DNA from: Lepus europaeus
Taxonomy: Eukaryota > Chordata > Mammalia > Lagomorpha > Leporidae
Reading direction: 5' to 3'
DNA length: 64,000 nt
Assembly: GCF_033115175.1 (NCBI RefSeq)
Contig: NC_084847.1
Coordinates: forward strand, 51,531,612 to 51,595,611
Below are positions 1 to 64,000 of the stretch, in pieces. Within the stretch, counting starts at the first letter, position 1. The number at the start of each line of letters is the position of its first letter. A program made the translations under genes and the position numbers. Below the pieces are notes generated by a model. The model had not been told where the DNA came from. It saw only the letters and a list, made by a program, of their open reading frames with translations, and did not search any database.

Positions 1-748
1 GTCCCCGTGAGCCCTGACTTAAAAATACCTCCCACCTCTTCTGCATAATTGTCTTTGTGACGAGAGCTAGCAAATTACGTACATATCCACTGCATGGAAT
101 TGTTTTTCTTTTTGGTGATATTTCTTGGTACGTTTTCTAGAAAAAAAAGGATTTAAGCATATTTATGGTTCTTGATTTTTGAAGAGTCACGCCAAAGGAT
201 TTTGCCAGCTATAAATGTTACACATTGACTTTTTTATGTAGCAAATGTTTTGTAAGTTACCTGATTCTAGTTGACAACTGACCTGTCCTAATTTTTCCCT
301 TGCTATAGAATGAAATTTTTTAATTCGTACGTCTTTTGTGACGGACAGTGTAGTGTACGATCCTCAGCAGCCTGATTCAGATGAAGGGCGTGCAAGGCCT
401 GTTGCCGGACGGCGCCATAAGTCCAGGGACACCTGGGTCTCCTCAGCTTGTCTTTGCATTAAGATGGTCCCTGCACGTTGTAGGCATTCGGTGTTTACTG
501 CATGAAAGCTCTGTGCAGCTCTCCTAAAGCTGAAGAAATTTCAGAAAATTCTGGATCCCTTCCCTGGGGACATGGAGCTAGTCGACTGCTTTCAAATCCA
601 TAGCCATCCAGTGAGCTGAGAGCACGGTTGGATGAGTGGCGCGGCCCTGGTGGTGCGGGAGTCTCGGTTGGTCTGATCCAGCTGGGGATGGACCGCTTCA
701 TCTTTCTCTCGGCCTTTTCTCACCTGGCTTTAACATCGTTCCATGCAG
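1..748 (+). other. BAZ1B: BAZ1B intron end, copy A
   Basis: AT-rich to position 350, then unique sequence. No repeat or gene recognised. It matches 47637-48378 with scattered differences. Confidence 0.7.
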
Positions 749-931
749 GTCGTTTCCTTAGAGAAGCTGAAGGACTTCGGTGAGTGTGTCATTGCCCTTC
801 AGGCCAGCGTCATAAAGAAATTTCTCCAGGGCTTCATGGCTCCCAAGCAAAAGAGAAGAAAATTGCAAAGTGAAGATTCAGCAAAAGCCGAGGAAGTGGA
901 CGAAGAGAAGAAAATGGCAGAGGAAGCAAAG
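749..931 (+). CDS. BAZ1B: BAZ1B exon (pre-PHD linker), copy A
   Basis: 61 codons, phase 0 at both ends, bordered by gcag and gtactc. It begins VVSLEKLKDFGE and carries a lysine/arginine patch (KQKRRK) that could act as a nuclear localisation signal, then a Glu/Lys-rich stretch. It joins the exon at 46517-46694 (ending EFEAR) in the full protein. Confidence 0.93.
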
Positions 932-3050
932 GTACTCAGCGATTGAAGTGACAGTTTGTGATGCTGTGCGAGAGTGTCCTTTGGTTTTAGCCTTAACTCT
1001 GCCTTTTAGCTACCATCAGTATGGTGCCGGAGCTAACTTTGCATGTTTTTCTTAATAATTTTCTGCTAAATTAATAATTTTCAAACTAGTCTGTGGATAA
1101 TAGAGTGGTTGTGCAGTCCCCCCACCCCACCCCTTTCTTTAAGCACAATTTGATTGTCTCTTAAAAGATGGTGGTGGCTTTAAAAATATTTTAAAAATTG
1201 TGGTAAAACATATCTAATGTAACGTTGACTGTTTTTACATGTACAGTTCTGCAGCTGTCAGCACATCCATCTCCTGAGCCTTTTTATTTTTCCAAACTGC
1301 TCCTGTCCCCATTAACCAGTAACTCCCTGCTTCCCCTGCCCCAGCCCTCGGCAGCCACCAAACTGTCCTTTTTCTGTCTGTATGGATTTGACTACTCTAG
1401 GTGTCTCCTGTCCATGGAATCATGCAGTGTGTCCTTTTGTGCCTGGTTTACTGCACTTAGCAAGTCTTCAGGGTTTATGTGGAAGCACACACCAGAGCTG
1501 CTTTCTAAGGCTGATTAATACTCCATTGTGTGTTAAAACCTGATCTACTCACACAGCGTTTTAGATACCACATATGTAGGGTTTGTGCACCGAGCAGTTC
1601 TCCAGTTCTCCGCCAGCGCCACTGAGTCCCACAAGTGAATCCCCACGCTCTGTGCGTGGGCCTGCGTCAGCCTGCAGGGTTAAGGGGCTTCTCCCAGCCG
1701 GCGCCGCGGCTCACTAGGCTAATCCTCCACCTTGCGGCACCGGCACACCGGGTTCTAGTCCCGGTCGGGGCACCGATCCTGTCCCGGTTGCCCCTCTTCC
1801 AGGCCAGCTCTCTGCTGTGGCCAGGGAGTGCAGTGGAGGATGGCCCAAGTGCTTGGGCCCTGCACCCCATGGGAGACCGGGAAAAGCACCTGGCTCCTGC
1901 CATCGGAACAGCGCGGTGCGCCGGCTGCAGCGTGCCAACCGTGGCAGCCATTGGAGGGTGAACCAACGGCAAAAGGAAGACCTTTCTCTCTGTCTCTCTC
2001 TCTCACTGTCCACTCTGCCTGTCAAAAATAAACAAACAAACAAATAAATAAAATTTTTAAAAGGGGGGGGGCTTCTCCCACAAGGCAGCTTTCATTTCAC
2101 ACGCCAGCTGCAAGTCCCGTGTTACCACCTGAGCCTGCTTTACACAAGCACTGCCGCCTCAGGTGTGGTGATTTGCGGCAGTGACGCACGGACTCAGGAC
2201 AGCCTTTTGTCTGGGTTACTGTGTTGTCATACAGGATGCAAGGCAGAAACAGCCTGCTGGAAGAGATGGTAGGACAGGCCAGGGGTGAGGTAGGGCGGCG
2301 CACAGAGCAGCCAGGCTCTCTCCACCGTCGCCACTCGAACAGCACCCGGTATGTTCGTCACTGCGGATCATCCTGTCTTGTTTAGAGCCTCAGCGCCAGG
2401 TCCCTCGGTTTTCCCTTCCAGGGGGTCATGGACAGGGCTGAGAGTTCCAGCTCTCCTATCACTTGGTCTTTCTGGCGGCCAGCTCCATCTGGAAGTCGCT
2501 TAGGGGCCACCGAGGTCATCGCAGTAACATCAGCTCAGTGTGATCCGAGGGTTCCTGTGAACACCAGAGGTGGTCCTGGGAGGAAGTGCCGAGAGCGTTA
2601 GGACTGAGGACAGACCCGGCCCGGTCCTTGCCGTGCCACATTTGTGTGCACACACTTTGGTCACCGCGGAGGGGCACTGCGGGCGCCCCTGCCTTGCAGC
2701 TGTTGCGGTGATTCTACTGTGACCGTGTCTTTGGTCCCTGCACCTCATTGTGCCCAGAGGTGGACTTGCCGGGTCACGGTGACTCGGCGTTGAGAGCTGT
2801 AGCAGCCACCTTGTGGTTTCCCAGGGGCTGCGCCGTCTCGCCGTCTTACCTTCATTTTCCTTCTGGCAGTGCACAGGCATTCTGGTTTCTCCACATCCTC
2901 ACTGGCGCTCTTAGGCTCCATGGCTTGGATGAAGTGGGTAGTTCATTGTGGTTTTTATTTGCGTGTCCCTAATTATCAGTGATGTTGAGAGTCTCTTCAA
3001 AATGGCCATGTGCCTGAAATCTTTGGAGAAATGTATATTCAGGTATTTTG

Positions 3051-3084
<34 letters not shown>

Positions 3085-6000
3085 ACAAGCAGAGTTAGAC
3101 AGAGAGAAAGGTCTTCCTTCCATTGGTTCACCCCTCAAATGGCCGCTATGGCTGGTGCTGCACCGATCCGAAGCCAGGAGCCAGGTGCTTCCTCCTGGTC
3201 TCCCATGCGGGTGCAGGGCCCAAGGACCTGGGCTATCCTCCACTGCCTTCTCGGGCCACAGCAGAGAGCTGGGCTGGAAGAGGAGCAACCGGGACAGAAT
3301 CTGGCACCCCAACCGGGACTAGAACCTGGGGTGCCGGTGCCACAGGCAGAGGATTAGCCTAGTGAGCCGCGGCGCCGGCCCTGCTTATTTTTTAATTGGG
3401 TTGTTTTGTTGTTGAAGTTCTTTCTGTGTTTAGCCTTCTCAGATAAACGACTTACAAATACAGTCTCCCATTCCAGGTGTTCCATTTCATTCTCCTGATA
3501 GTGTCTTGATAGTAATTGATGCATTAAAGTTTAAATTTTGATAAAGTCAGTGCAACTTACCTATCTTTCCTTTTTTAAAAAAAAAATATTTGTTTATTTG
3601 AAAGGCAGAGTTATAGAGGGAGAGACAGATGGCTGCAACAGCTGGGGAGTGACCCAGGAGCCAGGAGCTCCATCCAGGTCTCCCAAGTGGGTAACAGTAG
3701 CCCAGGCACTTGGGCCATCTTCTGTTGTTTCCCAAGCTGTTAGCAGGGAGCTGGATTGGAAGTGGAGCAGCCGGGACTGCAGCCGGCTGTGCCGCAACAC
3801 TCGTGCCACCCCTCCCCATTTTTCGTTTTGTCACCTCCTCCACGTTCGCTGTCGGATCTCAGAAATCATTGCCAGATTCAGTGTCGTGAAGCTTTCCCTC
3901 TTCTCAGTACAAGTAGTTGGGTTGGTGCCACGTATATAGGACGTGCGGGTGAAGTTCCCAGCTCCTGGCTGCACCTGGCCCAGCCCGCTGTTGCAGGTGT
4001 TTGGCGGGGAAGAGGGGGGAAGCCTCAGGGGGAGGTCTCTCTCATTGTCTCCCTGCCTCAGGGGGAGGTCTCTCTCATTGTCTCCCTGCCTCAGGGGGAG
4101 GTCTCTCTCATTGTCTCCCTGCCTCAGAGGGAGGTCTCTCTCATTGTCTCCCTGCCTTTTTAAGTGGAGGAATAAATAATATAATAACGGGCAGCTCCAT
4201 TTTTGTATGTTGAATGTCAGCTTATGAGGACTTACATATGGGAGAGGCCCCAGCCTCATCTAACATGGCGTACTTGTCCCTATTCTAGGTTGCCCTCCTC
4301 CCTTCCTTTCACAGACATCTGATGAAGCCTGCCGGTGCCAGGCACAGGGCTGGGTCTGGAGGTTTTAAGGAACTGAGTAAAAGCCTTGGGTCCTGGCCCA
4401 CACGCAAGAGGTGGAAGCAGGAGACAGTGACAGTGACAGTAGAGTGACAAGTACTGATGAGGAAAAGTGCTGTGAGGGAGGCACGGCCAGGGCAGGCAGG
4501 ACTTCCCCGAGGACGGCCCAGAGATTGGTCGGAACCGGCTTCTGTCCCCAGCACCGGCGCGCTCTTTCTTGGTCTGCATTGCTTCCCAGAGCTCCTCGTT
4601 AGGGTGCTGCGGGTGATACAGGAAGACGGTGGGGATGAGACAGGTCAGCAGAGCGGGGGTTTAGGTAAAGCTGTAGTCCAGACTTGCTCCGAAATGGCAC
4701 ACGTGTATTACCTGGCTGGGATTGAGTTGTCGCCTTTCAAGTGGCTGTTGATGACCGAGGCTACCTGCCAGGCGATACTGAGGTGCCACATAGAGGACCC
4801 GTCTGTCGGGCATCGTCGTCAGTGCTGCTGAGTCTGGCCTGGGTTTTGAGGACAGAGCAGTCTTCCCTGACGTGACCCTTCCAGGCGTCGCCTCTTCCCT
4901 TGGCGTTTCGTGGTGTTCTCAGTGAGCTCTGTGCATCTGAGCCCCACCGGGAAGTGGCCTTGCAGCTTGTCGGGTGAGACTTGTCCTCCGCGTGGCTGGG
5001 GAGGACCTGAGCCCTCCACGGCCAGAGGCGTGGATGGAAAGCCTGGGACGGCTCCCTGGAAAATGAGCGAGGCGCCTCCCAGCCGGCTGTGCCTGCCCTT
5101 CCCCAGGGCCAGCGCCCCGCAGCATGGAATTTTCCAGTCCTTGGCTGTGAAGGTTTCCACCCAGCAGGGCCAGGGCTCCCATCCCTGCTGCATTAGAGAC
5201 TGTATCAGTCTCTAATCCGGGCGTTAGTTCCTTGTTTACAGATGTAGATTATCTCAAATATTCGATGCTTTTTTGTTTCCTTGAGTTAAGTGGAAGACAG
5301 TATGTAATGTAGAATTTGGCGAAGGCTGGGTTTTGCTTGACTTTCTGTTTACTTTGGTTGCATTTGTCCTGATCGCTTTGCTGTTTTTCCATTTTCCATG
5401 GTCTTCCGTGGAAGACTGACCCGAAGCTGCTGGTATCCCTGCCGGGACGGGATACCTGCCCTTCCAGTGCTGAGCAAGGGCGTTCCTGGTGATTGGATGT
5501 ACGCCGCCCCCTCTCGATTCTGTCGTTAATACCTGCTTCTCGGGTGGGCCCAACAGTTATAAAAACCTGGTGTGGTTTCCCACCAGGGTAGTGTGTCCGG
5601 CCCCCAGCAGCACTGCGGGACAGAGCGTCTGCAGGACGCCACCAGCTGTGGGTGGGGAAGCACACTGGCAGCTGTTTAGCTCGCTTGCTCTTTTTTATTT
5701 ATTAAAGACATTTTGAAGGACAGAGCTTCCATCGGCTGGTTCACTCTGCAAATACCCGTAGCACCTGGAGCTAGGCCAGGCCGAAGCCGAGAGCCAAGAA
5801 CTCAGTCTGGGTCCCTTGTGGGTGACAGAAGTCCAAGTATTCGAGCCGTCACCTGCTGTCTCCCAGGCTGTGCATTAGCAGGGAGCAGTGCCAGGGCTCA
5901 AACCCTGGCTCTCCTGTGTGGGGTACAGGAGTCTCGAGCGGTCTTCACCCTCCTAATACCAAACACCCACTCCTATCTGCTTTTGAAAACACAGCCTTGA

Positions 6001-9000
6001 ATGTGGTAGATGTCTTGTCTGGGTTTTCTTTGGCGTTCTTTGGCCTGTTTGGGATTTTGTGTCATCAGAGACCAGGATGTTCTCTCAAATCTTGAGTGTC
6101 TAATAAAAGTGTTTGCCCCTCAAAATCAGAAGCTGGTTGGAGTCTAGGCGGGTTTAGTGGGTGAGGGGATGCTAATGATTGTCCAGTAGGCGCCATGCCG
6201 TGTGTGTGGAATGGGGATCAGGGAACCCGCACCTTAAATTGCTGTGAGACTTCAGGCAGACTTTCTTCCCGTGGAAAATAACAAGTGAATGTTACACAGG
6301 CATCCAGCGTTGTTCTGAGCAGCTCAGATAGGGAAGCAGCTCACATGTCCGCCAGTTGTTGAGTAGATAGAATGTGATCTGTCTGTACAGTGGAATGTTA
6401 CTGCGCAGTAAGTGGGAGGAAGATTGTGCGCGTGCATGGGCCTAGAAACATGCTCCGTGACAGAAGCCACTCAGAAGTGTGTGATCCACTTAAAATACAC
6501 CAGGCTAGACAAGCTTATTTCCAAGATCTCTTCAAGTTTAAAAGATAATTTACTGAAGCCAGACTAGCTGCTGGGTGCCCGCATTTTATAACTTAGGACA
6601 TAATCAGGAAGTGTGGGACTGTGTTCTCCCATACGTGTGTGCACGGGAGCTGACTGTCCACTAGAGGGCAGCCGTGGTCAGAGGGAGCCCAGCTCTCCCT
6701 GCCCGGTCGCCTCTCCTATAGGTCTGTCACTTCCAGGGGACTTCAGTGCCTAGGGCCACGTAGTGAGGTCCCCTGTGGTGCCGGTGAGCGGTGGGGGCCA
6801 GCTAGTTGGCACTAGGGCGTGCGAGCCTTGAGAGCAGCAAGGGCCTCCTTGCGCCTGTTCACTCCTGACCGAGCTGAACACAGGACCTCCACCCAGCTGG
6901 TGCTGCTGCTCTGTGCTGTCGGGTGCCGCCTGAGCCTGGCCATGCCCATCTCTGGCACCTTTCCCCACTGGGAGAGCGACGCCCCTACGCTGGCATTTGC
7001 TTACCTTTTAGGTCGCAAACACTTGAAAACTTTTTCTTTTTTTAAGATTTATTTATTTTTATTTGGAAGAGTTACACAGAGAGAGGAGAGAGAGAGAGAA
7101 AGAGGTCTTCCATCCGGTGGTTCACTCCCCAATTGGCCGCAATGGCTGGAGCTGCGCCAATCTGAAGCCAGGAGCTGGGAGCTTCTTCCAGGTCCCCCAA
7201 GTGGGTGCAGGAGCCCCAGGACTTGGGCCATCTTCTACTGCTTTCCCAGGCCATAGCGGGGAGCTGGATCAGAAGTGGAGCAGCCAGGTCTCGAAGCGGC
7301 ACCCATAATGGATGCCGGCGCTTCAGGCCAGGGCTTTAACCTGCTGTGCCACAGCGCCGGCCCCGTTGAAATGTTTTTTAAAAATCACCTTTTGATTAAC
7401 AAAACGCTATAAATGAATCAGGCTAAATGGCATTTCTGTTTTCCTTAGAGCATGTATAGGGAAGAGGGTGTCTATTACGGAACTGCTAAGTCCACTTCTC
7501 CCGTGTCCCTACTGTGCGTGCTCAGGCTGCCTGTTAGTTCATCGGCATTTTTGATGCCGGGCTGAGGCCAGTGTCCAGAGTGAAGGCAGGCTGGTCCTGG
7601 ACTTGGGACTCGCCCGTGAACGAGGAGTGCTGCAGACGTGACTTAGCATCTTGGCCCCGTAGTCTAGAAGTGTGCTCCGTGTGAGTGCGGGCACAGCGCC
7701 TGGAACCGCAGCTGGACAGGCTGCACGCCAGCCTTTACCACACCTAGGAGCTCCGACTTCTGAGTGACGCTCGGTCTCCAGGTGGAGGACTGTCCTCTCC
7801 CTTCTGTGACGCTTGGCACGGTTCCCCCACGCTTTGGAGCCGCCATTTCTTCCAGGATCCCTGAGTGAAACCGGGAAGTGCTTGGAGGCAGGTACCCTAG
7901 TGTCTTCCCGTGTGCCTGGTTTGGACGTCGTCGTCATAATGCTGGCCTGACTTGATCTCTGTTTAGGTTGCGTCTGCACTGGAAAAATGGAAGACGGCAA
8001 TCCGTGAGGCTCAGACTTTCTCCAGGATGCACGTTCTGCTCGGGATGCTGGACGCGTGCATCAAGTGGGATATGTCCGCAGAGAACGCGCGCTGCAAAGT
8101 CTGCCGAAAGAAGGGTATGTCCAGACGGCGTTCCAATCTGGGCGTCCTGGGGTGGGATCTTCGCTCCCGATGCTCTTTCCCCCGAGTGTGCTGGGGCAGA
8201 CCTCGCCTTCTGAGGGTCTGAGGTCCCACAGTGAGTCCCATCAGGCCCTTTGCTCTCAGTGACACAGGCACAGTTGATGCCATCAGGGAGCAGTTTAGTG
8301 AATCTAAAACCGAGTCCTTCGGTTATCTCAGAATTTTAGTATCTGTGAGGTCAGAGCGGGTACGGCCAGCAGGGGGCAGTCTGTGTGGTGAGGATGCTCA
8401 GATGGGGCCTCTGCAGGGCAAGGCCAAGATCTTCCCGCTGTCCCTGTGTGCAAAGAGAACTGCATTGCTAAAAGCCGAGTGATTGTGTCCTCGGGGACTG
8501 GGGTTATTGTGTGCCGTAGGTTAAAGTTTAATTTCCAAGGATAGGAAAGTCCGTGCAGTCATTCAGGATCAAGCTGATAGAGAAGGGAGGTGGGAGCGGG
8601 GAGATGGCCGTGCTCAGTTGATTGGTTTATTTTCATGGGAAGTGGGGGCGTGTGGGGGTCTCAGAGAAGAGCAGACTAAGGGGCATTCCTGGCACCCCTC
8701 AGTCAGCGTTAGCTGGCCCAGCCTGGCCCTGCGCAATCTGACGATGTGCGTTAGGAGACCTGGGCCCTCAGTTACCTGTCCTAGTTTATGCTACGTTTCT
8801 TTTCAGCAAATGACTGCCTGGAGTGTCAGGGTGCCCCTGTTCTCGAGCGTGTGATGCCCTGTGGCGGTGTGGGCGGGGCGAGCGCTCTGCCTTACAGCTC
8901 CGTGGTTGTGGCCAGGCTGCCCGCGGTGCTCTGCAAGCCTCTCTCTCCACAGGTGAGGACGACAAGCTGATCCTCTGTGACGAGTGTAATAAAGCCTTCC

Positions 9001-12000
9001 ACCTGTTCTGTCTGCGGCCGGCCCTCTACGAAGTGCCAGATGGCGAGTGGCAGTGCCCGGCCTGCCAGCCAGCCACTGCCCGGCGCAACTCCCGCGGCAG
9101 GTGAGGAGTCTTTGTTCTCAAAAGAAATGAACAAAGAGCTGTCACCGTAGAGCTGCGGTGGCTCACACCGGATCGTTCAGGGGAGCTTTGAGTGGGGTTT
9201 TTGGTACAGACCTGATCGTCTCGGGAGGGGCCCAGAGGGCTCTGGTCTGCCTCTAGCTTGATGTTGGGGTGTCAGGTGTTCCCCGCCTGCCCTGTTCTCT
9301 GTCTCGGCCAGACCATCTCCAGAAAGAGCACTGCACGAGAGCTTGTGGAAGAAGGGGATTAAAGGTTGAGACTATTTTGATGCAAAAAATGTCATTCTGC
9401 ATTTTTCATAAGACACATTTTCCACGAACTTGGCGAAGTGCTCTGCCTTCTGCTTCCATGTTGCCCACGTCTCACTTCTTCACAATTAGGTCTCCAGTCA
9501 GCACGTGGCGCCCTCTTCCCCACGCGCACTGTCTGCCTCCCCGTCAGGATTGAACTTTGATGCCAGCTTGGATGTGAATTTCTCCCTGGCTTTACATAGC
9601 CACTGATTGGCCAGGTGTGGCTAGTCCAGTGTCCAGGAACCGTAGAATCAGCCTGCTGCCCGCCGCTCTCCATGTGTCAGCGGGCAGGCTCAGCTTTCCA
9701 TTGCCCGTTCTAAACTCACTAGCCTGACTGCTCGCTCGCTCGCTCTTTTTTAATATTTATTATAAAAGAGTAACAGGGAGAGGGAGAGATTGTCTGTGTG
9801 CTGGTTCATTCCACAAAAGGCCACAATGGCCAGGCTAAAGCCAGAAGCCAGGAACTTCTTCCAGGCCTCCCACGTGGGTGGCCAGGGCCCAGGTACTTGG
9901 GCCATCTTCTGCTGCTTTTCCCAGGCCATAGCAGGAAGCTGGATCAGAAATGGAGCAGCTGAGACACAAACCAGTGTCCATGTGGGATGTCAGGTGGCAG
10001 CTTTATCTGCTTTCTACAACACTGGCTCCTAGCCCAATTTCTTAAAAATGTTATTTGTGGCCGGCGCCGCGGCTCACTAGGCTAATCCTCCGCCTGCGGT
10101 GCCGGCACACCGAGTTCTAGTCCCAGTCGGGGCGCCGGATTCTGTCCCAGTTGCCCCTCTTCCAGGCCAGCTCTCTGCTGTGGCCAGGGAGTGCAGTGGA
10201 GGATGGCCCAAGTGCTTGGGCCCTGCACCCGCATGGGAGACCGGGAGAAGCACCTGGCTCCTGCCATCGGATCAGCGTGGTACCGCCGGCCGCAGCGGCC
10301 ATTGGAGGGTGAACCAACGGTAAAGGGAAGACCTTTCTCTCTGTCTCTCTCTCTCACTGTCCACTCTGCCTGTCAAAAAAAAAAAAAAAAGTTATTTGTT
10401 TGAAAGGCAGAAAGAGACAGACTTTTCCATCACTGCTTCATTCTCCAAGCGCCCACAGCAGCCGGGACGGGGCCAAGCTAAAACCAGGAGCCTGGAACTC
10501 AGTCTCAGTCAGACAGGTCTCCAGATACTTGGAGCCATCGCCACTGCTTCCCGGGGTGTGCTTCAGCAGGAAGCTGGAATTGGAAGTGGAGCCAGGGGCC
10601 AGCGCTGTGGCGTAGTGGATACCTGCAGTGCCGGCATCCCATATGGGCGCCGGTTCAAGTCCCGGCTGCTCCACTTCCAATCCAGCTCTCTGCTATGGCC
10701 TGGGAAAGCAGTAGAAGATGGCCCAAGTCCTTGGGCCCCTGCACCCACGTGGGAAACCCGGAGGAAGCTCCTAGCTTCAGATCAGTGCAGCTCTGGCCAC
10801 TGCGGCCAACTGGGGAGTGAACCAGCGGGTGGAAGACCTCTCTCTCTCTTTGCATCTCCTCTCTCTGTGTAACTCTGACTTTCAAATAAATAGATGAATC
10901 TTTAAAAAAGGAAATAGTGCCAGGACTTGAACCGCTGTGCTTTGGCAGAGGATTCAGGCAGGCTAAGCAGCGTCCTGTCCACTGTGGTCGGCGGCGGCCC
11001 TTTCCCCTGCGGAACCCCCACTCCCCCGTCCCTGGCCTACACTTGGAGACTCTTAACACTGGCCCAGGGTTTGCTGAGCCCCGGTTGCCATCACGTCTGT
11101 GTGTGTTCTGGACATTCATTCATCATTCAGCTTTGCCTCCTGTGCTCTCCTCCGTGTTGGGAACGATCTCCGCGTAGCCTGCCCCGCGCCCAGCTAAACC
11201 CCTGCTGTCGCTGGGGAGATTGTTTTTATTTAGTTGAAAGGTAGAGTTACAGAGAGGAAGAGAGAGAGGTCTTCTGTCTGCTGGTTCACTCCCCAGATGG
11301 CCACAACAGCCAGGGCTGGGCCAGGCAGGAACCAGGAGCCAGGAGCTTCCTCTGGGCGCCCCACCGGGGAAGCAGGGGCCCAAGCACTTGGCCATCTCCG
11401 TCGCTTTCCCAGGCTACTAGCAGAGAGCTGGACAGGAAGTGGAGCAGCCGGGACTGGGACTGGAACTGGCAGCCATATGGGATGCCGGTGCTGCAGCCAC
11501 GCCAGAGCGCCGACCCCGCCACTTTGTTCTTCACTGAGTATCAGTGAGGCCAAGTGCTGATGTTTGCTGAGTTCACACTGAAACGTGAGGCCATCAAAGG
11601 GCAGCCCCCTGCAGTGTGGACCCTGGCGTGCTCTCTCAGGGCAGAGCTGTTTGATCTGACCCCACCTTCGCGGTGTCCTCAGCGGCTTCTCCCTGCCTTC
11701 CAGCTGCTCTGAGACGCGGGGCTGGGAGCGGCTGTTCTGAGCTGGGATTACCGCGCTTTGATCTTAGGGTCATCTGCAAGCTGCTGGTCATGGAACCGGG
11801 CCAGCAAGGTGGAGTCGGGCCAGAGGCGCACCTGCCTGGCTGCTGGGGCTCTGCAGTCCACCCCCCCCCCCCCAACGCCGGCAGCTTCCACTACCTGCAG
11901 TGTTACATTATCTGGCTCCTTGTGTGAGGCAAAGGCATTGTTTTGTGGGGGAGGGGAGCGTTGTATTGTGGTCTTGATTTCTGTCACCAAGCCATTTGGG

Positions 12001-15000
12001 GCCTGCTAGAGGAGACAGCTGTTGACACTTGGTTATTCTTCGAGTAGAGCGCTGGCCTGGCCTGGATTTTGGGGTTCCCTGCCCGGAGCAGAGCTGTCAG
12101 TCTGGTCTCTGAGAAGCTGGGGGTCCTGGGGGTCGCTGGCCCTCCTCTTCTCAGGACCGCCGTGTGGTTCCTCCTCGCAGGAATTATACCGAAGAGTCGG
12201 CCTCTGAAGACAGTGGAGACGCCGAGAGCGATTCGGAGGAGGAGGAAGAGGACGATGACGAGGAGGAGGAAGACTATGAGGTGGCTGGTTTGCGATGTAA
12301 GTGTTGGGTTTGTCTGCGCTCTCTCACGGTCTGCCCAGCTGCCGTGGAGAGGCCGGGTGCTGCCGCCTTGCTGGCTGTGTGCTCGTGTTACGGCTGGAGG
12401 GGTCCCGGCTGCGCTGTGCCCTGCGCACACTAACAGCAAGCTAGACTCGGTACAGGACTGGGACTTGGACCCAGGCACTTCCTTACGGATTGAGGTTGTC
12501 CGAAGCATTGTCTTTTTTTTTTTTTCTTAAGATTTATTTATGCTGGTGCCTTGGCTCACTAGGCTAATCCTCCGCCTGCGGTGCCGGCACCCCGGGTTCT
12601 AATCCCGGTCAGGGCGTCGGATTCTGTCCCGGTCGCTCCTCTTCTGTGGCCCGGGAGTACAGTGGAGGATGGCCCAAGTCCTTGGGCCCTGCACCCGTAT
12701 GGGAGACCAGGAGAGGCACCTGGCTCCTGGCTTCAGATCAGTGCAGTGCGCCGGCCGCAGCGGCCATTGGAGGGTGAACCAACGGCAAAGGAAGACCTCT
12801 CCCTCTCTCTCTCTCTTCTCTCTCTCTCTCACTCTCTCATTGTCCACTCTGCCTGTCAAAAAAAAAAGATTTATTTGAAAGGCAGAGCGACAGAGAAGGC
12901 TTCCTTCCACTGGCTCACCCCCAGATTCCCGCAGTGCCTGGGGCTGGGCCGGGCCAAAGCTGGCGTCCAGGAACGTGGTGCACGTCTGCCGTGTGGGTGG
13001 CAGGCGCACTAGCAGGGAGCTGGGCTGCAAGTGGAGCAGCCGGGACTTGAACTGACGCTCATGCTGATGTTGGCCGGGCGGCCCAACCTGCTTCCCCAAG
13101 TGCTGTGCCCTGCCTCCAGCCCAGGGGGCGTCTTGCCTGCCCTTCCAGATTCGAGAGCTCCTGAAGAGGGCAGAGCTGCTCTCGGGTCGGCTGGCCCACT
13201 CTGGTCGCAGTCAGGCGACGGGCTGGCAGTTTGCTGCCGTCCCCCGTGGTGTAGCCTGCGACGCTGGGTCTCTGTGTTTGCAGGAGCTCCTTCTGTTTGT
13301 TCACTGGGGCAGATTGTCGAAGGGAGTCCCCCTGGGAGGCAGACGTAGTGCCTTCGCCTGGTGTCCCGACGAGGCCGGCCTCGCTTGGCCTGGGCTCACG
13401 GCTCGGTGCACATTTGTCTGCGAACAGATTCTGAATGTCTTCTCTGTTTTCACGCTTTTTTTTTTTTTTTAAAGAATTGTTTATTTTATGTGAAAGGTAC
13501 AATTACAGAGAGAGTCTTCGATCTGCTGGTTCATTCCCCAAATGGCTGCAACAGCCAGAGCTGGGCCAGACAGGAGCCAGGAGCTTCTTCCAGGTCTCCC
13601 ACGTGGGTGCAGGGGCCCAAGCAGTTAGGCCGTCTCCCAGCAGGGAGCTGGATCGGAAGAGAAGCAGCCAGGAATTGAACCAGTGCTCATACGGGATGCT
13701 GGCGCTGCAAGTGGTGGCTTAAGCCACTGTGCCACATTGCCAGCCCCTGTTTTCACATTGATGATTGCCTAGGACTTGTTACTCCCTTTCCAAGGGATTG
13801 CTCCCACCTGGGTGTCTAGGACCTCCGTTTGCCCAGAGGGGTCTGAGAAGCCTGTGGCCGCCTTGTTCATGGAAGCTCTGTGCCCCGTCTGTCCAGAGGT
13901 CGTCTCCCCACTCCCCACGAGTGACCCAGGCTCTTAGTGAGGAGAGTCGCTGGACTTGATGGAGCAGCCTCGGGCCGGTGCTGGGGCGTTGCTGCCTGCG
14001 GGCACGCTGTGGTGTGCCTGCCGCAGACCTGAGCTGCAGGTCTCTGTGGGGACCCTGGACGAGGCTGTGGTGGAAGTGCCCTGGCCATTGCCTGCGGGCA
14101 CGCTGTGGTGTGCCTGCCGCAGAGCTGAGCCGCAGGTCTCTGTGGGGACCCTGGACGAGGCTGTGGTGGAAGTGCCCTGGCCATTGCCCGTGGTATTCAG
14201 AAATGCAGAAATGAGGCTAACCCAGGATGGGTGCAGAGGCGGCCACAGTGCAGGATGGCTCGGGGCCTGCGGACGTGAGGCCGAGCTTTGGCCCGAGGAC
14301 GTCCTGTAGCTGCCCTGTCAGCTAACGCCTTCGAGGCCTCATTCCTGGAGTGACCGCGCCGCCCCAAGGACGGAGGTCCTGGAGGAGCTGGTGCCAGCGA
14401 GGTGCCAGCGTCCGTTCCCCGTCGCAGGAGGAGCAGGGGCACCCTATCCCCTGGAGACCTCCGCACCCCTTCCTGCAGTGCCGTGGCTGCGCCCTCCATG
14501 CGCGGCTCTTCCGCGCTGATCCTCTCTTCTCATTGCAGTGAGGCCACGCAAGACCATCCGGGGCAAGCAGAGCGTCATCACCCCTGCAGCCAGGCCAGGC
14601 CGCCGCCCGGGGAAGAAGCCCACCCGGCGGGCGCGGCCCAAGGCGCCCCCTGGGGACGACGCTGAGGTGGATGAGCTGGTGAGGGTGACTTTCTGTCCGT
14701 CCTCCCCACCCCACCCCACCCCAGCACTAGGAATTTGTCAAGCAACAGGTGGGAGCTCCCCCCCTCCCCCCAGCTTGGGCGGCACCGGCAGCCGCAAGCA
14801 GACAGAGGCCCCAGACCCTCCAGGCTGCTATGTCCGGCCTCCCCCTGCTGTGGCCTGCGTCGTGGCCTCAGGGAGCAGGCAGCCTGCAGCTTGTTAAGGT
14901 TTTTAAAATAGTTCCCATGTGTCCGCATTGGGCGCAGGGGCCGGGGCTCCTGCGGGAATGTGGGCAATGCCGGGGCCTCGCTGGCTGGCGCGGCTCTGCC

Positions 15001-16202
15001 CACAGTTGTCGTGGCAGGGGCGGGGCCTGCCTGCCCCCAGCCCGCCGTGTCTTAGCACTTTTGTTTCAGGTCTCGCTTGCACTGTAAGGAATAAAAAGCA
15101 GCTCTTGAAAATGTGCCTGTTTCGACAGATTCCACTGCGCTTGGGGCACAAAGCAAGCCACTGGGGAGGCCAGAGGGCGCCGGCAGATCCTTTGTTTGCC
15201 CAGCCCTGCCCCGGTGAACTCCGGCTCCTGTGCCTACCTGGAAGGGGCCCCTCGCTTGCCTGGCCTGCGCTGGCAGAGCTGGGGCAGCCACAGCTCTCGC
15301 TTTGCTTAGACCCTGGAGACGCCCCAGCCCCACACACCTCTGGGCTCGGTGCAGTGGCTTGATGGTGCCCCCGCGGCATCACCTTGACCCCAGGTCCTTC
15401 TGCTCTCCGACAGGGCTGCTCTCGGCTCAGCAGCCGCCCGGGGAGGGGACACGGGGCTGCTGGGGCGTGGCCTGGCCCGCTGTGGGGCGATGCCGGCGCC
15501 TGCGCGCCCGGAAACACCTGACCTCCGTCCTTGTCTCCCTCTGCAGATGCCCGAGTCTTGCCCTGTGCTGCCCCTCCTCCCCCTCCCCTCCTCCTCCTCT
15601 CCCCCCTCCCCCCTCCCCCACACTCACGGTCCTTTCTCCCCATGCCAGGTGCTTCAGACGAAGCGGGGCTCCCGGAGGCAGAGCCTGGAGCTGCAGAAGT
15701 GCGAGGAGATCCTGCACAAGGTGGTGAAGTACCGCTTCAGCTGGCCCTTCAGGTGAGCCCCACCCCTGGGCCCTGGGAGGGCGTGGCTCGCGGGGGTCCC
15801 GGACTGGCTGAGTCACGCGGGCTTCCTGCGGGTTCTCCCCCCAGGGAGCCCGTGACGCGGGATGAGGCCGAGGACTACTATGACGTCATCAGCCACCCCA
15901 TGGACTTCCAGACGATGCAGAACAAGTGCTCGTGCGGGGACTACCGCTCGGTGCAGGAGTTCCTGGGCGACATGAAGCAGGTGTTCAGCAACGCCGAGCT
16001 CTACAACTGCCGCGGCAGCCACGTGCTCAGCTGCATGGCGAAGACGGAACAGTGCCTGGTGGCCCTGCTGCGCAAGCACCTGCCCGGCCACCCCTACGTC
16101 CGCAGGAAGCGCAAGAAGGTTCCCGATCGGCCCGCCGAGGACGGAGCGGACAGTGAGCCCGAGCCCGCGGGCCAGTCCCGGGGACGAAGACAGAGGAAGT
16201 AG
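749..16202 (+). CDS. BAZ1B: BAZ1B (WSTF) C-terminal part, copy A, seven exons
   Basis: Bromodomain adjacent to zinc finger protein 1B, a nuclear chromatin protein. In the known family it partners the ISWI ATPase SMARCA5 (WICH complex), and its N-terminal WAC region phosphorylates histone H2A.X. Seen here: exons 749-931, 7967-8114, 8953-9100, 12181-12296, 14539-14678, 15649-15752 and 15845-16202. All have AG/GT borders and compatible phases (0, 1, 0-with-two-base, 1, 0, 2, end). They encode a basic linker, a C4HC3 PHD finger, an acidic run, a basic Arg/Pro/Lys segment and the bromodomain, then TAG at 16200. The exons encoding the rest of the protein are missing to the left; the middle part lies at 32220-46694. 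The five upstream exons are repeated at 48379-63481. Identity is very secure. Whether this is a separate locus or an assembly duplicate is open, and I favour a duplicate. Confidence 0.95.
1165..1620 (-). repeat. Old L1 3' part, minus strand
   Basis: Reads like the reversed end of mammalian L1 (ttgtggtaaaacatatct, atggatttgactactctagg, ttaatactccattgtgtg). Confidence 0.8.
1697..2061 (+). repeat. Young C-SINE, sense, with target duplication
   Basis: ccggcgccgcggctcactag to an (ACAA)n tail. ggggcttctccca occurs just before it and again after the tail. Confidence 0.93.
2780..3574 (-). repeat. Old L1 fragment, minus strand, split by a C-SINE
   Basis: Reversed L1 ORF2 end: ttctccacatcctcactgg, tctttggagaaatgtatattc, then after the SINE taattgggttgttttgttg and aaattttgataaagtc. 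Confidence 0.8.
3046..3381 (-). repeat. Young C-SINE, antisense, inside L1
   Basis: Long T run, gacaagcagagttagac, to gccgcggcgccggccc. Confidence 0.93.
3573..3818 (-). repeat. C-SINE, antisense, older
   Basis: ttgtttatttgaaaggcag to aagtggagcagccgggac. The end is degraded. Confidence 0.85.
3950..4190 (+). repeat. Old C-SINE 3' half carrying a 4-unit minisatellite
   Basis: cagctcctggctgcacctgg, ggcccagcccgctgttgc and tttggcgggg match the C-SINE body. ccttttt and aataaataatataat match its tail. The CT-rich part in between (4024-4156) is repeated four times with a 33-bp period. Confidence 0.75.
4024..4156. repeat. 33-bp minisatellite, 4 units (copy A allele)
   Basis: Unit starts cctcagggggaggtctctct and ends attgtctccctg. 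The fourth unit has cagaggg. The other copy has about 42 units at this place. Confidence 0.95.
5690..5965 (-). repeat. Old C-SINE, antisense
   Basis: tttttatttattaaagacat, ttccatcggctggttcactc, then cattagcagggagcag. Strongly diverged. Confidence 0.75.
6290..6495 (+). repeat. Old L1 3' fragment, plus strand
   Basis: tgagtagatagaatgtgatc, acagtggaatgttactgcgc and cagaagccactcagaagtg follow the end of mammalian L1 ORF2 in sense. Confidence 0.65.
6658..6672 (+). promoter_or_regulatory. CTCF-like motif, plus orientation
   Basis: CCACTAGAGGGCAGC matches the CTCF core closely. Repeated at 55461-55475. Confidence 0.55.
7030..7364 (-). repeat. C-SINE, antisense
   Basis: tttttttaagatttatttat, GA-rich tract, to cacagcgccggccccg. 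Confidence 0.92.
7967..8114 (+). CDS. BAZ1B: BAZ1B exon with first PHD zinc ligands, copy A
   Basis: 148 nt, 49 codons plus one base, donor GTATGT. It encodes VASALEKWKTAIRE, then the start of the PHD finger CKVCRKKG with the first Cys-x2-Cys pair. The PHD finger is split by the intron after this Gly codon. Confidence 0.94.
8115..8952 (+). other. BAZ1B: BAZ1B intron within the PHD finger, copy A
   Basis: Unique DNA with a CTCF-like motif. No SINE. Identical to 56918-57755 as far as I compared. Confidence 0.8.
8366..8379 (+). promoter_or_regulatory. CTCF-like motif, plus orientation
   Basis: CCAGCAGGGGGCAG fits the CTCF core consensus at every constrained position. Repeated at 57169-57182. 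Confidence 0.6.
8953..9100 (+). CDS. BAZ1B: BAZ1B exon with most of the PHD finger, copy A
   Basis: Begins with GT completing a Gly codon, then EDDKLILCDECNKAFHLFC and later CPAC. This gives the Cys-x2-Cys, His-x2-Cys and Cys-x2-Cys ligands of a C4HC3 PHD zinc finger, a histone-tail reader fold. It ends NSRG plus AG, donor GTGAGG. Confidence 0.95.
9746..10035 (-). repeat. C-SINE, antisense
   Basis: ttttttaatatttattataa, gctggttcattccacaaaag, to caacactggctcctagccc. Confidence 0.85.
10062..10392 (+). repeat. Young C-SINE, sense, nested
   Basis: ggccggcgccgcggctcac to A16. gttatttgt stands on both sides as target duplication. Confidence 0.93.
10589..10908 (+). repeat. C-SINE, sense, nested
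   Basis: ggggccagcgctgtggcgtag to caaataaatagatgaatc. It interrupts the tRNA-related end of the antisense host. Confidence 0.92.
11221..11517 (-). repeat. C-SINE, antisense
   Basis: tgtttttatttagttgaaag to cgccagagcgccgacccc. Confidence 0.9.
12181..12296 (+). CDS. BAZ1B: BAZ1B acidic exon, copy A
   Basis: 116 nt, phase 1 in and phase 1 out. It encodes NYTEESASEDSGDAESD, then a run of Glu/Asp and DYEVAGLR. Such acidic Ser/Asp/Glu tracts are typical of the segment between PHD finger and bromodomain in BAZ proteins. The GAG/GAC repeat makes it prone to length change. Confidence 0.92.
12513..13085 (-). repeat. C-SINE, antisense, host of a nested insertion
   Basis: T run and aagatttatttat at 12513-12540 resume as aagatttatttgaaagg from 12866, ending cagccgggacttgaac. 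Confidence 0.88.
12541..12865 (+). repeat. Young C-SINE, sense, nested with target duplication
   Basis: Starts tgctggtgccttggctcac and ends tgcctgtcaaaaaaa. aagatttattt flanks both sides. Confidence 0.93.
13456..13747 (-). repeat. C-SINE, antisense
   Basis: T14, aaagaattgtttattttatg, to gccacattgccagcccc. Confidence 0.9.
13993..14184. repeat. 96-bp tandem duplication
   Basis: Two adjacent copies starting tgcctgcgggcacgctgtgg and ending gtgccctggccat, with few mismatches. 96 is a multiple of three, so the frame stays open as a 32-residue repeat, but the site is intronic. Confidence 0.93.
14539..14678 (+). CDS. BAZ1B: BAZ1B basic linker exon, copy A
   Basis: 140 nt after attgcag, donor GTGAGG. 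It encodes LRPRKTIRGKQSV, then Pro/Arg/Lys-rich residues to DDAEVDEL. This basic linker precedes the bromodomain and follows the acidic exon. Confidence 0.92.
14679..15648 (+). other. BAZ1B: BAZ1B intron before the bromodomain exon
   Basis: GC-rich unique sequence. The duplicated block reaches 15197 here, limited by the window end on the other side. Confidence 0.75.
15571..15619 (-). other. G-quadruplex-prone C-rich tract before the bromodomain exon
   Basis: Repeated ccccctccccc-type blocks on +. The minus strand has several runs of five to six G separated by single A. It ends 30 bases before the acceptor AG. Confidence 0.7.
15649..15752 (+). CDS. BAZ1B: BAZ1B bromodomain exon 1
   Basis: 104 nt, 34 codons plus two bases. 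It encodes VLQTKRGSRRQSLELQK, then helix Z of the bromodomain, ending YRFSWPF. WPF is the hydrophobic shelf of the acetyl-lysine pocket. A very C-rich polypyrimidine stretch lies just upstream. This exon occurs once in the window, because the second copy stops short of it. Confidence 0.95.
15845..16202 (+). CDS. BAZ1B: BAZ1B last exon: bromodomain and C terminus
   Basis: 358 nt including TAG. It encodes REPVTRDEAEDYYDVI, SHPMDFQTMQNK and later ELYNCRGSHV. The Asn of YN is the position that contacts acetyl-lysine in bromodomains. A basic tail follows (RRKRKK and RGRRQRK). The stop position fits the usual BAZ1B C terminus. Confidence 0.96.
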
Positions 16203-17597
16203 AGAGGCGGGCCCCGGTGAGGGAGCTGAGTTGGGGGGTGGGTAGCCGGAGACAGCAAGGGAACAGGAACGGGAGGAGAGGGTTGGGGGCACCCAGGAGA
16301 GGTGGCCGCGCTCTCCTGGCCTGGGCGGGGCTCTCTGCCCAGAGGCGCCTCCTTTCTGAGTTTCCAGAGAGGCCGAGGGCACAGCTTGTCCTGGGAACCC
16401 GGTCCCTATCCCTTCCATTCCCTAGGGCCCCTCCCACTCTGGCGACCACAGCAGGTCGGCGGGCGTGGGCTGACCGCACGCTGTGGCTGTGCAGCCTCAC
16501 TGCCTTCAGCCCGGACGCCCCTCCCCCCGCGGCAGCGTCGGTGAGTGCCATGCACGCAGGATCTGTGTTCACCAGCATTGCGGGGGCAAAGGTCACGTCC
16601 CGAGCCATTCCTGAATACCTCTCCCCAGTGCCATCACCCCCCCCCAACAAAAATTTAAAAAAAAAAAAAAAAAAAACAATGAAGGCACTTCACGCGAGAC
16701 TGGCGTCCTGCTTCTAATCATGCATGTAGCCCTTACTGTGAGGCCTGGCCGCGGGTGCTGGGCCGGCCCGCCCACACCAGACAAGCTCTTGGGGGAGCAG
16801 AAGACAAGCAGGAGGAATGGAATTGTTGACGTTTTTTAAATTGACTTTTCTAGTTATTAAAAGTTGCTTGTTTCAGCAGTGACGTTGTATAAAGAACATC
16901 CTGTAACATACTTGTCACCTTGCTTTGGCACATGTACAGTACGATTTCTAGGATGGTGTTTGCTCTACTCCCTGCCGCAGAGGCTGGGCTGGGCCCGCCC
17001 AGCAGGTGGCTGCCGCTGCCCAGCCGCTCAGCCTTCAGCTTGTGGCTCCTTGGGAGCCTGCGCGCCCGTGGTCAGGGCCCGGGCGTGGGAGGGCCCCCTC
17101 CCCGCAGCCATCGAGCGCTCACGGCGCGCGCAGGCCAGGCTTTGTAGTCTTCTTTCCCTTTTATGACAGATTTTGATAAAAGTACAGAACAGGGTTTCAT
17201 TTTCTTTTCTATCAGCTTTGAATCCGGGAGGTTGGAGCCCCTCGGCGCTCCTGTCCCTATTTAAGTTAAAGGAGAAGCGGCCTGGGAAGGGGACCATGCT
17301 TGGAGGACTGGGGAGAGGGCCTCTGGGCGGTGACGCCCGGCTGCAGACCGGCTCCCGCCGAGGACCCCGGGGCCGGCGCGCGCGCGTTCACCGTCCCTCC
17401 TCCCGCAGGCCTGGAGCTAGCCCCGATGTCCAGTTCCGTGACCCTGGCCGCTGCGCCCTCCCCGCCTCTGTCCCAGGTCCAGTCTGTCCTTGTTGGTAGT
17501 GAGAATCCTACGTTCCCACCTAAGTGACATCGGAGCCGGTGGTTGTTTTTTTAAGTCGTCTTTAAGGAGGAAGGGCCCCGTTCAAGGGTGAACTTGT

Positions 17598-17603
17598 AAT
17601 AAA
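17598..17603 (+). terminator. BAZ1B: Polyadenylation signal AATAAA (BAZ1B, proximal)
   Basis: Canonical AATAAA about 1.4 kb after the BAZ1B stop, in the only AT-rich patch of this part. Confidence 0.65.
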
Positions 17604-17614
17604 TTGGAATTTCA

Positions 17615-17620
17615 AATAAA
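17615..17620 (+). terminator. BAZ1B: Polyadenylation signal AATAAA (BAZ1B, distal)
   Basis: Second AATAAA 12 bases after the first. It is followed by a GT/T-rich stretch (ttgtgttt), as expected of a downstream cleavage element, so this is the likelier signal in use. Confidence 0.7.
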
Positions 17621-17892
17621 CATTATGTACTTGTGTTTATAAAGAAGAACCATGGTGCCAGACCTTCCTTTGCGTGCTCGGGGCTGGGAGCCGGGGCCTC
17701 CCCACCGCCCGGCCTTGTCCCTGACTGCAGGGCCTCGGCCTCCAGGCTTATTCCCGACGTCCTGGGCGACGGAATGGTGACCCCCAAGCCTCTCCTGGTC
17801 TTTTCTCAGCGCCCCCCCCCCCAACTCACTGGAAACAAGGTTACAAGAACACGTCTGGTCAGGCTTCACTTTGGGAATCTGTGTGGTCCTTG

Positions 17893-18164
17893 AAAAGATC
17901 TATTTATTTAGGGGAGAGAGACAGAGCTCCCAACTGCAGGTTCACTCCCCAAATGGCCAGAAAGACCCGAGCTGGGCCAATCAGGAGCTTTCTCCAGGTC
18001 TCCCACGCGGGTGCAGGGGCCCCAGCACGTGGGCCACCTTCCACTGCTTTCCCAGGCCATAGCAGGCCGCTGGATTGGTCCAGCCAGGACACCCAGCAGC
18101 ACCCATGTGGGATGCCGGTGCTGCAGGCAGTGGCTTTACCTGCTGTGCCACAGTGCCGGCCCCC
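17893..18164 (-). repeat. C-SINE, antisense
   Basis: aaaagatctatttatttagg to gccacagtgccggcccc. Confidence 0.9.
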
Positions 18165-19908
18165 TTGGGTGGTCCTTTAATTTTGAGGGAAAGTTTGACA
18201 TTTTAAAAAGATTTTTAAGGAGAATCTCAACACAGAATGAAAAGCAGTGAATCCCCGCGGCCTTGGCATGGACCCCTGTGCCACAGGCCAGCCTCACGAA
18301 GTCACAACGGTTGTGGGCAGCACCCAGCCTAGGGGCTACAGATACCCAGATCTCACTCGCATCCTGTGTCCGCCAGAGCCAGCAGCAGCGGGGAGCCCTC
18401 AGCCTTGGGTGCAGGTTCCACCCTGGTGAGCAGGGGCCCAGGCACTGCTTGGATTCCGCTCTGGCCTGGGAGCCCTGGGGGAGAAAGTTGAGCTACCTCT
18501 GGGTGTGTCCCACAGGTCCGGGCACACACAGGATGTGAGAACTTTGTCTGGGGCTCTCCTGAGACCTCCTGTGTTGGGAGGGGGCGTGGTCTCACACAGC
18601 TGTGGCTGTCGGGTGTCTGGATTCCAAATAGGCAGCTAAGCTCAGAGCCTGTGCCTCTCCCTACCTGCAGGGCACCACACACCAGGCAGGAAGAGGGTCC
18701 TGCTTGGGTTCCTCCCTCTCCTCCCCCCTGCCCTGGACCTTAAAGCTCCCTGAGTCCAGCTACTCCCTGCAGGGTTTGGCCTCTGGTTGCCTGCCCATAG
18801 TGTGGACCAGCTCACTCAGATCCACGGGGCAGGCTCTGTGCATCCGGGCACGTGGCAGCACAGTTGCCGAGGTGCCTTTGGCTCTGGAAGGTTCCCTCTG
18901 GAGCAGAGGGCGGGTGGAGCTGGGGGAGGGTGGTCGTCTCCCTGCCCGCCTTGCCCAAGCTTCTCTGGACACAACCTCCCTAGGCCGCCCACACACAGGA
19001 GCTACCGGAAGCTCCTAGGACGCACTGGCTTTTCCGAGCCTGGAGCGTCCGACCGCCGTGTGATCTGAGCGGGCTGAGCCCTCCCTGCACGTGGGGAGAG
19101 GCCCGGAGGCAGGACCTGGGCCAGGGTCCATTTCCCACTGGGTCCGGGACTTTTCCAAAGCCTCGGCGGCCATGGCCCTGCCCTCCAAGTCCCGGCCAGC
19201 GTGAACCAGCCCAGCCTCAGAGCTGAGCCTCCCGGGACCCTGCTGCCCTGAGCACCAGCCCCGGGCTTGTTACCAAGCCCCAGGCCATCCCCTGGCCACT
19301 GACAGCCCTGCGGATGCTGACTTCCCAACTCCACTTGGGTTGGTGCAGGGTGGAGAGTGTGGCCTGGGAAACCCTGGAGGCAGGGAGAGGAGTGGGCTAA
19401 TTGAGCTCCCCCCTCCCTGGGGCCGCCCCTTGGCTGGGCCCTGGGTGGGGAGGGGGAGGGTCTGCCTGGTGCTGTCAGTGCTGGCCGTGTGGCGTAGGCA
19501 CCCAGGGATTGTAAGGAAAACCTGCACCTGGCTGGAGTCACGCCCCCCCCAAGATGGTGGGCTCTGATCCCAAAGTGACAGGGGTCTCTGGGATGGCCAC
19601 ACCCACACAGCAACCCTGAGCTGCCCCAGCACCCAGGTCTCCTGCACACACACGGGCAGGGGGCCTCTGTGGGGCTCCCCGCCTGCCCCACTGTCCCCAC
19701 TGCCATCGGCTTCCCCAGTCTTCCCACAGCGCCAGGAGCCGGGGGGCTAACTCCCACTGAGCCCACGTCCCCAGTGTGGCCCCGTGTGCACTCAGAGATG
19801 GTGGGAGGTTAGGGGGGACCCACCAGCGACCTGGGGCGCCCCAGCCGGCATCCTGGGTTCCCTTGAAAAGCACAGGGCTCGGTGACAGGCAAAGGGGAGA
19901 GGAAGGAA

Positions 19909-19923
19909 CAGCGCCCCCTGCAG
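19909..19923 (-). promoter_or_regulatory. CTCF-like motif, minus orientation
   Basis: CAGCGCCCCCTGCAG is the reverse complement of a strong CTCF core (AGGGGGCGCTG). It lies about 180 bases beyond the FZD9 poly(A) signal. The motif is seen; occupancy is not known. Confidence 0.5.
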
Positions 19924-20101
19924 TTGGGACACAGTGACACAGGGCACAGCAGCTCTGCCCGGACCCCTCCCTCCGGGTTGGTGGCGAGCCCAGCACCTGC
20001 CCTCTGCCAGCGCTGCCCGCAAGGGAGCCCCTGCGGGGGCCCTCGCCCTGCGACCGTCCCCCTTCCCGGCCCAGAGAGGACTCAGCGGTGCCACACGGGG
20101 G

Positions 20102-20107
20102 TTTATT
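20102..20107 (-). terminator. FZD9: Polyadenylation signal AATAAA (FZD9)
   Basis: TTTATT on +, so AATAAA on -, 260 bases after the FZD9 stop. It is the only canonical signal I saw on this strand before the spacer. Confidence 0.7.
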
Positions 20108-20366
20108 CCAGTCACAGCTTCCAGAGAAACGCAACAATAAATTACATCATTAAATAAACTCCTGCTGCGTCCTGCCCGCTTCCCCGCCCCCTCCTGCCTG
20201 GAGTGCGCCCCCTCTCCCGGGACCCTGTGGGGCCTCAGCCAGACCCGCCCCCTGCATCAAGGGAGGGGGGGACGCACGCGGACGGGCGCCTCGCTGGGTC
20301 CTCAGGCCCTGCACACTCACTGGCCTGACCCTGACAGCTGGGCCGCCTGAGCCAGGCCATGAGCCC

Positions 20367-22139
20367 CTAGAGGTGGGTGGGGTTCTCCAGACAAGGGTCC
20401 GTCTTGGTCATGTGCAGGACCACGGTGGGGGCCTTGTAGTGGCAGTGGGTGCCACGGCCGTAGCCCCCGGGCGCCCGGCAGGCCTTGGCCCGGGCCCGGC
20501 CAGCTGCCAACTTCCGGTGGCACAGGCTCTGCCAAGTCTGCAGAGTCTTGGAGCTCCACACCCAGACCCCGCTGGTGATGCCCACCACCAGCGACATGAA
20601 GATCTTGAGCATGAAGACGGCCACGGTGGGCACCGAGCCCCCGGGCAGGGAGCAGTCCCTGCGGCCGCCGGGCAGGGCGGCGGCGGCGCACGGCTGCTCC
20701 GTGGCACGCAGGCGCCAGTAGTCCATGTTGAGGCGCTCGTAGACGTAGCACACGATGACGCAGGTGGCCGGCACCGTGTAGAGGATGGAGAAGACCCCGA
20801 TCTTGACCATGAGCTTCTCCAGCTTCTCCGTGTTGGTGCCGCCTGTCTTCATGATCTTCCGGATGTGGAACAGGGCCACGAAGCCGGTCAGGAGGAAGCT
20901 GGTGCCCAGCACCAGGTAGCAGGAGAGGGGCACCAGCACGAAGCCCGTGAGCGCCGCGGCGTCCATGCTGGCCACGTAGCAGAGCCCGGTCAGCTCATCC
21001 CCGGCCACCTTGCGCAGCGTCAGGATGACGATGGTCTTGAGCGCCGGCAGGCCCCAGGCGGCCAGGTGGAAGTAGCTGCCGTGCGCCTCGATGGCTTCGT
21101 GGCCCCACTTCTTGCCGGCCGCCAGGAACCAGGTGAGCGTGAGGACCACCCACCAGAGCGAGCTGGCCATGCCGAAGTAGTAGAGCAGCAGGAAGACCAG
21201 GGTGCAGCCCGTGCTCTCCAAGCCCTCCTGGATCACGTAGAGCGCGCCCGCCTCCTGGTCGCAGGCCACGCTCTGCGCGCCCGCCACGGCGCGGATGAGG
21301 AAGGCCAGTGAGTAGACGTTGTAGCACATGGAGAGGAAGATGATGGGGCGCTCCGGGTACTGGAAGCGGTGCGGCTCCAGCAGGAAGGTGAGCACGGTGA
21401 AGGCGGTGGAGCAGAAGCAGAGCGCCGACCACACGGCCATCCAGACGAGCGCGAAGTCCTTGTCGCGCCGCGACCAGAACACCTCGACGCCCGGCCCGCA
21501 GCGCGGCGCGCACGAGCGGCTCCTCTCCACGTACTGGAACTTCTCGGGGTTGGCGCAGGCGCCGGCGCCGCCGCCCGCGCCCGCCTCGCCGGGGGGCCTG
21601 GCCGGCCGCGGCGCCACGGGCAGCATGCCCAGGCCCTTGTGCGGCTCGGCGGGGCCGGCCGTGGCGTTCTCGGGCGCCTCCATGCACAGCGCGTGCGGGT
21701 CGTTGCGCGTGGGCAGCCGCGCGCAGTCGAGCGAGTCGGGCCAGCCGAAGTTGAACTGCTCCATGATGGGCGCGCAGCGCAGGCGGGCCTGCTCGCACAT
21801 GGGCCGGCAGGCGGGGATGGGCGTCGAGACCTGGTCGGTGCACATGGGCGCGTACAGCGAGCACAGGAAGAAGCGCAGGTGCCCGTGGCAGCCGTACTGC
21901 ACGAGCGGCGCGAACTCGGCCAGCTCGGCGGCCGCCTCGCCTTGCGACGTGTGGCCCAGCAGGTTGGGCATGCGGGTCAGGTTGTAGCCGATGCCGCGGC
22001 ACATGGGGATCGCCACCGCCTGGCACGGCGCCGGCCCGCGCCCGCGCTCCGGGTCGAAGCGGCCGATCTCCAGCGCCGCGCCGCCCGCCGCCAGCAGCTG
22101 CCACAGCAGCAGCGCCCCGCGGAGCGGCGACGCGGCCAT
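20367..22139 (-). CDS. FZD9: FZD9, Frizzled-9 Wnt receptor, intronless, complete
   Basis: Seven-pass plasma-membrane receptor for Wnt ligands, signalling through Dishevelled. 590 codons in one exon, as usual for FZD9. Signal peptide about 1-22 (MAASPLRGALLLWQLL). Cysteine-rich Wnt-binding domain with ten Cys at 39, 47, 84, 93, 100, 111, 115, 122, 139 and 152. N-glycosylation sequons at N53 and N158. Seven hydrophobic segments near 229-251, 263-283, 312-335, 355-377, 398-422, 444-468 and 505-528. Dishevelled-binding KTxxxW is KTLQTW at 531-536. The C terminus ENPTHL is PDZ-ligand-like. The start at 22139 is chosen because the signal peptide follows it directly. The frame is open 56 codons further upstream, but that part is Arg/Gly/Pro-rich leader. 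It is tail to tail with BAZ1B, matching known synteny. Confidence 0.98.
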   Translation of the reverse strand: MAASPLRGALLLWQLLAAGGAALEIGRFDPERGRGPAPCQAVAIPMCRGIGYNLTRMPNLLGHTSQGEAAAELAEFAPLVQYGCHGHLRFFLCSLYAPMCTDQVSTPIPACRPMCEQARLRCAPIMEQFNFGWPDSLDCARLPTRNDPHALCMEAPENATAGPAEPHKGLGMLPVAPRPARPPGEAGAGGGAGACANPEKFQYVERSRSCAPRCGPGVEVFWSRRDKDFALVWMAVWSALCFCSTAFTVLTFLLEPHRFQYPERPIIFLSMCYNVYSLAFLIRAVAGAQSVACDQEAGALYVIQEGLESTGCTLVFLLLYYFGMASSLWWVVLTLTWFLAAGKKWGHEAIEAHGSYFHLAAWGLPALKTIVILTLRKVAGDELTGLCYVASMDAAALTGFVLVPLSCYLVLGTSFLLTGFVALFHIRKIMKTGGTNTEKLEKLMVKIGVFSILYTVPATCVIVCYVYERLNMDYWRLRATEQPCAAAALPGGRRDCSLPGGSVPTVAVFMLKIFMSLVVGITSGVWVWSSKTLQTWQSLCHRKLAAGRARAKACRAPGGYGRGTHCHYKAPTVVLHMTKTDPCLENPTHL

Positions 22140-22520
22140 CCCGGGCAGCCCCGGCTCACTCGGGCCGCGCCGTCCCGCGCCCCCGTGCCTGCCCGCCACG
22201 TCGCGGTGCGCGGGCCATCGCCGAGCCGCCCCCGCCGCCACCACCCACGTGTGTCCGGGCGCCGCCGGGAGCCGCGGGCAGCGCGCGGACAGCCGCCCGA
22301 GGCGCAAGAGGGGCCGAGCCCGCCGAGCCGCCGCCGCTCCAGCCGCCGCCGAGCCAGAGCGGGCGCCGTCTCCCCGCGGCCGCGGCTACAAACCCCGGGG
22401 CGGGGCTCGCGGCGGGGCCACGCCCAGGGGCGGGGCCTCCTGGCCGCCGAGCACGCCCCCCGCCGGACTTTAAAGGCACAGCATCTCGCAGCCCGGCGGG
22501 AGGCCAGGGTGCCTGGGAGG
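22140..22520 (-). promoter_or_regulatory. FZD9: FZD9 5' leader and CpG-rich promoter region
   Basis: Dense in CpG. GC boxes (GGGGCGGGG on +) at 22397-22405 and 22427-22435, and a TATA-like TTTAAA at 22469-22474, about 330 bases before the ATG. This fits a CpG-island promoter. The transcription start is not visible from sequence alone. Confidence 0.65.
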
Positions 22521-22724
22521 CGCCGTCTGCCTGCTCCCCACGCGTTGCCCCTCGGCTGCCCAGCTTGTCCCTGCGGCAGGGCCGGTCTGCGGGAGGCTCC
22601 CCCGCTGCCCACACGCCCGTCCGCGCCGCCTCTTCCTCTACCCCAGGGGAGCAGGGGGGAAGCCACTTCTAAGGTGTCCACTTTCCGCCTTGGGCGCAGT
22701 GACAGCCCGAGCTAGCCTCCGCCA

Positions 22725-22800
22725 CTTCACCGATTGCACCTGACCTCGGGCTCCTGTCTGCGAGCCTCAGTTTCCTCTTGTGTACAGCAGACAGGCGGTC
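22725..22800 (+). repeat. MIR-like SINE fragment
   Basis: Contains gagcctcagtttcctct, close to the conserved MIR core, in sense orientation. Old and degraded. Confidence 0.45.
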
Positions 22801-22859
22801 ACACAACTGTGCACCTGCTTTGGGCCCGCGACGCCCCCCCCCCCCCCCCGTCGTCCCGT

Positions 22860-22930
22860 AGTCACTGTCCCCATTTCCAGGTGTGTAACCTGAGGCTCCG
22901 AGAGGGCTGGCCACAGCTACTGAGTGTTTT
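22860..22930 (-). repeat. MIR-like SINE fragment, antisense
   Basis: Contains tgtccccatttccaggtg and cctgaggctccgagaggg, resembling the reverse complement of the MIR core. Confidence 0.45.
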
Positions 22931-23189
22931 CTCTTTGGGATTGTCTGGCTCCAGACCCCACATGGCTCTCCCAAGATCCTTGTTGTCACCCCAGCGCCTC
23001 TCCCGAGGGCGCCCCTCAGAGCTGCCGTGGTTCCCAGGTAGCGCTACAGGGACAACCCAAGTGGCACGGGTAGGCCACCAAGGGGCCTTGCTCCGGGACC
23101 CCCCAGACGCTGGTATTCCCGCCCTCCCAGCTGTGCCCACCCCTTCAGCTCCGGCTTGGATTCCAAGAGAGTGCTTAGCCACCTGTCAT

Positions 23190-23290
23190 AGTCTTAGAGG
23201 GAATCTGGTACCCATTTTATAGGTGAGAAACCGAGGCTCGGAGAAGTTGGAGTGTTAGTCCAGGACTACATAGCTCACAAGGGGCGGGCT
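23190..23290 (-). repeat. MIR fragment, antisense
   Basis: cccattttataggtgag, then aaccgaggctcggagaag, matches the reversed MIR core well. It continues into agctcacaaggggc. Confidence 0.65.
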
Positions 23291-23905
23291 GGGCATTTAG
23301 AGTCTCCCCTGCCCGTCGCCACCCCCAGAGGAACGGCACCCGCCCCGCTGGCCCGGTGAGCCGGAGCCTGTGAGGAGACGGTGGTGGTGGTGAGGGGGAG
23401 AACGCGGGACTGCCATCTCCCACACGTTCCTAAGTTAGTGCTCTTGGAGCTGTGCTGGCATCCGGGAAGGGACAAGGACAGGGAAATGCTGTCCCCAGCA
23501 CACACCTGGCCCCCCCTCTCAAGGGAGGTCAAGGGCAGGAGTGTGGCTCCTCTGGAGAAAGGACCCAGCTTTGACCACCCGGAGCTTCCCAAATGTCAGG
23601 CACTCCCCACTGTGTTGGCAGTGGCAGCGGGAGCCCAGGCAGGGCCCCCCACCCCCCACCATGCCCCAGAGACAAGCAGGGTCCAGCCTCCAAGCCTCTG
23701 GTTCCCTCTCACCCCGATCTCCCTGGACAGGGCCAGAGGCTCTGCTCTGGGGGCCGGGGTCCCCGCACACTCTGAGCCCGCCTTGCGCCTGCCCGTACAA
23801 ATATTTGTTTCTTTGGCTCTAGCCCGAAGAGGCATCCAGGTGCCTGAATGGCAGTGTGGCTCCGCCCAGCCGCCTCGCCCCCAGCCAGGGGCTGTGGGAG
23901 TTCGG

Positions 23906-23931
23906 GTGTGTGTGTGTGTGTGTGTGTGTGA
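23906..23931. repeat. (GT)n microsatellite
   Basis: About twelve uninterrupted GT units after a cggg. Such alternating purine-pyrimidine tracts can adopt Z-DNA and vary in length. Confidence 0.9.
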
Positions 23932-24005
23932 GATCACATGCCACGCCCCCTATGGTGGAGAGCAGGGCGGGGAGGGCGTCCCTGGGGCCGTGGGATGCCA
24001 GGCCA

Positions 24006-24019
24006 GTCGCCATGGCAAC
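24006..24019. promoter_or_regulatory. RFX X-box-like palindrome
   Basis: GTCGCCATGGCAAC differs at one base from the ideal palindromic RFX-family X-box (GTTGCCATGGCAAC). It is about 1.87 kb upstream of the FZD9 start codon, in repeat-free DNA. A candidate enhancer site; binding is inferred only. Confidence 0.5.
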
Positions 24020-25243
24020 AGCCGCTCCTGGGAAGCCAGAGGTGGGGGGTGGACCGGCCCTGCCCCCGTGCAGATGGGTTCTGGGGCCGCCTGCCCACCC
24101 ACCCGGCATTGTCACTGGATCCCCTCTTTACAAAGGGGAACAATGCCCAAGGCGCTCACTGAAAGGGAGACTATGAGGACCTCAATGCCCAGCCCGGCCC
24201 TGCTCCCTGGGCAGACGGGGCCCCTGAGACGCTGGCCCTGGGAATGGAGTCTCCTCCCTGGGGCGGCGGGGTGGGGGGGAGCCTCCCTGGGGGGTGCCTC
24301 CCTCCCTGGGGGTCTTGGATGGACCCAGGTGCCCTGCACGTGTGGGAAGGCCCAGCCTTCCCAGCCCTCCCACCCTGGCCCTGGCCCTCTGCAGGCTCCT
24401 CTGAATATCACCGCCTAGACTACAGCCAGCACTCAGTGCCGCCGGGACACATGCCAGCCCCCTGGGGACAAGCCCTTCCCTCCCCCATCACCCTTCCCCT
24501 ACCTCCCCCCAGCTCAGCTCTGATGTTGCCTCCCCCAGGACACCCCAGACTCAGGCTCCCATCCCCAGCCGGGCCGCTGCACCTGTGTCTGGCTCCCTGT
24601 GAGCTGGGGGCTGCGGGGTGCGGTTTCCGGAGGTAAGGACCAGGCTGTGCCTCCTCCGCACCCCTCACCCCTCTGGGCACCTGACCTGGCTCCCATAAAC
24701 GTGTGCTGGGTTGGGTGCCAAGAATGTGGGGTTGAGAAGGGGGCCAAAGGTCCTTCTGGAAGAAACCGAAGGCACGTGGGGGGCCCGAGGTTGGGGAAGG
24801 GGTGTTGGTCGGACTTGGGGACAGAGCTGCCCATGTGACTGTGTGTGGGTGCACACACGTGCAGGTGCCTGGTTATACCTGTGTGTGCACACAATCCTGG
24901 TGCACAGAGGCAGGGCTGGGCAAGACTGGGGTGGGGCTGCAGCTTGAGCTCTGGTTCTGACTCAGTTTCCCTTTATGGGGTGTCAAGGGGCGGACTGGAC
25001 TGTGTTCGTTACTAAGGAAGAGTTTCAACGACTCCTCTTAAGGGCACTGACTGCTGTCGCCAGTTACTCCACACTGGAAGCGGGCGGTGAAGCAGAGCAA
25101 CCATCACCCCCCGCCCCTGGCAGCGCAGGCCCTGGGACAGGCAGTCTGGGGGGTCAAGCGCCAGTTTGGGACTTTCGTTTTCCCCGGAGAGCTGATACCA
25201 TATACAGTACACCTTGCATGGGGCGTGAGAAAAGTAAAAGCAA

Positions 25244-25558
25244 GGGCCCGGCGCTGTGGCATAGCAGATGAAGCCGGTACCTGCAGTGTCAGCATCCCAA
25301 AGTGGCGCCGGTTCAAATCCCAGCTGCTCCACTTCCGATCCAGCTCTCTGCTATGGCCTGGGAAAGCAGTGGAAGATGGTCCAGGTCCTTGGGCTCCTGC
25401 ACCCGCGTGGGAGACCTGGAAGAAGCTCCTGGCTTCGGGTTGGTGCAGCCCCAGTCATTGTGGCCAACTGGAGAGTGAGCCAGTGGATGGAGGACCTCTC
25501 TCTCTCTCTCTGCCTCTCCTTCTCTCTCTCTTTCAAATAAATAAACAAATAAATAAAA
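25244..25558 (+). repeat. C-SINE, sense
   Basis: Starts ggcccggcgctgtggcatag, has the tRNA-like B box ggttcaaatcccagc, a CT-rich stretch and an (AAATA)n tail. Confidence 0.9.
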
Positions 25559-25748
25559 AGAAGTAATACAGCAACTTTAAAAAGGTGAAGGTGAAATGCT
25601 GGCGGTGGAACCCAGGTGGCGGGCACTGAGTGCCCACTGTAAATTCTGTCCCTCTCTCCTCCGTAATGTTTAATCTTCATAATAAAATATCAGAAAAAAT
25701 TTCATCATGAACTTCTTTCCGTGTCCGCACAGAAGAGATAGGACTCTT

Positions 25749-25912
25749 TTTTTTTTTTTAAAGTATTTATTTATTTGAAAGGCAGAGTTAGAGAGAGGGA
25801 GGGAGAGAGAGAGAGAGAGAGGTCTTCCATCTGCTGGTTCACTCCCCAGATGGCCGCAATGGCCGGGGCTGGGCCAGGCTGAAGCCAGGAGCCAGGAGCT
25901 CCATCCAGTTTA
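25749..25912 (-). repeat. C-SINE, antisense, truncated
   Basis: Begins with T-run, taaagtatttatttatttg and a GA-rich tract, then gttcactccccagatggccg. It stops after the ggagccaggagctcc block, so the tRNA-related half is missing. Confidence 0.85.
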
Positions 25913-26303
25913 CAGAAAACGTTTGCCGGTGGCTCAGTGGGCTCGCGCTCTTATTTCTGGGGCATGGAGTTGGGGAACTCGATGACTGGGTCGGTGGGCC
26001 TGTGACTTTTCGTACGGCCTCACAGAGGGGCGTTGGTGACACTCTAGAAAAACTGCCCAGTCCACCGGGTCCTCAGACACCTCGCGGGCACGGGTGTCAA
26101 AAAGTGTACCCCATCCCTGGGGTCGGGCCGGCACGAGCTGCCGCCACCCCGGGTTGGTTTGCTTTTGTTTTTATCTCAGCGCAGTGTTAATGTGAACTTT
26201 TCACGGCAGACACGGAGTGAGCACTCGCTCAGGGCGGGGCGCAGGCTGGGCTGGGCGCTGGGGGACACGGGATGGACAAGGGCAGCTGGCAGCCCAGCCA
26301 GAA

Positions 26304-26318
26304 CAGCGCCCCCTGCAG
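26304..26318 (-). promoter_or_regulatory. CTCF-like motif, minus orientation
   Basis: CAGCGCCCCCTGCAG, the same 15-mer as at 19909-19923 and in the same orientation, in unique DNA upstream of FZD9. Confidence 0.5.
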
Positions 26319-26439
26319 TGCCAGCTGATGACTGCAACCAGAGAGGGAAGCCAGGTGGGAGCCAGGTAGACAGGGAGCCCTGGCAGGGAGGGGGTGCAGG
26401 GTGCAGGGTGCAGGGCCCGGCAGGCGGGGGTCACACGCC

Positions 26440-26620
26440 GGCCGGGGGAGCCGCTGGGAAGGGGCGTGGGCCGGGCGCAGGGCGGCCCCGTGCGGGCTCG
26501 CGGGAGCCAGGCTGCCCCGGGCGGGCGGGAGGCGCCGAGCGCGCTCAAAGTCGCTTTTGTGCAGCCGGGCGAGCTCCTGTTTCGTTGACGTTGGACCCCG
26601 CCGCTTATTTATCCAACTCG
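26440..26620. promoter_or_regulatory. CpG-rich element of unknown role
   Basis: Many CpGs in a short span, ending in tcgttgacgttgg and cttatttatcc. It is not attached to any recognisable exon. It could be an orphan CpG island or enhancer. Confidence 0.35.
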
Positions 26621-27533
26621 AGGGGAAGTTCAGCAGCGGCAGGGGAAAAAAAATAACCCGGGCTGCCGAGCAAGGGAGCAGGAAAGAGGCCCCCGCTGGC
26701 CGCCCCTCCTGGCCCTGCCCTGCCCAGGGGGCCCAGGCAGGAGCGGGGGCTCAGCGGCCGGCCTCAGGCTGCCCCCCCATCCCGGAGGCTGGACGCCGGC
26801 TTCTCCCAAGAAAAGCATCCATCCGCCTCCTGGGTCCCCTCTGCCCAGCCCCGGCCTGGGGGCCGCTCCAGAGCAGGTGGTCCCCAGGGTGCCCCTGGGC
26901 CACTCTGAGCCCTGTGGCCAGCCTCGGAGCCTGGCTCTGGGCCCCTGCGGCCTCTCGGGGCGGGAGAGCCGAATCCCAGCAGGGCCTGGCAGATGTGGTG
27001 GTGTGACCTTCAGCCACCGCACGCCGTGTCCTCCTGTGGCCAGCGGCTGGCTGGCATGGCAGGAAAGGCGTGGGGCCTCCTCTCACCACCCCAGGCCACC
27101 TCTGGGGGTGGGGGTGGGCAAGGCTGGGCCCCGGGGAGGGGGGAGTGTCAGGCCCTGGTTGGAGGGGCACACAGCCCTTTGCCACGCCCCTCACCTCGCC
27201 CTGGGCACTTCAGCCTGGCCAGGGCCGGATTGGGCTGCAGGGCCTGGACAAAGGCCCCCCTTTCCACCGCCCTGGGGTTGGCACAGCAAGGAGACCTCCC
27301 CACGGGGCACGTGGCTGCCCACCCCCGCGTCCCCGGCTGATCGGAGTGGTGTGTGTCCCCGCGCTGGAAGTGTAACCCCCCCGAATTCCTACATTGGTGC
27401 AATGGAGGTGGGAGTTTTGGGAGGGGATTAGGGTCAAAGGAGGTCATGGGAGGGGGGACCGCAGGATGGGGCGCTAGTGGCTGTGTAAGAAGAGGGAGAG
27501 CGACCCCGGCTGGCAGCCGGCTGCACCTCCGTG

Positions 27534-27549
27534 GGGCGCCCTCTGCCGT
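27534..27549 (-). promoter_or_regulatory. CTCF-like motif, minus orientation
   Basis: ggcgccctctgccgtg is the reverse complement of the CTCF variant CAGAGGGCGCC. Confidence 0.4.
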
Positions 27550-27964
27550 GTCACGGAGCCAGCGCTCCGGCCACGGCCTCGGCCTCGCCAGCCTTTGGGG
27601 GCTGTGACAAATAAACATCTTGGACACCCATGGGTGCAGCTGGAACAGCTGCACATGCGCACCCGGCCTGCGCTGCCCTCCTGTGGGGTGGGGGGGCTGC
27701 CCGGGGTCCTAGGCTTCCCTCTCCACCTCTGAGCCTGGGCACGGCCAGGCTGTCCCCTCGCGGGGGCTCCTTCCCTCACCCAGCCCCCGACACACCAACG
27801 CCTCCTCAGGGCATGCTCCAGCTTTGCCCCCACCTCACCTACCCCGCCCCAGCATTTGCCACTGCGTCTCTGGGGTCCCTGTTGTCCCCACCTCCACCCC
27901 ACCCGCCAAGCAGAGGGGCTGGTGCACGGGGTGCGGGGTGCTTTGAGGCCTGCAGGCCACCTGA

Positions 27965-28195
27965 GAGGGCCTGGTGTGTCCCAGCTCCCTGCTGATGTGC
28001 ACCCCGGGAGGCGGCAGGTGACGGCCCAAGTGCTTGGGTCCCTGCCACCCACCTGGGAGGCCCGGATGGAACTCCTGGCTCCTGGCTTTGGCTCAGACCA
28101 GCCCTGGCTGTTGCATCATTGGGAGAGTGAACCAGAGGATGGAAGATTGATCTCGCTCTCTGTCTCTCAAACCAGAGGGAAATAAAGTTTAAAAC
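27965..28195 (+). repeat. Old C-SINE, sense, 5' truncated
   Basis: cagctccctgctgatgtgc, then caagtgcttgggtccctgc and tggctcctggctttggc, ending in a CT-rich stretch. Diverged from the young copies. Confidence 0.8.
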
Positions 28196-28198
28196 ACT

Positions 28199-28482
28199 AG
28201 GGGTCAGCGCTGTGGTGTAGTAGGCTAAACCCATATGGGCACCGGTTCAAATCCCGGCTGTTCCACTTCCAATCCAGCTCCCTGTTAATGCAGCGCAAGA
28301 CGGCCCCAAGTGCTTGGGCCCCTGCACCTGCGTGGGAGACCTGGAAGAAGCTCCTGGCTCCTGGCTTCAGATTGGCCCAGCTCCGGCCATTGTGACCATC
28401 TGGGGAGTGAACCAGCAGATGGAAGACCTCTCTCTCTCTCTCTGCCTCTCAAATACATAAATAAATCTTTATAGTAAAAAAG
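28199..28482 (+). repeat. C-SINE, sense
   Basis: ggggtcagcgctgtggtgtag to aaatacataaataaatc, directly after the older sense copy. It lacks part of the A-box region. Confidence 0.88.
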
Positions 28483-29099
28483 TCTGTTGAATGAAGACCT
28501 CTGGAAACAGGAGGCGACCAAGGTGCTGGCCTCGGCCCTGGACCTGCTGGCTGGGGTCTGGGGGCTCACACAGCCTTGTCCCTCTCTTCCAGCTCCTCCT
28601 CCATTCGCCTGGGAGCTGTGGCTGCACAGCCATGGCCGGGGGTGGGGAGGGGGCACAGCCCAGTCCCAGAGCACCGCAAGGTGGCCCCCGAGACCCCAGC
28701 ATGGCGGCTGCTGCTCTGGCAGCTCAGCCTCGCCGCCATCTCTGGACCCTTCTGGGGCTGGGGTCCCTCTGCCCTCCCTGCCCTCCCGCCTCGGAGCTGC
28801 CCCCACCCCGTCCCTGGGCCCTGTGGGGGCTTCCTGTTGGCAGGAGCTCCTCTGGTCCTCAGGGACATGGAGACTGAGTGGGGCGGGGGCGGGCTGAGAG
28901 GTGGGGCTGTGTCTCTGCCTGCCCCCCCACCCCACCCCACGGCCAGGGCCGCTTGCCGCCCTGCAGGTCTGCAGGCCTCCCTGGCACAGAGGGCTGCGGC
29001 GGCTCCGGACAGGGGGCTCTCAGAGGCGTCCCTGTGGGGATAGCTCGGGGAGGCCCTCGGCTGTCCCAGGCCTGGGGGCCGGTACTGCGCTCAGCAGGT

Positions 29100-29163
29100 T
29101 AAGATTGGTTATTTGAAAGGTTGAGTGACAGACAGGGAAGGAGAGTTGGGGGCGGGGGGCAGG

Positions 29164-29203
<40 letters not shown>

Positions 29204-29435
29204 CTTCCATCTGCTGGTTCACTCCCCAAATGGCCACAATGGCTGGAGCTGTGCCAGGCGGAAGCCAGGAGCCAGGCGCTCCACCCAGGCTCCCCTGCAG
29301 GCAGCAGGGGCCCAGGCACCGGGGCCGTGTTCTGCTGCCTCCCAGGTGCACATCAGCAGGGAGCTGGATGTGGGATGTGGGTGTCCCGAGCGGCGACCTC
29401 CCATCGGAGCCACACGCCCGTCCCCGCCACCCCAG
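29100..29435 (-). repeat. C-SINE, antisense, with (GA)n
   Basis: Starts ttatttgaaaggttgag, with a long uninterrupted GA microsatellite at 29166-29201, then the usual SINE body in reverse. Confidence 0.88.
29166..29201. repeat. (GA)n microsatellite
   Basis: About eighteen GA units grown from the CT-rich tail of the antisense C-SINE. Confidence 0.9.
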
Positions 29436-29808
29436 CGTCCTCCTTCCGTGGGATTTAGGTCCCACAGGGGGAAAAATAAATGAAGACTTACATTTTCTGC
29501 TGCACTGGTGAAAGATGAATAATTAATATCGTATATGAAAACACTGGCGGCCTAAGAGTGCACGCTTTTCCTTCTGAAGTCTAAGGCAATGAGAACACGT
29601 TGGCGGCGGGCTCGGGGCGTGGGGCTCGGGGCTTAGGGAGTGGGGCACTGGGTATGATAAAAGTGAGGGATCTGGCCCACGGGGCATCCCCAGGCTCCCC
29701 ACACCCCCAGCCCACGAGGAGTCGCTGAGCTCAGCCCGCCGAGGCGGGGGGCCCATCCCCTGCTGACGGAGGCTTTGCTCAGCTCAGTGTCCTAGTGAGG
29801 TCACTCAT
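29436..29808. other. Unique intergenic stretch
   Basis: AT-rich at 29470-29560 (taattaatatcgtatatg), then GC-rich. No repeat or gene recognised. Confidence 0.5.
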
Positions 29809-29945
29809 GGGGGAGAGAGAGAGAGAGAGACAGAAGAGAGAGAGGCCTTCCGTCCGCTGGGTCGCGAACCGGAGCAGCAGGGACTGGAATCCGCATTGCG
29901 CTGTCTTAAATACCCGAGGTTAGAAATCGCACGTGCAGGCCGGGC
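29809..29945 (-). repeat. C-SINE fragment, antisense, internally deleted
   Basis: GA-rich tract and ggccttccgtccgctggg jump directly to ggagcagcagggactgg. The central SINE body is therefore deleted. Confidence 0.7.
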
Positions 29946-30246
29946 ATCCGTGGGTGCCACCAAGCAAGGGTGAAAGACGTTTGGAGGAAGCATTGTGTCC
30001 GCACGGAACGCGTGCCGGCTGTTCTGGGCCAGCCTCGTCATCGCGGTAGGTGTCAGGAGCAGCCATATAGGCCGTAAAGTCCCCGGGGCTGTGTGCAGCT
30101 TCCGTGCCAATCCTGCGCCCTTGGATGGGAGGGACAAGGACATCCTTGGATGTCGCTACCCACAGCAGGTCCTGCAGCCAGCCCCCCGCTCGACAACCGT
30201 ATACTGCGCTTTCTCTTTAAATAGAGCAAGAGTAGAAGTCCGTGTT
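29946..30246. other. Unique intergenic stretch
   Basis: No repeat or gene recognised. It ends in the 5' target duplication of the next C-SINE. Confidence 0.45.
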
Positions 30247-30590
30247 TGGCGGCGCCACCGTGGCTTAACAGGCTAATCCTCTGCCTTGCGGCGCTGGCAC
30301 ACTGGGTTCTAGTCCCGGTCGGGGCGCCGGATTCTGTCCCGGTTGCCCCTCTTCCAGGCCAGCTCTCTGCTATGGCCTGGGAGTGCAGTGGAGGATGGCC
30401 CAAGTCCTTGGGCCCTGCACCCGCATGGGAGACCAGGAGAAGCACCTGGCTCCTGGCTTCGGATCAGCACGATGCGCCGGCCGCAGCGGCCACTGGAGGG
30501 TGAACCAACGGCAAAAAGGAAGACCTTTCTCTCTGTCTCTCTCTCTCACTATCCACTCTGCCTGTCAAAAAAAAAAAAAAAAAAAAAAAG
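30247..30590 (+). repeat. Young C-SINE, sense, with target duplication
   Basis: Starts tggcggcgccaccgtggc and ends in A20. It is flanked on both sides by agtccgtgtt, a target-site duplication. Confidence 0.93.
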
Positions 30591-30600
30591 TCCGTGTTAC

Positions 30601-30887
30601 GACACAGCTGATGCTGCTGGAGACACCGGCGTCCCATAGGAGCGCTGGTTCGAGTCCCGGCTGCTCCGCTTCCCATCCCGCTCCCTGCTGATACACCTGG
30701 GAAAGCAGTGGAAGATGGGCCAAGTGCTTGGGCCCCTGCACCCACGTGGGAGACCGGGAAGAGCTCCTGGCTCCTGGCTTTGCCTGGCCCGGCCCTGCTG
30801 TTGTGGCCGTTTGGGGAGTGAACCAGTGGATGGAAGACCTCTCTCTCTCTCTGCCTTTCAAATAAATAAATCTTGGGGAAAAAAAAG
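30601..30887 (+). repeat. C-SINE, sense, older
   Basis: cagctgatgctgctggag to caaataaataaatcttgg, immediately after the younger copy, so two head-to-tail elements. Confidence 0.85.
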
Positions 30888-31181
30888 ATTAACAAGCATC
30901 ATGTTATGGGCAAACTTTAGACCACATGAGAGTAAACACTAAAGTGTGAGAAGCCACACTGCTCACGCCCCTCCCTGTCCTATCTCTGGGGAGGGGCCCC
31001 GCTGATGGGGGGGGGTTCCCCCAGATGTCACAGACCTGGGTTCACGTTAACGCTGACACATGACCAGCACTGGGGTGCGTTCACGTACTTAGGTTCATTT
31101 TAATAAGTGGTATGTGCATATATTTCTCTTGTATCGAGGTATAATCTCCATTAAGATGCACACATTCAAAGTTATTTGAAA
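30888..31181. other. Unique intergenic stretch
   Basis: Holds a G9 run near 31007 and an AT-rich part with gaggtataatctcc. Possibly an L1 remnant, but too short to assign. Confidence 0.35.
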
Positions 31182-31480
31182 GGAGCCAGTGTGGTGGTGC
31201 AGTGGGTTAAAGCCCCGGCCTGAAGCGCCAGCATCCCATATGGATGCTGGTTCAAGTCCCAGCTGCTCCTCTTCTAGTCTAGCTCTCTGCTGTGGCCTGG
31301 GAAGGCAGTGGAAGGTGGCCCAAGGCCTTGGGCCCCTGCACCCGTGTGAGAGACCCAGAAGAAGCTCCTGGCTCCTGGCTTTAGACCGGCCCAGCTCCAG
31401 CTGTTGCAGCCAATTGGGGAGTGAACCAGCGGATGGAAGACCTCTCTCTCTGTAACTCTTTCAAATAAACAAACATTTTT
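31182..31480 (+). repeat. C-SINE, sense
   Basis: ggagccagtgtggtggtg to tttcaaataaacaaac, with B box ggttcaagtcccag. Confidence 0.9.
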
Positions 31481-31496
31481 AAAAATAATAAGTAAA

Positions 31497-31960
31497 AAAT
31501 AAAAATTATTTGTGAGACATAGATAGAGGCAGTTCCATCTGCCCACCACAGCCAGGGCTGGGCCAGGCCGAAGCCATGAGCCCAGGACTCTAGCCACGCC
31601 TTCTACACAGCTGACCGGGACCCAAGGACTTGACCCATCAGCTTCTGCCTCCCGAAAGCCGAAAAGGAGAGCAGAGCCAGGTCTTGAACCCAACACCCGG
31701 GGGTGCAGGCCCAACACCCTGGAGTGCAGGCCCAACACCCTGGGGTGCAGGCCCAACACCCTGGGGTGCAGGCCAACACCCTGGGGTACAGGCGCAACAC
31801 CCTGGGGTACAATCCCAACACCCTGGGGTACAGCCCCAACACCCTGGGGTGCAGCCCCAACACCCTGGGGTGCAGGCCCAACACCTGGGGTACAGGCCCA
31901 ACACCCTATTGCCTCCCACAGTTCATTAGCAGGAACCCAAGAAGGGGTCTTATCCACTTT
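31497..31960 (-). repeat. Old C-SINE, antisense, interrupted by a minisatellite
   Basis: ttatttgtgagacatagatag and the gggctgggccaggccgaag block are seen. The body is then split by a 21-bp tandem array and resumes as attgcctccc and attagcagg. Confidence 0.7.
31689..31912. repeat. 21-bp minisatellite, about 10-11 units
   Basis: Unit of the form caacaccctggggtgcaggcc. The variants ggggta and ggggtg are distributed unevenly, and one unit is 20 bp. It sits in the tRNA-related part of an old antisense C-SINE. Confidence 0.92.
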
Positions 31961-31964
31961 TCAC

Positions 31965-32019
31965 AAGTTTATTTATTTAAAAGGCAGAACGAGAGCGAGA
32001 GCGACAGTGCGCGCTCTTC
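31965..32019 (-). repeat. C-SINE start, antisense, cut by the gap
   Basis: gtttatttatttaaaaggc and a GA-rich tract run straight into the N run. The left contig therefore ends inside a SINE. Confidence 0.75.
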
Positions 32020-32219
32020 NNNNNNNNNNNNNNNNNNNNNNNNNNNNNNNNNNNNNNNNNNNNNNNNNNNNNNNNNNNNNNNNNNNNNNNNNNNNNNNNN
32101 NNNNNNNNNNNNNNNNNNNNNNNNNNNNNNNNNNNNNNNNNNNNNNNNNNNNNNNNNNNNNNNNNNNNNNNNNNNNNNNNNNNNNNNNNNNNNNNNNNNN
32201 NNNNNNNNNNNNNNNNNNN
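32020..32219. other. Assembly gap, 200 N
   Basis: Exactly 200 undetermined bases, a round size that suggests unknown true length. It lies between a C-SINE and the middle of a BAZ1B exon. Confidence 0.99.
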
Positions 32220-32489
32220 AGCTGTGGAAGGAGCGGCTTGCCGTGCTGAAGGAGGAGAATGACAAGAAGAGAGCAGAGAAGCAGAAGCGGAAAGAAATGG
32301 AAGCCAGAAATAAAGAAAATGGAAAGGAGGAGAACGGGTTAGGCAAAACTGACAGGAAGAAAGAGATCGTGAAGCTAGAGCCCCAAGTAGATACGGAAGC
32401 CGAAGACATGATTAGTGCCGTGAAGAGCAGAAGGCTGCTTGCCATGCAAGCTAAGAAGGAAAGGGAAATCCAGGAAAGAGAAATGAAAG
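32220..32489 (+). CDS. BAZ1B: BAZ1B exon, 5' end lost in gap
   Basis: Read as LWKERLAVLKEENDKK, then Lys/Glu-rich residues, to QEREMK plus one base, donor GTAACT. Strong heptad-like charge pattern suggests a coiled coil. In BAZ1B this follows the DDT domain. The true exon is much longer to the left. Confidence 0.93.
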
Positions 32490-35400
32490 GTAACTTGTCG
32501 TGTGGGGGCCGGGCAGGCGTTGTCAAAGGTGTGGTGGCAGGGTCTCTGTGTGTCATAACTCTCCACTTCCGGGTGGTAACCCAGCACCAGCAGATGTGTC
32601 TCCTCTTAGTGGGAGTGTTCAGCCCGGCACTCTGCAGCTAATGATGTGTTCATGTGCTGGTGGCATCCTTCTGGGTTCAGGGGAGGACCAAGTCCACAGG
32701 TGGGCATAGTGGAAGCAACACCATGAGCTGCTGGGCCTTGGCTGTAGGCCTTGGCAAGCTACTTACCCACGCCTCACTTGGTGCTTGGTAACAGTTGTGG
32801 CACCTGAATGGCAGGTTATTTGAAGCCCCAAGCACAGTCACCGCTTCAGATAGTTGCCTCCCTTACTAATATTTAAGAGGCGTAAAAATTTTGAGCTTTC
32901 ATAACCTCATCAAATCCAAACATTTATAAAAACAGCATTATTGGCCGGCGCCGTGGCTTAACAGGCTAATCCTCCGCCTTGCGGCGCCGGCACACCGGGT
33001 TCTAGTCCCGGTCAGGGCGCCGGATTCTGTCCCGGTTGCCCCTCTTCCAGGCCAGCTCTCTGCTATGGCCCGGGAAGGCAGTGGAGGATGGCCCAAGTGC
33101 TTGGGCCCTGCACCCGCATGGGAGACCAGGAGAAGCACCTGGCTCCTGGCTTCGGATCAGCACGATGCGCCGGCCGCAGCGGCCATTGGAGGGTGAACCA
33201 ATGGCAAAAAGGAAGACCTTTCTCTCTGTCTCTCTCTCTCTCACTGTCCACTCTGCCTGTCCAAAAAAAAAAAAAAAAAAACAGCATTATTGGCCGGCGC
33301 CGCAGCTCAACAGGCTAATCCTCCGCCTTGCGGCGCTGGCACCCCGGATTCTAGTCCCGGTTGGGGTGCCAGATTCTGTCCTGGTTGCCCCTCTTCCAGG
33401 CCAGCTTTCTGCTATGGCCCGGGAGTGCAGTGGAGGATGGCCCAAGTACTTGGGCCCTGCACCCGCATGGGAGACCAGGAGAAGCACCTGGCTCCTGGCT
33501 TCGGGTCAGTGTGGTGTGCTGGCTGCAGTGCGCTGGCCGCGGCGGCCACTGGAGGGTGAACCAACGGCAAAGGAAGACCTTTCTCTCTGTCTCTCTCTCT
33601 ATCCATTCTGCCTGTCAAAAAACAAAAAACAAAAAAACCCCAGCATTATTAAGAAATAATTTACATACCATAACATTCATTCATCTATTGTGTATTAATT
33701 CACTGTTTCTTAATAAATTCACAGATATGTAAAACCATTACTGTAGTCAATTTTATGTCTTTTTTTTTTACCTAAAAAGAACAACCCGTGTCCTTTGGGT
33801 GTCATCATCCACCCATCCTCCCCAAGCCGGGAGCCACCACTCATCTGCTTTCTGTCTCTGTACTGCCTGTTCTAGACTTCTCCTATGCATGGACTCGTAT
33901 AATAAATGTTATTTTTTGTGACTGGCTTCTTTCACATAGCCGGTTTCCAAGGTTTGTTCACGTTGTAGCATGTAAAACATGTCACATTAAGGAAGCCAGT
34001 TTAGAAAGACCATCTCTGCCTAGTTCTAAAACATTTTCATCACCCCGGAAGCCCCGTCTGCTCTCTGTCTCTGTGGACTTATGTGTTCTGGCTGTCTCTT
34101 TGAGTGGAATCACAGGGTACATGGCTTGTGTGTCTGGCGTCTTTGACCTCGTCATGCTACGGGCTGCGTCAGTACTTTGACCTCGTCATGCTACGGGCTG
34201 CGTCAGTACTCGGCTGCTTTCTGGGGCTGAGTGGTAGCCCATTGTTGGGCTGCATTGCATCTTATTTATTCATCCAATGAAGAACGTTTAGGTTATTTCC
34301 ACCTTTTGGCTTTTACGGATAATGCTGCTATGAACATTCATGTACAAGTTTGGTGTGGGGGTATATATTTTCGTTTCTCTTGGGTAAATACCTAGGAATG
34401 GAATTGGTCATGTGGTCATTTCAGGAGCTGACAGGCTAGGCTGTTCACAAGAGTGGCTGTATAGTCGTATATCCCTACCAGCAATGCGGAAATGTTCTGA
34501 CTGCTCCATCCTTACCAGCACTTGATACTGTCTGACTTTCGAGTTCTTACCATCCTAGTGGGTGTGAATTAATATCTCATTGTGCTTTTGATTTGTAGTT
34601 ACTTGGTGACTACTAATGGCAAGCATTGTTTCATGTGCTAGTGGTCATTTATTTGGAGAAATGTTAATTCTGATCTTTTGCCTGTTATTTGTTTATATTT
34701 TTAGTTTTTATTTTATTTATTTGAAAGGTAAAGAAACTTCCTGTCCACTTATTTACTTCCCAAATGCTTTTTTTTTTCCTTTTAAAGATTTATTTATTTA
34801 TTTGAATGGCAGATTTACAGATAGAGGAAGGGAGAGATAGAACTTTCATCTACTGGTTCACTCTCCAAATGGCCACAATGGCTGGGTCTGGGCCAGGCCA
34901 AAGCCAGGAGCCAGGAGCTCCATCCAGGTGTCCCTCAGGGGTGCAGGGGCCCAAGCACTTGGGCCATCTTCTGCTGGTTTCCTAGACTTGTTAGCCTAGG
35001 AGCAGCCAGGACTGGAACTGGCACCCACGTAGAAGGCCAGCACTGCCAGAGGAGGCTTAACCTTATACGCCATGTGCCAGTCCTGATGCTGTCCTTTGAA
35101 GAACCAAGTCTTACATTTTGGTGGGGTCTAAGTTATGTTTGTTTGTTTGTTTAAGATTTATTTTATTTATTTGAAAAACAGAGTCTTAGAGGTAGAGACA
35201 GAGAGAGATCTTCCATCCGCTTATTCACTCTCTAAATGGCTAAGCCAGTCCGAAGCCAGGATCCAGGAACCTCCTCTGGGTCTCCCACGTAGGTACAGGG
35301 CCCAAAGACTTGGGGGCAGTTCTCCACTGCTTTCCCAGGTGCATTAGCAGGGAGCTGGATCGGAAGCCAGGACTCAGCTGGCCCCCATATGGGATGTGAG

Positions 35401-38400
35401 TGACGCCTGCAGGCCAGGGCTTTAACCCACTGTGCCACAGCACCAGCCCCTGTTCATTTTCTTTTGTTCATAGATTTGATGTCATAGCTAAGAATCTATT
35501 TCCAAATGCAGAATCATGAAGATTTGTGCTGTTTTCTTCTCTTTTTTTAATTTTTAAAATTTTTTTATTTTTTAATTTTTAAAAAGATTTATTTATTTGA
35601 GAGAGTTACACAGAAGAGACACAGAGGCAGAGAGATATGGAGAGGCAGAGAGAGAGAGAGGTCTTTCAATTGCTGGTTCACTCCCCAATTGACTGCAACA
35701 GCCAGAGAGAGCTGTGCCGATCCAGAGCCAGGAGCCTCCTCTGTGTCTTCCCACATGGGTGCAGGGCCCAAGGACTTGGGCCATCTTCTACTGCTTTCCC
35801 AGGCCACAGCAGAGAGCTAGATTGGAAGTGGAGCATCCGGGACTCGAATTGGCGCCCATATGGGATGCCGGCACTGCAGGCAGCAGCTTTACCAGCTACA
35901 CTACAGCACCGGCCCCTAAGTTCTCTTCTAAAAAGTTTGATAATTTTAGCTATTTCTTTTAGGTCTCTGATTATTTTTGAGTTAATTTTTAATCTATAGT
36001 ATAGTGGTATAAGTTAAGGGTTCAGCTTTGCTCTTTTATGTGGCTGCCCTTCTGTCCCAGCATCATCTGTTAAAAACTCTATCCTGGCCAGCACCACGGC
36101 TCACTAGGCTAATCCTCCGCCTGCAGCGCCGGCACCCCGGGTTCTAGTCCCAGTTGGGGTGCCAGTTCTGTCCCGGTTGCTCCTCTTCCAGTCCAGCTCT
36201 CTGCTGTGGCCCGGGAGGGCAGTGGAGGATGGCACAGGTGCTTGGGCCCTGCACCCCATGGGAGACCAGGAGGAAGCACCTGGCTCCTGGCTTCGGATCG
36301 GCGCAGCTCCGGCCATAGCGGCCATTTGGGGGGGAGTGAACCAATGGAAGGAAGACCTTTCTCTCTGTCTCTCTCTCACTGTCAAACTCTGCCTGTCAAG
36401 GAAAAAAAAACTTTATCTTTTCCTTCATGGAATGGTTTTGCTGCCTGAGTCAAAAATTACTTGACTATTAGGCACTTCAGTTCATTTGTGGACTGTGAAT
36501 TTTAGTGTGTTCTCTATGTCTGTATGCTCTAGTAACTAGAAATAGAGACGTGTTCCTTTTTCAGCTTTCCCTTTGTCAAGATTATTTTGGTTATTCTGGG
36601 TCTCCTTCAGTTCTATGAGGTTTTTTTTTTTTTTAAGTTTTATTTATTTGAAAGGCAGAGAGACAGAGCTTGTACCTATTTGCTAGTTCACTCCTCAAAT
36701 GGCCGGACCTGGGATCTCAGAGTGGGTGGCAGAACCAACTATACGAGCCATTACCGCTGCATCCAAGGGTTTGCAGTCTCGGGAATCGAGTCTGGTATTG
36801 AACTGGTACTCCAGTGTGAGAGGCGGACGCTGGGCTAAATTTTGCAATTAAAAAAAAAAAAAGATTTATTTATTTCTTTATTTTAGAGACACAGAGAGAG
36901 GTCTTCCATCTGCTGGTTCATTCCCCAGATGGCCACAATGGCCGGAGCCAGGCTCATCTGAAGCCAGGAGCTTCTTCTGGGTCTCCCACGAGAGTGCAGG
37001 GACCCAAAGACTTGGGCCGTCTTCTACTGCTTTCCAGGCACACTAACAGGGATCTGGATCGAAAGTGGAGTGGCTGGGACTTGAAGCAGTGCCCATATGG
37101 GTTACTGGTGCCGCAGGCAGAGGTTCAACCTACTACACCATGGCGCCGGCCCCAGGAGAATGAGTTTTTCTTTGATTGAGAAGTGGCCGTTACTCTGAGT
37201 CTCTTTGTATCATTTACCTTCATTCTTGACAACCATTCAATATCATTAGCACACTTTATTAAAGGTGAGATTAATATAATACTAAAATAGTATTTTTTTT
37301 TTAATTTTTGAAAGTAACATCTTTAGACAGATGGCACTGTCTAGATCCTCACTAATATTGAAGTTGTTATCTTCAGTAGAGGATTAAGGGTTAAAAATCC
37401 TGGCATTGTTGGGGCCGGCGCCGTGGCTCACTTGGTTAATCCTCCACCTGCAGCGCCGGCATCCTGTATGGGCGCCAGGTTCTAATCCCAGCTGCTCCTC
37501 TTCCAGTCCAGTTCTCTGCTATGGCCAGGGAGGGCAGTGGAGGATGGCCCAGGTCCTTGGGCCCTGCATCCGCGTGGAGGACCAGGAGGAAGCACCTGGC
37601 TCCTGGCTTCAGATTGGTGTAGCTCCGGCCGTAGCGGCCATTTGAGGGGTGAACCAACAGAAGGAAGACCTTTCTCTCTGTCTCGCTTTCTCTCTCTAAC
37701 TCTTATCTGTCCAAAACAAAAAAACACCTGGCATTGTAAACCAGTACTCTCTGCAGTATTGGAGTCTGACAGTTGCAGAGACAGTTTGAAGGCAAGATTA
37801 CAGGCTTTTGTTCAGGGAAGTGAAATAAACCCATGCCGTGATTGATGAAAGCGTTTTCCTATTAGCAGTAGTAATTTGCTGAACAGTGTAGAAAAGTGAT
37901 ATTCCGTGTACAGTAAGTGTGATCCACAGGTGCCCCTTGCCCGTGTTTTCTCAGTTCTTTTTTCTTGTCATCAAAGCTATTGAGCTGAGTAGCTGTCTGA
38001 TTCCTCAGGACTGAAATATGGTTCATTTTTGAAATAACTATTTTATTCATCATGGTCTTTTGGAGGATCCTGTGATTATATCTGTCTAAAAGTGTTCCGT
38101 TTTACCGACTGTTAGGAAATTTCACCAGGGTTGTTTAAAATGTCTTAACCAGAAGTTAAGTTTTGGAAAGAAAGGATTTTGCATTGAGTTGACAGATGCG
38201 ACCTCACCCAGACAGAAGGAGCATAGCAGGGCCAGAGAAACTGCTGTCTTGTGGGTCACGTCTTAGAGCAGAGTTAGGAGGATATTATGATTCGATGGGT
38301 ATCTCCTTTCTCCCTGGCACTTTTCACTGTATGTCTTTTTTTTTTTTTTTTTTTTTTGGGCAGAGTGGACAGAGAGAGACAGAGAGAAAGGTCTTTTCTG

Positions 38401-41400
38401 TTGGTTCACCCCCAATAGCTGCTGCGGCCGGCGTACCGCGCTGATCCGGGGCCAGGAGCCAGGTGCTTCTCCTGGTCTCCCATGGGGTGCAGGGCCCAAG
38501 CACTTGGGCCATCCTCCACTGCCTTCCCGGGCCACAGCAGAGAGCTGGCCTGGAAGAGGGGCAACCGGGACAGAATCCAGCGCCCTGACTGGGACTAGAA
38601 CCCGGTGTGCCGGCGCTGCAGGCGGAGGATTAGCCTAGTGAGCTGCGGCGCCAGCCTCAGTATATTTCTTAATTTGTGAGAGTGGCATTATTAGGAAAAA
38701 AGTAAGTCTTCTTTTGTCTTCAACAGTCAAACTAGAGCGGGAGGCTGAAGAAGAACGGATACGGAAGCACAAAGCAGCTGCCGAAAAGGCGTTCCAGGAA
38801 GGCATCGCCAAGGCGAAGCTCGTCATGCGCAGAACTCCTATTGGCACCGATCGAAACCATAACAGGTCAGTGACTAAGACAGCTGCTGTCTTACGTTATT
38901 AGTCATGAAACTGTGTCGTGTTCCTGCTGAGTTTCCCAGATCTGTTTGGAGACAGAAGTGCTTATCACACATTTATTGAATATTAACTGCTGAATGTTAG
39001 GGTAGCAAAATTACCCTTTGAAGATACCACAGGTCTGAAGCTTACGTTATAGGGGCAGACGCTGTGTCCGCGTTGGAGTGGCTGGGTTCAAGTCTTGTCT
39101 CTGTTCCAGATCCCAGCTTCTTGCCAATTCTTGCTCTGGGTTAGTAGGTGATGGCTCCTGTCATTGGGTACCTGCCACCCATGTGGGAGACCTGGGTTGA
39201 CTGCCCAGCTTGTGGCTTTGGCCTGGTCCAGGTCCGGCCATTATATGTATTTGTTAAATGAACCAGTAGATGGGAGATACCTGTCTGTCTGCCTTTCAGA
39301 TAAAACGCATAAAATAAGAGAAATGTCGACCAAATAGAGGTCTTTAATATTGTTGATTATTTTAAAGGGATACATTACATGGAACATAAAGACAGAGAAA
39401 CACTAGATGTTATAAAAATTACAGACGTATATGAGTCTCAGACTGCAGAAAATGGAGTATCCTTCGCTTTCCCCTGTGGTTGGTGTCTGTTGAGTTTTGA
39501 GCAGAGAGAATGTTCCTGCCCGTGGTTGTGACTGGTGCGTGAGGCTCTGTGACACGCGCAGTCGGCCCGCAGCCCTGACTAACGCGTGGTTGTGGTTTGT
39601 AGATACTGGCTCTTCTCGGACGAAGTTCCAGGACTGTTCATCGAGAAGGGCTGGGTACATGACAGCATTGACTACCGATTCAGCCACCTCCGCAAGAAGC
39701 ACTCGGACCCTCCCGACGAGGATTCCTGCCCCCGCAGTAAGTTGTCCACTCCAGGTGCTCCCTGATTCATACGGCGGCGTCCTAACCCACCGCGAGGCAA
39801 AAGCGAGTCAGGAGCACCTGCCCCGCGTCCGCTCCACAGCCCAGCACACTGCTGAGTGTCGACTGTCTCCCCTCACGCTTGCTGCGCTGCCGGGGAGCTG
39901 CGGCTCTGACGCCGCTGCCTGGCTGCGTGAAATTGGCCAGGGAAAAGCCTCAGCTTGAAAGTACGGTTCCTAGCGAGTGTGCCGCTTGGCCACCATCACA
40001 GAGTGGGCGGGTGGTGCAGTGGAAGCAGTGTGAGTGGGGGTGCCTGTGGTTACTTCACTCCGCTCACGTAGTCAGTGTGAAGGGCTGCCTTTCTCTCACC
40101 TTTCCCACTGGCAGAATTCTTTTAAAATTTATGTATTTATTTGAAAGAGTCGCAGAAAGGCAGAGAGAAATCTTCATCTGCTGGTGTATCTCCAAATGAC
40201 TGTGACGGCTGGAGTGGACCAGGCTGAAGCCAAGAGCCCCAGCTTGAATCTGGGCCTCATTTGGGCCATAGCAGGGACCCAAGTACTCAAGCCGTCAGTT
40301 GTTGCCTCCTAGGGTTCGCATTAGCAGGAAGCTGGATTGGAAGCGGAGCAGTCAGGACTTAATATGGGATGGATGCATCCCCCGTACAACAGCTCCCCCG
40401 CAAAATTTCTTTATTGCCTTAGCCCGATGTATGGAGTGAGATGAGCAGACATGAGACGCTGGAGAACTAGAGAGGAAGATTAATGTTTGGTTGTTAGCTT
40501 TGTTCCAGGCATGGTTTTGAGAGAAAAGAACTTTCGTGTCGGGGTCTTTGGACTTAGATTTTATAGAAGTACTTTCCAAATTTTGTCTCTTGGAAGTTTT
40601 TTAGTAGATGTTTCAAGGGGGACAGGAAGGCAGGTTCAGACGTTCCTTCTCTCCACTTTATTTTTTTAAACATTATGTATTTGAGAGGAAGAGGGAGACA
40701 GACAGCTCCCATCCAGTGGTCCACTCTCCAAATGCTCACAACAGCTGGGCTGGGCTAGGTTGCATCTGGGGGCTGGGAACTTCCATCTGGGACCCTCAAG
40801 TGTGTGGCGGGGACCCAGGAGCCTGAGCCATCACCTGGTGCCTCCCGGGTGCACGTGAGCAGGCAGCTGGAGCCGGGGTGGAGGCACCTGGATACAAGGC
40901 AGGCTGTTCAGAGCCACGGCCGTCCTGCCTGCTGCACCTGCTGCTGACTGGCCCCTCCACTTCAGACATTAATGTCTTCAGTACTTGTCCAGCATCTCCC
41001 TGTTGAACCACTGGATTGACAATCAGTGAATTTCCTGCCAACTCTTTGATCATTATTTCTTTGAGAAGTCTCCTTTTTTTTTTTTTTTTTGACAAGCAGA
41101 ATGGATAGAGAGAGAGACAGAGAGAAAGGTCTTCCTTTTGCCGTTGGTTCACCCTCCAATGGCCACTGTGGCCGGCGCATCTCGCTGATCCGAAGCCAGG
41201 AGCCAGGTGCTTCTCCTGGTCTCCCATGCGGGTGCAGGGCCCAAGGACTTGGGCCATCCTCCACTGCCTTCCCGGGCCATAGCAGAGAGCTGGCCTGGAA
41301 GAGGGGCAACCGGGATAGAATCCGGTGCCCCAACCGGGACTAGAACCCGGTGTGCCGGCGCCGCAAGGCGGAGGATTAGCCTGTTAAGCCATGGCACCGG

Positions 41401-44400
41401 CCGAGAAGTCTCCTTTTTAAAATTTCTTTTTAAGGTTTTTTTACTTATTTATTTATTTAAAAGGGAGAGTGACAGAGGGAGAGAGAAACAGAGATCCATT
41501 TGGGCTCCAGTAGCCAGTGCTGGGCCAGGCTATAGCCAGGAGCCAGGAACTCTACCCTGGTTTCCCTAAGGTGCAGGGGCCTGGGCACACCTGGTTGTTT
41601 CCTGCTGCTTTCCCAGGTCCATTAGCAGGGAGTTGGGTTGGAAGCAGAGCAGTGGGAATTGAACCAGTGCTCCGATGTGTGACGCAGGGGCTTGCCAGCC
41701 GCAGTGTAACCTGCTGCACCGCAGTGCTGACCCCTCCTTCTGTTTTTTAAGTGTTTCTTCATTTTAGAGAAATTCCTAACCCAAATTTTAAACTCACAAA
41801 ATTGTTAAATAAGGAAACTTATTTTTTTATGTAGTCAAAACCCGTTTTTCATGTTGAATTACATAAAAGCATAGACTGTCACCTTGTAGAAAAATCTAGT
41901 ACGGGTAGACTTTATAAATTCCCAGGTGAGGACAGTTTGAGAGCAGTCACTGTGGAGTCAGGATCTTCAGACTTGGGAAAGATTCCAGCTGGGGGAGGGC
42001 CTCGTATTTTTACTATGTTTACTATGTTTCAAATGCGTAGTGGTATTCCTTGGAAATCAGCTCTACCCAGGTTGAACCTTCTGAGAGAAAACTGTGCTTC
42101 CACATTACCGGCTTTGAGAGCAGTCTGGTGGGTGTTGGTGTTTCATGTTTTTTATTTCCAGAATGGCAGTATCTCTTCAAAATTAGACACCTTCTCCAGC
42201 CAAATGAGGTTTTGTGTTAGTACTGCAGGGAAGCCACTGCAGGTTAAGGGGGAGCAGTGGGGGCAAAGAGAGAAGCTCGTGTAGTATTAGGACAGACTTC
42301 AAATGTTTGCCAACCCTGAAATGGGCCCTGATGAATTGGCTTACGATCTAGCTGTATTGGGGCCAGCGTTGTGGCACAGGTGTGTAGTGGATAAAGCTGC
42401 TGCCTGTGATGCCAATGTCCCATATGAGCGCTTGTTTGTGTCCTAGCTGCTCCATTTCCGACCCAGCTCCCTACTAATGGCCTGGCCAAAGCTGTGAAAG
42501 GTGACCCAAGTGTTTGGGCCCCTGCCACTAACGTGGGTTACCTGGATAAAGCTGCCCATCTGGGGAATAAACATGGAGGTGGAAGATCTCTATACTGTCG
42601 CTTTCTCTTTCTCTCTCTCTCTCTCATTTCAAATAAATTAATGAATGTTAAAAACAAACAAAAAAAAAAAAAAAACGGGGCCTGGTGCTATAGCTAAAGA
42701 GCTGTAAAGTTCAAAATTTCAAGAGTACCACCACTCAGAATGGAGAAGCATGGGGCAGGCACTGTGGCGTAGCAGGTAAAGTTGCTGCCTGCAGTGCCAG
42801 CATCCCAATGGGTGCTGGTTTGAGACCTGGCTGCTCCACTTCTGATCCAGGTCTCTGCTATGGCCTGGGAAAGCAGTGGAAGATGGCCCAAGTCTTTGGG
42901 CCCCTGCACCCACGTGGGAGACCCAGAAGAAGCTCCTGGCTCCTGGCTTCGGATCGGCACAACTCCGGCCGTTGCGGCCCTCTGGGGAGTGAACTAGCGG
43001 ATGGAAGACCTCTGTCTCTCTCTGTCTCTCCTCTCTGTGTAACTGTGACTTTCAAGTAAAATAAATAAATAAATCTTAAAAAAAAACCAAACCCACATAG
43101 CTATATTAAGGTCGTGGGTTACAGAACAGTTCATGCGTGGCGTTTGCTGCCTCCAGTGGTGAGTGGTATCAGTTAGATGGTGTGGCTGTGTCTCCTCTGC
43201 TGTCGTGCAGATGACGCCTTTCCTCTTAATGCCACGGAAAAGCAATAAAAGCAATACAGGTTTTATTTGCTTTGATATAAAGTTAGTCATCCTTTCCATT
43301 CTTTTTTTTTTTTTTTTTTTCCTAAGATTTATTTATTTGAAAAGCAGAGTTACAGAGAGAAAGAGGTTCTTCCATCCGCTGGTTCACTCCCCCAAATGGC
43401 CGCAACGGCCAGGGCTAGGCCGATCCAAAGCTAGGAGCTTTCTCCAGGTCTCCCACACGGGGCGCAGGGGCCCAAGGACTTTGGGCCATCCTGCGCTGCT
43501 TTCCCAGGCCATAGCAGAGACCTGGATCAGAAGTGGAGCAGCCGGGACTTGAACCGGCGCCCATGTGGGATGCCGGCACTATAGGCGGTGGCTTTACCTG
43601 CTGTGCCACAGCACCTGCCCCATGCTTCTCCATTCTAAGTGGTGGCACTCTTGAAATTTTGAACTTTACAGCTCTTTAGCTATACTTGTACAGAGCAAAT
43701 ACCAGATACTATTGGATTTCCAGTGCGGGTATGCCCTGGTAAACCTAAGCAGAAAATACCTGGGCAGACATGCATTTAATATGCCCAAAGTGCTGAACAT
43801 CCTAGTTTATAACACTGGAGAGCACTGACTGTTTACCCCTGGCTGGCTGTGAGCTGCAGCTCACTCCACGGCTGCCCCCACTGCACAAGTGCTAGCCCAG
43901 GAAGAGTTCAGAATATTGAATGTGTATTGCTTTCACACCGTGCAAAGTCAGAAAACCTGAAGTGGAACCGTCTTCAGCCAGAGACCATCTACATCCCAGA
44001 TAACATGCTGTGTATAAGTTATTGAAGAGAATTTGCCGTTGTACACATGGCTATATTTAGTAGACAGTATCTCTTATTTGTTGTTGACTTCAGCATTGGG
44101 TGTTGCTTAGGTTTGAAACTAAGAATTGAGTATTTATTTTATTAAATCTAATGTATAAATTTTTCTTAGATAAGAAAGCAAACTTAGGCAAAAATGCCAA
44201 CTTGAATTCCCATGGACCAGCAATAGAAATTGCTGTGGAGACCACCGTACCCAAACAAGGACAGAACCTATGGTAACGTGAGCATTCATCTGGTTGCTCT
44301 TCTTCCTTTTAAGCATTGACAACATATTTACAAAATAAGTAAGTGGTAAGAAGGTACTTGTTCGCTCTAAGGTTTGGAATTTGATTTTGCCCTCTGTAAT

Positions 44401-47400
44401 ATAACTTTGTGCAGTAGGTAAGGTTTACGCTCTTGAACGTGAGGATAGAGGCACTCAGCTTTCCCCGTAATCAAACCCAGTCAACTCAAATTCATTCATC
44501 ACTTATGGCTCATGGCTCGATGCAATGTACAGATTGAGTTTAGAGCACATTTATAAGTTAACCATATGTGCGTGAGAGTTGGGGTGGCGCGGGTGGCCAC
44601 TTGTCATTCTTGAGGCGGGGGTGAGATTTCACGAGGGCCTCTTTTGGTCTGTGGCTGTGTTAGCTGCCGTGGCCGTTGGGTTTGGATGCAAGCTTACATT
44701 TTGAAAATACAGGAATAAGTGTTCATATCAACTTTCTATAAAATGTGTCGTCTTTTAAATTTTAGTAGAAAACTTTTGCCCCAATATCTTAGTGTAAAAT
44801 TAACATTTAGCCTCTTGGAAACATTAAATTATTCAGGCAAGTTTGGAATTCTGCTCTCCACTCTAGACCAGTCCTAGATGTCCTGCTTGGTGCCCGGCGT
44901 GGATGTCTGCCCGAGCTGACCATGTCTGTCGTCTGCAGGTTTCTGTGTGATAGTCAGAAGGAGCTGGATGAGCTGCTAAACTGCCTTCACCCTCAGGGAA
45001 TCCGAGAAAGTCAGCTGAAGGAGAGGCTGGAGAAGAGGTGAGGCTCCTGTGCTCACGGCTCCCTTCCTTCTCCTCTCCTCCCGAGGTCTCAGGGCGCTCG
45101 TTTCCGGGCTATTGAAATAAAATGTCATGCGTTTATGTTTTTCTTTTCTTTTTAAGATTTATTTATTTATTTGAAAGAGTCTCAGAGAGAGAGAGGTCTT
45201 CCATTCCTTGGTTCACTCCCCAAATGGCTGCCATGGCTGGAGCTGGGCTGGTCTGAAGCCAGGAGTTTCCAGGTCTCCCGAGTGACAACTACCCCAGCAC
45301 TGGGGCCGCTCTCCACTGCTTTCCCAGGAGCATTAGCAAGGCAGCTGGGTCAGAAGTGGAGCAGCCGGGGGTTGAACCAGTGGGTTGCCGGTGTCACAGG
45401 CGGTGGCTCTACCTGCGACACCACAAGTCACACCTGTGAAGCAGGCGTAACAGAGGGGAGCAGGAGCGATGCGTGCGTGGCCAGGCTGTGAGCATCATTG
45501 CAGTCAGGCAGCCTTGCCGACGCAGTGCTGTGGTCAGTGGGTGTCCTGAAGTGGTCTCAGTGTTCACAGCAAGCCAGCACCCTCAGTTTAATACGGGGTG
45601 CGGGCTAGTGCTGTGCCATGGAAGGTCAAGTCTCCCCAGCACCGGCACGGCTCTGGCTCCAGTTGTGGCTGCTCCACTTCAGTCCAGCTCCCTGCTGATG
45701 CACCTGGGAAAGCAGGGCAAGATGGTCCAAGTGCGTGGGCCCCTGCATCCACGTGGGAGACCCAGAAGAAGCTCCTGGCTTTGGCCTGGCCTAGCTCTGG
45801 CCATTGGGGCCACTTGGAAAGTGAACCCATGGGTGGAGGATCTCTCTTTCTGTCTCTCCTCTGTATTTCTGACTTTCAAATAAATGAATAAAATCATATT
45901 AAAAAAAAGATCATGGGGTAGGTTTATCCAAACCCTGGGATGGTTTTCAGCCTGAGAAGGGAACGGGCTGTATTGATCCATGTTACAAAGGGGTGACCTT
46001 GAAAACACAGTGGAAGAAGCCAGGCACAAGCACTGCTCTGTGATTGCAGGCATTTGAAACATTCAGAATAGGCGAAAGCTTGGAAACAAAGTAGGTGAGT
46101 GGGTTAGTGGTGGCCAGGGCCTGGGACGGGGGAGGCATTGGGAGTGCCAGCTGTTAGGGGTAAAGAGTCCTCCCTGTTTGGGGTCATGGAAATGTTTTGG
46201 AATTGGACAGTCGTGATGGTTTTACAACATAAAAACACCTGAAGTGTATGCTTTAAAATAGTGAGTTTTACGTTATGTGAATTCATTGCAGCTTTCAAAA
46301 AACTCTGATGTATAAAGTAGCATCAGCTCCATCTAGACCGGTTTGTGCCATTTCTGTTTAACCTCGTTTCTATCAAAGCCAGGTTTTGGCTAAGGGCACT
46401 ATTGACTCCATACTTTCATGGTTGAATTTGGGTTTGATTGACGAGAGCTGGGAGATAAGTTTAGAACATGCAAGAGTAACTTTGCCCCCACCCTTCCCCC
46501 GCCCCAACGCTTGTAGGTACCAGGACATCATTCACTCCATTCACCTGGCTCGGAAACCAAATCTGGGGCTGAAATCCTGTGATGGCAACCAGGAGCTCTT
46601 AAACTTCCTCAGGAGCGACCTCATTGAAGTCGCAACAAGGTTACAAAAAGGAGGGCTTGGCTACGTGGAGGAGACATCAGAGTTTGAAGCCCGGGTAAGA
46701 CCAGGAGCTGTCGCTCACAAAACTCCATTTGGAGTGGGGTGGGCTTGTTTCCTGATACTGTTCCTAACCTCCAAGGTGACCCTGGAGGGCATGTTTGGGT
46801 GGTTTGTTTGAAAGGTATAGATAGGACCAAAAGTCTTCAAGTACATTTTTTGGGGTGGGAGGTGGTATCATCTTTTGTTGGTCTCTAGGAAACCTAATAG
46901 TTGGCTCAGAATCTGTTCAAAATGCGCTCTTCTGTTAAGCTGGATGGAGAACTGGTTGGTTAACACTGGGTGCCTGTGCTGAGGAGCACGCACCATGTTT
47001 GTGTGTCCTGCTTCTCAGCCCTCAGCCCGCCAGCACAGGAGAGCGCGGCTTACGGTGGGCGTTACTCCATGTCAGGGCTGGTTCCCATCCTGCCATTCAC
47101 TGCCTAGAAGGGCCCTGAAGTAGTGTGGGTCCATGCCACCTGACACGACGGATGAGCCCTCAGGGCCCACACTGGGGAATACTACCCATCAGTCACCACT
47201 GTGAAGTCTTTACTGCCTTAAAGTCATAAAGCCTGTATCATCCCACACATGCCAACGTTGTGTCTCTTCAAGTTATCATCAGCCCTCTATGGGTTCTGTA
47301 TCCATGAACTAAACCATCTGCAGATCAAAAATATTTGGGGGGGAAATTTACTCTGTGCTGAACATGGACATTTTTCAGGGGGTCATTATTCCCTACACAG

Positions 47401-50400
47401 TTCAGTATAACAACTATCTAAACAGCCCTTATGTGGCCGCTGTGTGTTAGACGTCACCTCGAGACGGTTTGAAGAGGAGAGGGGATGTGCTAGGTTTTCT
47501 GCAGAACCTGTGCCATTGATAGAAGGATTTGAGCCTCCACAGATCTTGGTGTCAGGAGGCTTCTGCAGCCAGTGTCCTTGTGGGTGCCGAGAGACCACGT
47601 CCTGCATTACGTGTGTGTGACTTACGAGCGGCCCGTGTCCCCGTGAGCCCTGACTTATAAATACCTCCCACCTCTTCTGCATAATTGTCTTTGTGACGAG
47701 AGCTAGCAAATTACGTACATATCCACTGCATGGAATTGTTTTTCTTTTTGGTGATATTTCTTGGTACGTTTTCTAGAAAAAAAGGATTTAAGCATATTTA
47801 TGGTTCTTGATGATTTTTGAAGAGTCACGCCAAAGGATTTTGCCAGCTTTAAATGCTACACATTGACTTTTTTATGTAGCAAATGTTTTGTAAGTTACCT
47901 GATTCTAGTTGACAACTGAGCTGTCCTAATTTTTCCCTTGCTATAGAATGAAATTTTTTAATTCGTCCGTCTTTTGTGAAGGACACTGTAGTGTACGATC
48001 CTCAGCAGCCTGATTCAGATGAAGGGCGTGCAAGGCCTGTTGCCGGACGGCGCCAGAAGTCCAGGGACACCTGGGTCTCCTCAGCTTGTCTTTGCATTAA
48101 GATGGTCCCTGCACGTTGTAGGCATTCGGTGTTTACTGCATGAAAGCTCTCTCCTAAAGCTGAAGAAATTTCAGAAAATTTTGGATCCCTTCCCTGGGGA
48201 CATGGAGCTAGTCGACTGCTTTCAAATCCATAGCCATCCAGTGAGCTGAGAGCACGGTTGGATGAGTGGCGCGGCCCTGGTGGTGCGGGAGTCTCAGTTG
48301 GTCTGATCCAGCTGGGGATGGACCGCTTCATCTTTCTCTCGGCCTTTTCTCACCTGGCTTTAACATCGTTCCGTGCAGGTCGTTTCCTTAGAGAAGCTGA
48401 AGGACTTCGGTGAGTGTGTCATTGCCCTTCAGGCCAGCGTCATAAAGAAATTTCTCCAGGGCTTCATGGCTCCCAAGCAAAAGAGAAGAAAATTGCAAAG
48501 TGAAGATTCAGCAAAAGCCGAGGAAGTGGACGAAGAGAAGAAAATGGCAGAGGAAGCAAAGGTACTCAGCGATTGAAGTGACAGTTTATGATGCTGTGCG
48601 AGAGTGTCCTTTGGTTTTAAAAATAGCCTTAACTCTGCCTTTTAGCTACCATCAGTATGGTGCCCGGAGCTAACTTTGCATTTTTTTCTTAATAATTTTC
48701 TGCTAAATTAATAATTTTCAAATTAGTCTGTGGATAATAGAGTGGTTGTGCAGTCCCCCCACCCCACCCCCTTTCTTTAAGCACAATTTGACCATCTCTT
48801 TTAAAAGATGGTGGTGGCTTTAAAAATATTTTAAAAATTGTGGTAAAACATATCTAATGTAACGTTGACTGTTTTTACATGTACAGTTCTGCAGCTGTCA
48901 GCACATCCATCTCCTGAGCCTTTTTATTTTTCCAAACTGATCCTGTCCCCATTAACCAGTAACTCCCTGCTTCCCCTGCCCCAGCCCTCGGCAGCCACCA
49001 AACTGTCCTTTTTCTGTCTATGGATTTGACTACTCTAGGTGTCTCCTATCCATGGAATCATGCAGTGTGTCCTTTTGTGCCTGGTTTACTGCACTTAGCA
49101 AGTCTTCAGGGTTTATGTGGAAGCACACACCAGAGCTGCTTTCTAAGGCTGATTAATATTCCATTGTATGTTAAAACCTGATCTACTCACACAGCGCTTT
49201 AGATACCACGTATGTGGGGTTTGTGCACCGAGCAGTTCTCCAGTTCTCCGCCAGCGCCACTGAGTCCCACAAGTGAATCCCCACGCTCTGTGCGTGGGCC
49301 TGCGTCAGCCTGCAGGGTTAAGGGGCTTCTCCCAGCCGGCGCCGCAGCTCACTAGGCTAATCCTCTACCTTGCGGCGCCGGCACACCGGGTTCTAGTCCC
49401 AGTCGGGGCACCGATCCTGTCCCAGTTGCTCCTCTTCCAGGCCAGCTCTCTGCTGTGGCCAGGGAGTGCAGTGGAGGATGGCCCAAGTGCTTGGGCCCTG
49501 CACCCCATGGGAGACCGGGAAAAGCACCTGGCTCCTGCCATCGGATCAACGCGGTGCGCTGGCCGCAGCGCGCCTACCGCGGCGGCCATTGGAGGGTGAA
49601 CCAACGGCAAAAGGAAGACCTTTCTCTCTGTCTCTCTCACTGTCCACTCTGCCTGTCAAAATAAATAAATAAATAAGAAAAAAATAAAAAAAAAAATTAA
49701 AAAAAGGGGGGGCTTCCCCCACGAGGCAGCTTTCATTTCACACACCAGCTGCAAGTCCCGTGTTACCACCTGAGCCTGCTTTACATTGAAGGTTCGCACA
49801 ACCACTGCCGCCTCAGGTGTGATGATTTGCGGAAGTGACGCACGGACTCAGGACAGCCTTTTGTCTGGGTTTACTGTGTTGTCATACAGGATGCAAGGCC
49901 GAAACAGCCTGCTGGAAGAGATGCGTAGGACAGGCCAGGGGTGAGGTAGGGCGGCGCACAGAGCACCAGGCTCTCTCCACCGTCGCCACTCGAACAGCAC
50001 CCGCTATGTTCGTCACTGCGGATCATCCCGTCTTGTTTAGAGCCTCAGCGCCAGGTCCCTCGGTTTTCCCTTCCAGGGGGTCATGGACAGGGCTGAGAGT
50101 TCCAGCTCTCCTATCACTTGGTCTTTCTGGCGGCCAGCTCCATCTGGAAGTCGCTTAGGGGCCACCGAGGTCATCGCAGTAACATCAGCTCAGTGAGATC
50201 CGAGGGTTCCTGTGAACACCAGAGGTGGTCCTGGGAGGAAGTGCCGAGAGCGTTAGGACCGAGGACAGACCCGGCCCGGTCCTTGCCGTGCCACATTTGT
50301 GTGCACACACTTTGGTCACCGCGGAGGGGCACTGCGGGCGCCCCTGCCTTGCAGCTGCTGCGGTGATTCTACTGTGACCGTGTCTTTGGTCCCTGCACCT

Positions 50401-53400
50401 CACTGTGCCCAGAGGTGGACTTGCCGGGTCACGGTGACTCGGCGTTGAGAGCTGTAGCAGCCACCTTGCGGTTTCCCAGGGGCTGCGCCGTCTCGCCGTC
50501 TTACCTTCATTTTCCTTCTGGCAGTGCACAGGCATTGTGGTTTCTCCACATCCTCACTGGCGCTCGTTAGGCTCCATGGCTTGGGTGAAGTGGGTAGTTC
50601 ATTGTGGTTTTTATTTGCGTGTCCCTAATTATCAGTGATGTTGAGAGTCTCTTCAAAATGGCCATGTGCCTGAAATCTTTGGAGAAATGTATATTCAGGT
50701 ATTTTGCTTTTTTTTTTTTTTTTTTTTTTTTTTTTTGACAAGCAAAGTTAGAGAGAGAGAAAGGTCTTCCTTCCATTGGTTCACCCCTCAAATGGCCGCT
50801 ATGGCTGGTGCTGCACCGATCCGAAGCCAGGAGCCAGGTGCCTCCTCCTGGTCTCCCATGCGGGTGCAGGGCCCAAGGACCTGGGCCATCCTCCACTGCC
50901 TTCTTGGGCCACAGCAGAGAGCTGGGCTGGAAGAGGAGCAACCAGGACAGAATCTGGCGCCCCAACCGGGACTAGAACCTGGGGTGCCGATGCCACAGGC
51001 AGAGGATTAGCCTAGTGAGCCGCGGCGCCGGCCCTGCTTGTTTTTTAATTGGGTTGTTTTGTTGTTGAAGTTCTTTCTGTGTTTAGTCTTCTCAGATAAA
51101 CGACTTACAAATACAGTCTCCCATTCCAGGTGTTCCATTTCATTCTCCTGATAGTGTCTTGATAGTAATTGATGCATTAAAGTTTAAATTTTGATAAAGT
51201 CAGTGCAACTCACCTATCTTTCCTTTTTTTAAAAAAAAAATATTTGTTTATGTGAAAGGCGGAGTTATAGAGGGAGAAACAGATGGCTGCAACAGCTGGG
51301 GAGTGACCCAGGAGCCAGGAGCTCCATCCAGGTCTCCCAAGTGGGTAACAGTAGCCCAGGCACTTGGGCCATCTTCTGTTGTTTCCCAAGCTGTTAGCAG
51401 GGAGCTGGATTGGAAGTGGAGCAGCCGGGACTGGAGCCGGCTGTGCCGCAACACTCGTGTCACCCTCCCCATTTTTCGTTTTGTCACCTCCTCCACTTTT
51501 GCTGTCGGATCTCAGAAATCATTGCCGATTCAGTGTCGTGAAGCTTTCCCTCTTCTCAGTACAAGTAGTTGGGTTGGTGCCACGAATATAGGACGTGCGG
51601 GTGACGTTCCCAGCTCCTGGCTGCACCCTGGCCCAGCCCGCTGTTGCAGGTGTTTGGCGGGGAAGAGGGGGGAAGCCTCAGGGGAGGTCTCTCTCATTGT
51701 CTCCCTGCCTCAGAGGGAGGTCTCTCTCATCGTCTCCCTCAGGGGGAGGTCTCTCTCATTGTCTCCCTCAGGGGGAGGTCTCTCTCATTGTCTCCCTCCC
51801 TCAGGGGGAGGTCTCTCTCATTGTCTCCCTCAGGGGGAGGTCTCTCTCATTGTCTCCCTCAGGGGGAGGTCTCTCATTGTCTCCCTCCCTCAGGGGGAGG
51901 TCTCTCTCATTGTCTCCCTCAGAGGGAGGTCTCTCTCATTGTCTCCCTCAGGGGGAGGTCTCTCTCATTGTCTCCCTCCCTCAGGGGGAGGTCTCTCTCA
52001 TTGTCTCCCTGCCTCAGGGGGAGGTCTCTCTCATTGTCTCCCTCCCTCAGGGGGAGGTCTCTCTCATTGTCTCCCTCAGGGGGAGGTCTCTCTCATCGTC
52101 TCCCTGCCTCAGGGGGAGGTCTCTCTCATCGTCTCCCTGCCTCAGGGGAGGTCTCTCTCATTGTCTCCCTCCCTCAGGGGGAGGTCTCTCTCATTGTCTC
52201 CCTCCCTCAGGGGGAGGTCTCTCTCATTGTCTCCCTCAGGGGGAGGTCTCTCTCATTGTCTCCCTCCCTCAGGGGGAGGTCTCTCTCATTGTCTCCCTCA
52301 GGGGGAGGTCTCTCATTGTCTCCCTCAGGGGGAGGTCTCTCTCATTGTCTCCCTCAGGGGGAGGTCTCTCTCATTGTCTCCCTCAGGGGAGGTCTCTCTC
52401 ATTGTCTCCCTCAGAGGGAGGTCTCTCTCATTGTCTCCCTCAGGGGGAGGTCTCTCTCATCGTCTCCCTCAGAGGGAGGTCTCTCTCATCGTCTCCCTCA
52501 GGGGGAGGTCTCTCTCATCGTCTCCCTCAGAGGGAGGTCTCTCTCATCGTCTCCCTCAGGGGGAGGTCTCTCTCATCGTCTCCCTCAGGGGGAGGTCTCT
52601 CTCATCGTCTCCCTCAGAGGGAGGTCTCTCTCATCGTCTCCCTCAGGGGGAGGTCTCTCTCATTGTCTCCCTCAGAGGGAGGTCTCTCTCATCGTCTCCC
52701 TCAGGGGGAGGTCTCTCTCATCGTCTCCCTCAGGGGGAGGTCTCTCTCATTGTCTCCCTCAGGGGAGGTCTCTCTCATTGTCTCCCTCAGGGGGAGGTCT
52801 CTCTCATTGTCTCCCTCAGGGGGAGGTCTCTCTCATTGTCTCCCTCAGGGGGAGGTCTCTCTCATTGTCTCCCTGCCTCAGGGGGAGGTCTCTCTCATTG
52901 TCTCCCTCAGGGGGAGGTCTCTCTCATTGTCTCCCTGCCTTTTTAAGTGGAGGAATAAATAATATAATAACGGGCAGCTCCATTTTTGTATGTTGAATGT
53001 CAGCTTATGAGGACTTACAAAGAAAAGCACTTGAAGACCCTCTGTTATGGGAGAGGCCCCAGCCTCATCTAACATGGCGTACTTGTCCCTATTCTAGGTT
53101 GCCCTCCTCCCTTCCTTTCACAGACATCTGATGAAGCCTGCCGGTGCCAGGCACAGGGCTGGGTCTGGAGGCTTTAAGGAACTGAGTAAAAGCCCTGGGT
53201 CCTGGCCCACACGCTAGAGGTGGAAGCAGGAGACAGTGACAGTAGAGTGACAAGTACTGATGAGGAAAAGTGCTGTGAGGGAGGCACGGCCAGGGCAGGC
53301 AGGACTTCCCCGAGGACGGCCCAGAGATTGGTCGGAACCGGCTTCTGTCCCAGCACCGGCGCGCACTTTGTTGGTCTGCGTTGCTTCCCAGAGCTCCTCG

Positions 53401-56400
53401 TTAGGGTGATGCGGGTGATACAGGAAGACGTGGGGATGAGACAGGTCAGCAGAGCGGGGGTTTAGGTAAAGCTGTAGTCCACACTTGCTCAGAAATGGCA
53501 CACGTGTATTATCTGGCTGGGATTGAGTTGTCGCCTTTCAAGTGGCTGTTGATGACCGAGGCTACCTGCCAGGCGATACTGAGGTGCCGCATAGAGGACC
53601 CGTCTGTCGGGCATCGTCGTCAGTGCTGCTGAGTCTGGCCTGGGTTTTGAGGACAGAGCAGTCTTCCCTGACGTGACCCTTCCAGGTGTGGCCTCTTCCC
53701 TTGGCGTTTCGTGGTGTTCTCAGTGAGCTCTGTGCGTCTGAGCCCCACCGGGAAGTGGCCTTGCAACTTGTCGGGTGAGACTTGTCCTCCGCGTGGCTGG
53801 GGAGGACCTGAGCCCTCCACGTCCAGAGGCGTGGATGGAAAGCCTGGGACGGCTCCCTGGAAAATGAGCGAGGCGCCTCCCAGCCGGCTGTGCCTGCCCT
53901 TCCCCAGGGCCAGCGCCCTGCAGCATGGAATTTTCCAGTCCTTGGCTGTGAAGGTTTCCACCCAGCAGGGCCAGGGCTCCCATCCCTGCTGCATTAGAGA
54001 CTGTATCAGTCTCTAATCCGGGCGTTAGTTCCTTGTTTACAGATGTAGATTATCTCAAATATTCGATGCTTTTTTGTTTCCTTGAGTTAAGTGGAAGACA
54101 GTATGTAATGTAGAATTTGGCGAAGGCTGGGTTTTGCTTGACTTTCTGTTTACTTTGGTTGCATTTGTCCTGATCGCTTTGCTGTTTTTCCATTTTCCAT
54201 GGTCTTCCGTGGAAGACTGACCCGAAGCTGCTGGTATCCCTGCCGGGACGGGATACCTGCCCTTCCAGTGCTGAGCAAGGGCGTTCCTGGTGATTGGATG
54301 TACGCCGCCCCCTCTCGATTCTGTCGTTAATACCTGCTTCTCGGGTGGGCCCAACAGTTATAAAAACCTGGTGTGGTTTCCCACCAGGGTAGTGTGTCCG
54401 GCCCCCAGCAGCACTGCGGGACAGAGCGTCTGCAGGACGCCACCAGCTGTGGGTGGGGAAGCACACTGGCTGCTGTTTAGCTCGCTTGCTCTTTTTTATT
54501 TATTAAAGACATTTTGAAGGACAGAGCTTCCATCGGCTGGTTCACTCTGCAAATACCCGTAGCACCTGGAGCTAGGCCAGGCCGAAGCCGAGAGCCAAGA
54601 ACTCAGTCTGGGTCCCTTGTGGGTGACAGAAGTCCAAGTATTCGAGCCGTCACCTGCTGTCTCCCAGGCTGTGCATTAGCAGGGAGCAGTGCCAGGGCTC
54701 AAACCCTGGCTCTCCTGTGTGGGGTACAGGAGTCTCGAGCAGTCTTCACCCTCCTAACACCAAACACCCACTCCTATCTGCTTTTGAAAACACAGCCTTG
54801 AACGTGGTAGATGTCTTGTCTGGGTTTTCTTTGGCATTCTTTGGCCTGTTTGGGATTTTGTGTCATCAGAGACCAGGATGTTCTCTCAAATCTTGAGTGT
54901 CTAATAAAAGTGTTTGCCCCTCAAAATCAGAAGCTGGTTGGAGTCAAGGCGGGTTTAGTGGGTGAGGGGATGCTAATGATTGTCCAGTAGGCGCCATGCC
55001 GTGTGTGTGGAATGGGGATCAGGGAACCCGCACCTTAAATTGCTGTGAGACTTCAGGCAGACTTTCTTCCCGTGGAAAATAACAAGTGAATGTTACACAG
55101 GCATCCAGCGTTGTTCTGAGCAGCTCAGATAGGGAAGCAGCTCACATGTCCACCAGTTGTTGAGTAGATAGAATGTGATCTGTCTGTGCAGTGGAATGTT
55201 ACTGCGCAGTAAGTGGGAGGAAGATTGTGCGCGTGCATGGGCCTAGAAACACGCTCCGTGACAGAAGCCACTCACAGAAGTGTGTGATCCGCTTAAAATA
55301 CACCAGGCTAGACAAGCTTATTTCCAAGATCTCTTCAAGTTTAAAAGATAATTTACTGAAGCCAGACTAGCTGCTGGGTGCCCGCATTTTATAACTTAGG
55401 ACATAATCAGGAAGTGTGGGATTGTGTTCTCCCATACGTGTGTGCACGGGAGCTGACTGTCCACTAGAGGGCAGCTGTGGTCAGAGGGAGCCCAGCTCTC
55501 CCTGCCCGATCGCCTCTCCTATAGGTCTGTCACTTCCAGGGGACTTCAGTGCCTAGGGCCACGTGGTGAGGTCCCCTGTGGTGCCGGTGAGCGGTGGGGG
55601 CCAGCTAGTTGGCACTAGGGCGTGCGAGCCTTGAGAGCAGCAAGGGCCTCCTTGCGCCTGTTCACTCCTGACCTAGCTGAACACAGGACCTCCACCCAGC
55701 TGGTGCTGCTGCTCTGTGCTGTCGGGTGCCGCCTGAGCCTGGCCACGCCCATCTCTGGCACCTTTCCCCACTGGGAGAGCGACGCCCCTACGCTGGCATT
55801 TGCTTACCTTTTAGGTCGCAAACACTTGAAAACTTTTTCTTTTTTTAAGATTTATTTATTTTTATTTGGAAGAGTTACACAGAGAGAGGAGAGAGAGAGA
55901 GAAAGAGGTCTTCCATCCGGTGGTTCACTCCCCAATTGGCCGCAATGGCTGGAGCTGCGCCAATCTGAAGCCAGGAGCTGGGAGCTTCTTCCAGGTCCCC
56001 CATGTGGGTGCAGGAGCCCAAGGACTTGGGCCATCTTCCACTGCTTTCCCAGGCCATAGCGGGGAGCTGGATCAGAAGTGGAGCAGCCAGGTCTCGAAGC
56101 GGCACCCATAATGGATGCCGGCGCTTCAGGCCAGGGCTTTAACCTGCTGTGCCACAGCGCCGGCCCCGTTGAAATGTTTTTTAAAAATCACCTTTTGATT
56201 AACAAAACGCTATAAATGAATCAGGCTAAATGGCATTTCTGTTTTCCTTAGAGCATGTATAGGGAAGAGGGTGTCTATTACGGAACTGCTAAGTCCACTT
56301 CTCCCGTGTCCCTACTGTGCGTGCTCAGGCTGCCTGTTAGTTCATCGGCATTTTTGATGCCGGGCTGAGGCCAGTGTCCAGAGTGAAGGCAGGCTGGTCC

Positions 56401-59400
56401 TGGACTTGGGACTCGCCCGTGAACGAGGAGTGCTGCAGACGTGACTTAGCATCTTGGCCCCGTAGTCTAGAAGCGTGCTCCGTGTGAGTGCGGGCACAGC
56501 GCCTGGAACCGCAGCTGGACAGGCTGCACGCCAGCCTTTACCGCACCTAGGAGCTCCGACTTCTGAGTGACGCTCGGTCTCCAGGTGGAGGACTGTCCTC
56601 TCCCTTCTGTGACGCTTGGCACGGTTCCCCCACGCTTTGGAGCCGCCATTTCTTCCAGGATCCCTGAGTGAAACCGGGAAGTGCTTGGAGGCAGGTACCC
56701 TAGTGTCTTCCCGTGTGCCTGGTTTGGACGTCGTCGTCGTAATGCTGGCCTGACTTGATCTCTGTTTAGGTTGCGTCTGCACTGGAAAAATGGAAGACGG
56801 CAATCCGTGAGGCTCAGACTTTCTCCAGGATGCACGTTCTGCTCGGGATGCTGGACGCGTGCATCAAGTGGGATATGTCCGCAGAGAACGCGCGCTGCAA
56901 AGTCTGCCGAAAGAAGGGTATGTCCAGACGGCGTTCCAATCTGGGCGTCCTGGGGTGGGATCTTCGCTCCCGATGCTCTTTCCCCCGAGTGTGCTGGGGC
57001 AGACCTCGCCTTCTGAGGGTCTGAGGTCCCACAGTGAGTCCCATCAGGCCCTTTGCTCTCAGTGACACAGGCACAGTTGATGCCATCAGGGAGCAGTTTA
57101 GTGAATCTAAAACCGAGTCCTTCGGTTATCTCAGAATTTTAGTATCTGTGAGGTCAGAGCGGGTACGGCCAGCAGGGGGCAGTCTGTGTGGTGAGGATGC
57201 TCAGATGGGGCCTCTGCAGGGCAAGGCCAAGATCTTCCCGCTGTCCCTGTGTGCAAAGAGAACTGCATTGCTAAAAGCCGAGTGATTGTGTCCTCGGGGA
57301 CTGGGGTTATTGTGTGCCGTAGGTTAAAGTTTAATTTCCAAGGATAGGAAAGTCCGTGCAGTCATTCAGGATCAAGCTGATAGAGAAGGGAGGTGGGAGC
57401 GGGGAGATGGCCGTGCTCAGTTGATTGGTTTATTTTCATGGGAAGTGGGGGCGTGTGGGGGTCTCAGAGAAGAGCAGACTAAGGGGCATTCCTGGCACCC
57501 CTCAGTCAGCGTTAGCTGGCCCAGCCTGGCCCTGCGCAATCTGACGATGTGCGTTAGGAGACCTGGGCCCTCAGTTACCTGTCCTAGTTTATGCTACGTT
57601 TCTTTTCAGCAAATGACTGCCTGGAGTGTCAGGGTGCCCCTGTTCTCGAGCGTGTGATGCCCTGTGGCGGTGTGGGCGGGGCGAGCGCTCTGCCTTACAG
57701 CTCCGTGGTTGTGGCCAGGCTGCCCGCGGTGCTCTGCAAGCCTCTCTCTCCACAGGTGAGGACGACAAGCTGATCCTCTGTGACGAGTGTAATAAAGCCT
57801 TCCACCTGTTCTGTCTGCGGCCGGCCCTCTACGAAGTGCCAGATGGCGAGTGGCAGTGCCCGGCCTGCCAGCCAGCCACTGCCCGGCGCAACTCCCGCGG
57901 CAGGTGAGGAGTCTTTGTTCTCAAAAGAAATGAACAAAGAGCTGTCACCGTAGAGCTGCGGTGGCTCACACCGGATCGTTCAGGGGAGCTTTGAGTGGGG
58001 TTTTTGGTACAGACCTGATCGTCTCGGGAGGGGCCCAGAGGGCTCTGGTCTGCCTCTAGCTTGATGTTGGGGTGTCAGGTGTTCCCCGCCTGCCCTGTTC
58101 TCTGTCTCGGCCAGACCATCTCCAGAAAGAGCACTGCACGAGAGCTTGTGGAAGAAGGGGATTAAAGGTTGAGACTATTTTGATGCAAAAAATGTCATTC
58201 TGCATTTTTCATAAGACACATTTTCCACGAACTTGGCGAAGTGCTCTGCCTTCTGCTTCCATGTTGCCCACGTCTCACTTCTTCACAATTAGGTCTCCAG
58301 TCAGCACGTGGCGCCCTCTTCCCCACGCGCACTGTCTGCCTCCCCGTCAGGATTGAACTTTGATGCCAGCTTGGATGTGAATTTCTCCCTGGCTTTACAT
58401 AGCCACTGATTGGCCAGGTGTGGCTAGTCCAGTGTCCAGGAACCGTAGAATCAGCCTGCTGCCCGCCGCTCTCCATGTGTCAGCGGGCAGGCTCAGCTTT
58501 CCATTGCCCGTTCTAAACTCACTAGCCTGACTGCTCGCTCGCTCGCTCTTTTTTAATATTTATTATAAAAGAGTAACAGGGAGAGGGAGAGATTGTCTGT
58601 GTGCTGGTTCATTCCACAAAAGGCCACAATGGCCAGGCTAAAGCCAGAAGCCAGGAACTTCTTCCAGGCCTCCCACGTGGGTGGCCAGGGCCCAGGTACT
58701 TGGGCCATCTTCTGCTGCTTTTCCCAGGCCATAGCAGGAAGCTGGATCAGAAATGGAGCAGCTGAGACACAAACCAGTGTCCATGTGGGATGTCAGGTGG
58801 CAGCTTTATCTGCTTTCTACAACACTGGCTCCTAGCCCAATTTCTTAAAAATGTTATTTGTGGCCGGCGCCGCGGCTCACTAGGCTAATCCTCCGCCTGC
58901 GGTGCCGGCACACCGAGTTCTAGTCCCAGTCGGGGCGCCGGATTCTGTCCCAGTTGCCCCTCTTCCAGGCCAGCTCTCTGCTGTGGCCAGGGAGTGCAGT
59001 GGAGGATGGCCCAAGTGCTTGGGCCCTGCACCCGCATGGGAGACCGGGAGAAGCACCTGGCTCCTGCCATCGGATCAGCGTGGTACCGCCGGCCGCAGCG
59101 GCCATTGGAGGGTGAACCAACGGTAAAGGGAAGACCTTTCTCTCTGTCTCTCTCTCTCACTGTCCACTCTGCCTGTCAAAAAAAAAAAAAAAAAGTTATT
59201 TGTTTGAAAGGCAGAAAGAGACAGACTTTTCCATCACTGCTTCATTCTCCAAGCGCCCACAGCAGCCGGGACGGGGCCAAGCTAAAACCAGGAGCCTGGA
59301 ACTCAGTCTCAGTCAGACAGGTCTCCAGATACTTGGAGCCATCGCCACTGCTTCCCGGGGTGTGCTTCAGCAGGAAGCTGGAATTGGAAGTGGAGCCAGG

Positions 59401-62400
59401 GGCCAGCGCTGTGGCGTAGTGGATACCTGCAGTGCCGGCATCCCATATGGGCGCCGGTTCAAGTCCCGGCTGCTCCACTTCCAATCCAGCTCTCTGCTAT
59501 GGCCTGGGAAAGCAGTAGAAGATGGCCCAAGTCCTTGGGCCCCTGCACCCACGTGGGAAACCCGGAGGAAGCTCCTAGCTTCAGATCAGTGCAGCTCTGG
59601 CCACTGCGGCCAACTGGGGAGTGAACCAGCGGGTGGAAGACCTCTCTCTCTCTTTGCATCTCCTCTCTCTGTGTAACTCTGACTTTCAAATAAATAGATG
59701 AATCTTTAAAAAAGGAAATAGTGCCAGGACTTGAACCGCTGTGCTTTGGCAGAGGATTCAGGCAGGCTAAGCAGCGTCCTGTCCACTGTGGTCGGCGGCG
59801 GCCCTTTCCCCTGCGGAACCCCCACTCCCCCGTCCCTGGCCTACACTTGGAGACTCTTAACACTGGCCCAGGGTTTGCTGAGCCCCGGTTGCCATCACGT
59901 CTGTGTGTGTTCTGGACATTCATTCATCATTCAGCTTTGCCTCCTGTGCTCTCCTCCGTGTTGGGAACGATCTCCGCGTAGCCTGCCCCGCGCCCAGCTA
60001 AACCCCTGCTGTCGCTGGGGAGATTGTTTTTATTTAGTTGAAAGGTAGAGTTACAGAGAGGAAGAGAGAGAGGTCTTCTGTCTGCTGGTTCACTCCCCAG
60101 ATGGCCACAACAGCCAGGGCTGGGCCAGGCAGGAACCAGGAGCCAGGAGCTTCCTCTGGGCGCCCCACCGGGGAAGCAGGGGCCCAAGCACTTGGCCATC
60201 TCCGTCGCTTTCCCAGGCTACTAGCAGAGAGCTGGACAGGAAGTGGAGCAGCCGGGACTGGGACTGGAACTGGCAGCCATATGGGATGCCGGTGCTGCAG
60301 CCACGCCAGAGCGCCGACCCCGCCACTTTGTTCTTCACTGAGTATCAGTGAGGCCAAGTGCTGATGTTTGCTGAGTTCACACTGAAACGTGAGGCCATCA
60401 AAGGGCAGCCCCCTGCAGTGTGGACCCTGGCGTGCTCTCTCAGGGCAGAGCTGTTTGATCTGACCCCACCTTCGCGGTGTCCTCAGCGGCTTCTCCCTGC
60501 CTTCCAGCTGCTCTGAGACGCGGGGCTGGGAGCGGCTGTTCTGAGCTGGGATTACCGCGCTTTGATCTTAGGGTCATCTGCAAGCTGCTGGTCATGGAAC
60601 CGGGCCAGCAAGGTGGAGTCGGGCCAGAGGCGCACCTGCCTGGCTGCTGGGGCTCTGCAGTCCACCCCCCCCCCCCCACGCCGGCAGCTTCCACTACCTG
60701 CAGTGTTACATTATCTGGCTCCTTGTGTGAGGCAAAGGCATTGTTTTGTGGGGGAGGGGAGCGTTGTATTGTGGTCTTGATTTCTGTCACCAAGCCATTT
60801 GGGGCCTGCTAGAGGAGACAGCTGTTGACACTTGGTTATTCTTCGAGTAGAGCGCTGGCCTGGCCTGGATTTTGGGGTTCCCTGCCCGGAGCAGAGCTGT
60901 CAGTCTGGTCTCTGAGAAGCTGGGGGTCCTGGGGGTCGCTGGCCCTCCTCTTCTCAGGACCGCCGTGTGGTTCCTCCTCGCAGGAATTATACCGAAGAGT
61001 CGGCCTCTGAAGACAGTGGAGACGCCGAGAGCGATTCGGAGGAGGAGGAAGAGGACGATGACGAGGAGGAGGAAGACTATGAGGTGGCTGGTTTGCGATG
61101 TAAGTGTTGGGTTTGTCTGCGCTCTCTCACGGTCTGCCCAGCTGCCGTGGAGAGGCCGGGTGCTGCCGCCTTGCTGGCTGTGTGCTCGTGTTACGGCTGG
61201 AGGGGTCCCGGCTGCGCTGTGCCCTGCGCACACTAACAGCAAGCTAGACTCGGTACAGGACTGGGACTTGGACCCAGGCACTTCCTTACGGATTGAGGTT
61301 GTCCGAAGCATTGTCTTTTTTTTTTTTTCTTAAGATTTATTTATGCTGGTGCCTTGGCTCACTAGGCTAATCCTCCGCCTGCGGTGCCGGCACCCCGGGT
61401 TCTAATCCCGGTCAGGGCGTCGGATTCTGTCCCGGTCGCTCCTCTTCTGTGGCCCGGGAGTACAGTGGAGGATGGCCCAAGTCCTTGGGCCCTGCACCCG
61501 TATGGGAGACCAGGAGAGGCACCTGGCTCCTGGCTTCAGATCAGTGCAGTGCGCCGGCCGCAGCGGCCATTGGAGGGTGAACCAACGGCAAAGGAAGACC
61601 TCTCCCTCTCTCTCTCTCTTCTCTCTCTCTCTCACTCTCTCATTGTCCACTCTGCCTGTCAAAAAAAAAAGATTTATTTGAAAGGCAGAGCGACAGAGAA
61701 GGCTTCCTTCCACTGGCTCACCCCCAGATTCCCGCAGTGCCTGGGGCTGGGCCGGGCCAAAGCTGGCGTCCAGGAACGTGGTGCACGTCTGCCGTGTGGG
61801 TGGCAGGCGCACTAGCAGGGAGCTGGGCTGCAAGTGGAGCAGCCGGGACTTGAACTGACGCTCATGCTGATGTTGGCCGGGCGGCCCAACCTGCTTCCCC
61901 AAGTGCTGTGCCCTGCCTCCAGCCCAGGGGGCGTCTTGCCTGCCCTTCCAGATTCGAGAGCTCCTGAAGAGGGCAGAGCTGCTCTCGGGTCGGCTGGCCC
62001 ACTCTGGTCGCAGTCAGGCGACGGGCTGGCAGTTTGCTGCCGTCCCCCGTGGTGTAGCCTGCGACGCTGGGTCTCTGTGTTTGCAGGAGCTCCTTCTGTT
62101 TGTTCACTGGGGCAGATTGTCGAAGGGAGTCCCCCTGGGAGGCAGACGTAGTGCCTTCGCCTGGTGTCCCGACGAGGCCGGCCTCGCTTGGCCTGGGCTC
62201 ACGGCTCGGTGCACATTTGTCTGCGAACAGATTCTGAATGTCTTCTCTGTTTTCACGCTTTTTTTTTTTTTTTAAAGAATTGTTTATTTTATGTGAAAGG
62301 TACAATTACAGAGAGAGTCTTCGATCTGCTGGTTCATTCCCCAAATGGCTGCAACAGCCAGAGCTGGGCCAGACAGGAGCCAGGAGCTTCTTCCAGGTCT

Positions 62401-63481
62401 CCCACGTGGGTGCAGGGGCCCAAGCAGTTAGGCCGTCTCCCAGCAGGGAGCTGGATCGGAAGAGAAGCAGCCAGGAATTGAACCAGTGCTCATACGGGAT
62501 GCTGGCGCTGCAAGTGGTGGCTTAAGCCACTGTGCCACATTGCCAGCCCCTGTTTTCACATTGATGATTGCCTAGGACTTGTTACTCCCTTTCCAAGGGA
62601 TTGCTCCCACCTGGGTGTCTAGGACCTCCGTTTGCCCAGAGGGGTCTGAGAAGCCTGTGGCCGCCTTGTTCATGGAAGCTCTGTGCCCCGTCTGTCCAGA
62701 GGTCGTCTCCCCACTCCCCACGAGTGACCCAGGCTCTTAGTGAGGAGAGTCGCTGGACTTGATGGAGCAGCCTCGGGCCGGTGCTGGGGCGTTGCTGCCT
62801 GCGGGCACGCTGTGGTGTGCCTGCCGCAGACCTGAGCTGCAGGTCTCTGTGGGGACCCTGGACGAGGCTGTGGTGGAAGTGCCCTGGCCATTGCCTGCGG
62901 GCACGCTGTGGTGTGCCTGCCGCAGAGCTGAGCCGCAGGTCTCTGTGGGGACCCTGGACGAGGCTGTGGTGGAAGTGCCCTGGCCATTGCCCGTGGTATT
63001 CAGAAATGCAGAAATGAGGCTAACCCAGGATGGGTGCAGAGGCGGCCACAGTGCAGGATGGCTCGGGGCCTGCGGACGTGAGGCCGAGCTTTGGCCCGAG
63101 GACGTCCTGTAGCTGCCCTGTCAGCTAACGCCTTCGAGGCCTCATTCCTGGAGTGACCGCGCCGCCCCAAGGACGGAGGTCCTGGAGGAGCTGGTGCCAG
63201 CGAGGTGCCAGCGTCCGTTCCCCGTCGCAGGAGGAGCAGGGGCACCCTATCCCCTGGAGACCTCCGCACCCCTTCCTGCAGTGCCGTGGCTGCGCCCTCC
63301 ATGCGCGGCTCTTCCGCGCTGATCCTCTCTTCTCATTGCAGTGAGGCCACGCAAGACCATCCGGGGCAAGCAGAGCGTCATCACCCCTGCAGCCAGGCCA
63401 GGCCGCCGCCCGGGGAAGAAGCCCACCCGGCGGGCGCGGCCCAAGGCGCCCCCTGGGGACGACGCTGAGGTGGATGAGCTG
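32220..63481 (+). CDS. BAZ1B: BAZ1B (WSTF) middle and C-terminal part, copy B, eleven exons
   Basis: Exons 32220-32489 (5' end lost in the gap), 38727-38865, 39603-39736, 44170-44272, 44939-45037, 46517-46694, 48379-48561, 56770-56917, 57756-57903, 60984-61099 and 63342-63481. Phases all fit and there is no in-frame stop. Encoded in order: a charged Lys/Glu coiled-coil-like stretch, the WSD/WHIM region (TPIGTDRNHNRYWLFSDEVP) found in ISWI-partner proteins, a linker, the PHD finger, an acidic run and a basic linker. The bromodomain exons would start about 0.45 kb past the window end if this copy continues like copy A. Together with the last two exons at 15649-16202, about 706 codons of roughly 1480 are present. 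The WAC and DDT parts are missing. The last five exons duplicate 749-14678. Confidence 0.95.
32705..32830 (+). repeat. MIR-like fragment
   Basis: ggccttggcaagctacttac and cacgcctcacttgg resemble the MIR core. Weak. Confidence 0.35.
32942..33280 (+). repeat. Young C-SINE, sense (first of a same-site pair)
   Basis: ggccggcgccgtggcttaac to A19. Preceded and followed by cagcattatt. Confidence 0.94.
33291..33635 (+). repeat. Young C-SINE, sense (second of a same-site pair)
   Basis: ggccggcgccgcagctcaac to an A-rich tail, again followed by cagcattatt. Confidence 0.94.
34142..34210. repeat. 34-bp tandem duplication inside the L1 relic
   Basis: gacctcgtcatgctacggg begins at 34145 and again at 34179, perfect over the unit. 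Confidence 0.92.
34705..34770 (-). repeat. C-SINE fragment, antisense
   Basis: attttatttatttgaaaggt and ttcccaaatgc, cut by the next element. Confidence 0.65.
34771..35088 (-). repeat. C-SINE, antisense
   Basis: aaagatttatttatttattt to acgccatgtgccagtcc. Confidence 0.88.
35150..35452 (-). repeat. C-SINE, antisense
   Basis: taagatttattttatttatt to tgccacagcaccagccc. Confidence 0.9.
35583..35917 (-). repeat. C-SINE, antisense
   Basis: aaagatttatttatttgaga to actacagcaccggccc. Confidence 0.92.
36087..36408 (+). repeat. Young C-SINE, sense, with target duplication
   Basis: ggccagcaccacggctcac to A9. aaaaactctatc before and aaaaactttatc after. Confidence 0.92.
36620..36840 (-). repeat. Old C-SINE, antisense
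   Basis: T12, aagttttatttatttgaaag, then a diverged body. Confidence 0.75.
36849..37153 (-). repeat. C-SINE, antisense
   Basis: aaagatttatttatttcttt to accatggcgccggcccc. Confidence 0.9.
37411..37728 (+). repeat. Young C-SINE, sense, with target duplication
   Basis: gggccggcgccgtggctcac to caaaacaaaaaaac. cctggcattgt flanks both sides. Confidence 0.93.
38336..38657 (-). repeat. Young C-SINE, antisense
   Basis: T21, gggcagagtggacagagag, to gctgcggcgccagcctc. Confidence 0.92.
38727..38865 (+). CDS. BAZ1B: BAZ1B exon leading into the WSD region
   Basis: 139 nt after tcaacag. Encodes VKLEREAEEERIRKHK and later TPIGTDRNHNR. The charged helix continues and then enters the WSD/WHIM motif. Donor GTCAGT. 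Confidence 0.95.
38866..39602 (+). other. BAZ1B: BAZ1B intron
   Basis: One old sense C-SINE. The rest is unique. Confidence 0.75.
39045..39320 (+). repeat. Old C-SINE, sense
   Basis: ggcagacgctgtgtccgcg, tgggagacctgggttgac and cagataaaacgcataaa. Strongly diverged. Confidence 0.7.
39603..39736 (+). CDS. BAZ1B: BAZ1B exon, WSD/WHIM core
   Basis: 134 nt. Encodes YWLFSDEVPGLFIEKGW, the conserved aromatic motif of the WSD/WHIM module thought to contact ISWI or DNA. Then HDSIDYRF and a variable charged tail ending CPR plus one base, donor GTAAGT. Confidence 0.94.
40122..40395 (-). repeat. Old C-SINE, antisense
   Basis: aaaatttatgtatttatttg to gtacaacagctcccccg. Confidence 0.8.
40660..40935 (-). 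repeat. Old C-SINE, antisense
   Basis: atttttttaaacattatgta, tccactctccaaatgctcac, to gcacctggatacaagg. Confidence 0.75.
41079..41402 (-). repeat. Young C-SINE, antisense, with target duplication
   Basis: T18, gacaagcagaatggatag, to catggcaccggcc. gagaagtctcc flanks both sides. Confidence 0.93.
41420..41735 (-). repeat. C-SINE, antisense
   Basis: aatttctttttaaggttttt, then ttacttatttatttattt, to ccgcagtgctgacccc. Confidence 0.85.
42360..42675 (+). repeat. C-SINE, sense
   Basis: ggggccagcgttgtggcacag to A15. Moderately diverged. Confidence 0.88.
42754..43090 (+). repeat. C-SINE, sense, left arm of the inverted duplication
   Basis: ggggcaggcactgtggcgtag to aaataaataaataaatc. Confidence 0.9.
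43302..43620 (-). repeat. C-SINE, antisense, right arm of the inverted duplication
   Basis: T20, cctaagatttatttatttg, to tgccacagcacctgcccc. It shares the unusual ccaggtctctgctatgg with the left-arm SINE. Confidence 0.9.
43689..43994. mobile_element. Tigger-type (MER8/Tigger3-like) DNA transposon relic
   Basis: tggtaaacctaagcagaaa, gcatttaatatgcccaaag, ggctggctgtgagctgc and tattgctttcacaccgtg follow, in order, the pattern of Tigger-derived non-autonomous elements. The end gaccatctaca resembles the terminal repeat. Family name from memory of the consensus. Confidence 0.7.
44170..44272 (+). CDS. BAZ1B: BAZ1B exon, WSD linker
   Basis: 103 nt after ttcttag. Encodes KKANLGKNANLNSH and later TTVPKQGQNL plus TG of a Trp codon, donor GTAACG. 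The joined codon at the 5' border reads Asn. Confidence 0.9.
44273..44938 (+). other. BAZ1B: BAZ1B intron, unique
   Basis: No repeat or gene recognised. AT-rich in 44690-44850. Confidence 0.7.
44939..45037 (+). CDS. BAZ1B: BAZ1B exon, WSD continuation
   Basis: 99 nt. Encodes FLCDSQKELDELLNC and LHPQGIRESQLKERL. This matches the WHIM pattern of a Trp/Phe motif followed by an Arg-Glu-x-x-Leu helix. Donor GTGAGG. Confidence 0.94.
45150..45432 (-). repeat. C-SINE, antisense
   Basis: taagatttatttatttattt, short body lacking part of the middle, to tgcgacaccacaagtc. Confidence 0.85.
45600..45908 (+). repeat. C-SINE, sense
   Basis: gcgggctagtgctgtgccatg to caaataaatgaataaaatc. Confidence 0.87.
45909..46310 (+). 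repeat. Old L1 3' end, plus strand
   Basis: agtggtggccagggcctggg, tggaattggacagtcgtg and gtgagttttacgttatgtg follow the L1M 3' UTR. Confidence 0.65.
46517..46694 (+). CDS. BAZ1B: BAZ1B exon before the duplicated block
   Basis: 178 nt. Encodes YQDIIHSIHLARKPNL and later FLRSDLIEVATRLQKGG, ending EFEAR, phase 0. It is the last BAZ1B exon present only once on this side. The duplicated block starts 0.94 kb downstream. Confidence 0.95.
46695..48378 (+). other. BAZ1B: BAZ1B intron across the duplication edge
   Basis: Unique to 47277, a MER2-type relic 47278-47575, then from 47637 the block that is repeated from position 1. Confidence 0.8.
47278..47575. mobile_element. Tigger2/MER2-type DNA transposon relic
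   Basis: gccctctatgggttctgtat, accatctgcagatcaaaaat, ttattccctacacagttcag and gatcttggtgtcaggagg follow the MER2 pattern of paired terminal repeats. Ends about 60 bases before the repeated block. Confidence 0.75.
48379..48561 (+). CDS. BAZ1B: BAZ1B exon (pre-PHD linker), copy B
   Basis: Same 61 codons as 749-931, no coding difference seen. It joins in frame to the exon ending at 46694. Confidence 0.94.
48800..49258 (-). repeat. Old L1 3' part, minus strand (copy B)
   Basis: Counterpart of 1165-1620, with small indels (for example tctgtctatgg lacking a TCTG). Confidence 0.8.
49335..49710 (+). repeat. Young C-SINE, sense (copy B)
   Basis: Counterpart of 1697-2061. The tail differs: (AAAT)n replaces (ACAA)n. 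Confidence 0.92.
50420..51228 (-). repeat. Old L1 fragment, minus strand (copy B)
   Basis: Counterpart of 2780-3574, split by the same C-SINE. Confidence 0.8.
50702..51034 (-). repeat. Young C-SINE, antisense, inside L1 (copy B)
   Basis: Counterpart of 3046-3381, with several SNPs and a shorter T run. Confidence 0.93.
51229..51470 (-). repeat. C-SINE, antisense (copy B)
   Basis: Counterpart of 3573-3818. Confidence 0.85.
51602..52975 (+). repeat. Old C-SINE 3' half with expanded minisatellite
   Basis: Same SINE remains as at 3950-4190, but the CT-rich tail between them is expanded to about 1.26 kb. Confidence 0.8.
51676..52940. repeat. Minisatellite, about 42 units of 29 or 33 bp
   Basis: Unit core cagggggaggtctctctcat, then tgtctccct. 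A minority of units carry four extra bases (gcct or ccct). Variants: cagaggg for caggggg, catcg for cattg, and a few lacking one TC pair or one G. Purine and pyrimidine blocks alternate. All three forward frames are free of stops, which is not evidence of coding. Confidence 0.97.
54491..54766 (-). repeat. Old C-SINE, antisense (copy B)
   Basis: Counterpart of 5690-5965. Confidence 0.75.
55082..55300 (+). repeat. Old L1 3' fragment (copy B)
   Basis: Counterpart of 6290-6495, with an extra CA in cactcacagaag. Confidence 0.65.
55461..55475 (+). promoter_or_regulatory. CTCF-like motif, plus orientation (copy B)
   Basis: CCACTAGAGGGCAGC, identical to 6658-6672. Confidence 0.55.
55833..56167 (-). 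repeat. C-SINE, antisense (copy B)
   Basis: Counterpart of 7030-7364, with three substitutions. Confidence 0.92.
56770..56917 (+). CDS. BAZ1B: BAZ1B exon with first PHD zinc ligands, copy B
   Basis: Identical in translation to 7967-8114, including CKVCRKKG and the GTATGT donor. Confidence 0.94.
56918..57755 (+). other. BAZ1B: BAZ1B intron within the PHD finger, copy B
   Basis: Same as 8115-8952. No repeat. Confidence 0.8.
57169..57182 (+). promoter_or_regulatory. CTCF-like motif, plus orientation (copy B)
   Basis: CCAGCAGGGGGCAG, identical to 8366-8379. Confidence 0.6.
57756..57903 (+). CDS. BAZ1B: BAZ1B exon with most of the PHD finger, copy B
   Basis: Identical in translation to 8953-9100. 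It carries the CDEC, HLFC and CPAC zinc ligands. Confidence 0.95.
58549..58838 (-). repeat. C-SINE, antisense (copy B)
   Basis: Counterpart of 9746-10035. Confidence 0.85.
58865..59195 (+). repeat. Young C-SINE, sense, nested (copy B)
   Basis: Counterpart of 10062-10392. Confidence 0.93.
59393..59712 (+). repeat. C-SINE, sense, nested (copy B)
   Basis: Counterpart of 10589-10908. Confidence 0.92.
60025..60321 (-). repeat. C-SINE, antisense (copy B)
   Basis: Counterpart of 11221-11517. Confidence 0.9.
60984..61099 (+). CDS. BAZ1B: BAZ1B acidic exon, copy B
   Basis: Identical in translation to 12181-12296. The Glu/Asp run has the same length in both copies. Confidence 0.93.
61316..61888 (-). 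repeat. C-SINE host of a nested insertion (copy B)
   Basis: Counterpart of 12513-13085. Confidence 0.88.
61344..61668 (+). repeat. Young C-SINE, sense, nested (copy B)
   Basis: Counterpart of 12541-12865. Confidence 0.93.
62259..62550 (-). repeat. C-SINE, antisense (copy B)
   Basis: Counterpart of 13456-13747. Confidence 0.9.
62796..62987. repeat. 96-bp tandem duplication (copy B)
   Basis: Counterpart of 13993-14184, still two units. Confidence 0.93.
63342..63481 (+). CDS. BAZ1B: BAZ1B basic linker exon, copy B
   Basis: Identical in translation to 14539-14678. It is the last exon before the window end. Confidence 0.93.
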
Positions 63482-64000
63482 GTGAGGGTGACTTTCTGTC
63501 CGTCCTCCCCACCCCACCCCACCCCAGCACTAGGAATTTGTCAAGCAACAGGTGGGAGCTCCCCCCCTCCCCCCAGCTTGGGCGGCACCGGCAGCCGCAA
63601 GCAGACAGAGGCCCCAGACCCTCCAGGCTGCTATGTCCGGCCTCCCCCTGCTGTGGCCTGCGTCGTGGCCTCAGGGAGCAGGCAGCCTGCAGCTTGTTAA
63701 GGTTTTTAAAATAGTTCCCATGTGTCCGCATTGGGCGCAGGGGCCGGGGCTCCTGCGGGAATGTGGGCAATGCCGGGGCCTCGCTGGCTGGCGCGGCTCT
63801 GCCCACAGTTGTCGTGGCAGGGGCGGGGCCTGCCTGCCCCCAGCCCGCCGTGTCTTAGCACTTTTGTTTCAGGTCTCGCTTGCACTGTAAGGAATAAAAA
63901 GCAGCTCTTGAAAATGTGCCTGTTTCGACAGATTCCACTGCGCTTGGGGCACAAAGCAAGCCACTGGGGAGGCCAGAGGGCGCCGGCAGATCCTTTGTTT
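63482..64000 (+). other. BAZ1B: BAZ1B intron before the bromodomain exon, copy B, cut by window end
   Basis: Matches 14679-15197. The bromodomain exon is not reached. Confidence 0.8.

Follow-up and report, generated by a model that had tools for sequence, protein, structure and literature searches.

A contig-end overlap across BAZ1B and FZD9 in the Lepus europaeus assembly, very probably a false tandem duplication of mixed heterotype and homotype kind

Heterotype (haplotype) false duplications, described from the Vertebrate Genomes Project, place two allele-like versions of a locus as neighbours in one scaffold with a gap between them (PMC8081667; PMC9516828). In the homotype kind, contig ends that dovetail become a tandem duplication with a gap after scaffolding, as set out in the legend to Extended Data Fig. 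5b of PMC8081667. The passages of PMC8081667 on contig boundaries, like those of PMC9516828, describe copies lying in tandem on either side of a gap, and PMC8081667 gives a length of about one read for the simple cases; the passage of PMC9516828 on assembly gaps reports that a gap separates the copies of false, not true, duplications. The criteria of PMC9516828 for a false duplication further include half read depth on each copy and discordant or spanning linked read pairs. The locus described here is like both kinds and differs from each. Unlike a heterotype false duplication as characterised in those passages, it shows strong divergence in only two of five blocks and near identity in the rest, and unlike the homotype contig-boundary duplication of the PMC8081667 legend, for which about one read length is given, it spans 47.5 kb and holds two divergent tracts. 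The nearest published example is the combined heterotype/homotype case in the legend to Extended Data Fig. 6c of PMC8081667.

The window, meaning the whole 64-kb stretch of DNA that was analysed, is C27:51531612-51595611. Self-comparison was carried out on the window with 60 kb added on each side (184 kb), and genome searches on the 2.93-Gb assembly of 649 records. Positions outside the window continue its numbering, position 0 being the base preceding position 1. The preliminary description had reported a 16-kb block of BAZ1B present twice and collinear, and self-BLAST of the window recovered this doubling on the same strand: 1-4157 matched 47637-51801 at 96.3%, and 4023-15197 matched 52814-64000 at 99.2%, both collinear.

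1-15197, plus strand: copy A, 3' part of BAZ1B; partner 47637-64000
47637-64000, plus strand: copy B; partner of 1-15197

The 16-kb size holds for the in-window blocks, but the true extent is 47.5 kb in one copy and 49.3 kb in the other: full homology runs from -15480 to 32019 (47,500 bases; C27:51516131-51563630) against 32220 to 81518 (49,299 bases; C27:51563831-51613129), extending past the window both ways. Similarly, both blocks do reach the window start and end, where their edges had been placed, but the true edges are contig ends at a gap. Neither this gap, which is exactly 200 N, nor a doubled Frizzled gene appeared in the preliminary description.

1-32019, plus strand: in-window part of the left contig; lies wholly in the overlap, which starts 15,481 bases before position 1 (at -15480) and stops at the contig's last base, 32019
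32020-32219, no strand: N gap between the contigs, exactly 200 N; the only possible site of a duplication junction
32220-64000, plus strand: in-window part of the right contig; lies wholly in the overlap, which continues to 81518; starts inside a BAZ1B exon (match from 32222)

The gap at 32020-32219 is the single N run in the window and separates both copies on one scaffold, the arrangement given for false duplication in the gap passage of PMC9516828. In the 184-kb self-comparison the right contig's first base, 32220, aligned to -15480, and the left contig's terminal 29 bases, up to 32019, matched 81490-81518 at 28 of 29 positions. The duplicated stretch touches both contig ends (-15480 = 32220, 32019 = 81518), as stated for contig-boundary duplication in the corresponding part of PMC8081667; it begins at the right contig's start and finishes at the left contig's end, forming a dovetail overlap of contigs. 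The two contigs thus share one locus at their facing ends, and this locus has been placed in tandem. Homology stops exactly at both edges of the 200-N gap, the strongest point in favour of false (haplotype) duplication, which had already been put forward as the first explanation. Repeat-mediated duplication was set aside as a mechanism, as both edges are contig ends.

Some scaffolders insert 200 Ns as a default. Four further N runs, of 115, 161, 68 and 515 bases, were present in the 184 kb; they may represent withheld letters and were left as they stood. Nowhere in these 184 kb was a duplication junction assembled inside a contig. A real tandem duplication of at least about 47.5 kb, comprising part of BAZ1B and the whole of FZD9 and either fixed or on one haplotype and perhaps polymorphic, would leave identical assembled sequence if its junction could not be crossed by the assembler and lay hidden in the gap. 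Both of its ends would, however, have to fall on exactly the same bases as the two contig ends and its junction would have to be missing from the assembly, while the gap passage of PMC9516828 places gaps between false copies and not true ones; we therefore regard a real duplication as very unlikely. We conclude, with very high confidence, that the doubling is a false duplication of mixed kind made in assembly and not a real gene duplication.

Copy number was assessed by genome search. Window 1000-3000 matched two places over its full length, and the remaining 56 of 58 rows covered a repeat inside the query (40 of 3,357 first-look candidates scored), and the right contig's first 281 bases gave two genome matches, both on C27. 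An additional copy elsewhere in the genome was rejected, as these two queries and the Frizzled frame described below each gave two places. The immediate flanks of the overlap are single copy: the 1,020 bases adjoining it on the left had 1 genome match, and the 2,000 bases adjoining it on the right had one full-length match, the remaining 69 of 70 rows being partial with identity of at most 87%. In the plus-strand self-comparison of the 184 kb, counting matches of more than 400 bases, the 10 kb beyond the overlap's right end matched only itself, and the 10 kb before its left end gave two extra matches of about 80%, of 645 and 589 bases, both farther upstream.

BAZ1B exons were located with a human BAZ1B probe, on which our use of the name rests. 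The probe gave 13 exon matches per copy, with identity of 62.5-100% per match. The coding sequence of five exons had been said to be unchanged between the blocks, and the five exon matches with both copies in the window (746-940, 7967-8116, 8952-9101, 12179-12358 and 14532-14690 in the left copy) indeed showed zero base differences. Comparison of all 13 exon pairs over 2,259 bases, with match ends left untrimmed to splice sites, showed 12 to be identical and one to carry a single silent change. Pfam searches identified PHD fingers (8952-9101 and 57755-57904) and a bromodomain (15837-16199), and found no family in the right contig's first exon match (32222-32497). A solved-structure search with the bromodomain exon returned bromodomain proteins; the best 60 of its 242 matches did not include BAZ1B.

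15649-16199, plus strand: final two exon matches to BAZ1B in the left copy, with the bromodomain at 15837-16199; partners outside the window at 64452-65002
20367-22385, minus strand: candidate FZD9 frame, an open frame encoding Fz and Frizzled domains (Pfam); second copy outside the window at C27:51600770-51602788

The Frizzled frame is presumed to be FZD9, as FZD9 is expected to adjoin BAZ1B. Of its 15 rows in the genome search, 4 marked two near-identical places and 11 had 68-80% identity; FZD9 is doubled along with BAZ1B. In the right Frizzled copy 515 bases read N and were left out of the comparison.

Divergence between the two versions was measured over the whole overlap. There were 337 substitutions in 46,286 compared bases (0.73%) and 87 indels, this comparison excluding both tandem arrays, the left contig's last 331 bases and the 515-base N stretch. 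The window copies accounted for 125 substitutions in 15,031 bases. Between 1-4021 and its partner there were 86 substitutions in 4,000 compared bases with 21 indels, and between 4158-15197 and its partner 39 in 11,031 with 8 indels; all 39 lay at or before 7,936, and from 7,936 to 15,197 there were 0 substitutions and two 1-base indels. Five blocks were delimited post hoc, with the substitutions already seen:

-15480 to -2162: 1 substitution, 3 indels of 1-2 bases
-2161 to 7936: 157 substitutions (1.56%)
7937 to 15604: 0 substitutions, 2 indels of 1 base
15605 to 22129: 11 substitutions (0.17%)
22130 to 31688: 168 substitutions (1.76%)

The greatest spacings between neighbouring substitutions were 12,440 and 7,669 bases, against a maximum of 1,804 in 10,000 uniform scatterings. 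Because the spacings reach these lengths and divergence is not present throughout, it resembles a contig-end overlap of mixed heterotype/homotype kind. Had one haplotype simply been assembled twice, with every difference a sequencing or consensus error, the two long near-identical tracts (-15480 to -2162, with 1 substitution, and 7937 to 15604, with 0) would be expected, but not the two tracts of about 10 kb, which differ by 157 and 168 substitutions and contain 37 indels of more than one base between them, nor arrays differing four- to ninefold in length. Transitions also exceeded transversions in the window copies (55:31 in 1-4021 and 26:13 in 4158-15197), which is not error-like, and a purely homotype origin is extremely improbable.

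Two tandem arrays differed greatly in length between the versions.

51676-52936, plus strand: 29-33-bp tandem array, 1261 bp; counterpart 4022-4157, 136 bp
31689-31907, plus strand: 21-bp tandem array, 219 bp, stopping 112 bases short of the contig end

The 29-33-bp array lies in a BAZ1B intron, between both BLAST matches, with about 4 units at 4022-4157 and 42 units at 51676-52936; if the versions are alleles, it is a strongly length-variable minisatellite. The 21-bp array has 10.5 units (219 bp) in the left contig against 43.5 units (912 bp, L016:6483-7394) in the right, and the break of the left contig may stem from this nearby array. Other repeats were also seen. A 96-bp unit is repeated twice in both versions (13993-14188 and 62796-62991), and self-BLAST showed SINE copies of about 330 bp, presumably of the lagomorph C-type, on both strands at 1697-2040, 10060-10390, 30258-30586, 32943-33281 and other positions.

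The alternation of near-identical and divergent tracts, together with the length-variable arrays, has the appearance of two alleles in an outbred animal. Taken by itself the mosaic could also have arisen by gene conversion between real copies, a point in favour of the real duplication considered above. For the false duplication made in assembly, length bears on the kind: the duplicated lengths of 47.5 and 49.3 kb compare with an expectation of about one read length in the contig-boundary passages of PMC8081667, and as 47.5 kb would exceed this, a haplotype component would be needed. Such a length would count against a simple contig-boundary copy; nothing was found that contradicts false duplication.

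A likely course of events can be proposed for the false duplication. The left contig, stopping at 32019, and the right contig, starting at 32220, would both cover one locus with these ends, from the 3' portion of BAZ1B to FZD9 inclusive, approximately 47.5 kb. The contigs were probably left unmerged because the parental haplotypes differ (1.6-1.8% in two tracts, with two arrays unequal in length), and the scaffolder would then have joined them in series across 200 Ns, so that the shared stretch appears twice in tandem. We infer that the two versions are one animal's two alleles and that haplotype difference was the cause of non-merging; each version would be expected at half read depth.

BAZ1B and FZD9 dosage is of interest for craniofacial and behavioural evolution, and a true duplication would represent a dosage change of interest in that respect. 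If the doubling is an assembly error, it has no biological significance. For users of the assembly, there is a risk that BAZ1B, whose right copy begins mid-exon, and FZD9 are each annotated twice and then taken for gene gains in the Williams-Beuren region.
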